Source: Marinobacter halotolerans
Lineage (GTDB): Bacteria > Pseudomonadota > Gammaproteobacteria > Pseudomonadales > Oleiphilaceae
Direction of reading: 5' to 3'
Length of the DNA: 64,000 bases
Assembly (NCBI RefSeq): GCF_008795985.1
Contig: NZ_VMHP01000002.1
Span: 1,178,001-1,242,000, forward strand
The notes beneath the pieces were generated by a model. That model did no database searches. It saw only the letters and a program-made list of their open reading frames with translations, and was not told the origin of the DNA. This document shows, one piece after another, positions 1 through 64,000 of the stretch. The position numbers and the translations under genes are program-made. Numbering within the stretch: the first letter of the stretch is position 1; each line of letters begins with the position of its first letter.

Positions 1-1
1 C

Positions 2-559
2 ACGGCAGAGAACATGTTGCACCGGGCAGGCGTTACAAACGTTAGCCGCCTGTTGGTTACCGGAGCATCTGGCGGGGTCGGTTCTGCGGTCGTCCAGCTG
101 GCCAATCGCCGGGGTGCCTATGTGATTGCCGTAGCCGGCGAAAGCAAGCTGGATTTGGTCAGGAGCCTGGGGGCGGACCAGGTGGTTGCCCGTGGACAGG
201 ACCTGTCTGCTGAAATTTCGGATTCGTCAGTGGATGTGGTGATCGACAATGTCGCCGGTGACCAGGTGGGAACGCTGTTGAAGCTGATGGCCCGTGGTGG
301 CCGCTATGCTTCCTCCGGCGCCATTGCCGGGCCGATCACCACCATCGATATGCGCGATTTTTACCTCAAGGATCTGACGCTGATTGGATGTACGGCCTGG
401 GATGAACCGGTCTTTCCGAACCTTATCGGGTACATTGAAAAGGGTGAGATCCACCCGTTGGTTGCAAAGACCTTTGAGCTGAAAGACATTGCCACGGCTC
501 AGCAGGAATTTCTCAGAAAGACCCACTTTGGAAACTTTGTTCTGGTGCCACCGCACTAA
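2..559 (+). CDS. Zinc-type alcohol dehydrogenase/quinone reductase family (MDR), C-terminal part
   Basis: The reading frame is already open at the window edge, so the 5' end lies outside; 185 residues are visible. The visible part is the nucleotide-binding half of a medium-chain dehydrogenase/reductase. It has a Rossmann start with the glycine-rich motif VTGASGGVGSAVVQLA near residues 20-35, a second strand (VIAVAG) and an acidic/Gly-rich region (VDVVIDNVAG). Family members transfer hydride between NAD(P)H and alcohols, aldehydes or quinones in the cytoplasm; the substrate cannot be told from this half. It ends at a TAA and is followed 73 bp later by an unrelated zinc-finger gene. The family call is firm; the exact enzyme is open. 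Confidence 0.8.
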   Translation, partial: TAENMLHRAGVTNVSRLLVTGASGGVGSAVVQLANRRGAYVIAVAGESKLDLVRSLGADQVVARGQDLSAEISDSSVDVVIDNVAGDQVGTLLKLMARGGRYASSGAIAGPITTIDMRDFYLKDLTLIGCTAWDEPVFPNLIGYIEKGEIHPLVAKTFELKDIATAQQEFLRKTHFGNFVLVPPH

Positions 560-632
560 AAGCATCGTTTGAGTGCAAAGGCTTAGATGCTACATTTCAG
601 TTAAACCCCTATTCCAGACATCGGAGGGCACT

Positions 633-899
633 ATGGCAGGTGGATGGTCCCGCGATGGCGCGGTTCAGGATCAGATCGACGCAAGCGTTGAGGATGAGGT
701 TCAGCGGGCCCGCAGCCAGCTGACCAGCGGCGATAGCCTGAAGGAATGCGAGGAGTGTGACCGCCCTATTCCGGAAGCCCGTCGCAAGGCGATTCCAGGC
801 GTCCGGCTTTGCGTCGAGTGCCAGGCTGCGCTTGAGCAGCAGAACAGCCAGTCCGGCGGCATCAACCGCCGTGGCAGCAAAGACAGTCAGCTGCGCTGA
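633..899 (+). CDS. Small DksA/TraR-type C4 zinc-finger protein (YbiI-like)
   Basis: An 88-residue cytoplasmic protein carrying two CxxC pairs (CEEC near residue 39 and CVEC near residue 59), the four-cysteine zinc finger of the DksA/TraR family. It lacks the long coiled coil of true DksA and so resembles the short YbiI-type members, whose role is poorly known. ATG 633 was chosen over an upstream in-frame codon because a GGAGG ribosome site lies about 5 bases before it and homology-like sequence begins there. The N-terminus (MAGGWSRDGAVQDQID) is typical of this small group. Its last 13 bases overlap the convergent thioredoxin-like gene. Confidence 0.82.
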   Translation: MAGGWSRDGAVQDQIDASVEDEVQRARSQLTSGDSLKECEECDRPIPEARRKAIPGVRLCVECQAALEQQNSQSGGINRRGSKDSQLR

Positions 900-1216
900 A
901 TCTGCGCCAGGCCGGTGGCAATATCCTCACTGTTTTCAGGGCGGACCAGGCGTGTGACTTCCTCCCCGTCCTCCAGAAAAATCAGCGTCGGCCAAAGTTT
1001 GACGCCAAAAGTCCGGCCCAGCCGGCGCCCCTTGCCATCTTCGACCTTCACATGCTCAACCCCAGAATAGCTCTCCATAGCCGCCTTGATTCGCGGCTGC
1101 GCAGCCTTGCAGAAGCCACACCAATTTGTGCCGAACTCGATCAACAACGGGCCTTTGCTGTGCGCGACCTCTTCTGGCGTTAAGGACTCGGGTGTGTATT
1201 CGTGCTTAAACGGCAT
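887..1216 (-). CDS. Thioredoxin-family protein
   Basis: A 109-residue thioredoxin-fold protein with the redox motif WCGFC at about residues 32-36 and a downstream cis-proline segment (KLWPTLIFLEDG). There is no signal peptide, so it probably acts in the cytoplasm as a thiol-disulfide reductase or reductase partner. The start at 1216 (MPFKHEY) was preferred to an upstream in-frame start because it is preceded by a GGGAAA ribosome-site-like run and leaves a normal thioredoxin length. The active site is CGFC rather than the CGPC of thioredoxin 1, suggesting a specialised member. Its 3' end overlaps the zinc-finger gene by 13 bp. Confidence 0.85.
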   Translation of the reverse strand: MPFKHEYTPESLTPEEVAHSKGPLLIEFGTNWCGFCKAAQPRIKAAMESYSGVEHVKVEDGKGRRLGRTFGVKLWPTLIFLEDGEEVTRLVRPENSEDIATGLAQIQRS

Positions 1217-1554
1217 AGTGATTTCCCGCCAGGTGTGAGGCAACGTTAGACCATCGGAGTTGTTATGGTACCGATTTAAAGACTCAGTCATCCAGCCATC
1301 TGGCTAATACGGATATTTTCAACTCAAAACTTGCAAATATTTGTAACAGTAAAACATTGAAAAATCTATGAATTCTATTTTCAATTGTTCACTTCCAACG
1401 GTAACTTCTCTTTGGAGTCGGCCCCATTAGCTCGGCCCGAAATTTCGATTAACCCTTCCTTGGTCAGATGTTGGCGTCAGCAATGTAAGAGGTGCCCGCT
1501 GCCGCTCATTGCCCTCGCACCAAAGGCTTAAATCTCTACTGGAGTAGGTCAACA
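1217..1554. other. Intergenic region, AT-rich, divergent promoter area
   Basis: 338 bases between the divergent thioredoxin-like and lipoprotein genes. The middle (about 1310-1395) is clearly more AT-rich than the surroundings. It presumably holds the promoters for both sides, but I found no well-spaced -35/-10 pair to name. No gene, repeat or convincing hairpin was seen. Confidence 0.5.
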
Positions 1555-2478
1555 ATGGACTCACGCACTGATTTGCCGGTTTTAACAAAACCTGGTTTCT
1601 TTAAGCTCACGATGGGCTTGATTGTTCTCGGAACCATGACGGCTTGCGGAGGTGGTGGGAGTGGAAGTGAGTCCAGCCCCGCACCCGTTGAGAATCAGCA
1701 GAGTTTGATCATCGAAACCCAGGAAAACACCGTCGAAACACGCCAGCTCAACGGAGTTGTTGAGCCGGAATCGGTCAACCCGGTGCCGGGCTTCGACAGC
1801 CCACAAATTACAACGGACATTTCCGACGATACAGTTTCGATAACGGTGGGCGATCTCTCCAACAACTCAAGCGAACGCTTTACTCTGGTTACCGAAGCAG
1901 GCACTGAATACACCATCGTTATTAACGCTCTGAACGCCAGTGCAGAAGCGTTAGTGCAGCAAGCCGAAACACTTACCGAAATTACGTCGCCGCAGACGCT
2001 GGCCAGCGATGACCTCCGTTTGCTGAATACCGTGCTTGAAATTGAATATCTTGCAGGCCGCATCAGCGAGTCCGAAAAGACAAGCACAAGCACCGCGGCA
2101 ATCAACGCGTTGAATAACTTTGCCAACACCCTCGAAAACGAAATAGCCCTGCTGACTCTTGCTCTTTCCAACTACAAAGCGGGCGATACTCCCGAGTCTG
2201 ACCTTGATCAGCGCCTCTCTGCCGCCGCAGCGGCACTGAGCGATGTTGGCGGTGCGGGCGAAGCTGCTCTGGATAATGTTTCAAACACGCTAAACGAGAT
2301 GGGAATGCCACTGCCCGCCGATCTTGAGGCGACCAACCCACTGGCCTATGTCCAACAGGCAGACCGGTACAGCCGGTTTATGAATGCCGACTACGGCACC
2401 TTCGATGCCGAGGGCAACTTTTCGTTTAGCAGCAGCTATGACTTCTTCAATGCTGTTTTCCACTACGCCAGCCAATAA
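1555..2478 (+). CDS. Predicted lipoprotein of unknown function, partner of the subtilase
   Basis: A 307-residue product with a lipoprotein signal: a hydrophobic stretch (MGLIVLGTMTAC) ending in a lipobox cysteine at about residue 31, followed by a Gly/Ser-rich linker. The remainder is acidic and rich in Ala, Leu, Asn and Thr, with long predicted helices in the second half. I recognise no family. ATG 1555 was chosen because GGAG lies about 10 bases upstream; ATG 1612, just before the hydrophobic segment, is the alternative. The stop is only 19 bp before the secreted subtilase, so the two are probably co-transcribed. A partner, foldase or inhibitor role for the protease is inference from position only. 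Confidence 0.6.
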   Translation: MDSRTDLPVLTKPGFFKLTMGLIVLGTMTACGGGGSGSESSPAPVENQQSLIIETQENTVETRQLNGVVEPESVNPVPGFDSPQITTDISDDTVSITVGDLSNNSSERFTLVTEAGTEYTIVINALNASAEALVQQAETLTEITSPQTLASDDLRLLNTVLEIEYLAGRISESEKTSTSTAAINALNNFANTLENEIALLTLALSNYKAGDTPESDLDQRLSAAAAALSDVGGAGEAALDNVSNTLNEMGMPLPADLEATNPLAYVQQADRYSRFMNADYGTFDAEGNFSFSSSYDFFNAVFHYASQ

Positions 2479-2497
2479 GTCGCAGGGGCACTGAATT

Positions 2498-4189
2498 ATG
2501 AAAGTCGTCAAAACAGGTTTTTCGTTGTCCATACTGGCAACTGTGTTGAGTGCAGGCGCATTCGGCACCGGGTTTGTTTCGGCAGAACCCGTTGGCATAA
2601 GTGTCCAGACGCTCAATGGCGACGTTCGCCTGATCGTCAAACGTCAGTTGCCTAACGGCGAAATACGCTATGAGAAATTAACGGTGCCGGCTACCGAGGC
2701 AGACGCCCGCGAAGCCCTCCTTCTTCAAGATCCATCAGTGTTGCTTGTAGAGCGCGACACTATGACCTTTAACCCCGTTCCATTGAGCAGACCCGCCCCT
2801 GTCACCGCTATGGCGATTCTCGATGGCGGCGACCCGGTTGATTACAGTGATCCGGACTATTCGAATCAGACTTATTTCCGCGCTGGCGAGACGTTCAACA
2901 CTCGCTTGAGTGAGGCGCATGGCCGCATCCGATTCACCAACACGATTCGCATCGGCATCATCGATGGCGGATTTGTAAAATCGCCGGAAGTTACCTACGC
3001 AGAGGGCTCCTCTGTCACTTATGGCGTGAAATCGGATCAGTTCTACAATAGCGATCAGGAGACTGCCTGCCCAGAAGGGTCATCAACCCATGGTGACCAG
3101 GTGGCCCAGGTAACTGCAGCCAACTCCAATAATGGTCTCGGGATCGCAGGGGCAACTCAAAACGTCGAGATTGTCGGTGCCCGTGCCCTCGGATGTGATG
3201 GCAGCGGATTTTTGAGCGACGCCTCGGATCAAATTCGATGGCTGTCTGGGGATACGGTTGTAGGGTTGGCTGATATCAGCAGCCCGGTAAACATTATTAA
3301 TATGTCTCTGACCGCACCAACGAGTTGCCCCACTTACATGCAGGACGCCATCGACGCGGCCCGCGGTAAAAACATAACCATTGTCGTAGCCGCGGGCAAC
3401 GATTCAGGAAACGCCGTCAGCTATGCGCCGGCTAACTGTGATGGGGTGGTTACCGTGGCGGCCACGGAACGAGATGGCGCGATTGCGTTGTACTCTAATC
3501 TCGGTGCGCCGGTTGCCGTATCAGCCCAAGGCTCCTCCATGCCAGTAATCATCAATGGTGAGCCTAGACGCGCATTTGGAACGTCATTCGCCTCGCCGCT
3601 GGTAACCGGTGTTATTGCCGCCGCTCTCTCTGAAAGGCCCAAGCTGACGCCGTCTGAAATCGATACGATTATTGCTCAATCCGGCAAACCCCTGAACGAT
3701 GATGTGACCGGTTTTGGCTCTGGTATTCTCGATTCGATGCTCTTCATGGATGGCGCAGGTGTGCCCCGCGAGGCGGTTACTGCCCAATCCGCGCTGACCG
3801 GCGAACGGGAACAGTACCAGGCGGCGCTGACCCACCCGGTGGCCACCGCCTATCTACAGGCGAAAACCGGAACCGCGGGCGCCTGTGAGCTCTACCAGGC
3901 AGACGGTCAGTACCTGGAAAGCCCAGGCACGGATGACTCGATTGCGGTTTTCAGTGTGGCTGACGGCGAACCCTTGAATCCGACAGACTCAACGGCAATG
4001 ATCATCAACAGCACGCCCGGGGCTGATAAGCTGATCATCTCACAAGCGGATATCGACGCGGCCACCGGCAGTAACCGGCAGCTTGGCGTTGCACACTGCA
4101 ATCTGGCGACAGGCGCGAACTGTTCGGTGAAGGATAATGTAAAAGCCTTTGACCCGGCAGATATTGCCTTGCCTGCCATCTGCAGCTAA
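2498..4189 (+). CDS. Secreted subtilisin-like serine protease (S8 family)
   Basis: A 563-residue peptidase with a Sec signal (residues 1-29, ending FVSA). A roughly 100-residue propeptide-like segment precedes the S8 catalytic domain at about residues 145-420. The catalytic residues are all in place: Asp156 in RIGIIDGGF, His198 in GSSTHGDQ, oxyanion Asn301 in VVAAGNDSG and Ser363 in GTSFASPLVTG. About 150 C-terminal residues follow, with several cysteines that could form disulfides; they match no domain I know. There is no LPXTG, autotransporter barrel or obvious secretion repeat, so release beyond the periplasm would need another route. It sits 19 bp after one lipoprotein gene and 70 bp before another. 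Confidence 0.9.
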   Translation: MKVVKTGFSLSILATVLSAGAFGTGFVSAEPVGISVQTLNGDVRLIVKRQLPNGEIRYEKLTVPATEADAREALLLQDPSVLLVERDTMTFNPVPLSRPAPVTAMAILDGGDPVDYSDPDYSNQTYFRAGETFNTRLSEAHGRIRFTNTIRIGIIDGGFVKSPEVTYAEGSSVTYGVKSDQFYNSDQETACPEGSSTHGDQVAQVTAANSNNGLGIAGATQNVEIVGARALGCDGSGFLSDASDQIRWLSGDTVVGLADISSPVNIINMSLTAPTSCPTYMQDAIDAARGKNITIVVAAGNDSGNAVSYAPANCDGVVTVAATERDGAIALYSNLGAPVAVSAQGSSMPVIINGEPRRAFGTSFASPLVTGVIAAALSERPKLTPSEIDTIIAQSGKPLNDDVTGFGSGILDSMLFMDGAGVPREAVTAQSALTGEREQYQAALTHPVATAYLQAKTGTAGACELYQADGQYLESPGTDDSIAVFSVADGEPLNPTDSTAMIINSTPGADKLIISQADIDAATGSNRQLGVAHCNLATGANCSVKDNVKAFDPADIALPAICS

Positions 4190-4194
4190 TGGCC

Positions 4195-4216
4195 TGGGGG
4201 CGCCCGGGCGCCCCCA
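4195..4216. terminator. 22-bp perfect GC-rich palindrome after the subtilase
   Basis: Six bases after the subtilase stop lies an exact 22-bp palindrome centred on CCCGGG (TGGGGGCGCC... and its complement). It would form a very stable hairpin on either strand. No T-run follows directly; the sequence continues AGCATATTCTCTCT, so it may attenuate transcription or protect the upstream mRNA end rather than terminate fully. It separates the protease from the next lipoprotein gene. Confidence 0.5.
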
Positions 4217-4259
4217 AGCATATTCTCTCTGATCAACCTGCTAACAGCGAGATCCTTCC

Positions 4260-4904
4260 ATGCCGAAAAACCGCGCCCCGATCTTGATGGCATTGACCGG
4301 CATAGCCCTTTCCGGCTGTCTGGCTTCCACTGAAAAATTGCCAATGCTGCCCGAACCTGAGGGAGAGCGTTCTTTTATCGTCGGTTGGCAGGCAGATAGG
4401 GCCGGGATCTCGGATAAAGAAGTCCACAAAAGCCTGCTCGCCAAATACAATCGGGCGGTCGAGACTGCGGCCTCTGAGATGGGCTGGACATTAAAGCCCC
4501 GGATCTTAACAAATGCCAGCAACCTGTCCACAACCTTTGATCCGGCTAAATATCGGTCTGCTGCCCTCTATGGAATCAGTGCGCCTGACCTTGGCTGCGA
4601 AGTGACGGTAAATGAGGACGAGCGCGTATCCTCAAACTGCCTGATCAGCGTCAATGTTGGTGGCCTGAATGCCATGGAAACGCCAGAAGGCGTCGAAGTA
4701 GGTTCAGCCGATTCCTGGGCATTCGGCGAAGCCATGCGCCATGGGATTACCCTCAAATCGTCTGATGAGCGTAAGCTGCCAGTGCTGGCTTTCTCAAAGC
4801 TGGTGTCGGCCAGCCTGCCAGGTTCCATCTATCTCTATTTGCCGCAAGACGATAGGGGGTTTTGGCTCCATCAAGGACAAAGGATTCCCGCTTCAACGGA
4901 TTAG
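4260..4904 (+). CDS. Predicted lipoprotein of unknown function
   Basis: A 214-residue protein with a lipoprotein signal: hydrophobic core and lipobox LSGC with the cysteine at residue 20. The mature part is mixed alpha/beta with two later cysteines (in DLGCEV and SSNCLI) that could pair. No family is recognised. The ribosome site (GCGAG) is modest. It follows the subtilase on the same strand with a palindromic hairpin between, so it may be a reduced-expression third member of that group or an independent unit. Confidence 0.6.
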   Translation: MPKNRAPILMALTGIALSGCLASTEKLPMLPEPEGERSFIVGWQADRAGISDKEVHKSLLAKYNRAVETAASEMGWTLKPRILTNASNLSTTFDPAKYRSAALYGISAPDLGCEVTVNEDERVSSNCLISVNVGGLNAMETPEGVEVGSADSWAFGEAMRHGITLKSSDERKLPVLAFSKLVSASLPGSIYLYLPQDDRGFWLHQGQRIPASTD

Positions 4905-5282
4905 TCTATTCCCCGGCGTAGGATGTTCTTCCAGGAAGCTCATCGATTCGTTGATTTACTTGCCGCTTCAGACTGTTATTCAGAACGGAATCTGATGCCA
5001 CCGGATTTACCGCGCCAGTTATTCTGCGTTAGGAACACGCCTCGCACAGAGACGAATTCGAGACAATGTTCGACGACGCTCTCGCGTTGCTTTTTTGTCG
5101 CAGTGGCGCCGTCAATGGGGACGGTGGCAGGGATGAGTATCTCGGCCCGGCTGTGGGGCGTCTGAAGGAAGGTCTGACACGAGTTCAGCACACAGTCTTG
5201 GCGAAAAACTGGGCTATGCTCAAGGCTTATTACAGCCTGGCACAGTAAAAGCCAATAAATACCGAGAAAGAGGAGAACCGAG
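4905..5282. other. Intergenic region without a recognised gene
   Basis: 378 bases between the lipoprotein and an antiporter gene. Short open frames exist on both strands but none has a ribosome site plus protein-like composition. A promoter for the antiporter is expected here, but no -35/-10 pair with normal spacing was convincing. No repeat or terminator was seen. Confidence 0.45.
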
Positions 5283-6497
5283 TTGCTGAACCAATGGTTA
5301 CCCATTGAAGGCTCCGAGGTAGCGCTGAATACCGTTCTGTTAGGCATCATTCTGTCGACAAGTATTCTTGCAGATACGGTGGCACGGCGAACCGCTGTGC
5401 CACGCATCTCTATTCTGATGGTCATTGGTATTGCCATCGCCTTTGTTCAGCAAGTCTGGATGGGACAAGCAAATGATGACTTGCTGGGCGAGCTGAGCCA
5501 GCCGTTAATCCAGTTGGCGCTGGTGATGGTGGCGTTTATTCTGGGCAGCGAACTGAGAATAAGCAGGTTACGTCGCACCGGCCCAATGATCCTGGCCATT
5601 TCGCTGTTTGTGATTATTGGCGGCGGGCTGGTTGTGGGCGCTGGTTTGCTGGCACTGGGGTTTCCACTGGTGGTGGCGGTTTCACTGGCGGCGATTTCAG
5701 TCGCGACAGACCCGGCAGCCGTTAGCCAGTCGGTACGGGAAAGCGGGAAAACCGGGCTGGTGCCCAAGGTACTGCTAGGCATAGTCGCTATTGATGACGC
5801 CTGGGGAATTCTTGTTTTCGGGCTCAGTATGGCGGCGCTTGGCTGGGTCATTGGTACAGATGGCGACCTGGCTTTCCTGCACGCTCTCTGGGAGTTGGGC
5901 GGCGCGGTTCTGCTGGGTGTCGCCGTTGGCCTGCCTGCGGCCTGGCTAACCGGCCGCCTGCGGCCCGGCGAGCCCACACAGGTGGAAGCCATCGCCCTGG
6001 TGCTGCTGCTGTCGGGGCTTTCTTCACTGATGGGGATTTCCGCACTGTTGGCATCCATGATCGCGGGCTGCCTGATTGCCAACCTATCTTCCCATCACAC
6101 CCGATCATTCCGGGAGATCGAGCATATTGAATGGCCGTTTCTGGTGTTCTTTTTCGTGCTGTCTGGCGCCAGTATCGACCTGTACAAGGTGAACGATGCA
6201 TTACTGCTCACTCTCGCCTACATTCTTCTGAGGCTGGCAGGCCGGGTTCTGGGCGGTTTTATGTCCGTTAAGCTCAATCGTTCTACACACCAGACTCTGC
6301 CCTCGAATCTTGGCCTGGCACTGACTCCGCAAGCAGGTGTCGCTATTGGTATGGCGCTGCTGGCTGCCCAACGTTTTCCTCAGTACAGCGACACCATCCT
6401 TCCGGTTGTGGTTGCATCAACCATTGTCTTCGAACTGATCGGCCCCGTTTTTGTCAGGCGGGTTCTGAATGGGATGGGGCCCGGTTCACTTCCTTAA
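5283..6497 (+). CDS. Cation:proton antiporter (CPA / Na+/H+ exchanger family)
   Basis: A 404-residue, highly hydrophobic protein with about eleven to twelve membrane helices, of the sodium/hydrogen exchanger type. The ion-binding region shows ATDPAAVSQSV followed by VAIDDAWGILVFG, the paired acidic motifs expected in helices 4-6. It would exchange Na+ or K+ for protons across the inner membrane, useful in a saline habitat. The start is a TTG: it has an AGGAG ribosome site 6-7 bases upstream, while no ATG in frame lies near. No regulatory RCK domain is fused. A second, distinct CPA antiporter of the same length lies at 11170-12384. Confidence 0.88.
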   Translation: MLNQWLPIEGSEVALNTVLLGIILSTSILADTVARRTAVPRISILMVIGIAIAFVQQVWMGQANDDLLGELSQPLIQLALVMVAFILGSELRISRLRRTGPMILAISLFVIIGGGLVVGAGLLALGFPLVVAVSLAAISVATDPAAVSQSVRESGKTGLVPKVLLGIVAIDDAWGILVFGLSMAALGWVIGTDGDLAFLHALWELGGAVLLGVAVGLPAAWLTGRLRPGEPTQVEAIALVLLLSGLSSLMGISALLASMIAGCLIANLSSHHTRSFREIEHIEWPFLVFFFVLSGASIDLYKVNDALLLTLAYILLRLAGRVLGGFMSVKLNRSTHQTLPSNLGLALTPQAGVAIGMALLAAQRFPQYSDTILPVVVASTIVFELIGPVFVRRVLNGMGPGSLP

Positions 6498-6575
6498 TTC
6501 CGCATTTATGCTAATTTACCCGCCGTTGATCACAACGGTTAAATTCGATTGATATGTTTCAGGGCACAGCCGGGT

Positions 6576-7742
6576 ATGACAAACAAAGCGTTTAGTGAAC
6601 GGCTGAACTATCAACTGCTGGATAGCTTTGTCGCCCAGACCTCCACGGTCATTCTGGGGCATCTACTGGTCGGAGCTATCAATCTCGCCCTGTTCTGGAA
6701 CCAGATTAACCATCTTTTTATGGTCGGCTGGGCATGCTTCGTTCTGTTAGTGGTGTTGTGCCGGTGGTTCATGACAAGACGCTATAAACAGAACCAGCAG
6801 CTTGTGACGGCCAATCAATGGTGGGCGCTGTTTGCGATCAGTTCGTTGTCGCTGGGCCTGGTCTGGCTGGTGTGGTCTCTATACGTCAGCTCGGTGATTG
6901 ATCTGCACGGCACGGGTATTTCAATCCTGCTGATCACCGCCGCCGGACTGGTTGCCGGGGCTGTGGCGTCCACGTCTTCTTCCATCTATTCCTATCTCTG
7001 CTTCTCTATTCCGATACTGCTTCCCCTGAGTGCGGTCTTGCTAATGAACGATGAGATCCAAATTCAGGGCATCGGTCTGCTAATAGTCGCTTTCTTCATC
7101 ATTACCCTGCGGCAGGTACTGAGAATTCATCGGGTTTTGCGGGAAAGCATTCTGAACGGACTGGAGCTTGAAGCCTCTAAAGAGGAGACAGAAAAGCTCG
7201 CCAAGGAGCTGTACAAGATATCCACAATGGACGCCCTCACCTCGGTCATCAATCGCCGCGGCTTCAACGAGGCCCTGAGCGCGGAATGGTCCCGGGCCAT
7301 GCGGGCCAGAACGCCGCTGACGCTGCTTATGATCGACGTCGACTATTTCAAACCTTTCAACGACACCCTCGGCCACCCTGCCGGTGACGAATGTCTGCGC
7401 CTGATCGCCTCGGCGTTGCCCCTTTATGTCAGAAGAGCGGGTGAAACCATCGCGCGCTACGGCGGCGAGGAGTTTGCCGTTCTGCTACCCAATACGGCGG
7501 CACCCGAGGGCGTAAAAATTGCGGAAGATATTTGCGAAGGCGTCGCCAGACTGGACATCCGCCACCCTGCCTCTGAAATATCAGAACGGGTCACCATCAG
7601 CATTGGCGTGTGCGGCGCAGTGCCAGGAGAAGTGGAAACCAGCCATGAACTGATCCGGCTGGCTGATAAAGCGCTCTATCAGGCCAAGAATTCGGGACGG
7701 AATTGTGTGCGTTCTTACGACGCGTCAATTGAAGATCAGTAA
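6576..7742 (+). CDS. Membrane-anchored diguanylate cyclase (GGDEF)
   Basis: A 388-residue protein: five to six membrane helices (about residues 20-185), a short helical linker (KEETEKLAKELYKIS), then a complete GGDEF domain. The signature is GGEEF at residues 296-300, with MDALTSVINRRGF at the domain start and DVDYFKPFNDTLGHPAGD binding metal and GTP. It should make cyclic di-GMP at the inner membrane. The inhibitory I-site, normally RxxD five residues before GGEEF, reads R-A-G-E (287-290), so product inhibition may be altered. ATG 6576 was preferred over an upstream TTG, though its ribosome site is weak. The membrane part is not a domain I can name. Confidence 0.9.
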   Translation: MTNKAFSERLNYQLLDSFVAQTSTVILGHLLVGAINLALFWNQINHLFMVGWACFVLLVVLCRWFMTRRYKQNQQLVTANQWWALFAISSLSLGLVWLVWSLYVSSVIDLHGTGISILLITAAGLVAGAVASTSSSIYSYLCFSIPILLPLSAVLLMNDEIQIQGIGLLIVAFFIITLRQVLRIHRVLRESILNGLELEASKEETEKLAKELYKISTMDALTSVINRRGFNEALSAEWSRAMRARTPLTLLMIDVDYFKPFNDTLGHPAGDECLRLIASALPLYVRRAGETIARYGGEEFAVLLPNTAAPEGVKIAEDICEGVARLDIRHPASEISERVTISIGVCGAVPGEVETSHELIRLADKALYQAKNSGRNCVRSYDASIEDQ

Positions 7743-7815
7743 ACCAGACGGAAAACATCGCGACTTCATTTCACCGGCTATACTCTCAGATGACCAACCT
7801 ATGTGAGGAAGTGAA

Positions 7816-8244
7816 ATGAACAGGTTCGCAACTACTTTCTACTTTGCGCTGCTGGCTATTCCCTTAATGGCATCCGCAGACAGCATGGTCTCGACAGCTC
7901 CGGAAAATGCCGATGTGTACTTCATTCAGCCACCTGACGGTGCAACCGTTGATAGCACCTTCAAGGTGGTGTTCGGCCTGCAAAACATGGGCGTCGCCCC
8001 GGCCGGTGTTGAAAGGGACGGCACCGGGCATCATCATCTACTGATTAATACCGACGCACCTTCGGATATGAGCAAGCCACTGCCAGCCACGGACCAGATC
8101 AGACACTTTGGCGGCGGGCAGACCGAAACCGAAGTCACCCTGCCCCCGGGCAAGCATACCTTGCAGTTGTTATTGGGCAACTATGCCCATGTGCCCCATT
8201 CTAAACCCGTTGTGTCGGAAAAAATTACTGTTATGGTTAAGTGA
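7816..8244 (+). CDS. Periplasmic DUF4399 protein
   Basis: A 142-residue secreted protein with a cleavable signal peptide (about 1-21, ending ASA) and a single DUF4399 domain. Recognisable blocks are VYFIQPPDGATV, the histidine-rich GTGHHHLLINTD and FGGGQTETEVTLPPGKHTLQLLLG. The His cluster and beta-rich fold suggest a copper- or metal-linked periplasmic role, but the family has no assigned function. A good ribosome site (GAGGAAG) precedes the ATG, and a strong terminator follows the stop, so it is probably a single-gene unit. Confidence 0.85.
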   Translation: MNRFATTFYFALLAIPLMASADSMVSTAPENADVYFIQPPDGATVDSTFKVVFGLQNMGVAPAGVERDGTGHHHLLINTDAPSDMSKPLPATDQIRHFGGGQTETEVTLPPGKHTLQLLLGNYAHVPHSKPVVSEKITVMVK

Positions 8245-8291
8245 TCAAAGGGGCCTGCTGGTCCTGAGACTGCACTTGTTTCGTATGCCAG

Positions 8292-8319
8292 AACGGCGGC
8301 CGAGAGGCGGCCGTTTTTT
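8292..8319 (+). terminator. Rho-independent terminator after the DUF4399 gene
   Basis: Stem AACGGC-G-GCC paired with GGC-G-GCCGTT around a GAGA (GNRA-type) tetraloop with one internal G-G mismatch, followed by six T. It lies about 48 bases after the stop codon and before the CoA-transferase gene. Confidence 0.88.
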
Positions 8320-8353
8320 ATGAAACAGCCTATGACCAACCAGGAGCATTCGA

Positions 8354-9550
8354 ATGACCGGCCCTCTTGATGGAATCCGGATAATCGATCTGACGGCCAT
8401 GATCTCCGGACCGCTGGCCACCATGATGCTGGCGGATCAGGGGGCAGAGGTGATCAAGGTGGAGAACCCCGCCGGTGGCGATTTTACCCGCTCTGCGGCA
8501 AACCGACAGGGCGATATGTCGGCGCTGTATCTCAATAACAACCGCAACAAGAAATCCGTAGCGCTTAATCTGAAAGAGCCTGAAGGGCGCGAGGCGCTGC
8601 TGAAACTCGTCGCCACGGCTGACGTGTTTGTGCAGAACTTCCGGCCGGGCGTGATCGAAAGAATGGGTCTGGGCGAGGAGGATCTTCGCAAAGTGGCACC
8701 GGATCTGATCATGGTATCCATCAGCGGTTTCGGTGACAGCGGCCCCTATGCCCAACGCCCGGTTTACGATCCGCTGATCCAAGGCCTGTCTGGCCTTGCG
8801 ACGGTTCAGGCGGGCTCCGATGGGCGCCGACCTCAACTGGTCAGAACCATCCTGCCAGACAAGCTCACCGGTGTTACTGCGGCCCAGGCTATTACCGCTG
8901 CCCTGTTCGCCCGGGAGCGCACCGGCGAGGCTCAGCATGTTCGCCTGTCCATGCTGGATGCCATTATTGCGTTTCTGTGGAGTTCCGACATGGGTAGCCA
9001 GACCTTTGTTCACGCCGACCTGCCCCAACAGGAAGCCGCCAGCTTTCAGGACCTGATCTACGAAACCACCACCGGCTACATCACCATCGCGGTTCAGAAT
9101 GATCGGGAATGGCAGGCGCTGATCCGGGCGGTCAGCCGGCCGGAATGGGCTGAAGACCCACGCTTCAAAACGGCAGAGTTGCGTCAGCAAAACATCGATG
9201 CCCGGCTGGAACTGATCCAGTCTGTGATCAGGACCGAATCGGCGGAACACTGGTTGGCGGTACTTGAAAAAGAGCAGGTTCCCTGCGCACCGGTACTGAC
9301 CCGCACGCAGATGCTTAACCATCCCCAGGTTCAGGCAAATGAACTTCTGGTGAACTACGACCACCCGAACGCGGGCACTGTTCGACAGACGCGCGGCCCG
9401 GCCCGGTTTTCCCGATCGGCCAAGCAGCAATATCAGGGTGCGCCTGCCCTTGGTCAGCATACCAGGGCGCTTCTGAAGGATTGTGACTATTCTGACAAAG
9501 AGATTGAGGCAATGATCACCTCGGGTGCAGCAAGCGATCCCGGGCACTGA
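8354..9550 (+). CDS. CaiB/BaiF family (class III) CoA-transferase
   Basis: A 398-residue class III CoA-transferase. The N-terminus is characteristic (GPLDGIRIIDLTAMISGPLA), followed by YLNNNRNKKSVALNL and NFRPGVIERMGL, regions that build the interlocked-dimer CoA site, and by ISGFGDSGPYAQRPVYDP before the central domain. Such enzymes move CoA from an acyl-CoA to a free carboxylic acid in the cytoplasm; the substrate is unknown here. A GGAG ribosome site precedes ATG 8354. The next gene, a DUF1330 protein, starts 20 bp after the stop and is probably co-transcribed. Confidence 0.92.
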   Translation: MTGPLDGIRIIDLTAMISGPLATMMLADQGAEVIKVENPAGGDFTRSAANRQGDMSALYLNNNRNKKSVALNLKEPEGREALLKLVATADVFVQNFRPGVIERMGLGEEDLRKVAPDLIMVSISGFGDSGPYAQRPVYDPLIQGLSGLATVQAGSDGRRPQLVRTILPDKLTGVTAAQAITAALFARERTGEAQHVRLSMLDAIIAFLWSSDMGSQTFVHADLPQQEAASFQDLIYETTTGYITIAVQNDREWQALIRAVSRPEWAEDPRFKTAELRQQNIDARLELIQSVIRTESAEHWLAVLEKEQVPCAPVLTRTQMLNHPQVQANELLVNYDHPNAGTVRQTRGPARFSRSAKQQYQGAPALGQHTRALLKDCDYSDKEIEAMITSGAASDPGH

Positions 9551-9570
9551 GACCAATAAAAAGGACAAAT

Positions 9571-9861
9571 ATGAGCGCCTACGCCATCGGGCAGATCACC
9601 ATTAAAGACTCCGCCAAATGGGCGGAATACCGGGGCCTGCTGCCCGAAACACTGGCTCCCTGGGGCGGGGAAATCCTGTTGCGGGGTAAACAGGCAGCAG
9701 TTCTGAGCGGCCAGCACCGGCACACGGATACCGTGGTAATCCGGTTTCCAGACCTGGAGTCCCTGCAGCGCTGGCATGATTCGCCCGCCTATCAAGCCCT
9801 GGTGCCGCTGCGGGATTCCGCTGCGGATGTGGACTTGATTCGCTATGAGGCGGATTCCTGA
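9571..9861 (+). CDS. DUF1330 family protein (dimeric alpha/beta-barrel)
   Basis: A 96-residue cytoplasmic protein of the DUF1330 family in the dimeric ferredoxin-like alpha/beta-barrel group. The typical start (MSAYAIGQITIKD) and the block VVIRFPDLESLQRWHDSPAYQAL are visible. Family function is unassigned; related folds hold monooxygenases and stress proteins. It lies 20 bp after the CoA-transferase with an AAGGA ribosome site, suggesting one operon. Confidence 0.88.
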   Translation: MSAYAIGQITIKDSAKWAEYRGLLPETLAPWGGEILLRGKQAAVLSGQHRHTDTVVIRFPDLESLQRWHDSPAYQALVPLRDSAADVDLIRYEADS

Positions 9862-9907
9862 ACGGAGTCTGGTATCACGACCGAAGATTCAGCCTTGAGG
9901 ATCCATT

Positions 9908-11017
9908 CTAGGATCGGTCCTGTTCCTGGCGAACAGCGTCTACGGCGGAATCGGCGATCAGTCCCTCGGCGGCGGCATGCTCGGCCATCGCAAGATTATC
10001 GGCGGCCAGTATCAAGTCACAGCCAGACTCTCTGGCTTCCCGGGCGAGCCGGTCGATGGATGCGGAGCGCTCGCGACAATTGCTGACGTCCCGAATATAG
10101 ATACCCAGTATACGGCCCGGGTGTTCACGGAGGATGTAGGTGTAGATCTCCGGATCGCGCTGCCCCGAATCGCCGACCAGAACAAACCGCATCTCGGGAT
10201 ACATACCAAGAATATGGCGGATCGCGTCCAGCTTATGGTCTTTATCCCTTCTCGGCAGCAAGCTGCCCCGCTTCATTCCCCACTCCCGCAGGATCAGGAT
10301 CGGCCCGTGGGGGATGCAGTTGCGACGGAACACCTCCGCCAGAACCGCATAGATGCTCCAGGGTGCCCGTGAAACATAGAACAGGGGGTTGCCCTGATGG
10401 GGAACCTGGCCGGCATGGAATGCCTGGTAAAGCGCGGGGACGCCGGGAAACACCTCACGCCTGTCGGCACCCTGGGCGAACAGACGCCACATCATTCTGG
10501 CAGTATTGGCGACGCCCGTGAACACGACGGTATCGTCAATGTCGCTGATCACCCCGTACTGGGCGCTGGACATGGGCGTGAAAAATTCTCCGGTCGTAGC
10601 GGCTCGCTCGTCGACCGGGCTGTCCAGCGAAAGGTCCATCTCGTGCCAGGCGACGTCCGACGGCATGTTGCCCAGTTCCATATCCACGCGAAAATAACCG
10701 TGCTGGTCGGTGTAAACCACTGTATTGGTGTCTTTGTAGCGAATGCGCACGCACGCACTGACAATGGGCTTGCGAAGCAGCCTGCGGATCAGGTCGATGA
10801 TGTCGCGGCGCAGCAGGTCTTCTCGCAACGAGGCACCAAAACCCGGCTGCCGGAATACCCGCCCCATCAGGAACAGCCGATTGCGGGAACCGAAACCCCG
10901 GTACGCCTGGATGAAAAGCCCGCCCCGGCCATTGTCGCCCTTGACCGGCGCTGCCAGTATATGGAGACCGCGACGAAGGGATCTCAGGTAACGGTTGAAA
11001 CGACGCTGAAACGACAT
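9908..11017 (-). CDS. App1-type phosphatidate phosphatase domain protein (DUF2183)
   Basis: A 369-residue protein with the HAD-like phosphatase signature DIDDTV (Asp159, Asp161) inside YGVISDIDDTVVFTGVA, followed by FYVSRAPWSIY, LILREWG and KLDAIRHIL then FVLVGDSGQRDPEIY. This is the catalytic domain of the yeast actin-patch protein App1, a Mg2+-dependent phosphatidate phosphatase; bacterial members are mostly uncharacterised. The first 140 residues form a beta-rich domain with a GHYLR-like extracellular-fold look (TDQHGYFRVDMEL). No signal peptide was seen. Start 11017 was chosen for its AGAGG ribosome site; an in-frame ATG at 11050 lacks one. It runs convergent with the DUF1330 gene. Confidence 0.85.
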   Translation of the reverse strand: MSFQRRFNRYLRSLRRGLHILAAPVKGDNGRGGLFIQAYRGFGSRNRLFLMGRVFRQPGFGASLREDLLRRDIIDLIRRLLRKPIVSACVRIRYKDTNTVVYTDQHGYFRVDMELGNMPSDVAWHEMDLSLDSPVDERAATTGEFFTPMSSAQYGVISDIDDTVVFTGVANTARMMWRLFAQGADRREVFPGVPALYQAFHAGQVPHQGNPLFYVSRAPWSIYAVLAEVFRRNCIPHGPILILREWGMKRGSLLPRRDKDHKLDAIRHILGMYPEMRFVLVGDSGQRDPEIYTYILREHPGRILGIYIRDVSNCRERSASIDRLAREARESGCDLILAADNLAMAEHAAAEGLIADSAVDAVRQEQDRS

Positions 11018-11169
11018 CAGATCCTCTTGCGCATAAACGAAATACCGCAACCCTGAAACAGAGCTCGGCAGGCCACTCCCTGGTATGGATGGCCGCCATT
11101 GTAGTGCAGATGCAGTGGGGTGTAACCACTGGGACTCCCCACCCGGACTCCTGACAAGAGGCCCGAAAC

Positions 11170-12384
11170 GTGAACGACTTCAACATTGCCCTGGCGTTGG
11201 CCGGCGCCACGGTTCTGCTGATTGGCATGATGTCCCGATTGCTGAACCGTACCATTCTGTCACCACCCCTGCTGGCATTCACCCTGGGGGTGTTGGTTGG
11301 CCCGGTACTGGGCCTGATAGATCCCCAAGCCTGGGGCAACAATTTTCTGATTCTCGAGGAAGCGGCCCGCCTGACACTCGGCGTCAGTCTTATGGGCATC
11401 GCCCTGCGGCTGCCACAGCGTTTCGTGTTCGACAATGCCCGGGCCCTGACGGTGATTCTGGCAATCGGGCTGCCGCTGATGTGGCTGGTAACCAGCGGAC
11501 TGACACTGGGCTTTCTCGACGTCGGGCTGATTACCGCACTGATGTTTGGCGCCTCGGTCTGCCCGACCGACCCGGTGGTTTCGAGTTCAATCGTTACCGG
11601 CGGTGTGGCCTCCGACAACCTACCCGGGCGCTTCCGCCACACGCTTTCTGCAGAGGCCGCCATCAACGATGGTCTCGCCCTGCCTTTTGTCATGCTGCCG
11701 ATTCTGCTGATCAAAAGTGCCGATACGGCACTATCCCAGTGGTTGATCCACGTGCTGCTGTGGGAGGTTGTGGTAGCCGTCGCCCTTGGCGCCCTGCTGG
11801 GCTATCTGGCCGGTACGGCTCTGCGTGCGGCGGAAGCCCGGGAACTTATCGACCAGCCCTCTTTTCTGGTGACCACCCTGGCACTGACTTTTCTGGCACT
11901 GGGGGCCGGTAAACTATTGGGGACGGACAGTATCCTGGCAGTGTTTGTAACCGGCATAGCGTTTGATCAACAGGTGGGCGGCAAGGAGCGAAGTGAAGAA
12001 GGCAATGTTCAGGAAGCGGTGAACCTGCTGTTTACACTGCCGGTTTTCATTCTGGTGGGCCTGATGATCCCCTGGTCCCGCTGGCTTGATCTTGGTTGGA
12101 CTGGCCCTGGCCTTGCGCTCGGGGTGCTGGCCCTTCGGCGGCTACCGGTAATATTGCTGTTACGCCCCGCGATTCCGCCCTGGCGGGAGCTACCGGTGGC
12201 TTTGATGGCCGGCTGGTTCGGGCCCATCGGTGTGGCGGCGGTTTTCTACGCCATGCTGGTTCAGCGCGAAACCGGCAATGAACTGGTCTGGGTGTGCGCC
12301 AGCCTGCTGATGACCAGTTCGCTTGTTATCCATGGCATAACCGCCGCTCCGGTAGCGAAGTACTACGGTCGCCGCTATGGTTAA
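11170..12384 (+). CDS. Sodium:proton antiporter (NhaP-like CPA1)
   Basis: A 404-residue inner-membrane antiporter with about twelve helices. The family core is clear: FGASVCPTDPVVSSSIVTGG (ion-binding TDP motif of helix 4) and RHTLSAEAAINDGLALPFV (the conserved acidic helix-5 motif, as ND rather than DD). It would exchange Na+ for H+. The start is GTG 11170 with AAGAGG about 8 bases upstream. It is distinct in sequence from the antiporter at 5283-6497 despite equal length. It precedes malic enzyme by 44 bp. Confidence 0.88.
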   Translation: MNDFNIALALAGATVLLIGMMSRLLNRTILSPPLLAFTLGVLVGPVLGLIDPQAWGNNFLILEEAARLTLGVSLMGIALRLPQRFVFDNARALTVILAIGLPLMWLVTSGLTLGFLDVGLITALMFGASVCPTDPVVSSSIVTGGVASDNLPGRFRHTLSAEAAINDGLALPFVMLPILLIKSADTALSQWLIHVLLWEVVVAVALGALLGYLAGTALRAAEARELIDQPSFLVTTLALTFLALGAGKLLGTDSILAVFVTGIAFDQQVGGKERSEEGNVQEAVNLLFTLPVFILVGLMIPWSRWLDLGWTGPGLALGVLALRRLPVILLLRPAIPPWRELPVALMAGWFGPIGVAAVFYAMLVQRETGNELVWVCASLLMTSSLVIHGITAAPVAKYYGRRYG

Positions 12385-12428
12385 ACCAGTGCCGCAGGTC
12401 AACTTTTCCCTCGCTATGAGAGGTCGCC

Positions 12429-14108
12429 ATGAACAACAAACTACAAAAACCACTCTACATTCCCTACGCTGGCCCCTCCTTACTGGAACTGCCATTGCTG
12501 AACAAAGGCAGCGCCTTTACCAGACAGGAACGTCTGGATTTTAACCTGATTGGCCTGCTGCCACAGAACGTGGAGACCATCGAGGAACAGGCAGAGCGGG
12601 CCTACCGGCAATACCAGCTTTGCCAGAATGATCTTGACCGGCACATTACCCTGAGGGCGATTCAGGACGATAACGAAACGCTTTTTTACCGTTTGCTGGA
12701 AGATCATCTGGAAGAAATGCTTCCGATCATCTACACGCCAACCGTGGGCGCAGCGTGCCAGGAGTTTTCCAACATCTATCGCAACCACCGCGGCCTGTTT
12801 GTGTCCTATCCGGACCGGCAGCACATGGACTACCTGTTGCACAGTGCCACCAAGGAAAAGGTAAAAGTCATTGTGGTGACCGACGGCGAGCGGATTCTGG
12901 GGCTGGGCGACCAGGGAATCGGTGGCATGGGCATCCCGATCGGCAAACTTGCTCTGTACACCGCCTGTGGCGGTATCAGCCCGGCTAATACGCTGCCGAT
13001 CATGCTGGATGTTGGCACCAATAATCAGGACCTGCTTGATGACCCAATGTATATGGGCTGGCGCCATAAACGCATTAGTCAGGAAGAATACGACGAATTC
13101 GTGGCTGAATTTCTGGACGCCGTTAAGCGCCGCTGGCCCAACGTACTGGTTCAGTTCGAGGATTTCGCCCAGAACAACGCCATGCGCCTGCTCAGGCAGT
13201 ATCGCGATCAGGCATGCTGTTTTAACGACGATATCCAGGGCACTGCGTCCGTCTGCCTGGCCACCCTTCTCGCAGCCTGTAAAACCAAAAACGAGAAGGT
13301 CAGCGATCAGACAGTGGCTTTTCTTGGCGCCGGTTCAGCGGGGTGCGGCATTGCCGAGCAGATCATTGTTGCGATGACCAACGAAGGCCTGACTGAACAG
13401 GAAGCCCGCAAAAGGGTATTCATGGTTGACCGGGCCGGATTGCTGACTGAGGACATGACCAATCTGCAGGATTTCCAGTCTGCCCTTGCCCATCCACGTG
13501 ACCGTGTCAGCGAGTGGCCGGGAACGGAACTGATTGATGTGGTCAAGCAGGCAAAGCCGACGGTGCTGATTGGTGTATCGGGCCAGCGCGGCCTGTTCAG
13601 CGAAGAAGTAATCCGGGCCATGCATGCGGGCTGCAGCCGCCCTCTGGTGATGCCGCTTTCAAACCCGACCTCGCGGGTGGAGGCAGAGCCCGCCGACATT
13701 CTGGCCTGGACCAACGGCCAGGCACTGGTCGCTGCTGGCAGCCCATTCAGACCGGTGGAACTGGGTGGCCACACCTACCCGATTGCGCAGTGCAACAACG
13801 CCTATATATTTCCGGGTATTGGACTAGGCGTGGTAGCCTCCGGTGCCTCACGGGTGACCGATGCCATGCTGATGGCGGCTGCAAACGCGCTGGCAAAACA
13901 GGCACCTATTGTCCAACAGACCGGGCACAAGCTATTGCCAGACCTGTCTGACATCCAGCAAATCAGCCGCAATATCGCGTTTGATGTGGCCTGGCAGGCC
14001 CAGGAAGATGGCGTGGCGCTACGTTCAGATGAGGAAACCATCCACCGGGCCATTGACCGCAATTTCTGGCACCCCAAATACCGAAACTACCTGCGGCGCT
14101 CGATCTGA
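12429..14108 (+). CDS. maeA: NAD-dependent malic enzyme
   Basis: A 559-residue protein of near-standard length for the bacterial NAD-malic enzyme (oxidative decarboxylation of malate to pyruvate and CO2). Seen are [12 protein letters not shown] in the N-terminal malic domain, [22 protein letters not shown] (substrate side), [12 protein letters not shown] and [13 protein letters not shown] (metal and substrate ligands), and the dinucleotide motif [15 protein letters not shown]. It links the TCA cycle to pyruvate, suiting growth on organic acids or alkanes. The ribosome site is GAGAGG. The gene ends 14 bp before a convergent TPM-domain gene. Confidence 0.95.
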
Positions 14109-14122
14109 CGCGTTAATGCCCG

Positions 14123-14740
14123 TTACGGCAGTATGACCAGATGGTTGGGAAGCTCGTTGCGTTCGTGTGTCGCGGGCAAATGATCTTTCAGAAGTTTGCC
14201 GCAGGCTTCAATACACTCCAGGAATCCCTCACGGGTTTTGCCCTGCTTAACCCTGGCGGTAAAGTCCGCCACTATTTCTTCCCACATCCTGTTATCCAGA
14301 ACGTCGGCAATGCCCTGATCCACCAGAATCTCGACGTAGCGTTCGGCTTCCGACACAAAGATCAGCATGCCCGTTGAGCCTTTGGTGTGGTGCAGGTTCT
14401 GCTCCAGGAACTGCCGCCGTGCCAGGTTGGATGCCCGCCAGTATCGTACCTGACGGGGGATCAGACGGGTGTTTATGCCGTCCAGTCTGAACAGCAGGCT
14501 GAGCAGGATGAACACGCCCCACTGCACCAGCATCAACAGATCCGCCCCGAACCAACCACCAAAGTAATTGGCAAAGCCCGGCACCAGAAGGGCCAGAATG
14601 CCGGCCCAGAGCAGGGGGATATAGCTGTAGTTATCGGACTGGGCCGTAAGCACGGTTACCAGTTCTGCATCGGTCTCCCGCTCCACGTCACTGATGGCGG
14701 CGGTAACGGCTTCCTGTTCATTTTTACTTAATAACGTCAT
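14123..14740 (-). CDS. TPM-domain membrane protein
   Basis: A 205-residue protein with a TPM fold split by two to three membrane helices: an N-terminal segment (AISDVERETDAELVTVLT), the hydrophobic stretch IPLLWAGILALLVPGFANYF plus MLVQWGVFILLSLLF, then the rest of the domain (HTKGSTGMLIFVSEAERYVEILVDQGIAD). It is the last gene of a lemA-TPM-TPM operon. Start 14740 has a GAGAAAGA ribosome site; ATG 14779, 21 bp after the previous stop, is the alternative. Family members are tied to membrane-protein quality control, but no activity is proven for this architecture. Confidence 0.82.
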   Translation of the reverse strand: MTLLSKNEQEAVTAAISDVERETDAELVTVLTAQSDNYSYIPLLWAGILALLVPGFANYFGGWFGADLLMLVQWGVFILLSLLFRLDGINTRLIPRQVRYWRASNLARRQFLEQNLHHTKGSTGMLIFVSEAERYVEILVDQGIADVLDNRMWEEIVADFTARVKQGKTREGFLECIEACGKLLKDHLPATHERNELPNHLVILP

Positions 14741-14800
14741 GATTTTGTCTTTCTCATTGTCAAATGTGGGATCCAGCATGCGCTATGACGGGTACAGGGC

Positions 14801-15565
14801 CTACCAGCCACCGGACGCACCACCGCCCCCGAAGCCGCCTCCGCCGCCGCCAAATCCGCCACCGCCGAAGCCACCGCCACCGCGGCCACCACCCATCATG
14901 CCGCCGAGTAATGCTGCGCCAACCAGGGCGGCGCCCCCGCGTCCGCCACGGCCACCGCGACTGCCAATAAAGAAAACCACCGACATCATGATGATGAAGA
15001 AAAGAGCTACCAGTCCAGCATTCGGCTTTTCATGGGTCGGGCGGGTTTGCTGGCCCTGAGGAACCGCCAGGGGCTTGCCCCCAAGAACCTGGATCATGGC
15101 GGCAGCGCCATTAACGATACCGGCCTCAAAGTTCCCCTGGCGAAAAGCAGGGGTGATAATGCTGTTTATGATGACAGAGGATTCGGCATCGGTGAGTCGG
15201 CCTTCAAGGCCATAGCCTACTTCGATGCGCACTTTCCGCTCTTCCCTGGCAACGATGAGAAGCGCGCCGTTGTCTTTGTCTTTCTGGCCGATACCCCACT
15301 CCCGGCCCAGCTGATAACCGTAGTCTTCAATCGGAAATCCCTGAAGATCTGGGAGTGTGACAACCACAACCTGTTCGGTACTGGCCTGTTCGTGGGCCTG
15401 CAGCATCTGGGTCAGGCGACTTTCGACCTCGGGGGACAGCATTTCTGCGCGGTCGACTACCCTACCCGTCAGTTCGGGGAAATCTGGCGTTGACTGGGCA
15501 GAGACCGTCGCCGGGAGCAACAAGAGCAGCGTCAGCATCAGGCCTTTGCGGTTCAAGGAAATCAT
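14801..15565 (-). CDS. TPM-domain (YgcG-like) secreted/membrane protein with glycine-rich tail
   Basis: A 254-residue protein: signal peptide (about 1-23, ending SAQ), TPM domain (about 35-160, with LTGRVVDRAEMLSP, EQVVVVTLPDLQG and REERKVRIEVGYGLEG), one membrane helix (VALFFIIMMSVVFFIG), then a low-complexity tail almost entirely of Gly with Phe and Arg. The domain would face the periplasm. Its start overlaps the lemA stop by one base (TGATG), indicating translational coupling. The glycine-rich tail is typical of YgcG-type proteins, and its complement produces a proline-rich false frame. Confidence 0.88.
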   Translation of the reverse strand: MISLNRKGLMLTLLLLLPATVSAQSTPDFPELTGRVVDRAEMLSPEVESRLTQMLQAHEQASTEQVVVVTLPDLQGFPIEDYGYQLGREWGIGQKDKDNGALLIVAREERKVRIEVGYGLEGRLTDAESSVIINSIITPAFRQGNFEAGIVNGAAAMIQVLGGKPLAVPQGQQTRPTHEKPNAGLVALFFIIMMSVVFFIGSRGGRGGRGGAALVGAALLGGMMGGGRGGGGFGGGGFGGGGGGFGGGGASGGW

Positions 15566-16182
15566 CAGAATTCCACCGCAGGCGCTTCTTCTGCATTCGG
15601 GGTTGTCGCTTCAAAGTTGGCCCGGGGCTCAAGATCGCTATACAGAATGCTGTGCCAGATCTTTCCGGGGAAGGTACGCAGTTCGGTGTTGTAGCGCTCT
15701 ACCGCCTGAATAAAATCACGACGCGCAACGGCAATTCGGTTTTCCGTGCCTTCAAGCTGCGCCTGCAGAGCCAGGAAATTCTGGTTCGACTTCAGGTCCG
15801 GATAACGTTCAGAAACGGCCATCAGGCGGCTCAGAGCGCTGCTTAGCTCACCCTGTACCTGCTGGAACTGCTGTAATTTCTCCGGATTATTGAGAATACT
15901 TTCATCCACCTGGATCGAGGTCGCCTTGGAACGCGCCTCAATCACCGCCGTTAAGGTTTCCTGTTCCTGGGCGGCAAAGCCCTTGACGGTTTCCACAAGG
16001 TTGGGAATCAGGTCGGCTCGGCGCTGATACTGGTTTTCCACCTGAGCCCAGGCGGCGGAGACTCTCTCATCGTAGGTGGGGATGTTGTTGATACCGCAGC
16101 CGCTAAGTAGCAGAACCAGCGCCATCAGTGACGGCAACTGCCAGAGAGTTCGAATTTGAGAAGGTTTCTGAAGGGTTTGCAT
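15565..16182 (-). CDS. lemA: LemA family lipoprotein
   Basis: A 205-residue LemA protein. A hydrophobic N-terminus ends in the lipobox LSGC (cysteine at about 29), so it is probably lipid-anchored. It is followed by the all-helical LemA domain with the hallmark YQRRADLIPNLVETVKGFA and the downstream RYNTELRTFPGKIW. Start 16182 was chosen for its GGAAAGAG ribosome site over an in-frame ATG at 16239. It heads an operon with two TPM proteins, a recurrent bacterial arrangement whose biochemical role is not settled. Confidence 0.9.
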   Translation of the reverse strand: MQTLQKPSQIRTLWQLPSLMALVLLLSGCGINNIPTYDERVSAAWAQVENQYQRRADLIPNLVETVKGFAAQEQETLTAVIEARSKATSIQVDESILNNPEKLQQFQQVQGELSSALSRLMAVSERYPDLKSNQNFLALQAQLEGTENRIAVARRDFIQAVERYNTELRTFPGKIWHSILYSDLEPRANFEATTPNAEEAPAVEF

Positions 16183-16324
16183 AGAGCTCTTTCCGTGAGG
16201 TGGTTGCATGGACAGGTGATGTGGGCAGTAAAAAGACACTAGCCTCTGTTGACGCCATAGTTTGGGGCAAGGCGACTGTTTTCAATGGTCGGTCGATCTG
16301 CCAACCCAAGGAGGCGGTTGAAGC

Positions 16325-17194
16325 TCAGGGGGTTTCCGGCAATTCCGGAACGTTCAATTGATAACTTCCCAGAATGGTATCGAAGGTATCGCTCGCTTTA
16401 ACGGACTGAAGCGCTTTATCGAAGGTTTCCACATAAGCCGGGTCAACACTGCGACGGGAGAACGCCACATAGGTGTCGGACGTGGAAACCACCAGCGGCA
16501 GGCCGGACTCCTTCTCTGTAACAATAGAGATTTCATCCTCAAGCCCCAGCTTTTTGATGTAGTACAGGGTTGGCAGCAGGTCCCCGACAAACACATCGAT
16601 TCTATCAGCTCCCAGTAGGCGGAGGTTGCGGGGTATGGTCTGGTTGACTTCCACCGCGTGAAACGGCCGATCCTTCAGCATCTGATCAAAGCGCTCTCCG
16701 TAGTAGTAGCCCAGTTGAATGCCCACACGCAATTGAGCAGCTTCGTCCAGTGTTCTGGTCAGCGCCTTGGGCCCGCGGGAAAAGAAAACAAAGGTCTCAT
16801 CAATTAGCACCGTTTCGCCGTACATGCCCCAGGATTTGCGTTCTTCCGTGACCCCTGCGTTGAACGCTGCATCTGCGTTGCCTTCAGACACTTCCCTGAT
16901 GACTCGCTTCCAGGGGTCAATCCGGAATTCCACCTCATGCCCGGTGCGGCGCGCGGCTTCACGAATAACCTGCACCAGAACCCCGGTTACACTGCCGTCT
17001 TCATGGGTATAGGCCAGTGGAGGATTTTCCAGGGTCAACATCAATAGTGGTTCGGCCACACCCTGACCAGTGTTGGCAGAAGACTGAGCTTCGCCAAAAG
17101 CCGGAATACAGTAGAACAACGTAGTAAGTGCCATTGGAAACGCCTTGGCAATCCAACGACTGCAAAACGTCTTATTCGTGCGGTCAACAAACAC
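16325..17194 (-). CDS. Orphan periplasmic solute-binding protein (SBP family 3)
   Basis: A 289-residue periplasmic binding protein with an N-terminal signal (cleavage near FGEAQS). The family-3 fold blocks are ENPPLAYTHEDGSVTGVLVQVIREAARR, WKRVIREVSEGNADAAFNAG and LRVGIQLGYYYGERFDQML. No permease or ATPase gene lies nearby, so it may serve a distant transporter or be a stand-alone sensor domain. The start is a GTG with AGGAGA about 12 bases upstream. A similar but distinct orphan sits at 30615-31382. Confidence 0.82.
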   Translation of the reverse strand: MFVDRTNKTFCSRWIAKAFPMALTTLFYCIPAFGEAQSSANTGQGVAEPLLMLTLENPPLAYTHEDGSVTGVLVQVIREAARRTGHEVEFRIDPWKRVIREVSEGNADAAFNAGVTEERKSWGMYGETVLIDETFVFFSRGPKALTRTLDEAAQLRVGIQLGYYYGERFDQMLKDRPFHAVEVNQTIPRNLRLLGADRIDVFVGDLLPTLYYIKKLGLEDEISIVTEKESGLPLVVSTSDTYVAFSRRSVDPAYVETFDKALQSVKASDTFDTILGSYQLNVPELPETP

Positions 17195-17293
17195 TGATAG
17201 ATGTCTCCTGCTTATGTACTGAAAATAGGCACTTCAGCTTACCACTAATCCCAATATATCTGCATTAGACAACTTTTTCATGCGGATCAACGC

Positions 17294-17317
17294 AAAAAAG
17301 GACCCCGAAGGGTCCTT
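17294..17317 (-). terminator. Rho-independent terminator of the ice-binding gene
   Basis: On the minus strand: 8-bp perfect stem AAGGACCC / GGGTCCTT closed by the very stable C(TTCG)G tetraloop, then a T-run. It lies 30 bases beyond the stop of the ice-binding lipoprotein gene. Confidence 0.92.
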
Positions 17318-17347
17318 GATGGTTTCACCGTATCCACGCCCAGGACT

Positions 17348-18805
17348 TTATTCCGGCTGGGTCACGGTGTTCCCCTGCAGTGTGACGGCTGTCTGGGACA
17401 ACAGCCTACCGTTAACCGTCGCGCCAGTTTTGACTGATACGGCTTTTTCGGCAAGGACGACACCGTTGAATGTTGCACCGGTATCAATCACTACACCAGT
17501 GCCGCCACCGACCTGCCAGAAGACGTTTTTCGCCAAGGCACCGCCCGTTAACGACACCTGGGTATTACTGGCCTGAAGCACGTCACCCGCTACCTGGAAA
17601 ATCCAGACATCATTTGCGCCACCCGAAAGCGTCACATCCGTGTTGATCAGTACGTTTGTACCCCATTTGTACAGGCCGGGGACCAGCGTCTTGCCGCTGA
17701 CATCGCCAGCGTGCAGCTCAGTGTAGTCGGGTGTTGTTCTGCCAGAAGCATCAGCATAGGCCGTGCCCATATCCAGAACTGCATTGGCAACCAGCGTGTT
17801 GTCAGGCGCTGCTCCGGCAAAGCAGGTTACGTCGCCACTGCCGCTATACGCCGCATCAGAGCCGTATATAGTGCCGGTGATTTCCGTGCAGGATACATTG
17901 TCCATCGCAGCCGCAGTGATAGGGCTGGAACCAATATCGCCGGTAATGGCAGAGACAGGCACGTTGGTAATACCGGTCTTTGTCAGTATGACAAAATCTC
18001 CAGCCGTTCTGAGATTAACGGGTTCAGGGCCTTGCGCCACAGCATCACCAGTGGTGAATGTCCACACCTCGTCTGCTGCCAGTGCCACCGCCGCAAGATC
18101 CGTCACATCAGTGTTAAGTGTGGCTGTATAAAGCGTACTCGTGGCCAGGTTGTTCTCTGGGGTGAATACTGCAGTGGAGCCAGTCAGTTCCACGGTGCCG
18201 ATAACCGGACTGCTGCCATCCGTGATCGAGAACGTCGAGCTGTTGATCGACGCAGCGTTCATCGCTTCACTGAAGTCAGCGCTAATATTACGGTTGATAG
18301 CGACATCGGTGGCGGTATCCTCAGGATCGGTTGAAATAACAACCGGAGGAGTGCTGTCTACGCTGACACCTGTGGTAAAGCTCCACTCGTAGTTGCCCGC
18401 CAAAGATTTGCCACCCGCAGACTCAACCGCCGTCGTGATTACCGCGGTGTAGGCGGTGCTGTCTGAAAAGCCGCCGCCGGCAGTCTTAAAAGTGCCCGTA
18501 TTGGTATCGGCATCAAGACTGACGCTGCCCGTCATCGGTAGACCGCCAGTGACACCCACCGTAAAGCTGGAGGAATCCAGCGTTGCCGCGCTGATTGCCT
18601 CACTGAACGTAGCAGTGACGAGCGTGTTGGTGGCTACACCGACCGCTTCAGCAGCCGGACCGGTAGCCATCACCGTCAGAGCGGCCGTTGTCCCCGGGCC
18701 GTTGTTGTTGCCATTGTTGCTGTCGTTACACGCGACCAGTGATACAGAAATGAGTGCGATTGAGAAGGCCATGATCGACCGGGAGTATTTTGAAAAAATA
18801 CCCAT
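17348..18805 (-). CDS. Ice-binding domain (DUF3494) lipoprotein with two bacterial Ig-like domains
   Basis: A 485-residue predicted lipoprotein. The signal ends in LVAC (cysteine at about 26), followed by an Asn/Gly linker. Two related bacterial Ig-like domains follow (about 40-146 and 153-253), each with the pattern FSEA(I/M)..A.(L/I)(D/N)SS(S/T)F and ending EWSFTTG or VWTFTTG. The C-terminal 225 residues are a DUF3494 beta-solenoid: NLRTAGDFVILTKTGITNVP, ITGDIGSSPI, GKTLVPGLYKW, NDVWIFQVAGDVL, KNVFWQVGGGTGVVI and the end SQTAVTLQGNTVTQPE. This fold includes ice-binding/antifreeze proteins of polar microbes. A surface-anchored copy on Ig-like spacers resembles an ice adhesin or a protective coat protein. 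Start 18805 has an AGGT ribosome site. It has its own terminator. Confidence 0.88.
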   Translation of the reverse strand: MGIFSKYSRSIMAFSIALISVSLVACNDSNNGNNNGPGTTAALTVMATGPAAEAVGVATNTLVTATFSEAISAATLDSSSFTVGVTGGLPMTGSVSLDADTNTGTFKTAGGGFSDSTAYTAVITTAVESAGGKSLAGNYEWSFTTGVSVDSTPPVVISTDPEDTATDVAINRNISADFSEAMNAASINSSTFSITDGSSPVIGTVELTGSTAVFTPENNLATSTLYTATLNTDVTDLAAVALAADEVWTFTTGDAVAQGPEPVNLRTAGDFVILTKTGITNVPVSAITGDIGSSPITAAAMDNVSCTEITGTIYGSDAAYSGSGDVTCFAGAAPDNTLVANAVLDMGTAYADASGRTTPDYTELHAGDVSGKTLVPGLYKWGTNVLINTDVTLSGGANDVWIFQVAGDVLQASNTQVSLTGGALAKNVFWQVGGGTGVVIDTGATFNGVVLAEKAVSVKTGATVNGRLLSQTAVTLQGNTVTQPE

Positions 18806-19043
18806 AATTAAACCTGCTATTTGAAACCAGCCGTACACTGAGCGTGCAAAAACCGGTTGATGGAATTGAGCAACACGTACTCATTCTCGGAAGCCTAGTG
18901 CTTGGACGAGATACTCTTCGGAGGCACAGAGGTTTATCTGAATGCGCTTAGGTTTGCGCTTTTGGAGAGACCGTGTAAGCACACGGCTAACGACTGTTAT
19001 ACACCCTATTCTGCCTAAAAACAGTTTTATAAATATTTGTTTT

Positions 19044-19076
19044 AAAAAGCGGCTTGGCCTGGCAAACACAAGCCGC
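19044..19076 (-). terminator. Rho-independent terminator of the short-chain dehydrogenase gene
   Basis: Minus-strand stem GCGGCTTG / CAAGCCGC (8 bp) with a 12-base loop, followed by TTTTT and further T-rich sequence. It starts about 9 bases after the stop codon of the dehydrogenase gene. Confidence 0.85.
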
Positions 19077-19084
19077 GTTTCAGA

Positions 19085-19846
19085 TCACACGGACGTAGCA
19101 CCGCCATCCAGCGGTAAGGCCACGCCCGTGGTGAATGCTGCTTCGTCAGAACAAAGGTAAAGCACCGCCCCAGCGATTTCCTCCGGCTTGCCCAGGCGCC
19201 CTACCGGGTGCATGGCAGCGGCATATTCAGCCTTGCGAGGGTCGCTTTCTGCCGCCCGGCGGAACATGTCGGTATCGATCACCGCTGGGCAGACGGCATT
19301 AACCCGGATGCCTTTTTTCGCGTATTCAACCGCAGCGGACTTTGTCAGGCCAATGACCGCGTGCTTGCTGGCGCTATAGATGCTCATTTTCGGGGCCGCG
19401 CCCAGGCCGGCAATTGATGCAGTGTTTACGATGGCGCCTTCGTCCCGGGCCAGCATGACCGGAATCTGGTGTTTCATGCATCGCCAGACGCCCTTCACAT
19501 TCACGTCCATGATGCGATCGAACTCCGATTCGTTGCCTTCTGCAAGTTTGCTGTGTTCGATTTCAATGCCTGCATTGTTGAAGGCAAAATCCAGCCGGCC
19601 GTAGTCGTTGACGGCCAGGGCTACCATTGCCTCGACATCAGCGTCTTTGGTGACATCGCACCGGATGAACTGTGCTTTGCCCCCGAGCTCAACGATCTGC
19701 CCGGCGACGGCTTCACCTGCTTTTTCATCAATATCCGCAACGATAACGGTTGCGCCCTGCTCCGCGAACGCCAGGGCTGTCGATTTTCCGATACCCGCGG
19801 CAGCGCCGGTAACTATGGCGACCCGGTTTTCAAATTTTTGACCCAT
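19085..19846 (-). CDS. Short-chain dehydrogenase/reductase (SDR)
   Basis: A 253-residue classical SDR. The cofactor motif is VTGAAAGIGKSTALAFAEQG (TGxxxGIG); ADIDE after the second strand suggests NAD(H) preference. NNAG is present, the catalytic Ser lies in NTASIAGL, and YSASKHAVIGLTKSAA carries the Tyr-x-x-x-Lys pair. The substrate is unknown. Start 19846 (ATG, with GAGGA upstream) was preferred to a TTG at 19861. It is transcribed away from the aldolase gene and has its own terminator. Confidence 0.92.
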   Translation of the reverse strand: MGQKFENRVAIVTGAAAGIGKSTALAFAEQGATVIVADIDEKAGEAVAGQIVELGGKAQFIRCDVTKDADVEAMVALAVNDYGRLDFAFNNAGIEIEHSKLAEGNESEFDRIMDVNVKGVWRCMKHQIPVMLARDEGAIVNTASIAGLGAAPKMSIYSASKHAVIGLTKSAAVEYAKKGIRVNAVCPAVIDTDMFRRAAESDPRKAEYAAAMHPVGRLGKPEEIAGAVLYLCSDEAAFTTGVALPLDGGATSV

Positions 19847-20044
19847 CAGGAAATTCCTCAAGAGGATGATTGACTGTTTTCGCTAGATTAAAAGGTTCTC
19901 TCTTGCTCTGGAAATGGATCTTACTGATGAAGCCGCATAAGAATGATTGATGGTACTGACTGAGCCCCTCACTGATCGGCGTTTTTATTGGTAGACTTTG
20001 GTAAATAGCACTCAGACTGAAACAAATCGCAGGAGGAGCACGGC

Positions 20045-21064
20045 ATGACGGTTCAGGAAGAATTGCAGGCAACCATTCGGGATCTGGTTCAACCCGGCAA
20101 AGGCGTTCTTGCAGCGGATGAAAGCCATCCGACCATTGCCAAGCGGTTCAAGGCGGTTGGTGTGGAATCAACGGAAGCCTTGCGACAGGAATACCGCAGC
20201 ATCATCTTTTCGGCCCCGGGTTTGAATGAGCACATAAGTGGCGTAATCCTGTTCGAGGAAACGTTAGAGCAGCAGAGCCTGGACGGCATTCCCATGCCGG
20301 ACCTGCTGTCCCGCCAGGGCATTGTGCCAGGCATCAAGGTGGACAAGGGCAAAGGCCCCCTGGCCCATGCCCCGGGGGAAGAGATCACCGCAGGGCTGGA
20401 CGGATTGGAACCCCGGCTTGCTGCGGCTAAGGAACTCGGGGCGCGGTTTGCCAAGTGGCGGTGTGTATTCCATATTTCCGACACCCTGCCCTCTGATATG
20501 GCTATCCGTGCCAACGCAGAAACCCTGGCCCGCTACGCGGCTATCTGCCAGGCGCTGGGCATTGTGCCCATTGTCGAGCCGGAAGTTCTGATTGACGGCG
20601 ACCACTCGATTGAGCGGGCGGCGGAAGTTGGCGAGCAGGTCATCCGTGGCGTCTTCGACACCCTGATTCTGCATCGGGTCAACCTGGAAACCATGATTCT
20701 GAAGCCAAGCATGATTACCCCGGGCAAAGACTCCGCCAAGGCGGCGCCGGAGCGCGTAGCGGAGATGACGATTCGCACTTATCGTCGCTGCGTGCCGGCC
20801 GCAGTGCCGGGCATCTTCTTCCTGTCGGGGGGCCAGACGCCGGAAGAAGCCACGCAGAACCTCAATGCCATGAACATGCACGCTGACCTGCCCTGGACCA
20901 TGACCTTCTCCTACGGTCGCGCTTTGCAAGAACCTGCCCAGCACGCCTGGAAGGGAGATATTGCCAACCGCGATTCGGCCCATAAGGCTATGGCCAAGCG
21001 CGCAAGGCTCAACGGCTCTGCCGCGCTTGGAAGTTATCTGCCGGAGATGGAAAAAGAAGGCTGA
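20045..21064 (+). CDS. Class I fructose-bisphosphate aldolase
   Basis: A 339-residue class I (Schiff-base) aldolase of the animal/plant-like type. Recognisable are GKGVLAADESHPTIAKRF, ILFEETLEQ, GIVPGIKVDKG, IVPIVEPEVLIDGDH, the Schiff-base lysine in MILKPSMITPGK, and IFFLSGGQTPEEAT for phosphate binding. It cleaves fructose 1,6-bisphosphate in glycolysis and reverses this in gluconeogenesis. A strong AGGAGG-type ribosome site precedes the ATG. It is probably a single-gene unit, as its neighbours point away or toward it on the other strand. Confidence 0.93.
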   Translation: MTVQEELQATIRDLVQPGKGVLAADESHPTIAKRFKAVGVESTEALRQEYRSIIFSAPGLNEHISGVILFEETLEQQSLDGIPMPDLLSRQGIVPGIKVDKGKGPLAHAPGEEITAGLDGLEPRLAAAKELGARFAKWRCVFHISDTLPSDMAIRANAETLARYAAICQALGIVPIVEPEVLIDGDHSIERAAEVGEQVIRGVFDTLILHRVNLETMILKPSMITPGKDSAKAAPERVAEMTIRTYRRCVPAAVPGIFFLSGGQTPEEATQNLNAMNMHADLPWTMTFSYGRALQEPAQHAWKGDIANRDSAHKAMAKRARLNGSAALGSYLPEMEKEG

Positions 21065-21079
21065 GCGTAGCGCTCAGCC
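21059..21079. terminator. Hairpin overlapping the aldolase stop codon
   Basis: A 9-bp perfect stem GGCTGAGCG / CGCTCAGCC with a three-base loop, containing the aldolase stop codon. No T-run follows on either strand. It lies between convergent genes and may serve as a weak bidirectional end or mRNA stabiliser. Confidence 0.5.
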
Positions 21080-21087
21080 CAGGCTCA

Positions 21088-22077
21088 TCAGCAGCCGGCG
21101 GTGCAGCTACCGTCGCCGCCAAAGGCCATGGTCTTGCCACTCAGCGGTACGTGAACCGGCATGTCGGCATGCTCGATAAACTCAGCGGTTCTTGTGCCGT
21201 CTATTACCTTACCGTTCTCGGTGGCCGCTTCGTTTGCATGTGAGGCGATCACCGAGGCAGGTTTCACCAGGTCATTCACGACGTAAGCGGCCTGAGACGG
21301 ACCAGTGGTGTAGGTGTCGCCAATATTCATCACCACCAGGTTAGCCTTGTAGTGCCCGCCAACCACTACCTGCTGCTCGGCAGTAATACCGGTATCGCCG
21401 GACAGATAAGCAACCAGGCCATTGGAGAAAGTCACCACGTAACCTGTGGGCGGCCCTACGCTGGCACCTACGCCGGCTGCAGCCAGGTACTCTGCCAAAG
21501 GCCCGGTCAGGAATCCGGGTGCCACGCCGTTACTGTGCACGGCTGGAACCGTGGTGAACGACACCCCGCCAATCGTTTTATCGGCGCCGAAACGCACCAG
21601 AGCGGATTTGGAAGGGTCGCCACCACCGTTCTTCAGTTTGGCGGCAAAAAACGCCGGCATTTCGCTACCGGTGAGAATGGTCGAATTCTTTTTCAGGGCG
21701 ATATCCACGGTGTTTGACTGGGGCAGCGTCACCATGGGGGTATCGGGGCTGCCGCAGGTTCCGGCGTTGGTTTTGGTAATCCGACGGTCACCGACATGGT
21801 CCCCGTGCATGTGGGAAACCAGCACCACGTCGATCTTGCCCAGGCGTGGGTCGTCAGGACCGGCCACGGTTCGCCCGGCATCGTAAAGAATACGGGTGCC
21901 GTTGGGGTCTTCAAATACCAGGGCCCGGTCACGGCTGCAGAATTCACCATCGTGGCTGCCCAGGGGCGTTATCTTTACCTCATGATCGTCCGCTGACGCA
22001 GACATGACAGTCCCCAACGACAGAATCATCCCCGTAAGAATCGACGTCAGGCCGATGTTCGGTTTCAGGTGGTTCAT
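21088..22077 (-). CDS. Periplasmic metallo-beta-lactamase-fold hydrolase
   Basis: A 329-residue secreted protein with a signal peptide (about 1-29, ending SASA) and an MBL fold. The zinc motif HMHGDH is at residues 89-94, with VPAVHSNG and YLSGDTGITAEQQVV further on. The family covers lactonases, phosphodiesterases and beta-lactamases; the substrate is not evident. The overall pattern (LGSHDGEFCSRDRALVFEDPNGTRILYDAG) looks like the UlaG/YtnP-like branch rather than class B beta-lactamases. It ends in a Cys-rich C-terminus (GDGSCTAGC). Confidence 0.85.
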   Translation of the reverse strand: MNHLKPNIGLTSILTGMILSLGTVMSASADDHEVKITPLGSHDGEFCSRDRALVFEDPNGTRILYDAGRTVAGPDDPRLGKIDVVLVSHMHGDHVGDRRITKTNAGTCGSPDTPMVTLPQSNTVDIALKKNSTILTGSEMPAFFAAKLKNGGGDPSKSALVRFGADKTIGGVSFTTVPAVHSNGVAPGFLTGPLAEYLAAAGVGASVGPPTGYVVTFSNGLVAYLSGDTGITAEQQVVVGGHYKANLVVMNIGDTYTTGPSQAAYVVNDLVKPASVIASHANEAATENGKVIDGTRTAEFIEHADMPVHVPLSGKTMAFGGDGSCTAGC

Positions 22078-22173
22078 GATGCCTCCTTTGCTTGGTTTTT
22101 ATTTCTTCTGGCACGCTATTAAGTACGGACCAGCTCGGAAATAAACGCAACTCAGGAGGCAGATTCTTTTAGA

Positions 22174-23139
22174 TCAGGCGGCACGAATACCGGGGACCGG
22201 CTGATTGAGGCAAGCGAGCATCGGGGCAACGTCGCGAATTTTCCGGGCGTTGGGCCAGAGTATTGCGGCTTCGGCGTAACCGCCGCGCAGGTAGTTCAGC
22301 CACTGTTTGATCCGACCGGTGACAAAACGGTCTTCCAGGCGGGTCTGGAGCGCGGCGGCGTAGTCCTCAATTAGAGTCACGACTTCGGACCAGACAAGAT
22401 CGGGGACCACTTCGCCCCGCTGGCTGGCCCGGATCTGGCGGGCCAGGTCCGGGCGGGCGATGAGGCCCCGCCCGATCATCACATCGTCACAGCCGGAAAC
22501 TTCCCGGCAGCGCCAGTAGTCCGCCACCGTCCAGATCTCTCCATTAGCGATAACGTGAGTCTTGACCCCTTCCCTGACGCGGGCGACCTCTTCCCAATAG
22601 GCCGGCGGTTTGTAGCCGTCGACTTTGCTGCGGGCGTGAACGACGACCTCTGAGGCACCGGCGGCTTCCAGCGCCTGCGCACAAGCCAGGCCCATGGAGC
22701 GGTCATCGTATCCAAGACGCATCTTGGCGGTCACGGCAATGTCTGACGGCACGGCCTGGCGTACGGCAGCGGTAATGCCGTGCATCAGTTCGGGTTCACG
22801 CATCAACACACAACCGCCCTTGTGTTTGTTGACGGTTTTTGCCGGGCAACCGAAGTTGATGTCAACCTGTCGCGCACCCAATTCCGCGGCGCGAGCGCCG
22901 TGAAGAGCCATTTGCCCCGGGTCTGAGCCCAGCAACTGAACGGCTACGGGAACGCCAACACGGGTCTGGCACCGGTTGTCCAGCTCCGGTGCGAACTTGT
23001 AGAAGATGCGGGGGGGCAACATGCCATGAGTGACGCGAATGAATTCGGTCACGCAGCGGTCGATACCGCCCACGCCAGTCAGCGTTTCGCGGATGGGCGC
23101 GTCAACCAGACCTTCCATGGGGGCAAGGATAATTCGCAT
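22174..23139 (-). CDS. dusC: tRNA-dihydrouridine(16) synthase
   Basis: A 321-residue FMN-dependent dihydrouridine synthase. The TIM barrel starts with the DusC-type MRIILAPMEGLVDAPIRE. The catalytic cysteine is in DINFGCPAKTVNKHKGG, FMN contacts are in AVQLLG and VIANGEIW, and the phosphate grip is GCDDVMIGRG. The C-terminal helical domain carries RIKQWLNYLRGGY, which matches DusC rather than DusA or DusB. It reduces U16 in tRNA D-loops. A small DUF2835 gene precedes it by 48 bp on the same strand. Confidence 0.93.
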   Translation of the reverse strand: MRIILAPMEGLVDAPIRETLTGVGGIDRCVTEFIRVTHGMLPPRIFYKFAPELDNRCQTRVGVPVAVQLLGSDPGQMALHGARAAELGARQVDINFGCPAKTVNKHKGGCVLMREPELMHGITAAVRQAVPSDIAVTAKMRLGYDDRSMGLACAQALEAAGASEVVVHARSKVDGYKPPAYWEEVARVREGVKTHVIANGEIWTVADYWRCREVSGCDDVMIGRGLIARPDLARQIRASQRGEVVPDLVWSEVVTLIEDYAAALQTRLEDRFVTGRIKQWLNYLRGGYAEAAILWPNARKIRDVAPMLACLNQPVPGIRAA

Positions 23140-23187
23140 CGGGCATGTCCAACAGGTGATCAGAATTCAGGCAGGGCGCCATTGTAA

Positions 23188-23409
23188 TCAGGCCAGGCGC
23201 TCAACGCTAACAAATTTGCCGGCGTCGTCGAACAGAATGCGGAAGCTGCCCTTGATGCCATTTTGCAGGTAAAAGCGGGAGAGAATACGAGCCGGGAAAC
23301 GGACAGAGCGCCCGTCCCGGGCCGTGGTGTGAACATCAGTGGCGGAACCCTGGTAGAGCTTGATCCATTCGTCAGGGCTGATGGTGATGTCCACGATTAT
23401 TTGCTGCAT
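23188..23409 (-). CDS. DUF2835 family small protein
   Basis: A 73-residue cytoplasmic protein matching DUF2835: start IIVDITISPDEWIKLYQGSA, central GRSVRFPARILSRFYLQNGIKG and end FRILFDDAGKFVSVERL. Family function is unknown. It may be co-transcribed with dusC downstream. Confidence 0.88.
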   Translation of the reverse strand: MQQIIVDITISPDEWIKLYQGSATDVHTTARDGRSVRFPARILSRFYLQNGIKGSFRILFDDAGKFVSVERLA

Positions 23410-23426
23410 CGGATTTCCGTGAGGTT

Positions 23427-23496
23427 GTCGGACTACGTTTTGCTAATCCGACCTACAATCTCCCGTAGGTCGGATTAGGCGAAGCCGTAATCCGAC
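23427..23496. repeat. REP-like double palindrome (paired GTCGGATTA/TAATCCGAC hairpins)
   Basis: Two head-to-head arms, 23427-23456 and 23465-23496, each a small hairpin ending in GTCGGA / TCCGAC with a loop region near TTTTGC or GGCGAAGCC, joined by AATCTCCC. The arms are also inverted repeats of each other through GTAGGTCGGATTA. The GTAGGTCGGATTA..TAATCCGAC pattern is the kind of dispersed extragenic palindrome seen in many gammaproteobacteria. It abuts the htpG stop codon and may end that transcript. Confidence 0.85.
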
Positions 23497-23497
23497 A

Positions 23498-25390
23498 TCA
23501 GTTAGCCAGTTCAAGCAACAGCCGGTTCAGGCGACTGACATAGGCACCCGGGTCCGGCAGCTGCTCACCGCTGGCCAGGGTGGCCTGGTCCAGCAGTACC
23601 GCTGACAGTTCGCTGAACCGTTCTTCGCCCTGCTCTTTCTCAAGGCGCTGAACCAGCGGGTGGTCCACGTTGATTTCAAAGATCGGCTTGCTGTCCGGAA
23701 CTTTCTGGCCGGCCGCTTCCATGATCTTCTTCATCTGCGCACCCATGTCGAAATCGCCAACCACCAGACAGGCCGGTGAATCGGTCAGGCGGTTGGTGAC
23801 CCTTACCTCCTGCACACGGTCATCCAATGCTTTCTTGATGCGCTCGAGAAGCTCTTTATGCTCCTCGGCGGCTTCTTCCTTGTGCTTCTTGTCTTCCTCG
23901 GTTTCCACATCGCCGAGATCAAGGTCACCACGGGCCACGTCCTGGAATTTTTTGCCGTCATAATCGGTGAGGTAGTTCATCATCCACTCATCGATGCGAT
24001 CAGTGAGGATGAGCACTTCCACGCCTTTCTTGCGGAATACTTCCAGGTGCGGGCTGCTCTTGGCGGCCATGAAGTTGTCGGCGGTGATGTAGTAAATCTT
24101 GTCCTGGCCTTCCTTCATTCGGGCGATGTAGTCGTCCAGTGACACGTTCTGGGCCTGCTCACCGGTGTGGGTGGAAGCAAAGCGCAGCAGCCCGCCAATC
24201 TTCTCGCGGTTGCTGAAGTCTTCCGCCGGGCCTTCCTTGATCACAGTGCCAAACTCGTTCCAGAACTGCTGGTACTGTTCCGGCTCTTTCTTGGCCAGCT
24301 TCGACAGCATATCCAGAACCCGCTTGGTGACAGCGGTGCGGATGCTTTCCACGGTGCTGTCGTTCTGCAGGATTTCACGGGATACGTTAAGAGACAGATC
24401 GTTGGAATCGATCACGCCCTTGGTGAAACGCAGGTACAACGGCAGGAACTGCTCGGCGTCGTCCATGATGAACACACGCTGAACGTAAAGTTTCAGGCCA
24501 CGAGGCGCTTCACGGTTATACAGGTCAAACGGCGCACGGCCGGGAATATACAGCAGGCTGGTGTAGTCCAGCTTGCCTTCCACCTTGTTGTGGGACCAGG
24601 TCAACGGGTCCTCAAAATCGTGGGAGATGTGCTTGTAGAATTCCTTGTACTCTTCATCCTTGATCTCGCTACGGGAGAGGGTCCACAGGGCCGTGGCGTC
24701 GTTGACGGTTTCGTCTTTGCCCTTCTCGCCTTCTTCCTCGGACTCGGACTTCATCACCACCGGGAACGAAATGTGGTCAGAGTACTTCTTCACCAGATTG
24801 CGCAGACGGAAGCCGTCAGCAAATTCCTTGGCGTCGTCTTTAAGGTGCAGGACGATTTTGGTGCCGCGCTCGTTCAGGTCGACGTTTTCAATGGTGAACT
24901 CGCCGTCGCCTTTGGATTCCCAATGCACGCCCTCTGAAACCGGTGCCCCCGCACGACGCGTAAACACTTCAACCGCGTCGGCAACGATGAACGACGAATA
25001 AAAGCCCACACCAAACTGACCAATCAGCTTGCTGTCTTTCTTCTCGTCACCGGAGAGTTGCTTGAGGAATTCGGCGGTACCGGAACGGGCGATGGTACCC
25101 AGGTTCTGAATCACGTCATCGCGGGTCATTCCGATGCCGTTATCGGAAAGTGTGACGGTGTTTTTCTCGGCGTCATAATCCAGGCGGATTTTCAGATCAG
25201 GATCGCTCTCGAAAAGGCTGTCATCCTTTAAAGCTGCAAAGCGAAGCTTGTCTTCCGCATCTGATGCGTTCGAGATCAGCTCGCGGAGAAAGATTTCTTT
25301 ATTCGAGTACAACGAATGGATCATCAGGTTAAGCAGTTGCTTAACTTCCGTCTGAAAACCTAACGTTTCTTTCTGAGTTTCAACTGTCAT
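23498..25390 (-). CDS. htpG: Molecular chaperone HtpG (Hsp90)
   Basis: A 630-residue bacterial Hsp90. The GHKL ATPase domain has [50 protein letters not shown] and [15 protein letters not shown]; the middle domain has RAPFDLY and LNVSREILQ; the C-terminal dimerisation domain carries MKKIMEAAG. It refolds client proteins under stress. ATG 25390 ([13 protein letters not shown]) matches the family N-terminus and has a GAGAGAAGAG ribosome site. The frame runs open far upstream, but that part is not HtpG-like. A sigma-32-like promoter and a long hairpin lie upstream. Confidence 0.97.
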
Positions 25391-25431
25391 AGCGCTCTTC
25401 TCTCCCGGTATTACCCAAAGTTCGAGGCAGG

Positions 25432-25531
25432 GAGCGAAGAGACCGTTCCGAAACCGTGCGGAGCCATGGATGGCGGAGCCCGAGCGTACAGGGACGTATT
25501 TACAGCGTGTTTCGGAACGGTCTCTTCGCTC
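25432..25531. repeat. Long hairpin, copy 1 of a loop-conserved / stem-variable element
   Basis: Arms 25432-25454 and 25509-25531 are perfectly complementary (23 bp; pairing resumes beyond with a 3-base bulge). The enclosed 54 bases (25455-25508) match the 54-base interior of the second copy at 50961-51014 at 43 positions, with 26 contiguous identical bases including GGAGCCATGGATGGC. The stems of the two copies are unrelated. Inside is a 5-bp hairpin GCCAT-GG-ATGGC and a second one starting GTAC, so the tip forms a small two-hairpin head. It lies inside the predicted htpG 5' leader. Confidence 0.85.
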
Positions 25532-25563
25532 GCTCCTGCACAAAATTTTCAATCTTGGGCAGG

Positions 25564-25591
25564 ATTTGGGGACACCCCCGACGTTTTCAAG
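25564..25591 (-). promoter_or_regulatory. Sigma-32-type heat-shock promoter of htpG
   Basis: On the minus strand: -35 CTTGAAA (25585-25591, exact match to the heat-shock consensus), 13-base spacer, -10 CCCCAAAT (25564-25571, one mismatch to CCCCATNT). It points to htpG about 175 bases downstream, giving a leader of roughly 165 nt that contains the long hairpin. Confidence 0.82.
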
Positions 25592-25610
25592 CCCCGCGAC
25601 TGCGGCAAAT

Positions 25611-26045
25611 TCAGTCTTCCAAAAGGAAGTGAGCCCTGGCAGTAGCAATCGGTTGGGAGCGGGATTTTTGCCATGCGGTGATCATCACATTGGCAACCCG
25701 ATTACCCTGCCGGGTCAACTGGCATTCGGCAAAGGTCTCGCGGTCCAGCCCGGCGCGCAGGTAATCCAGGGAGAAATCCACGATTCTTGGCATGCGCAGA
25801 GTCTCCTGGGCCATCATCAGGTAAATAACCGCCGAAAGCTCCATAAAACCACCGATTACCCCGCCGTGAATCGCCGGGAGTATGGGGTTGCCCAGGTTCT
25901 GTTTTTTGCGGGGCAAACGAAAGATCAGGTCGTCACCAAAGCGGTCGCATTCCAGGCCAATAAACCGGGCGTAGGGAATGCTTTCCAGCATGCGGGAGAA
26001 ATCACCGGTTTCCTGGGTGTACTTGAGGATCTCAGGATTCGTCAT
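25611..26045 (-). CDS. PaaI-type hotdog thioesterase
   Basis: A 144-residue hotdog-fold acyl-CoA thioesterase with the family core [21 protein letters not shown] and the later strand [12 protein letters not shown]. It would hydrolyse acyl- or aryl-CoA in the cytoplasm. Its start overlaps the end of the preceding hotdog gene by 14 bases, so the pair is translationally coupled and may form hetero-oligomers (inference). The DUF599 gene leads the same operon. Confidence 0.87.
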
Positions 26046-26511
26046 CTTCGGCTCCTGTGATCAGGTCCCGGTAGGCCTTGGGGGTGGCATCCTTCCCGAT
26101 GCGCATAAAGGTGCCGACGCAGTTGGCAATGGTTTCGCCCGTGTCCTGATAAGCCTCGCAGCGGGTAAAGATGATGTTTCGGGTGATTTTGTAGGTTTCG
26201 GCCCGTGCGAACACCGGTCGATGAGGTTCCGCCGGGCGCATGTAGTCGACCCGCAGGTCCAGCGTGGGGCACAGCTCGAAATCGTTCAGCGCGCACATGA
26301 TGACCGAGCCGGAGGCCGTGTCCATCAGGGTGGTGATGGCGCCGCCGTGAATCACACCGGTGTCGGGGTTACCCACAATGAAATCGCTGTACGGCAGCCG
26401 GAGGATCAGCTCGCCCTCACGGGCAGATTCAACCGCCAGGCCAAGCTCACAGGCCTGGTTCAGTGTTCCGATAAACCGGCGTACCCGGTCCATTCGCAAA
26501 GAGTCGTTCAT
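26032..26511 (-). CDS. PaaI-type hotdog thioesterase
   Basis: A 159-residue hotdog thioesterase with the catalytic-loop motif NPDTGVIHGGAITTLMDTASG and the beta strand LDLRVDYMRPA. Start 26511 was chosen because it lies one base after the TGA of the upstream DUF599 gene and begins the conserved part. The longer frame upstream would overlap that gene by over 100 bases. It is paralogous to the next gene. Confidence 0.87.
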   Translation of the reverse strand: MNDSLRMDRVRRFIGTLNQACELGLAVESAREGELILRLPYSDFIVGNPDTGVIHGGAITTLMDTASGSVIMCALNDFELCPTLDLRVDYMRPAEPHRPVFARAETYKITRNIIFTRCEAYQDTGETIANCVGTFMRIGKDATPKAYRDLITGAEDDES

Positions 26512-26512
26512 A

Positions 26513-27253
26513 TCAGTCAGAAGCTTTTCCCTTTTCCGTATCGGCTCTGGCCACCGGATCTTCAAATACTTTACCGGCACGCAGGGCCACCAGTGCATCG
26601 GAGCGGAATTCGCGGCGGTACAGAATGATGACAATCAACGTCGACGCCCCGATAAACGCCACCGGGTGTATGAACCACGCCACAACGGCCAGCGCATAGT
26701 AGTAGGAGCGCAGGCCGAGGTTAAAGGCATCGCCGGCTTGGTTGCATACGGTGGCGGCGCTGCGTGCAAAAGCATCCCGGGCGGCAGGGCTGGTTTTGGT
26801 GTCGCCCGCCAGCGGCGCTGCGCCGATCAGCACAGCCAGGAAGTTGTACGTACGCATGGACCAGGTAAATTTGAAAAACGCGTAGATGAAGATAACCATC
26901 AACAGGATCATCCGCATTTCAAACACAGGACGCGACGGCAAAGTACCAAATGGCATGGTGCTGAACACTTCCATCACCTGCTGGGTATAGCCCAGGGCGG
27001 TAATGATACCGGCCAGAATCAGTAGGCAGCTTGACGCAAAGAAGGCGCCATTGCGTTCCAGGTTACCAACCACGGACGCATCGGATATGCGGTTTTCACG
27101 GGACAACATCACTCTCATCCAGTCTGTCCGGTAGAGGTCCAGTGTGTTGGACAGGCAAGGGCGTTTATCCGCTGCGTGTTGGGAGTAGAGACTGTAGCCA
27201 AGCCAGCAGATTAAGAACCAGACCAGAGCGGCCAGTTCGAGATAAATACCCAT
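26513..27253 (-). CDS. DUF599 membrane protein
   Basis: A 246-residue inner-membrane protein with four main hydrophobic segments (starting LAALVWFLICWLGYSLYS; then FFASSCLLILAGIITALG, MILLMVIFIYAFFKFTWS and YYYALAVVAWFIHP). The order and the conserved FKFTWSMRTYNF block match DUF599. The C-terminus is charged and cytoplasmic. It leads an operon with two hotdog thioesterases (one base between stop and next start). Function unknown. Confidence 0.85.
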   Translation of the reverse strand: MGIYLELAALVWFLICWLGYSLYSQHAADKRPCLSNTLDLYRTDWMRVMLSRENRISDASVVGNLERNGAFFASSCLLILAGIITALGYTQQVMEVFSTMPFGTLPSRPVFEMRMILLMVIFIYAFFKFTWSMRTYNFLAVLIGAAPLAGDTKTSPAARDAFARSAATVCNQAGDAFNLGLRSYYYALAVVAWFIHPVAFIGASTLIVIILYRREFRSDALVALRAGKVFEDPVARADTEKGKASD

Positions 27254-27423
27254 TCAGAGTTTCCAGAGGTCAGTCGTCGGATGTTTTGATGTAGCCGTAA
27301 AGGATAACGTATCGGCCTGACAGCCTCCACCAGAGCGCGGTTATTGCGTACATGTCACTGACTGCTGCAGGACTTTGGTATAACCTCTGAAAATAACAGG
27401 ACGAGACCCAGGAGAGGATTCCA

Positions 27424-28704
27424 ATGATGCCCAGACGCTATAAAACCTTTATCGCCGCAATCGTGTCAGCTTTTGCACTGGCGGGCTGCTCGGTAAACCC
27501 GGTCACCGGCGAAAAGCAGTTGTCGCTGATACCTGAAAGCCAGGCGCTGGCCATCGGAGAGGAGCAGTACGAGCCAACGCAACAGACTCAGGGCGGCCGT
27601 TTTTATCTGGACCCGGAGCTCAACCTTTACGTAAAGGAGGTAGGCATGAAGCTGGCCCGGGTGAGCGACCAGCCCGACCTGCCCTACGAGTTTGTGGTAC
27701 TGAACAGCGGCGTACCCAATGCCTGGGCCCTGCCCGGTGGAAAAATCGCAATCAATCGAGGACTGTTGACGGAATTCGACAACGAAGCACAGCTGGCGGC
27801 GGTTCTGGGGCACGAAATTGTTCATGCCGCCGCCATGCACGGGCATCAGCGCATGCAGCAAAGCACTCTCATCAGTCTGGGGGTTGCGGGGTTGGGCTAC
27901 GCCATTTCCGACAATGAATGGTCCAGTCTGATCATGGGCGGCGCTGCGATGGGCGCTCAACTGGCGCTGGCCCAGTATAGCCAGGGCGACGAACTGGAAG
28001 CAGACCGCTACGGCATCCGTTACATGAAAGAAGCAGGCTACGATCCCCAGGCCGCCGTTGAGCTGCAAAAGATTTTCGTGCGCCTGTCCGAAGGGAACAA
28101 TCCCGGTTTTGTGCAAGGGCTATTCGCCACGCACCCGCCGTCAACCAAGCGGGTGCAGGAGAATCAGGAACTGGTCAACAAGATCGGAGCCGGTGGCTAT
28201 ATTGGCCGGGAAACCTACCAGAAAAAACTCTCCTATCTGCGAAGCGTGCAGCCTGCCTATGAAGCCTTTGACCGGGCCCGGGAATTCGCGGGCAATGATC
28301 AGCTCGACAAGGCCATGACCGAAATCAACGAAGCCATCCGCATCGAGCCGGAAGAAGCGGCCTTCTACGCCTTCAGAGGCAAGATTTACCGGGCCCGGAA
28401 ACAGCTTGAACAGGCGGCCGCAGATTTCAACAAGGCCACCTCTCTCTACCCGGAAATGTTTTCGTATCAGCTCAATCAGGGCCTGAACGCTCTGGCACTG
28501 AACAACCTTTCGAAGGCCCGGGAGAGCCTGAACCGCGCCAATGAAGTTGTACCGACTTCCATCGCGTTTCTCCGTCTTGGTGACATTGCCGTGAGACAGG
28601 GCCGCCGGGAGGATGCTATCAACTATTACAGCACCGCGGCCAACGCCAGCGGCGAGGTTGCCGCCGAGGCGAAAAAGAAACTTGCACAGCTGACAGCAAA
28701 CTAG
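27424..28704 (+). CDS. M48 family metalloprotease lipoprotein with TPR repeats (BepA-like)
   Basis: A 426-residue protein: lipoprotein signal with LAGC (cysteine 22), zinc-metallopeptidase domain (about 35-265) with HEIVH at 130-134 and the ExxxD ligand motif in ELEAD (190-194), then about four TPR-like helical repeats (270-420, for example LEQAAADFNKATSLYPE). The layout resembles BepA/YfgC, which oversees outer-membrane protein assembly in the periplasm, though that protein is not usually lipid-anchored. The ribosome site is GGAGAGG. It is transcribed divergently from the DUF599 gene. Confidence 0.88.
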   Translation: MMPRRYKTFIAAIVSAFALAGCSVNPVTGEKQLSLIPESQALAIGEEQYEPTQQTQGGRFYLDPELNLYVKEVGMKLARVSDQPDLPYEFVVLNSGVPNAWALPGGKIAINRGLLTEFDNEAQLAAVLGHEIVHAAAMHGHQRMQQSTLISLGVAGLGYAISDNEWSSLIMGGAAMGAQLALAQYSQGDELEADRYGIRYMKEAGYDPQAAVELQKIFVRLSEGNNPGFVQGLFATHPPSTKRVQENQELVNKIGAGGYIGRETYQKKLSYLRSVQPAYEAFDRAREFAGNDQLDKAMTEINEAIRIEPEEAAFYAFRGKIYRARKQLEQAAADFNKATSLYPEMFSYQLNQGLNALALNNLSKARESLNRANEVVPTSIAFLRLGDIAVRQGRREDAINYYSTAANASGEVAAEAKKKLAQLTAN

Positions 28705-28777
28705 CGTCATTAACTACATTGACTTCTAGAGCAAAAACTCTAAAAATTGGAATACCCAATCAACAAGGAGTTTTGCC

Positions 28778-29326
28778 ATGTTCGCAAAACGTATCCAGCC
28801 GATGGTATTCCAGGCTCGGCGACTTTATGTGGAACTGATGTTTCAGGTTATGGGTCGCGCCCTCCAGGCGGTCAGCGAATTCGATTCGACCGTACAGGCC
28901 GAGGCCCGTTCGCTACCTGAAGGCTTTCTGTTTGAAATGATGGTAATGCCCAACGGCAGCCGAATGATTGTGGAACATACCGGCAACGGTCGCCTCCACT
29001 ACCACGGCGACAAGGCTCCCCGCCCGATTGACCTGTCCATCCAGTTCAAACACGTCGCCCATGCTTTTCTGGTGCTGTCGTTCCAGGAAAAGACCTCGGT
29101 GGCATTTGCCAACGACCGCATGCTGGTGGACGGCGATATCGGCTACGCCGTGCGGATGACCCGGGTTCTGAACCGGCTGGAAGCCTTTATTCTTCCCAAA
29201 CTGGTGGCCGAACGCGCGGTCAAGGAATATCCGGCGTCCCTGCATCTGCCGGAGAAACTGATCAGCGCTGCCCGCATCTATCTGAAAGTCGCCACCAATT
29301 TTGTTGAGACAGCGAGAGCATCATGA
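28778..29326 (+). CDS. SCP2-like sterol/lipid-carrier domain protein (tentative)
   Basis: A 182-residue protein without signal peptide. The middle (about 65-140) has the pattern of an SCP2-like lipid-binding domain (IDLSIQFKHVAHAFLVLSF, then TSVAFANDRMLVDGDIGYAVRM), with helical N- and C-terminal parts. It has a strong AAGGAG ribosome site and overlaps the following alcohol dehydrogenase start by four bases (ATGA). The tight link suggests it presents a lipophilic substrate to, or works with, that enzyme. The family assignment is by pattern and is moderate. Confidence 0.6.
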   Translation: MFAKRIQPMVFQARRLYVELMFQVMGRALQAVSEFDSTVQAEARSLPEGFLFEMMVMPNGSRMIVEHTGNGRLHYHGDKAPRPIDLSIQFKHVAHAFLVLSFQEKTSVAFANDRMLVDGDIGYAVRMTRVLNRLEAFILPKLVAERAVKEYPASLHLPEKLISAARIYLKVATNFVETARAS

Positions 29327-30510
29327 GCAACAAGTACTACGAATTTTTCTGCCCGGTCAAAGTCATTGCGGGTAAAGCCGCACTGGAACATATTCCCTAT
29401 GAACTGACCGGCATGGCCGCAAAGCGCCCCATGATCATTACCGACAAGGGGGTGCGTGCCGCCGGCCTGCTGGAACCGGTGATTGCAGCCTGCGAAGAAA
29501 GCGGCCTGGAAATCGTGAGCATTTACGATGACGTGCCTCCGGATTCCTCTACCGATGTGGTCAGGGACATTGCCGGCATATACCGGAGCGAGAAATGCGA
29601 TTCGCTGATTGCCGTGGGGGGCGGGTCCGCCATCGATACGGCAAAAGCCGTGAATATACTGGTCTCCGAGGGCGGTGATGACATTGCCAAATATAGCGGT
29701 GCCGGCGTTATCAAAAGCCCGCTCAAACCCTTCCTGGTGGTACCAACCACTGCCGGCACCGGCTCGGAAGTGACTTCGGTGGCGGTGATCACCGATACCA
29801 GAAAGTCCGTGAAACTGCCATTCAGCTCGTCATTTCTGCTGCCAAACGCGGCCGTGATTGACCCGCGGATGACGCTGACCCTGCCGCCCCATGTCACTGC
29901 GGCAACGGCCATGGACGCCATGACCCATGCTACGGAAGCTTTTACCTGCATGGCGAAAAACCCGCTGAGTGATGCCTACGCCACTTCTGCCATCAAGAAA
30001 ATCAGCACCCATCTGCTGGCAGTGATGGACAGCCCTAAGGATGCCGATGGCCGCTTGGAGCTTGCCCAGGCCTCCACTATGGCTGGCATTGCCTTTTCCA
30101 ACTCAATGGTAGGGCTGGTGCACGCCCTTGGTCACGCCACGGGCGCTATCTGCCACCTGCCCCACGGCCTGTGTATGAGTCTCTACCTGCCCTACGTGCT
30201 CGAGTACAACCTGGAATCGATCCGCGAGCCGCTGGGTGAACTCCTGCTGTACCTCGATGGGCCGGAAGTATACGCAGCCACGCCGTCGAACCGCCGCGCC
30301 GAAGCAAGCATTGCATCACTGCGCAAACTGCGGGACGAACTGCACAAGCGCTGTAAATTGCCGCGCACCCTTAAAGAAACCGGCAGCGTCACTGAAGACC
30401 AGCTGGAACACATTGCCGAAATGGCCCTGGACGACGGCTCTATCATGTTTAACCCCAAAGAAGTTCTGCTGGAGGACGCCAGGGCTGTCCTGAAACGTGC
30501 CTGGGCGTGA
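29323..30510 (+). CDS. Iron-containing alcohol dehydrogenase
   Basis: A 395-residue group III (metal-dependent) alcohol dehydrogenase. The nucleotide motif is AVGGGSAIDTAKAVN; PTTAGTGSEVTSVAVI is the family signature; the metal ligands lie in DAMTHATEAF and in GLVHALGHATGAICHLPHG. It oxidises alcohols to aldehydes with NAD(P)+. Its start overlaps the stop of the SCP2-like gene. In a marine hydrocarbon-degrading relative it could act on long-chain or lipid-derived alcohols; that is inference from the neighbour. Confidence 0.93.
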   Translation: MSNKYYEFFCPVKVIAGKAALEHIPYELTGMAAKRPMIITDKGVRAAGLLEPVIAACEESGLEIVSIYDDVPPDSSTDVVRDIAGIYRSEKCDSLIAVGGGSAIDTAKAVNILVSEGGDDIAKYSGAGVIKSPLKPFLVVPTTAGTGSEVTSVAVITDTRKSVKLPFSSSFLLPNAAVIDPRMTLTLPPHVTAATAMDAMTHATEAFTCMAKNPLSDAYATSAIKKISTHLLAVMDSPKDADGRLELAQASTMAGIAFSNSMVGLVHALGHATGAICHLPHGLCMSLYLPYVLEYNLESIREPLGELLLYLDGPEVYAATPSNRRAEASIASLRKLRDELHKRCKLPRTLKETGSVTEDQLEHIAEMALDDGSIMFNPKEVLLEDARAVLKRAWA

Positions 30511-30614
30511 AAACCGGGCATTGAAACCGGCGGACCAAAGAAGGACAATCCATAGTTGCTGGCAGGGACCCGCCGGATGAGTGAGACACGTTCATCAATC
30601 AGAGCCAATCGCCT

Positions 30615-31382
30615 ATGGTTAGTCCCCGACCCAATTCGTGGTTTGTCCTTCTTGTTTTCAGTTTTATGCTTCCCGCCTTTGCCGTTGCGGAGACCGGGGC
30701 TACTGACACCAAAGTTCTTCGCTTCAACGTCTCCCCCAACGGCTATCCCCCTTACCTGATCACTGACGGCGAACAGACCTCTGGCATCATGTGGACCGTG
30801 CTTGAGGAAATCGCGGGACGCCTCGGTTATCAGTTGGAAGCACAGAAGGTACCGCGCAAGCGGGTAGATCAGATGTTGCTGGAGGGGTTTATTGATGGCA
30901 CCTCCCGGGCAAAAGAGTGGACCAGCCGCCCGGAAGACTTTGTTTTTACGGACCCGATAGTCACCATTGAAGAAGTGGTGTTTTTCCCTTCCGGCTCACC
31001 TCACGATTTCGAAGTCGTTGAAGATCTTTTCTCACTCACGCTGGTCACCCATCTCGGCTACCACTACCCGACGCTGAAACCTCATTTCGAGTCCGGCAGG
31101 ATTGAGCGATTCGATGTGGCCCGGGATCAGGATCTTTTCGTCTACGTACTGAAAGGTGATGGACTGGATGCCGCTGTTGCCGATCGTCTTGTTGGCCAAT
31201 GGATTCTGTTTACCAAAGACATGCGGGACCGGTTCCGTGCCAGCGAAGCAACGCTGAGCGAAGTGGGCTTCCGGATCATGCTGCGGCCCGAGTGGCAGTC
31301 CTTTGCCACGGCCTTCAACAGGGAATTGGCTTCCATGCGACAGAACGGCGAAATTGAGGCCATTCTGGCGCAGTATCGTTAA
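30615..31382 (+). CDS. Orphan periplasmic solute-binding protein (SBP family 3)
   Basis: A 255-residue periplasmic protein with a signal peptide (cleavage near AVAET). The binding-protein fold shows NVSPNGYPPYLITDGEQTSGI and later VTHLGYHYPTL, SGRIERFDVA and FNRELASMRQNGEIEAILAQY. No transporter genes are adjacent. The ribosome site before ATG 30615 is weak. It resembles the orphan at 16325-17194 in architecture rather than close sequence. Confidence 0.8.
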   Translation: MVSPRPNSWFVLLVFSFMLPAFAVAETGATDTKVLRFNVSPNGYPPYLITDGEQTSGIMWTVLEEIAGRLGYQLEAQKVPRKRVDQMLLEGFIDGTSRAKEWTSRPEDFVFTDPIVTIEEVVFFPSGSPHDFEVVEDLFSLTLVTHLGYHYPTLKPHFESGRIERFDVARDQDLFVYVLKGDGLDAAVADRLVGQWILFTKDMRDRFRASEATLSEVGFRIMLRPEWQSFATAFNRELASMRQNGEIEAILAQYR

Positions 31383-31410
31383 CGAACGTCTTCGTTAATA
31401 GCCCATTGCT

Positions 31411-33897
31411 CTACTCCAGTCTTCTGAGCAGGAGCATGGGGGAAACACTCAATACCGGTTTGAGCTGCCAGCGACCAAAGAGCGCAAGCACCAACGCACT
31501 CACCACGGGTATGGGCAGAATGGCCTGCCAGTGCCAGCGGAACTCCCCTTCAAACATCCTGAACTGCAGAGCCCAGACGGCAGCTTCCGCCGCTGCCACG
31601 CCCAGAACTCCCGCAAAGAAGCCCAGGAACGCGAATTCCAGCATAGTGCTACGCACGAGCAGCGACTGGCGCCCGCCCAGGGTTCTGAGCAGCGCGCCCT
31701 CTCGCTGACGCTCCTGCATGGTGGCGCTGACCACTGCCGCCATCACCACCAACGCCGCAGCGAGAATAAGCGCAAGAATGGCTTCTATCGCCTGGGTCAC
31801 CTGGCGGACGATCTCCTGGATGCGTTCAATGATGTTATCGATGGCCAGCACGGACACGGTCGGAAACTTGCGGGAGAACTCGTTGAGCGCACCCTTCTGA
31901 TCCTTGGGCAGGTAGAAGGCCGTTATCCAGGTTGCAGGCATGTTTTCCAGCCCGCCACCCGGAGGAAACGCCATGTAGAAGTTGGGCTTCATACTGTCCC
32001 ACTGCACCGTGCGGATGCTGGTCACCGGTTCGGTGACCTTGTCCGAGCCAATGGTGAATGTGAGTTCGTCCCCCACCTGGATGCCGAGTTTACCGGCCAG
32101 CTCTGCTTCGATAGACACACCACTGGTCTGTGAGGGCTTGAACCACTGCCCGCTGACAATCTCATTGTCGTTGGGCAGATCTCCCATCCAGGTCAGGTTA
32201 AGCTCCCGGTTCAGGGCACCTACCCGCTCCTCCTTGGTGACGGCTTCCCTGACTGGGTTACCGTTAAGCTCGGTAAAGCGTCCCCGTACCATCGGGTAGA
32301 CCTGTTTCAGAGGCTGGCCGCGCTCGGCCCAGAACTGCTCCACTTCATCCACTGCTTCCGGCGCAATATTGATCAGAAAGTGATTTGGGGTGTCTTCCGG
32401 AAGCTGAGCCTGCCAGTCATCCAGCAGGGACGTTCGTACCAGAATCAGTGTGGCCGCCAGCATCAGTGTCATTGCGAATACGGCAATCTGAGACAGGCTC
32501 GCGCGGCGGTGCCGGTACAGCCCCACCAGGGCCAGCCGCCAGGCATTTCCGCCACCGCTTATTTTCCGCAGTGTGCTGACCAGAACCCAGCCCAGCAATG
32601 CCAGTGTGCCCAGCAACAATGCCAGCCCGCCCAGCAGGGACAGCACAAGGGAGACTTCTCGGGCATAGAGCCAGACCAGCCCGAATATCGCGACAATGGC
32701 AATTACCATATCGGGAATGGCTTCCCGCCCGGCTTCGCCCGGCTGGCTTCTCAGCACCCGCATCGCCGGCACGTTTTTCAGGCGGCGAATAGGTGGGTAA
32801 GCGAACGCGAAGAGCGAGACCAGCGCCGTCAGCAGCGCCGGTACCAGCGCATTTGGGTCCAGCTGATAGTCGATTTCCTGCTCCAGCACATCCCCCAACA
32901 CACTGGTGAGCAGCCAGTATAGCGGCAGAGCCACCACCAGCCCGCCAATAGCGCCGGCCAGCCCCCAGAGTCCCAGCCGTCTGACATAAAGCCGGCCGAT
33001 ACCCTGGCTGTTCACGCCCAGGGTTTTGAGCAGCGCCACGGTGTCCCGCTGGGACAGGGCGTATTGCCGACTGGCGACCGCTACTGCCACAGCGGCAAGC
33101 ATGACCGCCAGGCTTCCCCCCAGTAACAGGAAACGCTCCGCCCGCTCCAGGGATTCGGAGAAGGTCTCACCGTCTCTCACGCCTTCCCACTCATGACTGG
33201 CAGTGAGTTTCGGTTCCAGCCAACTGTAATAACCCTCCAGGGCTTCCTGCTCGCCGGCGAACAGGTAAACGTATTCGACCCGGCTTCCCTCCTTGATAAC
33301 TTCGGTAGACGGCACATCGCTCGCGTGCATCATCACCCGGGGGGCAAGGGCCGACATATTGAAACCGCCATCCGGCTCCCTTACCAACAGCCCGGACACA
33401 GTCAGGGACCGGCTGCCCACATCCAGGGAATCGCCGACCTCAAGGTCCAGCAGGCGTAACAGTCGCGGATTGATCCAGACTTCACCAGGCACGGGCCCGT
33501 TTGCAACCAGTTGCCTTGGCGCATCGCTGCTTTGCTGGATTTCCAGCTGCCCCCTGAGCGGATAGGCATCACTGACCGCTTTTACCGACACCAGCTGAAA
33601 GTCATTGGCGCCGTAGACCATGGTAGAGAACTCCACCATCCTGGCGGTTTCAAGACCGCGTTGCTGGGCCTCGTCGATCCAGGTCTGGGGTACCTCCCGG
33701 CCGTTTTCCGCCTCCAGCTGACGATCTGCGGCAAGAAAGGAGCTGGCCGATGTTACCAGTGTGCGTTGCAACTGGCTGGCGAACAGGGCAATGGTGGCAA
33801 CCGTCGCCACGGCAATGATCAGTGCGGAGAGGACCACGCGCACATCCCGCTCGCGCCAGTCCCGACGCACCGACATGAGTTTCCGGGAAGCCGCCAT
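31411..33897 (-). CDS. ybbP: ABC transporter permease, FtsX-like (YbbP)
   Basis: An 828-residue membrane protein with the duplicated FtsX architecture: an N-terminal helix (VVLSALIIAVATVATIALF), a large periplasmic domain, four helices, a repeat of the unit, and a C-terminal helix set. It pairs with the ATPase gene that overlaps its start by one base (TGATG). The set ybbA-ybbP divergent from tesA is widely conserved in gammaproteobacteria. The complex probably moves lipids or lipoproteins from the inner membrane; the cargo is unknown. Confidence 0.9.
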   Translation of the reverse strand: MAASRKLMSVRRDWRERDVRVVLSALIIAVATVATIALFASQLQRTLVTSASSFLAADRQLEAENGREVPQTWIDEAQQRGLETARMVEFSTMVYGANDFQLVSVKAVSDAYPLRGQLEIQQSSDAPRQLVANGPVPGEVWINPRLLRLLDLEVGDSLDVGSRSLTVSGLLVREPDGGFNMSALAPRVMMHASDVPSTEVIKEGSRVEYVYLFAGEQEALEGYYSWLEPKLTASHEWEGVRDGETFSESLERAERFLLLGGSLAVMLAAVAVAVASRQYALSQRDTVALLKTLGVNSQGIGRLYVRRLGLWGLAGAIGGLVVALPLYWLLTSVLGDVLEQEIDYQLDPNALVPALLTALVSLFAFAYPPIRRLKNVPAMRVLRSQPGEAGREAIPDMVIAIVAIFGLVWLYAREVSLVLSLLGGLALLLGTLALLGWVLVSTLRKISGGGNAWRLALVGLYRHRRASLSQIAVFAMTLMLAATLILVRTSLLDDWQAQLPEDTPNHFLINIAPEAVDEVEQFWAERGQPLKQVYPMVRGRFTELNGNPVREAVTKEERVGALNRELNLTWMGDLPNDNEIVSGQWFKPSQTSGVSIEAELAGKLGIQVGDELTFTIGSDKVTEPVTSIRTVQWDSMKPNFYMAFPPGGGLENMPATWITAFYLPKDQKGALNEFSRKFPTVSVLAIDNIIERIQEIVRQVTQAIEAILALILAAALVVMAAVVSATMQERQREGALLRTLGGRQSLLVRSTMLEFAFLGFFAGVLGVAAAEAAVWALQFRMFEGEFRWHWQAILPIPVVSALVLALFGRWQLKPVLSVSPMLLLRRLE

Positions 33898-34673
33898 CAG
33901 TTAGCCGCCTCGCTCGCAGCGGCCGCCGATTCAGGGGCGTTGCCCGACGGTTCGGTGAGAATGCCTGCTTCGATAGAGAACTGGCGGGAACAGCGGGCGG
34001 CCAGACGCTCGTCATGGGTCACCATCACCAGGGTTGTGCCCTGCTCGCGGTTCAGCGTCATTAGCAGATCCGACACCTCGGCGCCGGTGCGGTTATCAAG
34101 GTTGCCAGTGGGCTCATCGGCGAACAGCACGGCCGGCTCCGAAGCAAACGCACGGGCAATCGCCACCCGCTGTTGCTCGCCGCCGGAGAGCTGACGGGGC
34201 GTATGAGTCAAACGCTCACCAAGGCCAACCCGTTCCAGCAGCTCTCGAGCCTTGGCTTCCGGCTTGTCAGAGCCGCTGAGCTCCAGCGGCAGCATGACGT
34301 TTTCAAGGGCGGTTAGCGCTGGCAACAGCTGAAAGGACTGGAACACAAACCCGACCCGCCGGGATCTGAGCTGCGCCCGCTCGTCTTCGCCCAGCTCGCT
34401 GATCACGGCGCCATCCAGCTCAACCCTGCCGGCAGACGGTGTATCAAGCCCGGCCAGAAGGCCCAGCAGAGTGGTTTTGCCCGAACCGGAACGACCGACA
34501 ATGGCCACGGACTCGCCACGGTTGATTTCAAGGTTGACCCCCTGCAAGATCGTCAACGTATCTGTTTCGAGACTGACCTGATGGGTCAGATCGGTAACTT
34601 TCAGCATTGGTCTGGCATTTTCTGGCTGGTGTTCACTCAGGTCGCTCACGGGCTCTCCAACGAAATGACTCAT
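33897..34673 (-). CDS. ybbA: ABC transporter ATP-binding protein (YbbA)
   Basis: A 258-residue ATPase of the LolD/MacB type: Walker A GRSGSGKTT, signature LSGGEQQRVAIARA, Walker B AVLFADEPTGNLD and switch VTHDERLAARC. It powers the YbbP permease encoded downstream. The start is uncertain: ATG 34673 gives an N-terminal extension, ATG 34607 (MLKVTDL) fits the usual length; neither has a clear ribosome site. The tesA gene begins 27 bp away in the opposite direction. Confidence 0.92.
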   Translation of the reverse strand: MSHFVGEPVSDLSEHQPENARPMLKVTDLTHQVSLETDTLTILQGVNLEINRGESVAIVGRSGSGKTTLLGLLAGLDTPSAGRVELDGAVISELGEDERAQLRSRRVGFVFQSFQLLPALTALENVMLPLELSGSDKPEAKARELLERVGLGERLTHTPRQLSGGEQQRVAIARAFASEPAVLFADEPTGNLDNRTGAEVSDLLMTLNREQGTTLVMVTHDERLAARCSRQFSIEAGILTEPSGNAPESAAAASEAAN

Positions 34674-34700
34674 TTGCTTGATTTAATAAACAGGATCTCT

Positions 34701-35345
34701 ATGGATACGGCATTCCGACGTCTGAGATCAATAGTTTTCATCGCTTTAATCTTTGTGGTTGCGCCGGTTTCCGGCAATGGGACCAGTTCCGACAAGCACC
34801 TGCTGATTATGGGTGACAGCCTGAGCGCCGCTTACGGCGTGCAAACCGAGGAGGCCTGGGTAACCCTACTCAGACAGCGGCTCGACAACCGCGGATTCAC
34901 GGGCTGGGAAGTGATCAACGCCAGTATCAGCGGCGAGACCACCGACGGCGGCCTCAGACGTCTGCCTGAACTGCTGAACCGCCACCAGCCAGAGATCGTG
35001 ATGATTGAGTTAGGTGGCAACGACGGGCTGCGGGGTTTTCCACCGCAGGTCATACGCCAGAATCTGGCGAGCATGATCGAACAGTCCCAACAGGCCGGAG
35101 CCAATGTGCTCGTGGTGGGCATGCAGATACCCCCAAATTACGGCCAGCGCTACACCGAGGCGTTCGCCAACATATTCCCGGAGCTGGCTGAACAGTACGA
35201 CACTCGATTGGTACCCTTCTTCCTGGCGAATATCTACGATAAAAAAGGCTTGATGCAGGACGATGACATCCATCCTACGGCTGAAGCCCAGGGCCAGCTT
35301 CTGGACAATGTCTGGCCGGTGCTTGAGCCCATGTTGACGGAATGA
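34701..35345 (+). CDS. tesA: Arylesterase / multifunctional thioesterase TesA (SGNH hydrolase)
   Basis: A 214-residue periplasmic SGNH hydrolase: signal peptide (about 1-25), nucleophile motif GDSLSAAYG, block II ISGETTDGG, block III GGNDGL and catalytic Asp/His in DDDIHPT. It cleaves acyl-CoA and ester substrates. ATG 34701 was chosen because it begins the signal peptide and has CAGGA upstream. It is divergent from the ybbA-ybbP exporter, a widely kept arrangement. Confidence 0.92.
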   Translation: MDTAFRRLRSIVFIALIFVVAPVSGNGTSSDKHLLIMGDSLSAAYGVQTEEAWVTLLRQRLDNRGFTGWEVINASISGETTDGGLRRLPELLNRHQPEIVMIELGGNDGLRGFPPQVIRQNLASMIEQSQQAGANVLVVGMQIPPNYGQRYTEAFANIFPELAEQYDTRLVPFFLANIYDKKGLMQDDDIHPTAEAQGQLLDNVWPVLEPMLTE

Positions 35346-35358
35346 CCGGGCCCACAGG

Positions 35359-36357
35359 TCAGGCCAGAAGGCGGGAAAAGTGCTCGATGGCGCGACGTTC
35401 GGACCAGTAATAGCCGTCTTTCGCCTGCTCTACAAAACCCACATGCCCGCCCCACCTCGGAAATTCGGCGCGGGTGTGTCTGCCCAGCAAATCAGGGTCC
35501 GTCGGAAAACACCGTGCTGAGAGAAAGGGGTCGTCGCTGGCATTCACCATCAATGCGGGTACGCGGATGTCTTTCAGGCGCCACAGCGCAGAACAGCTGT
35601 TCCAGTAATCCTGGGCATCGTGAAAGCCATGCAGTGGCGCGGTGAAGCGGTCATCGAACTCGTGGAAGGTCTGTATCCGGTCGAAGCCAGTGGTATCGAT
35701 CAGATCCGGGAATCGCCGGGACTTCTCTTCCATTTTTACCTGTAAATCCCGTAGAAACCGCTGCATATAGATTTTGCGGCTGGGCCTGGCCAGGGTATCG
35801 GCACTGCCAGCCAGGTCGCAGGGGACGGAGAACGCAATACCACCGCACACCCGACTGTCTATCGTCTCCGACTGCTCGGCCAGGTACAGAAGCGTGAGAT
35901 TGCCCCCCATACTGAACCCCGCCAGGCCAACGGTCTGATAACCCTGAGACAGACCGTGTCTGACTACCTGGTCAAGATCGCCAGTGGCCCCACTGTGGTA
36001 GAAACGTGGCTGGTGGTTCATTACTCCGCCACAGGAGCGGAAATTCCAGGCTAACACGTCCCATCCCTCCCGCAGGAGCGCACGGGCCAGGCCCTGGATA
36101 TAGGGCCGCCGGCTATGGCCTTCCAGACCATGGGACAGAATTGCCAGACGCGAACTGCCCTGGCGGTACCAATCCAGATGCAGTTCGTCGCTGTCGTCGG
36201 TGGGCAGGATCTCCCGCTCCGGCAACGTCACGTCCACAGTCCGGAAGAGCGATGGCCAGATCGACTGAACGTGTCCGTTGCGGAGCCAGAGCGGGGGTTT
36301 GTATTCGAGTGCCTGGTTGTACAAAATTTCGCCTTTCAATTCATGGTCTTGACGCAT
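35359..36357 (-). CDS. yheT: YheT-type alpha/beta hydrolase
   Basis: A 332-residue alpha/beta hydrolase of the YheT/ABHD1-like group: LWLRNGHVQSIWP at the N-terminus, LSHGLEGHSRRPYIQGLA, WNFRSCGGVMN, the nucleophile elbow GLAGFSMGGNLTL and the His region RWGGHVGF. The natural substrate is unknown; relatives act on esters. It is convergent with tesA. The first codons overlap the -35 of the divergent tRNA-Asn promoter. Confidence 0.88.
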   Translation of the reverse strand: MRQDHELKGEILYNQALEYKPPLWLRNGHVQSIWPSLFRTVDVTLPEREILPTDDSDELHLDWYRQGSSRLAILSHGLEGHSRRPYIQGLARALLREGWDVLAWNFRSCGGVMNHQPRFYHSGATGDLDQVVRHGLSQGYQTVGLAGFSMGGNLTLLYLAEQSETIDSRVCGGIAFSVPCDLAGSADTLARPSRKIYMQRFLRDLQVKMEEKSRRFPDLIDTTGFDRIQTFHEFDDRFTAPLHGFHDAQDYWNSCSALWRLKDIRVPALMVNASDDPFLSARCFPTDPDLLGRHTRAEFPRWGGHVGFVEQAKDGYYWSERRAIEHFSRLLA

Positions 36358-36377
36358 TCGCGGAAAGACCCTAATAT
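36349..36377 (+). promoter_or_regulatory. Sigma-70 promoter of the first tRNA-Asn gene
   Basis: TTGACG (36349-36354), a 17-base spacer and TAATAT (36372-36377), followed by the GC-rich discriminator GCGCGCC typical of stringently controlled stable-RNA promoters. Its -35 lies inside the first codons of the divergent yheT gene. Confidence 0.88.
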
Positions 36378-36397
36378 GCGCGCCATTCCAGCTTTGT

Positions 36398-36473
36398 TCC
36401 CCGATAGCTCAGTTGGTAGAGCAACGGACTGTTAATCCGTTTGTCGCTGGTTCGAGCCCAGCTCGGGGAGCCA
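36398..36473 (+). tRNA. tRNA-Asn (GUU), copy 1
   Basis: A 76-base tRNA with encoded CCA. Acceptor TCCCCGA pairs with TCGGGGA; the D arm has AGCTCAGTTGGTAGAGC; the anticodon loop CTGTTAA is enclosed by ACGGA/TCCGT; the T arm contains GGTTCGAGCC. Anticodon GTT decodes AAC/AAT. It is identical over its length to the copy at 50776-50851. Downstream only a weak AT-rich palindrome (36491-36504, at the apeB stop) could end transcription. Confidence 0.97.
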
Positions 36474-36495
36474 CTTCCTCTTCAGCCTGCCTTTT

Positions 36496-37788
36496 CTAGA
36501 AAAGCATTTTCCTCTGCATGAATGCCCGCAGTACCTGATAAAGCGTAACGCCATCTTTTGCGCCCGCCGTCTCCCGAATGGAATGCATGGCAAGTTGCGG
36601 TACACCGATATCCAGCGTTGTCACACCCAGGTTAGCCGCAGTCAGTGGGCCAATCGTGCTGCCACAACCCATATCGCTACGCACCACAAAGGTCTGGTAC
36701 GGCAGTTCAAGCTCGTCACTGATATGTCGGTAAATCGCCGCTGAACGGCTGTTACTGGCGTAGCGCTGATTGTGGTTGACCTTGATCACCGGTCCCTGAT
36801 TCAACAAAGGCCCGTGGTTTTCATCGTGTTTTTCGATGTAGTTCGGGTGAACGCCGTGGGCATTGTCCGCTGAAATCATCATTGAGCGAGCCAGTGAACG
36901 TCCACGCCCGGCGCCGCACCAGCGATCCAGCACCGACGCCAGGAACGGCCCCTGGGCACCTTCGGCAGACATGCTGCCCACTTCCTCGTGATCGTTGCAC
37001 ACCAGCAGCGCGGGTTCGTCGCCGGAGGCATCCAGCAGCGCCCGCAGGCCGACAAAGCAGCTCAGCAGGTTATCCAGCCGTGCCGACGCAATGAAATCCT
37101 CGCAGAATCCCACCAGTGCCGCCGGCTGTGAATCGTAGAACCCGACCTCGTACCCCAACACTTTTTTGACGTGGACGCCAGAGTGTTCAGTTTCGATCTG
37201 TTTTTTCAGCAAATCAGCAAACTGCGTGGTATCGCCTTCTGGAACCTGCATGAGGACCGGCGGCATATCGGTCTGGGGATTAACCGTACGGCTGCTGTTG
37301 GCCTCCCGGTCCAGGTGAATGGCCAGGCTGGGTATGGCGGCTATCGCTCTGCGAAAATCCACCAGTGCATCTTTGACTGCTCCGTCACCGTCCAGATAAC
37401 TGACACGACCCGCCAGCGACAGATCCCGGTCAAACCAGGGGTTAAGCAGAACACCGCCGTACACTTCCACTCCGAGCTGCAGATAACCTTTGCGGCGCAG
37501 CTCCGGGTTGGGCTTTACCTTCAGACACGGGCTGTCGGTGTGGGCGCCAACCATACGAATGCCGGCCTCATCTGTAGGGCGTCGTCCGGTGCGGAAGGCA
37601 ACAATGGAGGAGCCGTTACGGATCACGTAGTAGCCCTTGCCCGACTCCAGGTTCCACTCTTCTTTTTCGTCCAGTGCCTCAAAACCGGCGCTGTCCAGTT
37701 CCTGCTTCATGCTGGCAACGGCGTGCCAGGGCGAAGTTGAAGCGTTAAGAAATTCGATCAGTTGTTGATTAAAATCCGCGTATTCCAT
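36496..37788 (-). CDS. apeB: M18 family aminopeptidase
   Basis: A 430-residue M18 metallo-aminopeptidase. Visible motifs: VGAHTDSPCLKVKP (zinc His and Asp), VYGGVLLNPWFDRDLSLAGRV, SARLDNL, VCNDHEEVGSMSAEGA (catalytic Glu pair) and the late HSIRETAGAKD (zinc His). It removes N-terminal residues from peptides in the cytoplasm. Length matches ApeB/PepB. It is divergent from a short-leader gene at 37865. Confidence 0.94.
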   Translation of the reverse strand: MEYADFNQQLIEFLNASTSPWHAVASMKQELDSAGFEALDEKEEWNLESGKGYYVIRNGSSIVAFRTGRRPTDEAGIRMVGAHTDSPCLKVKPNPELRRKGYLQLGVEVYGGVLLNPWFDRDLSLAGRVSYLDGDGAVKDALVDFRRAIAAIPSLAIHLDREANSSRTVNPQTDMPPVLMQVPEGDTTQFADLLKKQIETEHSGVHVKKVLGYEVGFYDSQPAALVGFCEDFIASARLDNLLSCFVGLRALLDASGDEPALLVCNDHEEVGSMSAEGAQGPFLASVLDRWCGAGRGRSLARSMMISADNAHGVHPNYIEKHDENHGPLLNQGPVIKVNHNQRYASNSRSAAIYRHISDELELPYQTFVVRSDMGCGSTIGPLTAANLGVTTLDIGVPQLAMHSIRETAGAKDGVTLYQVLRAFMQRKMLF

Positions 37789-37864
37789 GATGCCCCTGAT
37801 AGACTGATTTTAGCAGCGCCAGTATGGCATGATGGCGCCTTCGGTCCTACCTGGAGAGCCTACT

Positions 37865-38344
37865 TTGCCTGAACCGCGATTTCTCGATATCGAGTACTGC
37901 CAGACTGAAGACGCCCTGTTTCCCGTGGCAATGGCCTGGTCGGTAGAAAATGGCCAGATGAAAACCGTGGTGATCGCACCCGATGACGCCTGGATACCCG
38001 ACGACGGTGACCTGGGGGATTTTGACCTGCTCTACCTGGAAGAACAGGGCGTGCCACTGATCGAGATTGTTCACGAGCTTCACCAGGACCTGCCAGACCA
38101 GACTGTCTATGTGGATGGCATGGACCCGGACGAAGTCCTTGTCGATATGATCTTCGACGCCGTGGGCTCCGATGTTCCTTTCGAGATTGTCGGCATCGAA
38201 TCCTTGGTCACGTCTCTGTCCCGGGAAGCGCTGGATGACCGCCGACGGAAGCTACTGACTGATGAGGGCCTGGAGCCACAACTGCCGGAAAACGGCGTTT
38301 ACGCTCTGCTACTTATCGCCCGGGAAGAAGGTTTCTTCAACTGA
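37865..38344 (+). CDS. Uncharacterised protein, possible degenerate DnaQ/DEDD exonuclease fold
   Basis: A 159-residue acidic protein. It opens with FLDIEYCQTED (Asp8, Glu10), resembling the first motif of DnaQ-like exonucleases. This is followed by VAMAWSVENGQMKTVVI (two strands), YVDGMDPDEVLVDMIF (possible second acidic motif, Asp84) and ENGVYALLLIAREEGFF in place of the usual HxAxxD helix. The third motif lacks its histidine or tyrosine-aspartate pair, so activity is doubtful. TTG 37865 was chosen because GGAGAG lies six bases upstream; an in-frame ATG at 37829 would remove that site. The fold call is inference. Confidence 0.6.
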   Translation: MPEPRFLDIEYCQTEDALFPVAMAWSVENGQMKTVVIAPDDAWIPDDGDLGDFDLLYLEEQGVPLIEIVHELHQDLPDQTVYVDGMDPDEVLVDMIFDAVGSDVPFEIVGIESLVTSLSREALDDRRRKLLTDEGLEPQLPENGVYALLLIAREEGFFN

Positions 38345-38438
38345 CCCGGAGCCTGCCCCGGCGAACTGTGACTTGTGTCGACGTAACAATCAGTTACAGA
38401 AGGCAGAATCATGCGGAATCTCAAACCTCAGGAACCGC

Positions 38439-39047
38439 ATGATCATGAATTTTCCGCTGCGAATGTCCCTTGTACTGGCACTGCTTCCAGCAACCCTGCT
38501 CGCGCCCCAGTCCACCAGCGCCCAGGAAGAGATGCGGGAAGGTAAAACCTATATCGGCCTGATGGGCACCCGGCTCAACTACCGCTCGGTAGACGAGGAG
38601 CTTCTGGGCCAGGGTTGGTCATCCATGGCCGCGCTGGTTCTGGGCACGCACGTATCGGAATATTTCCACGCCGAATTGAGGGGCGGCAGCGGCCTGGCCG
38701 CCGGCACGATAGACGACCAGCTCGAAGTAAATATCGAGTATTTCGTCAGCTGGTATTTTGGCGGCCACTACCCAATCAGCAGTTATGCCAACATCTACGG
38801 CCAGTTCGGTTTAACGCACCTGCAGGGAGAAGCAGAACTGGTTCCAGGCGCTCAGGGACAAGCCTACGCGGAAATCGCGCGGAAGGAATACCCGGGCAGT
38901 TCATTCTCCACCAGCTGGCTGGCCGGCCTGGATTTCGAGGTCGTCGATGACGGCTTTGTATTCCTCGAAGCGGGCAAGTTCTTCGAGGACACTGACAGCA
39001 ACTCCAACGTGTTCCAGTACAGCTTTGGCCTGAAATACGAATTCTGA
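38439..39047 (+). CDS. Outer-membrane beta-barrel protein (OmpA/opacity-like porin fold)
   Basis: A 202-residue secreted protein with a signal peptide (cleavage near TSAQ) and alternating hydrophobic strands (TYIGLMGTRLNYRSV, YFHAELRGGSGLAAG, EYFVSWYFGGHYPI, YGQFGLTHLQG, TSWLAGLDFEVVDDG). It ends in the terminal Phe (YSFGLKYEF) needed for BAM-mediated insertion. It is probably an eight-stranded barrel. ATG 38439 has AGGA six bases upstream. The function is not known. Confidence 0.82.
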   Translation: MIMNFPLRMSLVLALLPATLLAPQSTSAQEEMREGKTYIGLMGTRLNYRSVDEELLGQGWSSMAALVLGTHVSEYFHAELRGGSGLAAGTIDDQLEVNIEYFVSWYFGGHYPISSYANIYGQFGLTHLQGEAELVPGAQGQAYAEIARKEYPGSSFSTSWLAGLDFEVVDDGFVFLEAGKFFEDTDSNSNVFQYSFGLKYEF

Positions 39048-39059
39048 GGCGCTTTCGCC

Positions 39060-41240
39060 TCAGATCTTGTGCCTGATATGCCAGCAACGATGAATCCGGG
39101 CATTACGTTGGAAATCCCGATCCAGGGTGTCGGCGCTGACTTCTTCAACCGCAAACTCATCCCCGATATCATCGTCCAGTTTGAACCGCCGAAAATTGTT
39201 GGAGAAGATCAGGATCCCTTCTGAGGTAAGCCGATGCATGGCCTGACGAATCATCCGTCCGTGATCTTTCTGGATATCCAATACGCCCGCCATCCGCGCG
39301 GAATTCGAGAAAGTCGGCGGGTCCATGAAGATCAGGTCGAACCGTTGGTCCTTGGCCGGCCGGTCCGCCAGCCATTGCAGACAGTCCGTCTGTTCTACCC
39401 GATGATGGGCCGGGTCAACGCCATTGATGGCCAGATTTTCCTGCGCCCACTTCACGTAAGTGTTGGACATATCCAGACTCAGTGAACGACTGGCGCCGCC
39501 GACAGCAGCATGAACAGTTGCCGCCCCGGTGTAGCAGAACAGGTTGAGAAAACGCTTGCCCGCCGCATTACGCTGTATCCAGTGGCGCACCGGGCGATGA
39601 TCCAGAAACAGCCCGGTGTCCAGATAGTCCTTCAGATTTACCCTTAGTGCACAGCCATGCTCATGTACGGTGAAGAACTCGCCGCTGGCTTCCTGCTTTT
39701 CATACTGGCTGAGTCCCGCCTGGCGCTGACGCTGCTTGCAGACCATGTCCTCGGCGTCTATTCCTAGCGCCTCCGGAATCACCGCCAGCGCTTCGGCCAG
39801 CCGTTCCCGGGCAGACCGCTCGTCGACGGATTTGGGCGCCACGTATTCCTGCACATGTACCCGGCCTTCGTAGATATCAATCGCCAGCGCAAATTCCGGC
39901 ATATCGGCATCGTACAGGCGATAGCACCCAATATTCTGCTTGCGCGCCCACTGCCCAATGGTTTTCATGTTCTTTTTCAGACGATTGCGCAACATGGCTG
40001 CGCGTTCCTGATGGGTGATGCGCGGTGTGACCTCCCCCGGCACGTCCGGCGCACGGGACGTTCGGGTACTCGCCTCGTCCACCGTAAACAGCAGAAGCTG
40101 GGCCGGCAATTTGCCGTTGTACAGTCGGTACTGTTTATAACTGCGCAGCCCCAAGGATTTGCCATATTCAGGGGCTCCGGTGAAAACACCAAGTCGCCAG
40201 CCGGGCAAGGCCCGTTTGACCGCTTCACCAAGGGATTGATAGAGCGCCCCCAGTTGCTTGCGCTCGCTCAAACGCTCGCCGTAGGGCGGGTTAACCAGCA
40301 CCAGGCCGGGCGCCTCGCCTGAAGCGTCAGGAAGCGCTTCGATGTCGCGCTGCTCCAGAGTAATCTGCTCACCCAGTCCGGCCCGCTGGACATTGTTGCG
40401 GGCGGTGGCAATCACCCGAGGGTCCTGATCCGACCCCATAAATCTGATTGGCTGCTGACTGACCCGCTGCCTGCCGTCATGGGCGCGTTTTTCCGCCTCC
40501 TGCCTCAGGCCCAGCCAGAGCTCTGCATCGTGTCCGGGCCAGCGGGTAAAGCCCCAGCGCTCACGCTTCCGACCGGGTGCCAGATCCATAGCCATCATCG
40601 CCGCTTCAATCACCAGGGTTCCGGAGCCGCACATCGGATCAAGGAAATCTCCCCCGGCACCGGCAATCGCCGGCCAGCCGGCTCTCAGCAACAACGCTGC
40701 TGCCAGGTTTTCCTTTAGCGGCGCTGCGCCCTTTTCGGTGCGGTATCCGCGCTTGTGCAGGCTGTCTCCGCTCAGATCAATGCCCACCGACAGGATGCCC
40801 CGGTGCAGACGCGCTGAGACAGTCACGTCGGGATCCTTGGCATCGACGGATGGTCGCTGTCCGCTGGCCGTCCTGAGCCGATCCACAATGCCGTCCTTCA
40901 CCCGTTGGGCGCCGAACTGGGTGTTGCGGATCTCGTCATTCTGTCCGACAAAATTCACCCTCAAACTGCCAGTCACCGGCACATGATCCTCCCAGGGCAA
41001 ATCGGTCACTGCGCCGAGCATACGGTCTGCGGAGGTAGCGTCCACATCCGCCAGATGCAGAATCACGCGATTCGCCAGCCGGGACCAGAGACAGGCGCGA
41101 TACCCCGCCTCCAATGAACCGTTCGCCCAGACGCCAGCAGGGGCGTTGCGCAGGGGCTCCATGCCAAACGACTGCAATTCCTCTTCCAGAAGATACTCCA
41201 GCCCCTTGGGACAGGTTACGAAAAAATTAAGTTCGGACAC
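39060..41240 (-). CDS. rlmL: Bifunctional 23S rRNA methyltransferase RlmKL
   Basis: A 726-residue fusion: a THUMP domain (about 45-160), an RlmL-type methyltransferase (about 170-390, with DPMCGSGTLVIEAA and NPPYGERL) making m2G2445, and an RlmK-type methyltransferase (about 480-726, with FLNLFCYTGAATVHAA and DPPTFSNSARM) making m7G2069. It acts during 50S assembly. The start is GTG 41240, with AGGAG seven bases upstream. Confidence 0.95.
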   Translation of the reverse strand: MSELNFFVTCPKGLEYLLEEELQSFGMEPLRNAPAGVWANGSLEAGYRACLWSRLANRVILHLADVDATSADRMLGAVTDLPWEDHVPVTGSLRVNFVGQNDEIRNTQFGAQRVKDGIVDRLRTASGQRPSVDAKDPDVTVSARLHRGILSVGIDLSGDSLHKRGYRTEKGAAPLKENLAAALLLRAGWPAIAGAGGDFLDPMCGSGTLVIEAAMMAMDLAPGRKRERWGFTRWPGHDAELWLGLRQEAEKRAHDGRQRVSQQPIRFMGSDQDPRVIATARNNVQRAGLGEQITLEQRDIEALPDASGEAPGLVLVNPPYGERLSERKQLGALYQSLGEAVKRALPGWRLGVFTGAPEYGKSLGLRSYKQYRLYNGKLPAQLLLFTVDEASTRTSRAPDVPGEVTPRITHQERAAMLRNRLKKNMKTIGQWARKQNIGCYRLYDADMPEFALAIDIYEGRVHVQEYVAPKSVDERSARERLAEALAVIPEALGIDAEDMVCKQRQRQAGLSQYEKQEASGEFFTVHEHGCALRVNLKDYLDTGLFLDHRPVRHWIQRNAAGKRFLNLFCYTGAATVHAAVGGASRSLSLDMSNTYVKWAQENLAINGVDPAHHRVEQTDCLQWLADRPAKDQRFDLIFMDPPTFSNSARMAGVLDIQKDHGRMIRQAMHRLTSEGILIFSNNFRRFKLDDDIGDEFAVEEVSADTLDRDFQRNARIHRCWHIRHKI

Positions 41241-41554
41241 GGGTATCTCCTGAAAACATCAACAACGCTAACGTCATGGAATGGTACATTTTCTGATAAT
41301 TGGCGGGCGTTTTTATACCTCATGGTGATAAAAACGCGAAATATAGATGAAATAATTAGTGTACAAGTTCGTCAGCTTCGTCTTACCTTGTAAGTGACGC
41401 GTCGTTCCGGTGAGCCATTTGTTCACCGTTAACAGGATCCTGACTGCTCTGGTCGCAAGTGACAATAGCGGGTTACCCCGGAAGGGTGTCCCCGGTCACT
41501 GGTCACGGCAGGTGCGCACACGCATGTTCTGTTAATCAATCAGTGAGGAACGGC
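41241..41554. other. Intergenic region upstream of rmf, with possible structured leader
   Basis: 314 bases between divergent rlmL and rmf. The stretch 41280-41390 is AT-rich and likely holds the promoters. From about 41409 on it is GC-rich with short pairings: GGTGA/TCACC (41409-41427) and AGTGAC/GTCACT (41457-41462 with 41495-41500) enclosing GGGTTACCCC. This could be a folded rmf leader; no promoter elements were firmly placed. Confidence 0.45.
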
Positions 41555-41764
41555 ATGAAAAGACAGAAAAGAGATATGTACGCTCGTGCATTCAAACGGG
41601 GTTACCTGGCCGGAGTATCCGGTAAAGCCAAGGACAGTTGCCCGTTGGATCAAGCTGAACACCGCCAGGAATGGCTGAACGGGTGGCGAGAAGGTCGCAC
41701 AGATCAATGGGAGGGCATGACCGGCGTATCCGGCATTCACAGGATGGCCAACGTCACGGCCTGA
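41555..41764 (+). CDS. rmf: Ribosome modulation factor
   Basis: A 69-residue basic protein with the Rmf pattern: MKRQKRDMYARAFKRGYLAG, then CPLDQAEHRQEWLNGWREGR. In stationary phase Rmf binds 70S ribosomes and turns them into inactive 100S dimers. A GAGGA ribosome site lies seven bases before ATG 41555. It has its own strong terminator. In E. coli rmf is induced by slow growth and ppGpp; the sequence itself does not show this. Confidence 0.94.
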   Translation: MKRQKRDMYARAFKRGYLAGVSGKAKDSCPLDQAEHRQEWLNGWREGRTDQWEGMTGVSGIHRMANVTA

Positions 41765-41892
41765 CATACCCCGAATCTTGACTCTGATCTTTTAATCCAA
41801 ACACGACAATCAGGCGCAATAACGAAAAAACCGAGACGGGTCCTCCTGACCCGTACCATTCGACAAAACGCCACGGGGTTTATTCCCCGCAC

Positions 41893-41919
41893 GGGCCCGC
41901 TACGCGGGCCCATTTTTTT
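41893..41919 (+). terminator. Rho-independent terminator of rmf
   Basis: An 8-bp perfect stem GGGCCCGC / GCGGGCCC with a TAC loop, then A and seven T. It lies between the convergent rmf and pyrD genes; the T-run serves the plus strand. Confidence 0.92.
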
Positions 41920-41925
41920 GCCCGG

Positions 41926-42951
41926 CTAGCCTTCCTTCAATGCCCTGATGGCCTCGACCGACTCTCTGATCAACGCCGGGCCCCGGTAAATAAAGCCGGT
42001 GTAAAGCTGCACCAGGCTCGCGCCGGCGCGAATCTTCTCAGCGGCGCTGTTACCGTCGGTGACACCCCCTACCCCGATGATGGGTACCGCCTCACCCAGT
42101 TCAGCATGTAGCAACCCGATAACGTGGGTAGATGCATCACGGACCGGCAGGCCGCTCAGGCCACCCGCTTCATCGGCGTGCCGGTGCCCCGAAACCGCCT
42201 CGCGGCTGATGGTGGTGTTGGTGGCAATTACCCCGTCCATGGCACTTTCTCTCAGAGCGGCAGCCACAAACTTCACGGCCTCGTCATCCATATCCGGTGC
42301 AATTTTGACCGCTATGGGCACGTAACGGCCGGTTTCCTTCTGGCACCGCGACTGCTCATCCTTGATCGCAAACATCAGGCCCTTCAGCGAATCCCCAAAC
42401 TGCAGGTCGCGAAGGCCCGGCGTGTTCGGGGAGGATACATTTACTGTGATGTAGTCCGCCTGTGGATAGACCGCTGCAATGCCCTTGCGATAATCGGACT
42501 CGGATTCTTCATTAGGCGTTGCTTTATTCTTGCCGACGTTAATGCCCAGTACACCGGAGTAGCGCCGGTGCTTTACCCGGTCCAGCAGATGCTCAAGCCC
42601 GTGATTGTTGAACCCCATCCGGTTAATGATGGCTTGATGCTCTTCCAGGCGGAACATCCGTGGCCGCGGATTGCCGGGCTGGGCAACCGGAGTCACCGTA
42701 CCCACTTCGATAAAGCCGAAGCCCAGAGCGCCCAGGGCATCCAGATGGTCAGCATTTTTATCCAGACCCGCCGCGAGACCCACGGGATTGGGGAATTCCA
42801 GCCCCATTACCCTGACCGGCAGATCGCCAGGCCGGCGAACCAGCTTATCAAGCAGGCCGAGCTTCTGGACCAGATCAAGCCCGGACAGGGATAGATCGTG
42901 AGCGGTTTCTGGCGGCAGGCGAAACAGCAGGTTTCGCATAAGCTGATACAT
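41926..42951 (-). CDS. pyrD: Class 2 dihydroorotate dehydrogenase
   Basis: A 341-residue membrane-associated enzyme. The N-terminal helix pair ([15 protein letters not shown]) docks to the membrane quinone pool; the FMN barrel has [33 protein letters not shown], the catalytic Ser in [14 protein letters not shown], and GVGGVTDG. It oxidises dihydroorotate to orotate in pyrimidine synthesis. Start 42951 was chosen for its GAGG ribosome site; the frame runs 32 codons further without conserved sequence. Confidence 0.95.
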
Positions 42952-43356
42952 AAAATGCCTCGCTGACTGGAACGAGGCGGAGTATACCGAATCTTTTACA
43001 GCGCATCTTCCTAGAGAACGAATGTGACGGTGAAATGTCTGTTCCATGAAGGTGTTGTGATCTTTTCCACGGAATCTGTGGATAACCCTGTTGAAAATTG
43101 CGGGGCAACGCTGTCCAACCCTTGATATCCGCGCCAGTCTACAGATTGATTATTTTTTAACCAGTTATTTTTTCATTTATTATCAGTAGCTTATAAAGTG
43201 TTTGCCGAAAATTGTCGCGAAAATGACACAAACAGTTACGTCAGGGCGCAACCTCCAGCATGTGCATAAATCGCACAATGCCTGTTCGTTGATCCTTTTG
43301 GTAACACCCAGGAAAATAGGGGCTATACTGATTCTCAAATTCCGCGAGACTTTTTA
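42952..43356. other. Intergenic region between pyrD and the cation diffusion facilitator gene
   Basis: 405 bases, divergent, with an AT-rich core (43141-43200) of long T and A runs suggestive of bent DNA or IHF/Fis sites. A perfect DnaA-box-like nonamer TGTGGATAA lies at 43077-43085, single and so probably chance. A good -10 hexamer TATACT at 43324-43329 sits 28 bases before the facilitator start, but its best -35 (TTGGTA) is at a 20-base spacing. No gene was seen. Confidence 0.5.
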
Positions 43357-44520
43357 ATGAATAACCCCCTGACCCCGCCCTCCGATCGTCAGAGTCAGCT
43401 CAGTGTAGAGCGGTCAGAAGCAACCAGAATCACCGTAGTAGGAATGATACTCGATGCGTTTCTTGGTGTCCTTAAGGTTATTACGGGCCTGTTTTTTCAC
43501 TCCCAGGCGCTGATTGTCGACGGCATACATTCCTTCAGCGATGTCGCTTCCGATCTGGTCGTCATTGGCGTAATGCGAATGTCCCGCCAGGAACCGGATC
43601 AGGATCACCCTTACGGCCACCAAAGAATCGAAACCCTCGGCACCATGATCCTGGGCAGCATACTGATTGCCGTTGGCGCCGCCCTGGCCTGGGACAACAC
43701 CCTGCGCCTGCTGAACCCCGCCGCAGCGATCCTTCCAGAATGGCCCATCCTGGTGGCTGCCTTGATCTCCGTATTGAGCAAGGAATGGATCTACCGATAC
43801 ACCCGGCGGGTGGGGCTGGCGATCCGTTCCGATCTGATCGTCGCCAATGCCTGGCACAGCCGCACGGATGCTTTTTCCTCCGTTGTGGTTCTGGCATCAA
43901 CCGCCGGCGCCATGATGGGCTACCTCTGGCTGGATATTCTGGCGGCTATCATTATCTCGATAATAATCGTGCATATTGGCTGGAAATTTACCTGGGACAG
44001 CGTGAAAGAACTGGTGGACACCGGTCTCTCCCCGGAAGAAACGGAACTTTTGCGGAATACCGCCATGACCATCGAAGGCGTCCGGGATGTGCATGAATTG
44101 CGCAGCCGACGCATGGGACAGGACATCCTGCTGGATATTCATCTGGTGGTACGACCCGAAATCAGCGTTTCCGAGGGCCACCAGATCGGCATGAACGTCG
44201 CCGCTGCTATGCGGGGCGCCATGGACAACATTCTGGACATCAACTTCCATGTGGATGCCGAGCGGGATGACGATCAGGCACCAACGTCAGAGGAATTACC
44301 AGATCGCGAAAAAGTACGGCAGGTACTTCAGAAACAGCTGCCGGTGGACCTGCCGCCCAACAGCCGGATTCGACTGCACTACCTGAAAAATCACGTTCAC
44401 ATGGAACTATTTCTGGAGGCTGATCAGGAACACCAGTTACCGGATGCCCCCACCCTCAATCAGCGAATGCAGGACTACACCTGGTTTGGCAGCCTGCGTA
44501 TCTGGTATTCCCGATCCTGA
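43357..44520 (+). CDS. Cation diffusion facilitator (CDF) metal transporter
   Basis: A 387-residue CDF protein with six membrane helices in the first 210 residues. The zinc-site HxxxD motifs are in helix 2 (DGIHSFSDVASD) and helix 5 (NAWHSRTDAFSS), and HPYGHQRIETLG is the family signature. A cytoplasmic ZT-dimer domain follows, plus an extra C-terminal segment of about 80 residues. It exports Zn2+, Fe2+, Mn2+ or a similar ion in exchange for protons; specificity is not evident. Its stop lies 20 bp from the convergent RimK-like gene. Confidence 0.9.
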   Translation: MNNPLTPPSDRQSQLSVERSEATRITVVGMILDAFLGVLKVITGLFFHSQALIVDGIHSFSDVASDLVVIGVMRMSRQEPDQDHPYGHQRIETLGTMILGSILIAVGAALAWDNTLRLLNPAAAILPEWPILVAALISVLSKEWIYRYTRRVGLAIRSDLIVANAWHSRTDAFSSVVVLASTAGAMMGYLWLDILAAIIISIIIVHIGWKFTWDSVKELVDTGLSPEETELLRNTAMTIEGVRDVHELRSRRMGQDILLDIHLVVRPEISVSEGHQIGMNVAAAMRGAMDNILDINFHVDAERDDDQAPTSEELPDREKVRQVLQKQLPVDLPPNSRIRLHYLKNHVHMELFLEADQEHQLPDAPTLNQRMQDYTWFGSLRIWYSRS

Positions 44521-44540
44521 GCGCGGAACGATTCCGGCGC

Positions 44541-46040
44541 TTAACGGCGCCGGTTGGCCTCCATGCGGGACAAAAATTCCTGCATGATCAGGGTGTAAAG
44601 CTCGCCGCCAAGGAATCCGTCTTCCACATCTGAATCAATGCTCGGGTTGTCATTCACTTCGATCACCGCCACGCGATTGCCTGACTGTTTGATGTCCACG
44701 CCGTAAAGCCCGTTACCGATCAGCCTGGTCGCATTCAGAGCGGCCTGAATCACATTCTTCGGCACCTCGTAGGTCGGCATGGTTTCAAAACCGCCGCTGT
44801 CCACTTCAGTGCCGCCATGCTGGTAAATCTGCCAGTGGCCTTTAACCATGAAGTACTTGCAGGCGTAGATGGCCCGTCCACCCAGTACGCCAATACGCCA
44901 GTCGTAATCGGTGTAAAGATATTCCTGGGCCAGCACCAGTGCCGACTGTTTGAACAGGGCCTTCAGCCCGTCTTTCAGAGACTTTTCGTCTTCGGCTTTG
45001 GTCACGCCGCGGGAAAAGGCGCCATCTGGAATCTTGATGACTGCCGGGAAGCCGATCTCGCGAATCACCTGTTCGGCGCTGTCCTTCTGGTCCTTCGACA
45101 GAATCAGGGTTTTCGGCGTGGGCACCTTGTTGTTCTTCAGCAAATCCGCCAGGAAGACCTTGTTGGTGCAACGCAGAATGGAAACCGGGTCATCAATCAC
45201 CACCATACCTTCGGCCTCCGCCTTACGGGCGAAGCGGTAGGTGTGATGGTCAATGGCTGTGGTCTCACGAATAAACAGGCCGTCGTATTCCGGCAGGCGC
45301 ATGTAGTCCCGACGGTTGATCTGCTCAACATTGATACCCAGTTTGCGCCCCGCTTTTTCGAAGCGGTCCAGAGCCACCTTGTCGCTGGGCGGCATTTCCT
45401 CTTCCGGGTTGACCAGCATGGCCAGGTCGAAGCGATAGCGGCGGCGAGCCCTTGGCTTGCGCCACACCATGCTGCTGAAACGGTCGAAGGCTGCCGCAAA
45501 GTGATCCTGCTCTTCGCCCTTCAAATCCGCGGGGCAGCCTGGTTTCATGGAAACGATCTGCCAGGTTTTGCGACGACGGAAAACGATCTCGAGAACCGGA
45601 CAGGGAAAACGATCAAAAAGCGCCCGGGCGACCGGCTTGAGCTCGGAGGTTTCGGCCTGGCCAAAATAGGTCTTGATTCTGACTTCGTGGGTGGCCTGTT
45701 TGTCGTCCTTGTCCGGACTGATCTCGGCGCCGGATGCTTCCAGCCACTGCAGCACGCTATCGTCCAGTTCTTCCAGCTGAAGCGAGAACAGCCCCTTCCG
45801 GCTCAGGTCGTTCAGCGTCATGACAGAAGGAACCACGTTGTGTCCCCGGGCCTCTGCAAGCAAAGAACAGTAGTAGCCGCGGCTCAGATAGCGAGCGCTC
45901 TGGCACAGGTTGATCACCCGGGTGCGGCTGTTGGGAGAGACGGACAACTGGAGGTACTGATCAAAGGTCAGCACATCCTCGCTCGGATAGTAAGGCGCCC
46001 AGTCTTTCTCTCGGTCTACTACAATCAGTAATCGGGACAT
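44541..46040 (-). CDS. RimK-like ATP-grasp amidoligase with RLAN N-terminal domain
   Basis: A 499-residue protein. Residues about 30-185 match the RimK-like ATP-grasp N-terminal (RLAN) region, and about 215-490 form a RimK-type ATP-grasp: YDGLFIRETTAIDHHTYRF, the lysine loop FPAVIKIPDGAFSRGV, YTDYDWRIGVLGG, and the metal motif EVNDNPSIDSDVE. Such enzymes join an amino acid, often glutamate, to a carboxyl group using ATP. True RimK, about 300 residues, modifies S6; this longer type is distinct, with unknown substrate. It is divergent from a GNAT/C39-peptidase fusion (175 bp between starts), a pairing recorded for predicted peptide-modification systems. A hairpin overlaps its stop (44534-44553). 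Confidence 0.88.
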   Translation of the reverse strand: MSRLLIVVDREKDWAPYYPSEDVLTFDQYLQLSVSPNSRTRVINLCQSARYLSRGYYCSLLAEARGHNVVPSVMTLNDLSRKGLFSLQLEELDDSVLQWLEASGAEISPDKDDKQATHEVRIKTYFGQAETSELKPVARALFDRFPCPVLEIVFRRRKTWQIVSMKPGCPADLKGEEQDHFAAAFDRFSSMVWRKPRARRRYRFDLAMLVNPEEEMPPSDKVALDRFEKAGRKLGINVEQINRRDYMRLPEYDGLFIRETTAIDHHTYRFARKAEAEGMVVIDDPVSILRCTNKVFLADLLKNNKVPTPKTLILSKDQKDSAEQVIREIGFPAVIKIPDGAFSRGVTKAEDEKSLKDGLKALFKQSALVLAQEYLYTDYDWRIGVLGGRAIYACKYFMVKGHWQIYQHGGTEVDSGGFETMPTYEVPKNVIQAALNATRLIGNGLYGVDIKQSGNRVAVIEVNDNPSIDSDVEDGFLGGELYTLIMQEFLSRMEANRRR

Positions 46041-46215
46041 CAGTGGTGTTCCTTCCTTGATAATGGTCGCAACAATAGCCCGTAAATCAGTAACTCACAA
46101 CGATGCACCGGTGCGTGTTTCTACTCACGCCGGCGGATCTTGCGCATCTGCAGGATTGCCCCATACTACGCCGGCAACTGCTTCTGTCTAGCAGGGCTTA
46201 TAAGGTCATTCGTAA

Positions 46216-47334
46216 ATGGATCAGGTTCAGTATCGTCAGGCAAGCGCTCAGGATCTCGACGCACTGGTTGCGCTCGAGAATCGCTGCTTTTCTGAAGACC
46301 GACTGTCCCGCCGAAGCTTTCGGCGTTTTCTGGATATGCCCCGGGATCGTCTGGTTGTCGCGCAAACGGCAGAAGGCCTGGTGGGCTATTGCCTGGTACT
46401 GATGAGCGCCGCCACACGTCTGGCCCGAATATACTCCATTGCGGTTTTGCCGTCGGAGCGGGGCCGGGGCGTGGGCGAACGGTTGATCGCCGAGGCAGAA
46501 AAAGTCGCGGTCAACGCAGGCCGGATTATCATGCGTCTGGAGGTCCGGGAGGATAACGCCGGCGCGATCAAGCTTTACCGGCGGCTTGGCTATCGCCAGT
46601 TCGGCACCTATCGTGACTATTATGAAGACCACGCCAACGCTATCCGGTTTGAACGGCGTATTCTTTTCTACGAGCCGTCCCACGATTTCCCGGCGGTGCC
46701 CTACTATCCCCAGACAACCGAATTTTCCTGCGGCCCGGCGGCTCTGATTATGGCGATGGCGGCCATGGACGAACACGCCACCATGACCACGATTGAAGAG
46801 CTGCGAATCTGGCGGGAAGCCACCACCATTTTCATGCTGGCCGGTCACGGCGGCTGCGGCCCCCATGGTCTCGCCCTGGCGGCCTGGAAGCGTGGATATC
46901 ACGCCAGCGTTTATATCAGCAAGGAAGGCGCCCTGTTCAAGGATACCGTGCGCAATGACGACAAGAAGCGCGTGCTGGAACTGGTCCACGAGGGCTTTAT
47001 TCACGATATGGCGCAGACCGGCATCCAGTTGCACCACGATCCGCTGTCTCTGGAGGGCATGAAAGCCGCTCTGGAAGACGGACGAGTGCCGGTCATCCTG
47101 ATCAGTACCTGGCAGCTCAACCGCAGCCGCGTACCCCACTGGGTAACGGTCTGCGCCATTGATGATCAGTTCGTATATCTGCACGACCCGGAAATCGACA
47201 CCGACCTGGGCGAGACCGTGGCCGACAAACAGTACTTGCCGATTGACCGGCGGGTGTTTGACCGCATGTCCCGCTATGGCCGCAACCAGCCACTCCAGGC
47301 GGCGGTAATTATCGGGCCCAGGCGCAAGGACTAA
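46216..47334 (+). CDS. GNAT acetyltransferase fused to C39-like papain-fold peptidase
   Basis: A 372-residue two-domain protein. Residues 3-150 are a GNAT domain with the acetyl-CoA loop RGRGVGERL near 82-90 and the terminal GNAT motif [16 protein letters not shown]. Residues about 157-370 are a C39-like cysteine peptidase domain: Cys172 in [12 protein letters not shown], His308 in VPHWVTV and Asp324 in LHDPE, a complete triad. There is no ABC transporter or double-glycine leader gene nearby, so it is not a bacteriocin exporter. With the divergent RimK-like ligase it may build and trim or acylate a peptide or amide. Its last four bases overlap the end of uvrB. Confidence 0.88.
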
Positions 47335-49391
47335 CCGGTCCGGATTGCCGCTTCTTTCAGTTCGGCAATTTCGTCCCGTAGCCTGGCGGCTTTCTCGAAA
47401 TCCAGATCCGAGGCCGCCTTGTACATATCGTCCTCCAGCTTGCCCAGGTCCTTGAGAATCTGCTCCGGTGATTTTTCGCCGATTTTGGTGCGGTAGCGTT
47501 CTGCTTCCTCGGCCGCTTTTTCGCCAGGTCTCTCGGGCTTGCGACGTCCGCGGCCGCCGCTGCTGGCGCCTTCCATGATATCGGCAATCTTCTTGTTCAG
47601 TCCCGTGGGCGTGATGCCATGGGCTTCGTTATGCTCGGCCTGCTTGGCCCGGCGGCGTTCCGTTTCATCAATCGCCCGCTGCATAGAACCGGTTATGCGG
47701 TCACCGTAAAGAATAGCCTTGCCGTTAATGTTCCGGGCAGCCCGGCCCATGGTCTGGATTAGCGACCGGTCAGAGCGCAGGAAACCCTCTTTGTCGGCGT
47801 CCAGAATGGCCACCAGCGAGACTTCCGGCATATCCAGACCTTCCCGCAGCAGGTTGATGCCCACCAGAACGTCAAACTCGCCCCGGCGCAGATCCCGGAT
47901 GATCTCCACCCGCTCCACGGTATCAATGTCGGAGTGCAGGTATCGCACGCGGATATCGTGTTCCATCAGGAAGTCAGTCAGATCCTCCGCCATCCGCTTG
48001 GTCAACGTGGTGACCAGCACCCGCTCGCCAACTTCGGTGCGCAGCTTGATCTCTGACAGCAGATCATCCACCTGAGTCGAAGCCGGCCGGACTTCAATTT
48101 CCGGATCCAGCAGCCCGGTGGGCCGGACTACCTGCTCTACCACCTGGCCTGCATATTCCGCTTCGTATTTACCGGGGGTTGCCGATACGAACACCATCTG
48201 CGGGGCGATGCGTTCCCATTCATCAAAACGCATGGGCCGGTTATCAAGGGCGGACGGCAGGCGGAAGCCGTATTCCACCAGGGTTTCCTTCCGGGACCGG
48301 TCACCCTTATACATGGCGCCGATCTGGGGAATGGTGACGTGGGATTCGTCCACCACCAGCAGAGCATTGGGTGGCAGGTAATCAAACAGCGTCGGCGGCG
48401 CTTCGCCGGGCTGACGCCCCGACAGATAGCGGGAGTAGTTCTCGATGCCGTTGCAGTAACCCAGCTCCAGCATCATCTCGATATCATATCGGGTGCGTTC
48501 TTCCAGCCGCTGAGCCTCGACCAGACGATTATTGTCCCGGAGCTGTTTCAGACGCTGATCCAGTTCTACCTTGATGTTTTCCACTGCATCGAGCACCTTT
48601 TGGCGCGGCGTGACGTAGTGGGACTTGGGATAGATGGTTACCCGTGGCACCCGGCGCAGGATCTCACCAGTCAGGGGATCGAAATAGCTGAGGTTTTCCA
48701 CCTCGTCATCGAACAGCTCGATCCGGATGGCCTCTTTTTCTGATTCTGCTGGGAACACATCAATGACGTCGCCACGAACGCGATAGTTGGCGCGGTGGAA
48801 TTCAACGTCATTGCGGGTGTATTGCAGCTCTGCCAGGCGGCGCAGAATATCCCGCTGGTCAATCTCGTCGCCCCGGTCCAGGTGCAGCATCATCTTCAGG
48901 TAGGACTGGGGATCGCCCAGGCCGTAGATGGACGACACTGTGGCCACAATGATCGCATCCGGCCGCTCCAGAAGCGCCTTGGTGGCGGACAGGCGCATCT
49001 GCTCGATGTGTTCGTTGATCGACGCGTCCTTTTCAATAAAGGTATCCGACGACGGCACATAAGCTTCCGGCTGGTAGTAGTCGTAATAGGACACGAAGTA
49101 CTCAACCGCGTTGTCCGGAAAGAATTCCCTGAATTCCCCGTAAAGCTGGGCCGCCAGAGTCTTGTTATGCGCCATGATGATGGTCGGCCGCTGTATCTGC
49201 TCGATCACATTGGCGATAGTGAAGGTCTTGCCGGACCCGGTGACACCCAAAAGGGTCTGATGGGCCAGGCCGGAATGAATGCCCTCCACCAGTCCCTCAA
49301 TCGCTTTAGGCTGGTCACCAGCGGGCTCGAACGGTGAGGCAACGGTAAACGCCCCGTCTTTCCTGTGCGCGCCTTTTTCTGAAGTCGCCAT
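47331..49391 (-). CDS. uvrB: Excinuclease ABC subunit B
   Basis: A 686-residue UvrB. Walker [11 protein letters not shown] (49-58), the DNA-gripping beta-hairpin region [18 protein letters not shown], helicase motifs including [15 protein letters not shown] and QTMGRAARN, and the C-terminal UVR domain [18 protein letters not shown] that binds UvrC. It verifies damage in nucleotide excision repair. No LexA-like operator was found in the 130 bp upstream. Confidence 0.97.
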
Positions 49392-49521
49392 ACGAATGCG
49401 GCATCCTCTGATCTGTTTAAGTGGGGTCTGGCCGGGTGAAAACCGTCGAGAAACTTATCGTTGCAATGGCATCATGGTAACATCTGATCCATTCATCGCC
49501 GCAGCTTTAAGGAGCGCAAGT

Positions 49522-50706
49522 TTGGACCTTCAACTATCCAGCCGAGTACAGGCAATCAAGCCCTCTCCAACTCTCGCCGTTACCAACAAGGCCGCAGAAC
49601 TGCGTGCCGCAGGCCAGGACATTATCGGCCTGGGCGCTGGTGAGCCTGATTTCGATACGCCGGACCACATCAAGGAAGCGGCCATCGAAGCCATCAAGGC
49701 AGGGCAAACCAAGTACACCGCCGTTGATGGTACGCCTGCACTGAAAAAGGCGATCATTGCCAAGTACAAACGGGACAATGGCCTGGATTACGAAGCCAAC
49801 CAGATCCTGGTAAGCAGTGGTGGCAAACAGAGCTTTTTCAACCTCGCCCTGGCAACTTTGAACAAGGGCGACGAAGCCATTATCCCGGCGCCCTACTGGG
49901 TGTCCTACCCGGACATGGTGCTGGTAGCCGAAGGCAAGCCGGTAATTATCGAAACCGGCCCTGAGACCCGCTTCAAAATAACGCCGGAACAGCTGGAAAG
50001 CTCGATCACCGATCGCACCCGTCTATTCGTGATCAATAGCCCGTCCAACCCCAGCGGTATGGCCTACACCCTGGAAGAGCTTCAGGCCATTGGTGAAGTG
50101 CTGAAAAAGCACCCTCAGATCATGATCGCCACCGACGACATGTACGAACCAATCCTGTGGACCGGCGCGGCCTTCTGCAACATCCTGAACGCCACACCGG
50201 AGCTTTACGACAGAACCTTTGTGCTTAACGGTGTGTCCAAGGCCTATTCCATGACCGGCTGGCGCATCGGCTACGCCGCGGGCCCGGCGAAGATCATCGG
50301 CGCCATGAAAAAGATCCAGTCCCAGAGTACTTCGAACCCGTCGTCCATTTCCCAGGCTGCCGCCACGGCCGCCCTGGATGGCCCGCAGGATTGTGTGCAA
50401 GAGATGGTCACCGCGTTCAAGGAGCGTCACGATTATCTGGTTGCAGCGCTGAATGAGCTCCCCGGTGTGGAGTGCCTGGTTGGCGACGGTACGTTCTATG
50501 TCTTCCCCAGCTTCCAGGGCGCCATCGACGCGGATTCGGCAGTCAGCAATGACGTTGAGTTTGCGGAAAAGCTGCTCAAAGATGCCGGCGTTGCGCTGGT
50601 GCCAGGCTCAGCTTTTGGCGCGCCAGGTCACATGAGACTGAGCTTTGCAACCAGCATGGACAACCTGAAGCAGGCGATTTCACGCCTGAAAAAAGCCCTT
50701 GGCTAA
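49522..50706 (+). CDS. Class I aspartate/aromatic-type aminotransferase
   Basis: A 394-residue fold-type I PLP aminotransferase of the AAT-I-beta kind: SRVQAIKPSPTLAVTNKAAELRAAGQDII, GAGEPDFDTPDHIKEAA, the PLP lysine in LNGVSKAYSMTGWRIGY, and the carboxylate-binding Arg in HMRLSFATS. It most likely makes or uses aspartate and glutamate with 2-oxoacids. The TTG start at 49522 has AAGGAG seven bases upstream; an upstream ATG (49474) lacks a ribosome site. It is divergent from uvrB. Confidence 0.92.
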   Translation: MDLQLSSRVQAIKPSPTLAVTNKAAELRAAGQDIIGLGAGEPDFDTPDHIKEAAIEAIKAGQTKYTAVDGTPALKKAIIAKYKRDNGLDYEANQILVSSGGKQSFFNLALATLNKGDEAIIPAPYWVSYPDMVLVAEGKPVIIETGPETRFKITPEQLESSITDRTRLFVINSPSNPSGMAYTLEELQAIGEVLKKHPQIMIATDDMYEPILWTGAAFCNILNATPELYDRTFVLNGVSKAYSMTGWRIGYAAGPAKIIGAMKKIQSQSTSNPSSISQAAATAALDGPQDCVQEMVTAFKERHDYLVAALNELPGVECLVGDGTFYVFPSFQGAIDADSAVSNDVEFAEKLLKDAGVALVPGSAFGAPGHMRLSFATSMDNLKQAISRLKKALG

Positions 50707-50722
50707 AATTTGAATCAGAGGG

Positions 50723-50751
50723 TTGACGGGGCCGCGGGGTAATCTTAATAT
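50723..50751 (+). promoter_or_regulatory. Sigma-70 promoter of the second tRNA-Asn gene
   Basis: TTGACG (50723-50728), 17-base spacer, TAATAT (50746-50751), then the GC-rich discriminator ACGCGCC. The hexamers and spacing equal those of the first tRNA-Asn promoter, although the spacer sequences differ. Confidence 0.88.
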
Positions 50752-50775
50752 ACGCGCCTCGTCTAAAGACGACGT

Positions 50776-50851
50776 TCCCCGATAGCTCAGTTGGTAGAGC
50801 AACGGACTGTTAATCCGTTTGTCGCTGGTTCGAGCCCAGCTCGGGGAGCCA
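50776..50851 (+). tRNA. tRNA-Asn (GUU), copy 2
   Basis: A 76-base tRNA with encoded CCA, identical to the copy at 36398-36473 and with the same acceptor, D, anticodon (GTT) and T arms. It has its own promoter and strong terminator, so it is a single-gene unit. There is no integrase or att-like duplication beside it. Confidence 0.97.
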
Positions 50852-50861
50852 CTATTCCGAA

Positions 50862-50895
50862 AAGCCGCTAGTCCTCTGGATTAGCGGCTTTTTTT
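50862..50895 (+). terminator. Rho-independent terminator of tRNA-Asn copy 2
   Basis: A 13-bp stem (AAGCCGCTA-G-TCC with GGA-T-TAGCGGCTT, one G-U pair) and a TCT loop, followed by a run of seven T counting from the stem end. Confidence 0.93.
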
Positions 50896-50933
50896 GTTCC
50901 TGGGTTCTTGCGTGATATCCGAGAGGTCCAAAC

Positions 50934-51041
50934 GGTGTGGTGGGGCCTCACTCACAAAAATGTGCGGAGCCATGGATGGCGGAGCCCAAGCGCACATGGA
51001 TGTGCTCGTCGCGTTTTTTGTGAGGGAGGCCCCACCACACC
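50934..51041. repeat. Long hairpin, copy 2 of a loop-conserved / stem-variable element
   Basis: Arms 50934-50960 and 51015-51041 pair over 27 positions with one mismatch. The 54-base interior (50961-51014) is the same length as in copy 1 and identical at 43 positions. It holds two small hairpins, GCCAT-GG-ATGGC and GCACAT-GG-ATGTGC. In the second, one base pair is C-G here and T-A in copy 1, a compensating change. It lies between the tRNA terminator and the 3' end of pyrF, in the same plus-strand orientation as copy 1. Confidence 0.85.
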
Positions 51042-51091
51042 AGAGCACCAAAATCACCAGGCTAGGGCCAGACTAAAAGGCCACACAAACG

Positions 51092-51802
51092 TCAGACCGA
51101 AGCGACCTCACGATAAATAGCCTCCAACGCACCCAGAGGATCATCAGCCTGGGTTATAGGCCGACCGATCACCAGGTAGTCAGAACCGGCCTCGATGGCA
51201 TCTGTGGGGGTCATGATGCGTTGCTGGTCGCCTTTGGCGGCAGACAGCGGGCGGATGCCGGGGGTTATCAGTTTGAAGTCGGCGCCCTGCTCTGCTTTCA
51301 ATGCCGGAGCCTCTTGAGCTGAGCAAACCACGCCATCCAGGCCGCAGTTGCGGGTCAGGGTTGCGAGACGCGATACCTGGGCCTGCGGGGAATCGGAGAT
51401 GCCGATACCCGACAGATCGTCCGCACCCATGCTGGTCAGTACAGTGACCGCGATCAACAATGGACGGCTCTTGCCGAAGGTTTCCAGTCGTTCCCGACAG
51501 GCGGTCATCATTTTCTCGCCGCCGGAGGCGTGAACGTTCACCATCCACACGCCCAGATCCGCCGCGGCAGCGACGGCGGCCGCAGTGGTATTGGGAATAT
51601 CGTGGAATTTCAGATCCAGAAAAATCTCAAAACCCCGACCCTGAAGCGCCCGAACCAGCTCCGGGCCCGAACGGGTGAAGAGTTCTTTGCCCACTTTCAG
51701 GCGGCATTTTGACGGGTCAAGCTGGTCAACCAGCGCCAGTGCCGGTTTGTCGGAGGGAAAATCCAGGGCCACGATAATGCGCGGGCTATCAGTCTTCGAC
51801 AC
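51092..51802 (-). CDS. pyrF: Orotidine 5'-phosphate decarboxylase
   Basis: A 236-residue class I OMP decarboxylase: IIVALDFPS (Asp), KVGKELFT, the catalytic Lys/Asp tetrad in [19 protein letters not shown] and YLVIGRPIT for phosphate binding. It makes UMP, the last step of pyrimidine synthesis. GTG 51802 (AGGA eight bases upstream) gives the standard length; an in-frame TTG at 51832 lacks a ribosome site. It follows lapB by 46 bp on the same strand. Confidence 0.94.
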
Positions 51803-51848
51803 GGGGGTATCCTGCAATCGGTTGCTGTTCAATTATTAAGGCTGGGCG

Positions 51849-53018
51849 TTATTCGGCTTCCACGCCCTGTATCGGGCGGACGGTTTCCCACTGCTTGCAA
51901 CTGGGGCACAGCCAGTGCAGTTGCTGGCCCGAGAAGCCGCAGTTCACGCAGCGGTAGACCGGTCGATTGGCCAGCATCATGTTGCCAATGCGGCTGACAA
52001 GGCGTTCCTCATCGGTGCTCATGCCTTTTTCATAGCCAGCTAGGGCAACCAGCCGCAGCAGGCCACGAACACTGGGCCGCAGCTCCAGTTCCCGGCGCAA
52101 AAGCTCGATTGCGGCCATTCTGCCGGATGTGCGTTCAACGGCCTCAACCAAGGCGAGTAAAAGACTGGTGCTGGGCCAGGATTCATAGAGCTTGCTCAGT
52201 TTTTTGCTGAGCCGTCCCACGTCGCCGTGTTCTCTCTCCAGTTTCAGCAGCCGGTCAACGGCTTCCGGCCCAAAATCCGGGTTCTGCTCAAAAACCTTCA
52301 GGCTCTGACTCGCCGCCTCTTTATAACTGCCCTGGCGAATCAGAAGCCGCATCAGGATAAAGGTGGCGCGGACGCAGGAGCGATCAAAATCCAGCGCTTC
52401 CTTGGCCAACTTCTGGGCCTGCCAGCGGTCGTCCTGTTTCAGGGCTTCCTCGGCAAGCTCGCAGGTGATGTAAGCCAGCACCTTGAACATGGCGCCATCA
52501 TGTTCGCCGGTTGTCAGAGTATGGGCGACCTGGGCGGCCTTGCTCCACTCCTTTTCCTGCTGATAGAGCTCAATCAACTGGACCGATGCTTTACGCCCGT
52601 ATTCACGATCGCCCATCAGTTGATGCAACAGAGCTTCAGCACGGTCAAGAAGGCCGGCGTTCAGATAGTCGACAGCGAGTTCATAGGTCACCTGGTGCGA
52701 ATACCGGGGCGGAAGCTCGGGGCGTGCAAGGAGGTTCTGGTGAATCAGGATGGCGCGGTCAGTCTCGCCCTTGTGACGAAAATGCGCGCCAATGGAAAGG
52801 TGGAGGCCGACCGTATCCCGGTTAACCGCCAGGGATTGGACGAAATTCTCGACCGCCTGATCCGAGTAGTTGGTAAACAGGAACTGAAGCCGATCCCTGA
52901 CCGAATCCTCGTCAGAAATGGGAACCTTCGAGCGGTCTTTGCTGCCACCCATCCGGCCCACAAACCAGCCGGCTGCTACCGCGATGGTCAGCAGCAACCA
53001 TTGAAGCACCATATCCAT
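51849..53018 (-). CDS. lapB: Lipopolysaccharide assembly protein LapB
   Basis: A 389-residue inner-membrane-anchored TPR protein: N-terminal helix (LQWLLLTIAVAAGWFVG), about nine TPR units, and a C-terminal rubredoxin-like knuckle (YRCVNCGFSG and WLCPSCKQWE) that binds iron or zinc. In E. coli LapB directs FtsH-dependent turnover of LpxC, balancing LPS synthesis. Its start overlaps the lapA stop by one base (TAATG). Confidence 0.94.
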   Translation of the reverse strand: MDMVLQWLLLTIAVAAGWFVGRMGGSKDRSKVPISDEDSVRDRLQFLFTNYSDQAVENFVQSLAVNRDTVGLHLSIGAHFRHKGETDRAILIHQNLLARPELPPRYSHQVTYELAVDYLNAGLLDRAEALLHQLMGDREYGRKASVQLIELYQQEKEWSKAAQVAHTLTTGEHDGAMFKVLAYITCELAEEALKQDDRWQAQKLAKEALDFDRSCVRATFILMRLLIRQGSYKEAASQSLKVFEQNPDFGPEAVDRLLKLEREHGDVGRLSKKLSKLYESWPSTSLLLALVEAVERTSGRMAAIELLRRELELRPSVRGLLRLVALAGYEKGMSTDEERLVSRIGNMMLANRPVYRCVNCGFSGQQLHWLCPSCKQWETVRPIQGVEAE

Positions 53019-53320
53019 TAAAGCGTCCGGTCGTTCTGAGCTCTCGATTTCTCCAGTGCCTGCTCGGTATGAGCAAGCCGTTTTTCCAGGTGACGGCGGG
53101 AAACCGAAGTACGCACGGTCGCAAGCATTGTTATCAGCACCCCGATCAGCGCGCCAATCACGAACGCCATGATAATCCAGACGGCCACGCCATGGGGCTG
53201 GGTCTGAAAAAGCAGGAAATTAAGGGAGACTGTGGTTTGGTTATTCAGAGAGAAGACAAGTGCGACCAGGACCAGAAAAAGCACCAGTAGAATAAGGAGG
53301 ACCTTCTTGAATCCGGCCAT
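53018..53320 (-). CDS. lapA: Lipopolysaccharide assembly protein LapA (DUF1049)
   Basis: A 100-residue protein with two membrane helices (VLLILLVLFLVLVALVFSL and VAVWIIMAFVIGALIGVLI) and a C-terminal coiled coil (RHLEKRLAHTEQALEKSR). It is coupled to lapB by a one-base overlap; the two work together in LPS assembly control. Confidence 0.92.
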   Translation of the reverse strand: MAGFKKVLLILLVLFLVLVALVFSLNNQTTVSLNFLLFQTQPHGVAVWIIMAFVIGALIGVLITMLATVRTSVSRRHLEKRLAHTEQALEKSRAQNDRTL

Positions 53321-53392
53321 AGTGATAAAGCTCCAAGTGAACCTGAAAAAATCAGGCCCGGGTTAAAAACAATCCCTGAACCACTTATAGAA

Positions 53393-53689
53393 TCAGAAGC
53401 CTTTCTTGAGGCTGTCGTTGACCTGTTCTCGCAGCTCTTTGCCTGGCTTGAAATGCGGTACAAATTTCGCAGGTAACTGAACGGCTTCCCCGGTTTTGGG
53501 GTTTCGTCCGGTTCTCGCTGCGCGGTGATGCAATGAGAAACTGCCAAAGCCGCGAATTTCAATTCTCTGGCCATCGGCGAGGGACTGAGACATATGCTCG
53601 ATGACAGTTTTCACAGCCAGTTCCACATCCTTCACTGAAAGCTGCGTCTGCTTGGACGCAATGAGCTCAACCAGTTCAGATTTTGTCAT
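53393..53689 (-). CDS. ihfB: Integration host factor subunit beta
   Basis: A 98-residue HU/IHF-family protein with the IHF-beta pattern [36 protein letters not shown] and the DNA-inserting arm [27 protein letters not shown]. It bends DNA as a heterodimer with IHF-alpha. Placement just after rpsA is the standard gammaproteobacterial order. Confidence 0.96.
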
Positions 53690-53779
53690 GGGGCTATTCT
53701 CTCTTCACATTATTGTTGGACAGCCGGTTTTCAGCGCCATGACTCCTAGTTTAGCCAAACCCAAAAAAAACACAAAAAA

Positions 53780-53805
53780 AACGGGCTCTTAGAGCCCGTT
53801 TTTTC
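53780..53805. terminator. Bidirectional terminator hairpin between rpsA and ihfB
   Basis: A 9-bp perfect stem AACGGGCTC / GAGCCCGTT with a TTA loop, flanked by an A-run on one side and a T-run on the other. On the minus strand it ends the rpsA transcript 22 bases after the stop. Confidence 0.92.
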
Positions 53806-53821
53806 ATACCAACCGGAAAGT

Positions 53822-55516
53822 TTATTCCTTGTTGGCGTTTTTCTGCTGCATCTGTTCCTTGATCAGGTCACCAATGGTGGTGGCGCCTGAACCGGTTTCC
53901 GCAGCCTTCGCACGAACGCCTTCGATTGCCTGCTTGTCGTCTTCAACGTCTTTCGACTTGACGGACAGGTTAATCACGCGATTCTTACGATCAATGCTGA
54001 TGATCTTCGCTTCTACTTCATCGCCTTCGTTCAGTGCGTTACGCGCATCTTCAACGCGGTCACGGCTGATTTCAGAGGCTTTCAGAACAGCTTCAACTTC
54101 ATCATTCAGAGTGATGGTAGCTGCCTTGGCATCAATGGCAGAAACCGTGCCCTTCACAATGGAGCCCTTGTCGTTCAGCTGAACAAACTCAGCGAACGGA
54201 TCGCTTTCAAGCTGCTTGATGCCCAGTGAGATGCGCTCACGCTCAGGATCAACAGACAGGATGACGGTTTCAACTTCGTCACCCTTCTTGTATTCACGAA
54301 CGGCTTCTTCGCCAGTCTCGTTCCAGCTGATGTCTGAAAGATGAACCAGACCATCGATTCCGCCGTCCAGGCCGATGAAGATACCGAAGTCAGTGATTGA
54401 CTTGATCTTGCCGGAGATACGATCGCCCTTGTTGAAGCGGCTCGAGAAATCTTCCCAGGGGTTGGACACGCATTGCTTGATACCCAGGGAGATACGACGA
54501 CGCTCTTCGTCGATATCCAGAATCATCACGCCCACTTCATCGCCAACCTGAACAACTTTGGAGGGGTGGATGTTCTTGTTGGTCCAGTCCATTTCGGAAA
54601 CGTGAACCAGGCCTTCGACACCCTCTTCCAGCTCGGCAAAGCAGCCGTAGTCGGTAAGGTTGGTTACACGTGCAGTAACCTTCGTGCCTTCCGGATAACG
54701 ACCCTTGATGTCAACCCACGGATCTTCGCCCAGCTGCTTCAGACCCAGTGATACGCGGTTGCGCTCACGGTCGAACTTCAGAACCTTTACGCTGATCTCG
54801 TCGCCCACGTTGACGATTTCGCTCGGATGCTTGATGCGCTTCCAGGCCATGTCGGTAATGTGCAGCAGACCGTCAACACCGCCCAGATCCACGAATGCGC
54901 CGTAGTCGGTCAGGTTCTTGACGATACCCTTGATTTCCATGCCCTCGGTGAGGGTTTCGAGCAGAGCTTCACGCTCGGCGCTGTTTTCAGCTTCCAGAAC
55001 GGCGCGGCGGGAAACAACCACGTTGTTACGCTTCTGGTCGAGCTTGATAACCTTGAATTCGAGTTCCTTGTTCTCCAGGTGCGCGGTGTCGCGAACCGGA
55101 CGAACATCTACCAGAGAACCGGGCAGGAAGGCGCGGATACCGGCCAGATCGACGGTGAAACCACCCTTGACCTTGCCATTGATAATACCCTTGACCACTT
55201 CTTCTGCTTCGAAGGACTTCTCCAGTACCTTCCAGGCCTCGGCGCGCTTGGCTTTTTCGCGAGACAGACGGGTCTCACCGAAACCATCTTCAACAGCGTC
55301 GAGAGCCACATCGACGGTATCGCCGATAGCAATTTCCAACTCGCCTTTTTCGTTGAGAAACTGGGAGGCGGGGATAACGCCCTCGGACTTCAGTCCGGCG
55401 TTAACGGTGACCCAGTCGTTATCGACGTCTACAACGGTTCCCTGGACGATGGAACCTGGTTGCATGTCAATTTCTTTTAGGCTTTCTTCAAAAAGATCCG
55501 CAAAGCTCTCGCTCAT
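53822..55516 (-). CDS. rpsA: 30S ribosomal protein S1
   Basis: A 564-residue S1 with six S1 (OB-fold) repeats; typical units read [27 protein letters not shown] and similar. It binds mRNA on the 30S subunit and starts translation of structured messages. It lies between cmk and ihfB in the usual order, with a 130-base leader before the start and a strong terminator after it. Confidence 0.97.
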
Positions 55517-55646
55517 TATGTGTCCTATGTGATCAACGCAAGTTTCTCCGCATTACCAGCAACACGGTCTGTGAGTTTTGATCCGGATTTGACCAGTGGC
55601 TGGCCGATAACGCCAAATCCGGAATTTCAACGACAAAAAGGTGTAG

Positions 55647-56330
55647 TCAGGCCTGGCCTGCTGCGGCCATGCACCTGTCCAACACCTCTTCTATGCTTAA
55701 ACCTGTTGAATCAATGACTTGCGCATCGTCAGCAGGCTTAAGCGGGGCGGCCTCGCGGTTCATATCCCGCTCGTCTCGCACCCGTATCTCCTTTAAAAGG
55801 GCGTCAATATTAACATCGACCCCAGCGTCCTTCAACTGGCTGTAACGTCTTTGCGCCCTTTCCTCGGCGCTGGCAGTGAGGAATATTTTGACCGGCGCAT
55901 CGGGAAAGACAACTGTGCCCATATCGCGGCCATCCGCCACCAGACCAGGAGCCACTCGAAAATCCCGCTGGCGCTGCAGCAGCGCGTCCCTCACCGGCTG
56001 AATTACAGCCACTTTTGACGCGTTATCGCCGCAGGCTTCTGTGCGAATTTCCGAGGTTACATCATCGCCTGCAAGCAGAACTCTGACTGGCTCTCCCGAC
56101 GGCGTTGGCTCAAATGCCACATCCAGACCAGCCGCCACTCTGACCAGCTCTGGTTGATCATCAAGAGGCACGTTCTGGCGCATCGCAGCCAGTGCCGTCA
56201 GACGGTACAGAGCGCCACTGTCCAGCAGGTGCCAGCCCAGCTTTCGTGCCAGCATCTGGGTAACCGTCCCTTTGCCGGAACCACCGGGACCGTCCACGGT
56301 AATCACCGGAACTTCGGTACTGCCCATCAT
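55647..56330 (-). CDS. cmk: Cytidylate kinase
   Basis: A 227-residue CMP kinase: P-loop [43 protein letters not shown] and [15 protein letters not shown]. It phosphorylates CMP and dCMP. The start codon pair ATGATG overlaps the end of the tyrA-aroA gene, with GGGGGAGGA upstream, so it is translated in the same operon. Confidence 0.95.
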
Positions 56331-58555
56331 TCCTCCCCCTCGGCATCAATCCGGATGCCGGTGCGGCGGGCCAGCTCGACAAACCCCGGAAAAGAGGTTG
56401 CTACATTGGCACAGTCAGTAACTTCAATGGGGCCACTCGCCCGTAACGACGCCACGGCAAAGGCCATGGCAATACGGTGGTCGCCGTGGCTGTCCACCAC
56501 GCCCTCTTTCATCTGCTGGCCGCCATCAATCACGATACCGTCCGGGGTTACGGTGGTCTGCACGCCAATGGCTTCAAGTCCGTCGGCCATGACCTGAATC
56601 CGGTCACTCTCTTTCACCCGCAGCTCTTCCGCGCCGCGAAGCACGGTCCGACCGGTGGCGCAGACAGCGGCTATAAACAGGACCGGAAATTCGTCAATTG
56701 CCAGGGGCACCTGGTCTTCCGGAATATCGATACCGGACAACTGCGCCGAGCGCACCCGCAGATCAGCCACCGGCTCACCACCGATCACCCGCTCATCCAG
56801 CACGTCAATATTGGCGCCCATCCTGCGCAGGATATTGATAACGCCGATGCGGGTGGGATTCATTCCCACGTGCCGGAGGACAAGGTCTGAGTCTGGAGCA
56901 ATACTGGCCGCCACCAGAAAAAATGCCGACGACGAAATATCGGCCGGCACATCGATGGCAGTTGCGGTGAGCTTGCCACCCCCGGCCACGCTGGACGTGG
57001 AGGTATCCCGGTGAACGTGATAACCAAACCCTTCCAACATTCTTTCCGTGTGATCCCTGGTTGGCGCGGGCTCGGTAACGGAGGTCAGGCCATCGGCATA
57101 GAGCCCGGCGAGCAACAGACAGGACTTCACCTGGGCACTGGCGACGGGCATGTCATAGTGAATGCCGGTAAGGTTCTGCCCACCGCGGATTTTCAGTGGT
57201 GGCCGACCGCCCTCAGCGGTTTCAATGACCGCGCCCATGGCACGCAAAGGGTCAGCGACCCGCCCCATGGGGCGTTTTGAGAGGCTTTCATCGCCGGTCA
57301 GCTCGGAATCGAACGCCTGGGCGGCGAGAAGACCGGAAAACAGCCGCATGGCGGTACCGGAATTGCCGAGATAAAGCGGGCCACGAGGCGCCTGAAGTCC
57401 GTGAATTCCTACGCCGTAAATTTTCACATAACCGTCGTTGGGGCCTTCGATTGTGACACCCATATCCCGGAACGCCTGGAGGGTCGCTAGGCTGTCCTCG
57501 CCTTCCAGAAATCCTTTTACTTCGGTTACACCGTCGGCGAGCGCGCCCAACATGATGGAACGATGGGAAATGGATTTATCACCCGGCACCCGGATATCAC
57601 CAGTCACCTGGCCACCCGGCTGAAGCCGGAACCTTACCTGTTTCTGAGGGTTCTTTGTCACGTAAGCCTGCCCTGAAAGCATCTTGGAAAAATGTTCCCG
57701 TGCCGCTTTGGCACGGCTGAAAACCTGCAGCAGAGTTGCACTGTCCTGATCGGCAATGGCGGTGCGTAGCCGATCCAGGTCGTGGCTGAAATGATCAATT
57801 ACCCGGAGCACGGCGTCCCGGTTAGACAGAAAGATATCGTGCCACATCACCGGGTCACTGGCCGCGATGCGGGTAAAGTCCCGGAAACCGCCCGCTGCAT
57901 ATCGGAAGATGTCCAGGTTCTCATCCTCGCCCGCCAGCGTATCCACCAGCGAGAACGCGATCAGATGGGGAAGATGGCTGGTGGCTGCCAGCACTTCATC
58001 GTGATAGGCCACCGACATGGTTAGCACGGTGGCGCCACAGCCTTCCCAGAGCGCTTTAAGGCGGGCAACATCAGCCTCATCCACTCCGTCTGCTGGCGTC
58101 AGAATGACTTTATGATTCCTGAACAGTTCAGGATTGGCCGCCCGGATACCACTTTTCTCGGAACCGGCAATCGGGTGGCCGGGAATGACCTTGGCCGGCA
58201 GGTTACCGAAGACGGCTTTCACATCCTCCACGAAGCTGGTTTTGGTACTGCCAACGTCGGTCAGTATTGCGTCATCGCAGATACAGGTCCGTATCTGCTC
58301 CAGCACCGCCCGGGTGGCTTTCACCGGCACGGCAAGCACCACCAGATCGGCCCCCTTCACCGCCTCCTCAACCGAGGTGGCGATCTCATCAATCACTTTG
58401 AGCTCTTTGCCTAGCTCGAGCTCTTCCGGTCGTTTGTCAGTGCCGACCACTACCTGCGCGAGGCCGTTTGCTCGAATGGCCGCCGCGAGCGAACCGCCGA
58501 TCAGGCCGAGACCAATAATGGCAACACGCTTGAATAAAGGCTGACCGTCCTGCAT
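56327..58555 (-). CDS. tyrA-aroA: Bifunctional prephenate dehydrogenase / EPSP synthase (TyrA-AroA fusion)
   Basis: A 742-residue fusion. The first 300 residues are an arogenate/prephenate dehydrogenase ([18 protein letters not shown] for NAD, then [12 protein letters not shown] and [19 protein letters not shown]). From about residue 305 follows EPSP synthase ([61 protein letters not shown]). The two steps lie in the tyrosine branch and the shikimate pathway. The fused form is common in Pseudomonas and relatives. It starts directly after the hisC stop (TGA-ATG). Confidence 0.94.
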
Positions 58556-59692
58556 TCAGGCACCCGCCCTGTCGGTGACATCAACTTTCTTCAGCGCCCG
58601 GGCCAGCGCCTCGATAAAGCGCTGGTTTTCCTCGGCCAGGCCGATGGAGACCCGCAGATGCCGGGGCAGTCCATAACCACCAATGGGCCGGACAATGACG
58701 CCCTGCGCAAGCAACGACTGGTTGATCTGTGCGGCCTGATCGCCTACATCCACGCTGATGAAATTGCCCGCGGACGGAATATAGGCCAGGTTCATTTCTC
58801 TGAAAGCGGATTCCAGCTGGACCATCCCCTTCGCGTTAATTTCACAGGAACGGCGCAGATAATCCTCATCACCGAGTACCGCCGTGGCCGCTGCCATCGC
58901 AATGGAATCCACATTAAAAGGCTGACGTACTCGATTGAGAACATTGGCAATTTCTGGAGAGCTTACGCTGTAACCAACTCTCAGCGATGCCAGGCCCCAG
59001 GCCTTGGAAAACGTCCGGGTAACAATCAGATTGGGATAGCGATCAAGCAGTGAAAGACCATCCAAAACATCCCCGCCCTGCAGGTATTCGCAATAAGCTT
59101 CATCCAGAACTACCAGCACCCGAGCGGGCACCCGATCGAGAAAGGCCTCGATGGCACCGGCGCCATGGACCGTGCCCGTCGGGTTGTTCGGGTTGGCAAC
59201 GAACACCAGCCTGGTGCGTTCGTTGATGGCGCTCGCCATGGCCTCCAGATCGTGACCGTAGTCTTTGGCCGGCACAGCCACACCGGTGGCGCCGATGGCC
59301 TGGGTGACCAGCGGATAGACCGCAAACGCATATTGCGAGAAGACAACCTGATCACCGGGGGCGGCAAAACAGCGGGTAATGACTTCCAGCACATCGTTGG
59401 AGCCGTTCCCCAGAGTGATCTGTTCGGGTCGAATACCATAGCGCCCGGAAAGGGCCTGCTTCAGATTGTAGCCATTGCCGTCCGGGTACCGGCACAGATC
59501 TGCCAGCGCATCCTGGACAGCTGACAGGGCCTTCGGACTGGGGCCCAGCGGGTTTTCATTGCTGGCCAGCTTTACAATGGACGCCGGGTCCAGACCCAGC
59601 TCCCGAGCCAGCTCATCAATGGGTTTCCCAGGCTGATAAGGCGACAGTGCCTGAACACCCTTAACCGCAAGGCTTTCAAAATCTGTCTGCAT
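58556..59692 (-). CDS. hisC: Histidinol-phosphate aminotransferase
   Basis: A 378-residue fold-type I aminotransferase of the HisC group: ASNENPLGPSPKAL, LGNGSNDVLEVI, VFVANPNNPTGT, and the PLP lysine in TRTFSKAWGLASLRVGY. In this gene cluster HisC-type enzymes can also aminate aromatic 2-oxoacids, fitting its place between pheA and tyrA-aroA. ATG 59692 has GAGG upstream; a TTG at 59713 does not. Confidence 0.92.
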   Translation of the reverse strand: MQTDFESLAVKGVQALSPYQPGKPIDELARELGLDPASIVKLASNENPLGPSPKALSAVQDALADLCRYPDGNGYNLKQALSGRYGIRPEQITLGNGSNDVLEVITRCFAAPGDQVVFSQYAFAVYPLVTQAIGATGVAVPAKDYGHDLEAMASAINERTRLVFVANPNNPTGTVHGAGAIEAFLDRVPARVLVVLDEAYCEYLQGGDVLDGLSLLDRYPNLIVTRTFSKAWGLASLRVGYSVSSPEIANVLNRVRQPFNVDSIAMAAATAVLGDEDYLRRSCEINAKGMVQLESAFREMNLAYIPSAGNFISVDVGDQAAQINQSLLAQGVIVRPIGGYGLPRHLRVSIGLAEENQRFIEALARALKKVDVTDRAGA

Positions 59693-59721
59693 CTGGCCAA
59701 CCTCTGTAAGCAATCGCCCGG

Positions 59722-60819
59722 TTACAGGACCCCGATGGGGTAAGAGCCCAGGCGTTTCAGTTCAACGGCTTCTTCGTCTATCTCTTTCAGTACCAGGCTT
59801 ACCTGCTCATCTTCATAGTGGCCTTCAAAATCGATATAGAACACATAGGCCCAGGTGCCGCTGGGCGAGGGACGGGTTTCGATTCGTGTCAGGCTCAGGC
59901 CATGCTTATGAAAAGGCTCAAGCAGTTGGTAGAGCGCACCGGGCTTGTTCCGCATGGACACCAGAATGGACGATTTGTCATGACCACTGAGGGGCACTTC
60001 CTCCCGCCCGATAATCAGGAAGCGGGTGGTGTTGTCCGGCCGGTCTTCAATGCTGGAGGCAATCATATCCAGACCATAGAGCTCTGCGGCCATATCGCCG
60101 GCAATGGCCGCTGTACCCGGTTCCTGTGCGGCCCGGCGAGCCGCTTCGGCGTTGCTGCTGACGGTAACCCGTTCGACGCCATGGCGGTGCGTATCCAGCC
60201 ACTGGCGACATTGGGCAAAGGACTGCTGGTGCGAGTAGATGCGCACTATGTCCTGATCCTGATGCTTCGGCGACACCAGCAGATGATGATGAATGCGCAG
60301 CTGAACCTCGCCACAGATTTTCAGCGGCGACGACATGAACATGTCGAGGGTGTGGTTGATCATACCCTCGGTGGAGTTCTCCACTGGCACCACCCCATAG
60401 TGGGCGGCGCCGGATTCCACCTCGCGGAAGACTGCGTCAATTGCCGGCAACGGTACACTTACCACGGAATGGCCGAAATGCTTTAGCGCGGCTGCCTGGG
60501 TAAAGGTGCCGATCGGCCCCAAAAACGCAATATGCATCGGTTTCTCAAGAGCAAGGCAGGCGGACATGATCTCGCGGAAGAGGCGCGCCATTTCCTCTCC
60601 AGACAAGGGGCCCGGATTATTCCCCTTGATCCGTCGCAGAACCTGGGCCTCCCGTTCCGGACGATAGAAAAACACGTCCTCCCCGGGATTGGCCTCCATC
60701 TTGACCCTGGCCACTTCCTGGGCACACTGAGCCCGGCGGCTGATGCGATCCATTATTTCCTGATCCAGCCGGTCGATTTCTTCCCTCAACTGGCCCAGCC
60801 GGGCCTGCTCGTCACTCAT
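59722..60819 (-). CDS. pheA: Bifunctional chorismate mutase / prephenate dehydratase (P-protein)
   Basis: A 365-residue P-protein: an AroQ-type chorismate mutase (about 1-90, LREEIDRLDQEIMDRISRRA), a prephenate dehydratase domain (about 95-275, with FLGPIGTFTQAAALKHFG, VPVENSTEGMINHTLDM and DNTTRFLIIG), and a C-terminal ACT domain with the phenylalanine-binding GALYQLL and RIETRPS motifs, implying feedback inhibition by Phe. It starts two bases after serC. Confidence 0.95.
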   Translation of the reverse strand: MSDEQARLGQLREEIDRLDQEIMDRISRRAQCAQEVARVKMEANPGEDVFFYRPEREAQVLRRIKGNNPGPLSGEEMARLFREIMSACLALEKPMHIAFLGPIGTFTQAAALKHFGHSVVSVPLPAIDAVFREVESGAAHYGVVPVENSTEGMINHTLDMFMSSPLKICGEVQLRIHHHLLVSPKHQDQDIVRIYSHQQSFAQCRQWLDTHRHGVERVTVSSNAEAARRAAQEPGTAAIAGDMAAELYGLDMIASSIEDRPDNTTRFLIIGREEVPLSGHDKSSILVSMRNKPGALYQLLEPFHKHGLSLTRIETRPSPSGTWAYVFYIDFEGHYEDEQVSLVLKEIDEEAVELKRLGSYPIGVL

Positions 60820-60821
60820 GA

Positions 60822-61904
60822 TCAGCCACGCTCCCGGGCAAATTCCGTCATGTAGTCAATCAGGGCATCCACCCCGGCTTCAGGCATGGCATTGTAGAGG
60901 CTGGCCCGCATGCCGCCGACGGAGCGATGCCCCTTCAGGTTCAGCAGTGACCTGGCGTTGGCACCGGCCAGAAAATCATTGTTCAGCGCGTCGTCTGCCA
61001 GAGTGAATGGCACGTTCATCCACGAACGGAAGCGCGGCGCGATTGGGTTTGCGTAAAAATCGCTGGAATCCACGAAGTCGTAGAGCTTCTGGGCTTTGCG
61101 CTGATTCATCCGGCCCATGGCTTCAACGCCGCCCTGGGCTTTCAGCCATTTGAATACCAGCCCGGCCAGGTACCAGGAATAAGTAGCAGGCGTGTTGAAC
61201 ATGGAATCGTTATCCGCCATCACCTGATAGTTCATCATGGTGGGAGTTTCTTTGCGGGCTTTGCCCAGCAGATCCTTGCGGATAATGACGACCACCAGGC
61301 CAGAAGGACCAATATTTTTCTGGGCACCCGCGTAGATCAGCCCGAATTTCGAGACGTCCACGGGCCGGGAAAGCATGGTGGAGGACATATCCGCAACGAG
61401 CGGCACAGAACCGGAGTCCGGCACGAAATCAAACTCCAGACCCCCAATGGTTTCATTGGGGGTGTAATGCAGGTAGTCTGCCTCCGGCGACGTGCGCCAA
61501 TCCGCCTGATCCGGGACGGAGGTAAAACCTCCTTCCTCAGTACTGGCAGCAACGTTTACCCGGCCGTAACGACTGGCCTCGGCGATCGCCTTTTTTGACC
61601 AGATGCCGGTATTGACGTAATCAGCAGACCCGTCCGCGCCCATCAGGTTCAGCGGAACCGTGGCGAACTGGCTGGACGCCCCACCCTGCATGAACAGTAC
61701 GGCGTAGTCATCTGATACGCCGGCCAGCTCTCTCAAGTCCTGCTCGGCGGCTTCGGCAATACTGACAAACTCATCGCTGCGATGACTCATTTCCATCACC
61801 GACATGCCGGTGCCCTGCCAATCGAGCATTTCGTCCCGTGCCTGCCGCAGGACTTCCTCCGGCAAAGTGGCGGGGCCGGCACAAAAGTTATACGCCCTGG
61901 TCAT
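60822..61904 (-). CDS. serC: Phosphoserine aminotransferase
   Basis: A 360-residue PLP enzyme: [36 protein letters not shown], the PLP lysine in [12 protein letters not shown], and [16 protein letters not shown]. It makes phosphoserine for serine synthesis and can serve pyridoxine synthesis. ATG 61904 has GAGG upstream and overlaps the 3' end of gyrA by 17 bases, so serC probably shares the gyrA transcript. Confidence 0.95.
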
Positions 61905-64000
61905 TGTCCTCACCATTTGCATCATCAGCGGGAGAGCTTTCTGAGCCCTCTGACGTTTCAGCGCCATCTACTGCTTGAGCGCCCTCCACCGTTTCAGCCT
62001 CGTCCAGATCGTCGTCGTCAGTTTCAGCAATTCGCTCAACGCCGACCAGACGCTCGTCTTCCTGGCTTAACTTGATCAACCGAACACCCTGCGTATTCCG
62101 GCTCAGCACCGAGACTTCATCGGTCCGCGTTCTGACCAGTGTGCCCTTGTCAGAGATCAGCATCATTTCGTCGCCTTCCCACAACTGCAGCGCAGTCACC
62201 AGGTTGCCATTGCGCTCAGAGCATTGCATTGCAATAACGCCCTGGCTTCCGCGGCTATAGGTGGGGAACTCATCGAAATTGGTGCGCTTGCCATAGCCGT
62301 TCTCACTGGCCGTCAGCAGAACTGTATTCTCCTGCGGAATAATCAGTGAAACGACATGGTGTCCTTCCGGCATTTTGATACCACGCACACCACGCGCGGT
62401 GCGGCTCATCGGACGCACGGCTTCTTCATTAAAGCGTACAGCTTTGCCAGCGGTGGAGAACAGCATGACCTCGGCATCACCCTTGGTGATAGCGGTGCCG
62501 ATCAGGGTGTCTCCTTCATCGAGATTCAATGCGATCAGGCCACTGCTACGAGGACGGGAAAAGTTCGGCAGCGGTGTTTTCTTCACAACACCCGCGGACG
62601 TAGCCATCAACACGTACTGGTCTTCCGGATAATCCCGGACGGGCAGGAAGGAGGTGATGCGCTCACCCTCTTCCAGCGGCAGGATATTCACCATCGGACG
62701 ACCACGGGACGCGCGGCTGGCACGGGGAATCTCGAACACCCGCAACCAGTAGACCTTGCCGCGGTTAGAGAAACACAGAATGGTATCGTGGGAGTTAGCG
62801 ACCAGCAGTTTCTCGACAAAATCCTCGTCTTTCATGGACGTTGCCGCCTTGCCGCGGCCACCACGGCGCTGGGCCTGGTAATCTTCCACCGCCTGGGTCT
62901 TGGCATAACCACCATGGGAGATGGTCACCACCAGATCTTCCTCGTCGATCAGATCGGCGATGGTCAGGTCCCGTTTGGAACTGGTGATTTCAGTCAGGCG
63001 CTTGTCGCCGAATTCAGTAACGACGGCTTCCAGCTCCTCACGGATAACCTCCATCAGGCGGTTCGGGTTGCCCAGAATCTCCAGCAGTTCCGCGATCTTC
63101 TCCAGAATTTCCTTGTATTCGTTCTGAAGCTTCTCGGTTTCAAGGCCGGTCAGTCGATGCAGACGCAGATCCAGAATGGCCTGAGCCTGTTCCGGTGACA
63201 GATGATAAAGGCCGTTACGAAGACCAAAGATCTCCGGCAGGTCGTCCGGGCGGCAGGCGTCTTCCCCTGCGCGCTCCAGCATCGCCAGCACGTCACCCGG
63301 GGACCAGCCCTGGGCCATCAGCTTTTCCTTGGCTTCCGCGGCGGCCGGCGAGGATTTGATCAGCGCAATGATTTCATCGATATTCGCCAGCGCAACGGTC
63401 AGACCTTCCAGAATGTGGCCGCGCTCACGGGCCTTGCGCAGCTCATAGATGGTGCGGCGGGTGACCACTTCCCGGCGATGGCGGATAAAGGCATCCAGCA
63501 TCTGCTTGAGGTTCAGGATCTTGGGCTCGCCGTTGATCAGGGCGACCATGTTGATACCGAACACGGTTTGCAACTGGGTATGGGCAAACAGGTTGTTGAC
63601 CACCACGTCCGGGTTTTCACCGCGGCGCAGCTCGATCACTACCCGGATACCTTCCTTGTTGGACTCGTCCCGCAGCTCGGAAATGCCCTCAAGGCGCTTC
63701 TCTTTAACCAGCTCGGCAATCTTTTCGATCAGGCGGGCCTTGTTGAGCTGATACGGCAGCTCGGTAATGATGATGGCGTCGCGATTGGTCTTGTTGTCGT
63801 GCTCGATTTCGTGGCGGGCGCGGATGTAAATGCGACCACGGCCGGTACGGTAGGCTTCAACAATGCCGGCACGGCCATTAATGATGGCCTCTGTAGGGAA
63901 ATCCGGGCCGGGAATGTATTCCATCAGATCATCGACAGTCAGGTCCGGGTTGTCGATCAGCGCGAGGCAGCCGTTCACGATCTCGGTCAGGTTATGGGGC
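61888..64000 (-). CDS. gyrA: DNA gyrase subunit A, C-terminal part (5' end outside window)
   Basis: The frame is open to the window edge; about 704 residues are visible, starting within the breakage-reunion domain ([23 protein letters not shown]), through the tower and coiled coil ([34 protein letters not shown]), to the C-terminal beta-pinwheel with the GyrA box QRRGGRG. The tail ends in an acidic low-complexity segment rich in Asp, Glu and Ser. It introduces negative supercoils with GyrB. The catalytic tyrosine and quinolone-resistance region lie upstream of the visible part. Confidence 0.97.

Follow-up and report, generated by a model that had tools for sequence, protein, structure and literature searches.

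REP and REPIN repeats conserve their stem sequence among copies, and their copy number is tied to a RAYT/Y1 transposase. Integron attC sites have a variable tip and a conserved base. CsrB/CsrC and RsmX/Y/Z are encoded by one to a few sRNA genes. PMC4005645 describes a high-affinity Csr/Rsm target as a hexaloop, ANGGAX, that sits directly on a stem and has its N and X bases looped out. TwoAYGGAY RNA (RF01731), listed in a table within PMC2864571, has already been proposed as a CsrA-binding RNA, and part of PMC4333381, where this proposal is made, describes its external stem as poorly conserved. For Alteromonas, part of PMC5864184 reports three CsrA-sequestering sRNAs in an arrangement different from the dispersed hairpins presented here. 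In the literature searched, which left most subscription papers outside, we found no earlier description of such elements dispersed in many copies, and sequence words of the element likewise returned nothing from papers.

Two hairpins in the window and their relatives in the genus

The window, a 64,000-nt stretch of Marinobacter halotolerans DNA, contains two hairpins, each of which folds as one long stem with a 54-nt head (Table 1). The initial annotation had described the hairpins, their arms, and their heads, and recomputation reproduced the description exactly, with 43 of the 54 head positions identical and a longest run of 26 nt (25456–25481). The reported compensating change at head pair 33/44, T-A in one copy and C-G in the other, was confirmed, and the arms, said to be unalike, had a best ungapped identity of 0.43–0.44 between the two copies yet were paired within each. 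Single-strand folding of both strands gave structures much more stable than those of dinucleotide shuffles (z −7.4 to −8.7). Model R1, which was built from Marinobacter heads, had copies 1 and 2 as its only matches in the window at E values up to 1. Sub-cut-off Rfam matches to microRNAs (copy 2) and to Ysr224 (copy 1) were rejected as typical of any long hairpin. Both genes that flank copy 1, htpG and the thioesterase-family gene, are antisense to its head strand. Scanning revealed no sigma-70 promoter-like site within 25300–25700 or 50800–51200 and, with a loop limit of 3–8 nt that makes the scan blind to a 54-nt head, no terminator-like site at either copy; no T-run after the stems was seen by eye.

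Table 1 Positions of the two hairpin elements, their parts, and a nearby terminator-like site
Feature	Position	Strand	Remarks
Copy 1, whole hairpin element	25432..25531	+	between htpG (−) and thioesterase-family gene (−)
Copy 1, 5′ arm	25432..25454	+	23 nt; perfect pairing with 25509–25531
Copy 1, conserved head	25455..25508	+	54 nt
Copy 1, head hairpin 1	25463..25474	+	GCC-AUGGAU-GGC
Copy 1, head hairpin 2	25486..25499	+	AGGGAC loop, stem GUAC/GUAU
Copy 1, 3′ arm	25509..25531	+	23 bp with 5′ arm, 0 mismatches
Terminator-like site of tRNA-Asn	50859..50893		between tRNA-Asn and copy 2
Copy 2, whole hairpin element	50934..51041	+	between tRNA-Asn (+) and pyrF (−, 51092–51832)
Copy 2, 5′ arm	50934..50960	+	27 nt; 1 mismatch with 51015–51041
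Copy 2, conserved head	50961..51014	+	54 nt
Copy 2, head hairpin 1	50969..50980	+	GCC-AUGGAU-GGC
Copy 2, head hairpin 2	50992..51005	+	GCAC-AUGGAU-GUGC
Copy 2, 3′ arm	51015..51041	+	27 bp with 5′ arm, 1 mismatch

The search for further copies by their core, which the initial annotation had proposed, was carried out on the 3.78 Mb genome with a 22-nt core and at most one mismatch. It returned 31 copies, while the control, the same pattern read backwards, returned 0. Long self-paired arms were present in 30 of the 31, the remaining copy having 9 bp, and stem length was ~23–31 bp in this genome and longer elsewhere. The 31-nt core region averaged 94% identity across the 31 copies, which had been found by their core. 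The 5′ arms showed a mean pairwise identity of 0.41 over 30 nt (highest 0.67), and no stem was common to any two copies. The arm pairing score was 24.2 for own arms versus 6.4 for 930 swapped arm pairs. According to the initial annotation, a stem sequence shared by all other copies, or a scarcity of paired arms, would reduce the two hairpins to ordinary repeats or chance; neither was found in this genome, but the amplified copies of one other genome (G148) do share a stem.

When 58 genomes, this one included, were searched with the core, 33 were positive, comprising 33 of the 37 in the genus and 0 of the 21 outside it. Copy number ranged from 0 to 53 across congeners, many Marinobacter records carry the same pattern, and 115 of 117 distinct elements from the genus were paired.

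Covariation and turnover of the stems

Covariation was assessed on 52 of the 115 paired elements, whose 20-nt 5′ arms were <75% alike. In this alignment, which leans towards a stem because the arms were cut to 20 nt in paired register, the covariation score was 0.695, compared with 0.181 (sd 0.009) after shuffling and 0.097–0.130 after sliding. Standard pairs made up 97.2% of the pair cells, and 428 cells were changed on both sides versus 111 in shuffles. A less telling measure was the number of pairs with both-sided change (24 vs. 20.6 in shuffles, 5 of 500 of which attained the observed count).

A G-T pair read from the opposite strand becomes A-C, which tells the two possible folding strands apart; G-T exceeded A-C on the head strand by a factor of 2 to 6, indicating that this is the strand that folds. 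Columns 1–22 of the non-redundant stems contained 26 G-U and 6 A-C pairs, as counted from the alignment table; the counts were 128:21 with orthologues included and 97:43 outside the genus (p = 6e-6; 87 copies, 11 of them without a clear stem). For the copies of this genome, they were 17:2 where the upstream gene was co-directional and 7:2 otherwise. Taken together with the covariation, these comparisons of copies show that pairing of the head strand is evidently under selection. A single strand of DNA selected for its fold would also give a G-T excess, and RNA and single-stranded DNA are therefore indistinguishable by it.

The htpG site was matched in 60 of 61 genomes, and we examined 30 listed loci and 20 further stretches, with some genomes in both sets. 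The site has two divergent positions, and elements occupied either or both of them. Flanks and head were kept while the stems were rewritten in step, and intermediate and compensated stem states were seen among orthologues. Across bins of 0.2–0.6 fourfold divergence, with 21 and 20 elements at the two positions, both-sided changes grew from 2.0 to 7.6 and from 4.0 to 7.7 of 18 pairs, and one-sided changes stayed at 0.7–1.5 of 18. Between G032 and G035, the stem seemed to have been replaced as a whole at little divergence; this case was set aside, as the upstream flank of G032 looked G018/G073-like by eye and recombination between species may explain the difference. Inspection by eye also revealed that in three congeners (G034, G008, and G072) the loop of head hairpin 1 is enlarged by ~100 nt of additional hairpins, one of these hairpins having an ANGGAY loop, and that one genome (G027) keeps the outer arms only.

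Between glcE and glcF, whose names rest on sub-cut-off scores of partial proteins, the best 30 loci among 61 genomes were compared and 29 were resolved. The element was present in 16 of the 29 resolved species, as a single sense copy in 11, a single antisense copy in 1, and a (−,+) pair in 4, whereas the other 13 had 2–21 nt between stop and start. Neither arm was seen in the empty sites, indicating that a site has both stem and head or neither. The filled site of G036 may be flanked by AATCA copies, as judged by eye, and no such target-site duplication was seen at the others. Six orthologues at this site contained 151 Watson–Crick, 7 G-U, and 2 other pairs, and seven comparisons gave 2–6 double and 1–4 one-sided changes in 26–27 pairs.

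The initial annotation had offered two causes for such stems, selection on structure and arm-to-arm copying. The second, in the form of quasi-palindrome correction by template switching, would keep the arms complementary with function unnecessary, and it agrees with stems that are nearly perfect and with pairs that are replaced fast (at 0.3–0.4 fourfold divergence of the htpG site, 5.8 and 6.9 of 18 pairs were changed on both sides and ~1 of 18 on one side). However, arm copying predicts equal numbers of G-T and A-C, unlike the three counts above, and the one-sided differences between glc-site orthologues do not suit it. Moreover, the head loops are fixed with no partner to copy, and some orthologous stems are unchanged at 0.26–0.36 fourfold divergence, for which interspecies recombination may be the cause. 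Given the G-T excess and the covariation, arm copying is not needed. We regard it as a very unlikely explanation of the family, to which it may make a minor contribution, and selection on structure is the cause that held up, through the covariation, the excess of G-T over A-C, and the orthologous intermediates. Stems that are rewritten yet remain paired also offer clean natural data from which compensatory evolution can be measured.

The two-loop tip and CsrA/RsmA

Across the class, R1 matched 47 of 274 gammaproteobacterial genomes, representing 42 of 222 genera, and 18 of these 47 had at least 10 matches, with up to 15 candidates scored per genome. Among 398 phylum-drawn genomes, which include an unstated in-class share, 28 were matched, all in the same class. 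Named carriers include Rheinheimera, Stenotrophomonas, Halopseudomonas, Microbulbifer, Cellvibrio, and Aquisalimonas. One element was held by each of 5 of the 5426 E. coli genomes; in the three cases inspected, the segment that carries it also has genes for alcohol dehydrogenase and threonine ammonia-lyase and lies next to IS elements. Plasmid and phage searches with a 48-nt query gave no match at E 1e-3, a weak negative, the E. coli plasmid matches being at 5e-3.

In the 87 outside-genus copies, which come from 34 of the 37 rows of one set and 53 of the 68 rows of another, A, G, G, and A of the loops were nearly fixed and N was free, giving an ANGGAY pattern. In the two hairpins, 79 and 80 of the 87 copies ended the loop with T or C, and 76 and 84 had a C-G closing pair; R1 was derived from Marinobacter heads and part of these loci had been picked by the hairpin-2 pattern, so the conservation of hairpin 2 is partly by construction, and hairpin 1 lies outside that pattern. 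Both head hairpins were intact in 62 of the 87 copies versus 4 of 1740 shuffled interiors. The tips of the family therefore carry the hexaloop on a stem known from CsrA/RsmA-binding RNA, and their variable loop positions are the ones looped out in the CsrA/RsmE complex.

The initial annotation knew of no named family with this pattern. This has to be amended, since TwoAYGGAY RNA has the same architecture of AYGGAY loops on one outer stem (loop 2 of copy 1 is AGGGAC, hence ANGGAY here), although the window copies, at 17.4 and 25 bits, scored below the RF01731 cut-off of 43 bits. Among the matches listed (E up to 1e-3), a copy from this genome reached 37.1 bits, and four loci in three genomes (L152, L319, L322, and L323) reached 44.6–55.0 bits, above the cut-off, and were also R1 hits. 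RF01731 matched 18 of the 274 class genomes, 13 of them above cut-off, and these 18 had 4 in common with the 47 R1 genomes. When 12 loci from RF01731 were rescored by R1, 3 were clear, 1 was weak (23.4 bits), and 8 gave nothing. The family and the RF01731 hits look like branches of one kind.

The csrA gene was found in this genome and in 57 of the 58 genomes searched. It was also present in the 21 genomes of other genera, which had no core match, and its presence thus does not discriminate. The models of CsrB (RF00018) and RsmZ (RF00166), the two covered by the search, had matches over cut-off in 0 of 19 genomes, and sub-cut-off RF00166 matches occurred in 5 of the 19, this one included.

As the folded head strand is selected and the loops are of the CsrA type, docking of CsrA/RsmA fits best. 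We lean, by a little, towards the family being a multi-copy, spreading branch of TwoAYGGAY that offers docking sites for CsrA/RsmA at gene 3′ ends. Each copy would act as one long stem capped by two small ANGGAY-loop hairpins; once the head strand is transcribed, the stem would keep both loops next to each other at its end, so that a single CsrA/RsmA dimer could clamp them, and the copy would serve as a docking or decoy site. Where a copy directly follows a stop codon, it may in addition protect or regulate the mRNA upstream of it. Transcription, CsrA binding, and a decoy effect are predicted here, as is the manner of spread, and transcription would have to come from read-through or from promoters invisible to the scan. 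Our confidence in docking is lowered by the terminator-like site that precedes copy 2 and by the failure of the scan to find promoter-like sites in the regions covered. The antisense position of copy 1 and the long, near-perfect stem, which exceeds what a decoy needs, count against it as well.

Placement, spread, and known systems

Placement outside the genus was evaluated on 104 rows with a crude ORF caller, two rows being left out as the same hairpin on the other strand. Single elements were convergent in 26 cases, tandem sense in 13, tandem antisense in 10, divergent in 1, and without assigned context in 8, and 22 elements were inside predicted ORFs. Of the singles with a same-strand upstream gene, 32 of 43 started ≤60 nt past its stop. 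In this genome, also from crude ORF calls, 9 were convergent, 12 tandem sense, 5 tandem antisense, and 5 divergent, with four elements inside a predicted ORF. The strand preference between tandem genes was not significant (25 sense vs. 15 antisense, p = 0.15), which weakens a purely 3′-UTR reading.

The excess of convergent over divergent singles and the closeness to upstream stops would also be expected if the elements were terminators, or stabilisers of mRNA 3′ ends between convergent genes, with the head merely a stable cap. We consider this improbable: within its loop limit, the scan found no terminator-like site at the window copies, no T-run was visible, a terminator does not require a fixed two-hairpin head, and the glcE-glcF element sits between two genes of one enzyme.

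Neighbouring copies were arranged as (−,+) in 22 of 30 pairs and in the same orientation in 8, of which 5 were in one tandem array; (+,−) never occurred. In G148, the hairpin was seen by eye within a ~250 bp repeat with outer inverted repeats, in 12 near-identical copies with one stem sequence, and in another genome it formed part of a six-unit 227-bp tandem array. The (−,+) neighbours and the G148 repeat, together with presence or absence at glcE-glcF, the lack of a significant strand preference, and the lack of promoter-like sites, would suit a selfish REP/MITE-like DNA repeat. In such a repeat, a transposase or some other DNA-binding protein would recognise the folded strand, with the head as the recognition part, the stem selected for pairing alone, and the likeness to CsrA targets incidental. 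This alternative is possible but doubtful. The 31 copies of this genome, which lack a shared stem, show no sign of recent transposition there, and the coincidence of the varying loop positions with those looped out in the CsrA/RsmE complex speaks against it. Of 23 genomes from the genus, 9 lack the Y1 transposase (PF01797), and 7 of those 9 carry 8–29 copies (the other two, G011 and G016, have 0 and 3), whereas G004 has 22 PF01797 matches and only 6 copies. Mobilisation by Y1/RAYT as a general mechanism was rejected, as copy number does not follow PF01797.

If CsrA/RsmA does bind the tips, a bacterium could have 30–50 unannotated sites in its genome where a global regulator docks, placed differently from species to species; the orphan TwoAYGGAY motif would be explained, and a repeat family would have been shaped by an RNA-binding protein. 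Going further, we tentatively propose, while thinking it rather unlikely as a whole, a mobile multi-locus system for CsrA/RsmA titration. Tens of two-loop sites at ordinary gene 3′ ends, gained and lost like a transposable repeat, might determine how much CsrA/RsmA is free in the cell, or might tie transcription nearby to the Csr network, in many Gammaproteobacteria, replacing CsrB/RsmZ sRNAs or acting beside them.

Compared with known systems, the family resembles REP/BIME/REPIN sequences with RAYT in being intergenic, multi-copy, hairpin-forming, and arranged as inverted neighbours, but its stems are unrelated among the copies of one genome (0.41 over 30 nt) and its copy number does not follow Y1 transposases. 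As with attC, it is conceivable that the folded strand is recognised and not the sequence of the stem; the design is reversed, however, with the tip conserved and the stem variable. CsrB/CsrC and RsmX/Y/Z likewise have several ANGGA hairpins able to hold CsrA/RsmA dimers, whereas the family has dozens of two-loop elements spread over the genome, with stems that are rewritten. TwoAYGGAY RNA differs in that the window copies fall under its cut-off and the RF01731 and R1 genome sets barely overlap, but it shares the variable long outer stem and the two adjacent AYGGAY-type hairpins and has at least nine matches in five genomes.

Variation in and beside the element

The element head itself can enlarge, as judged from three loci at the htpG site (L127 in genome G034, L131 in G008 and L134 in G072), where the loop of the first small head hairpin holds ~100 nt of extra sequence with further hairpins, one of which again has an ANGGAY loop. 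At the glcE-glcF site, TCACTTGTGCTCCAAA, lying directly 3' of the element stem, was found in tandem duplicate at L358 (G007) and L359 (G024). In the window, copy 2 is located downstream of the second of two tRNA-Asn genes, beyond the terminator-like site of that gene.

tRNA-Asn genes in the window
Gene	Position
tRNA-Asn(gtt), first	36398-36473
tRNA-Asn(gtt), second	50776-50851

Carriers in E. coli

The element was present in 5 of 5426 E. coli genomes. Loci L311, L312 and L313, from an E. coli chromosome and plasmids of waste water origin, carry one element on a DNA segment that also encodes an alcohol dehydrogenase and a threonine ammonia-lyase and adjoins IS5/IS26-type elements.

Association with other repeats

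In genome G637 (L340-L349), the spacers between (-,+) pairs, neighbouring copies in opposite orientation, contained repeats of other kinds, namely AAAAGC-rich stretches and further palindromes. Genome G148 carried a repeat of ~250 bp with outer inverted repeats and the element hairpin at its centre, seen in 12 near-identical copies (L291-L302); at L294 and L302, the centre was inverted relative to its flanks. A tandem array in G530 (L336, 688-2052) comprised six units of 227 bp, each containing the element and a separate REP-like hairpin.
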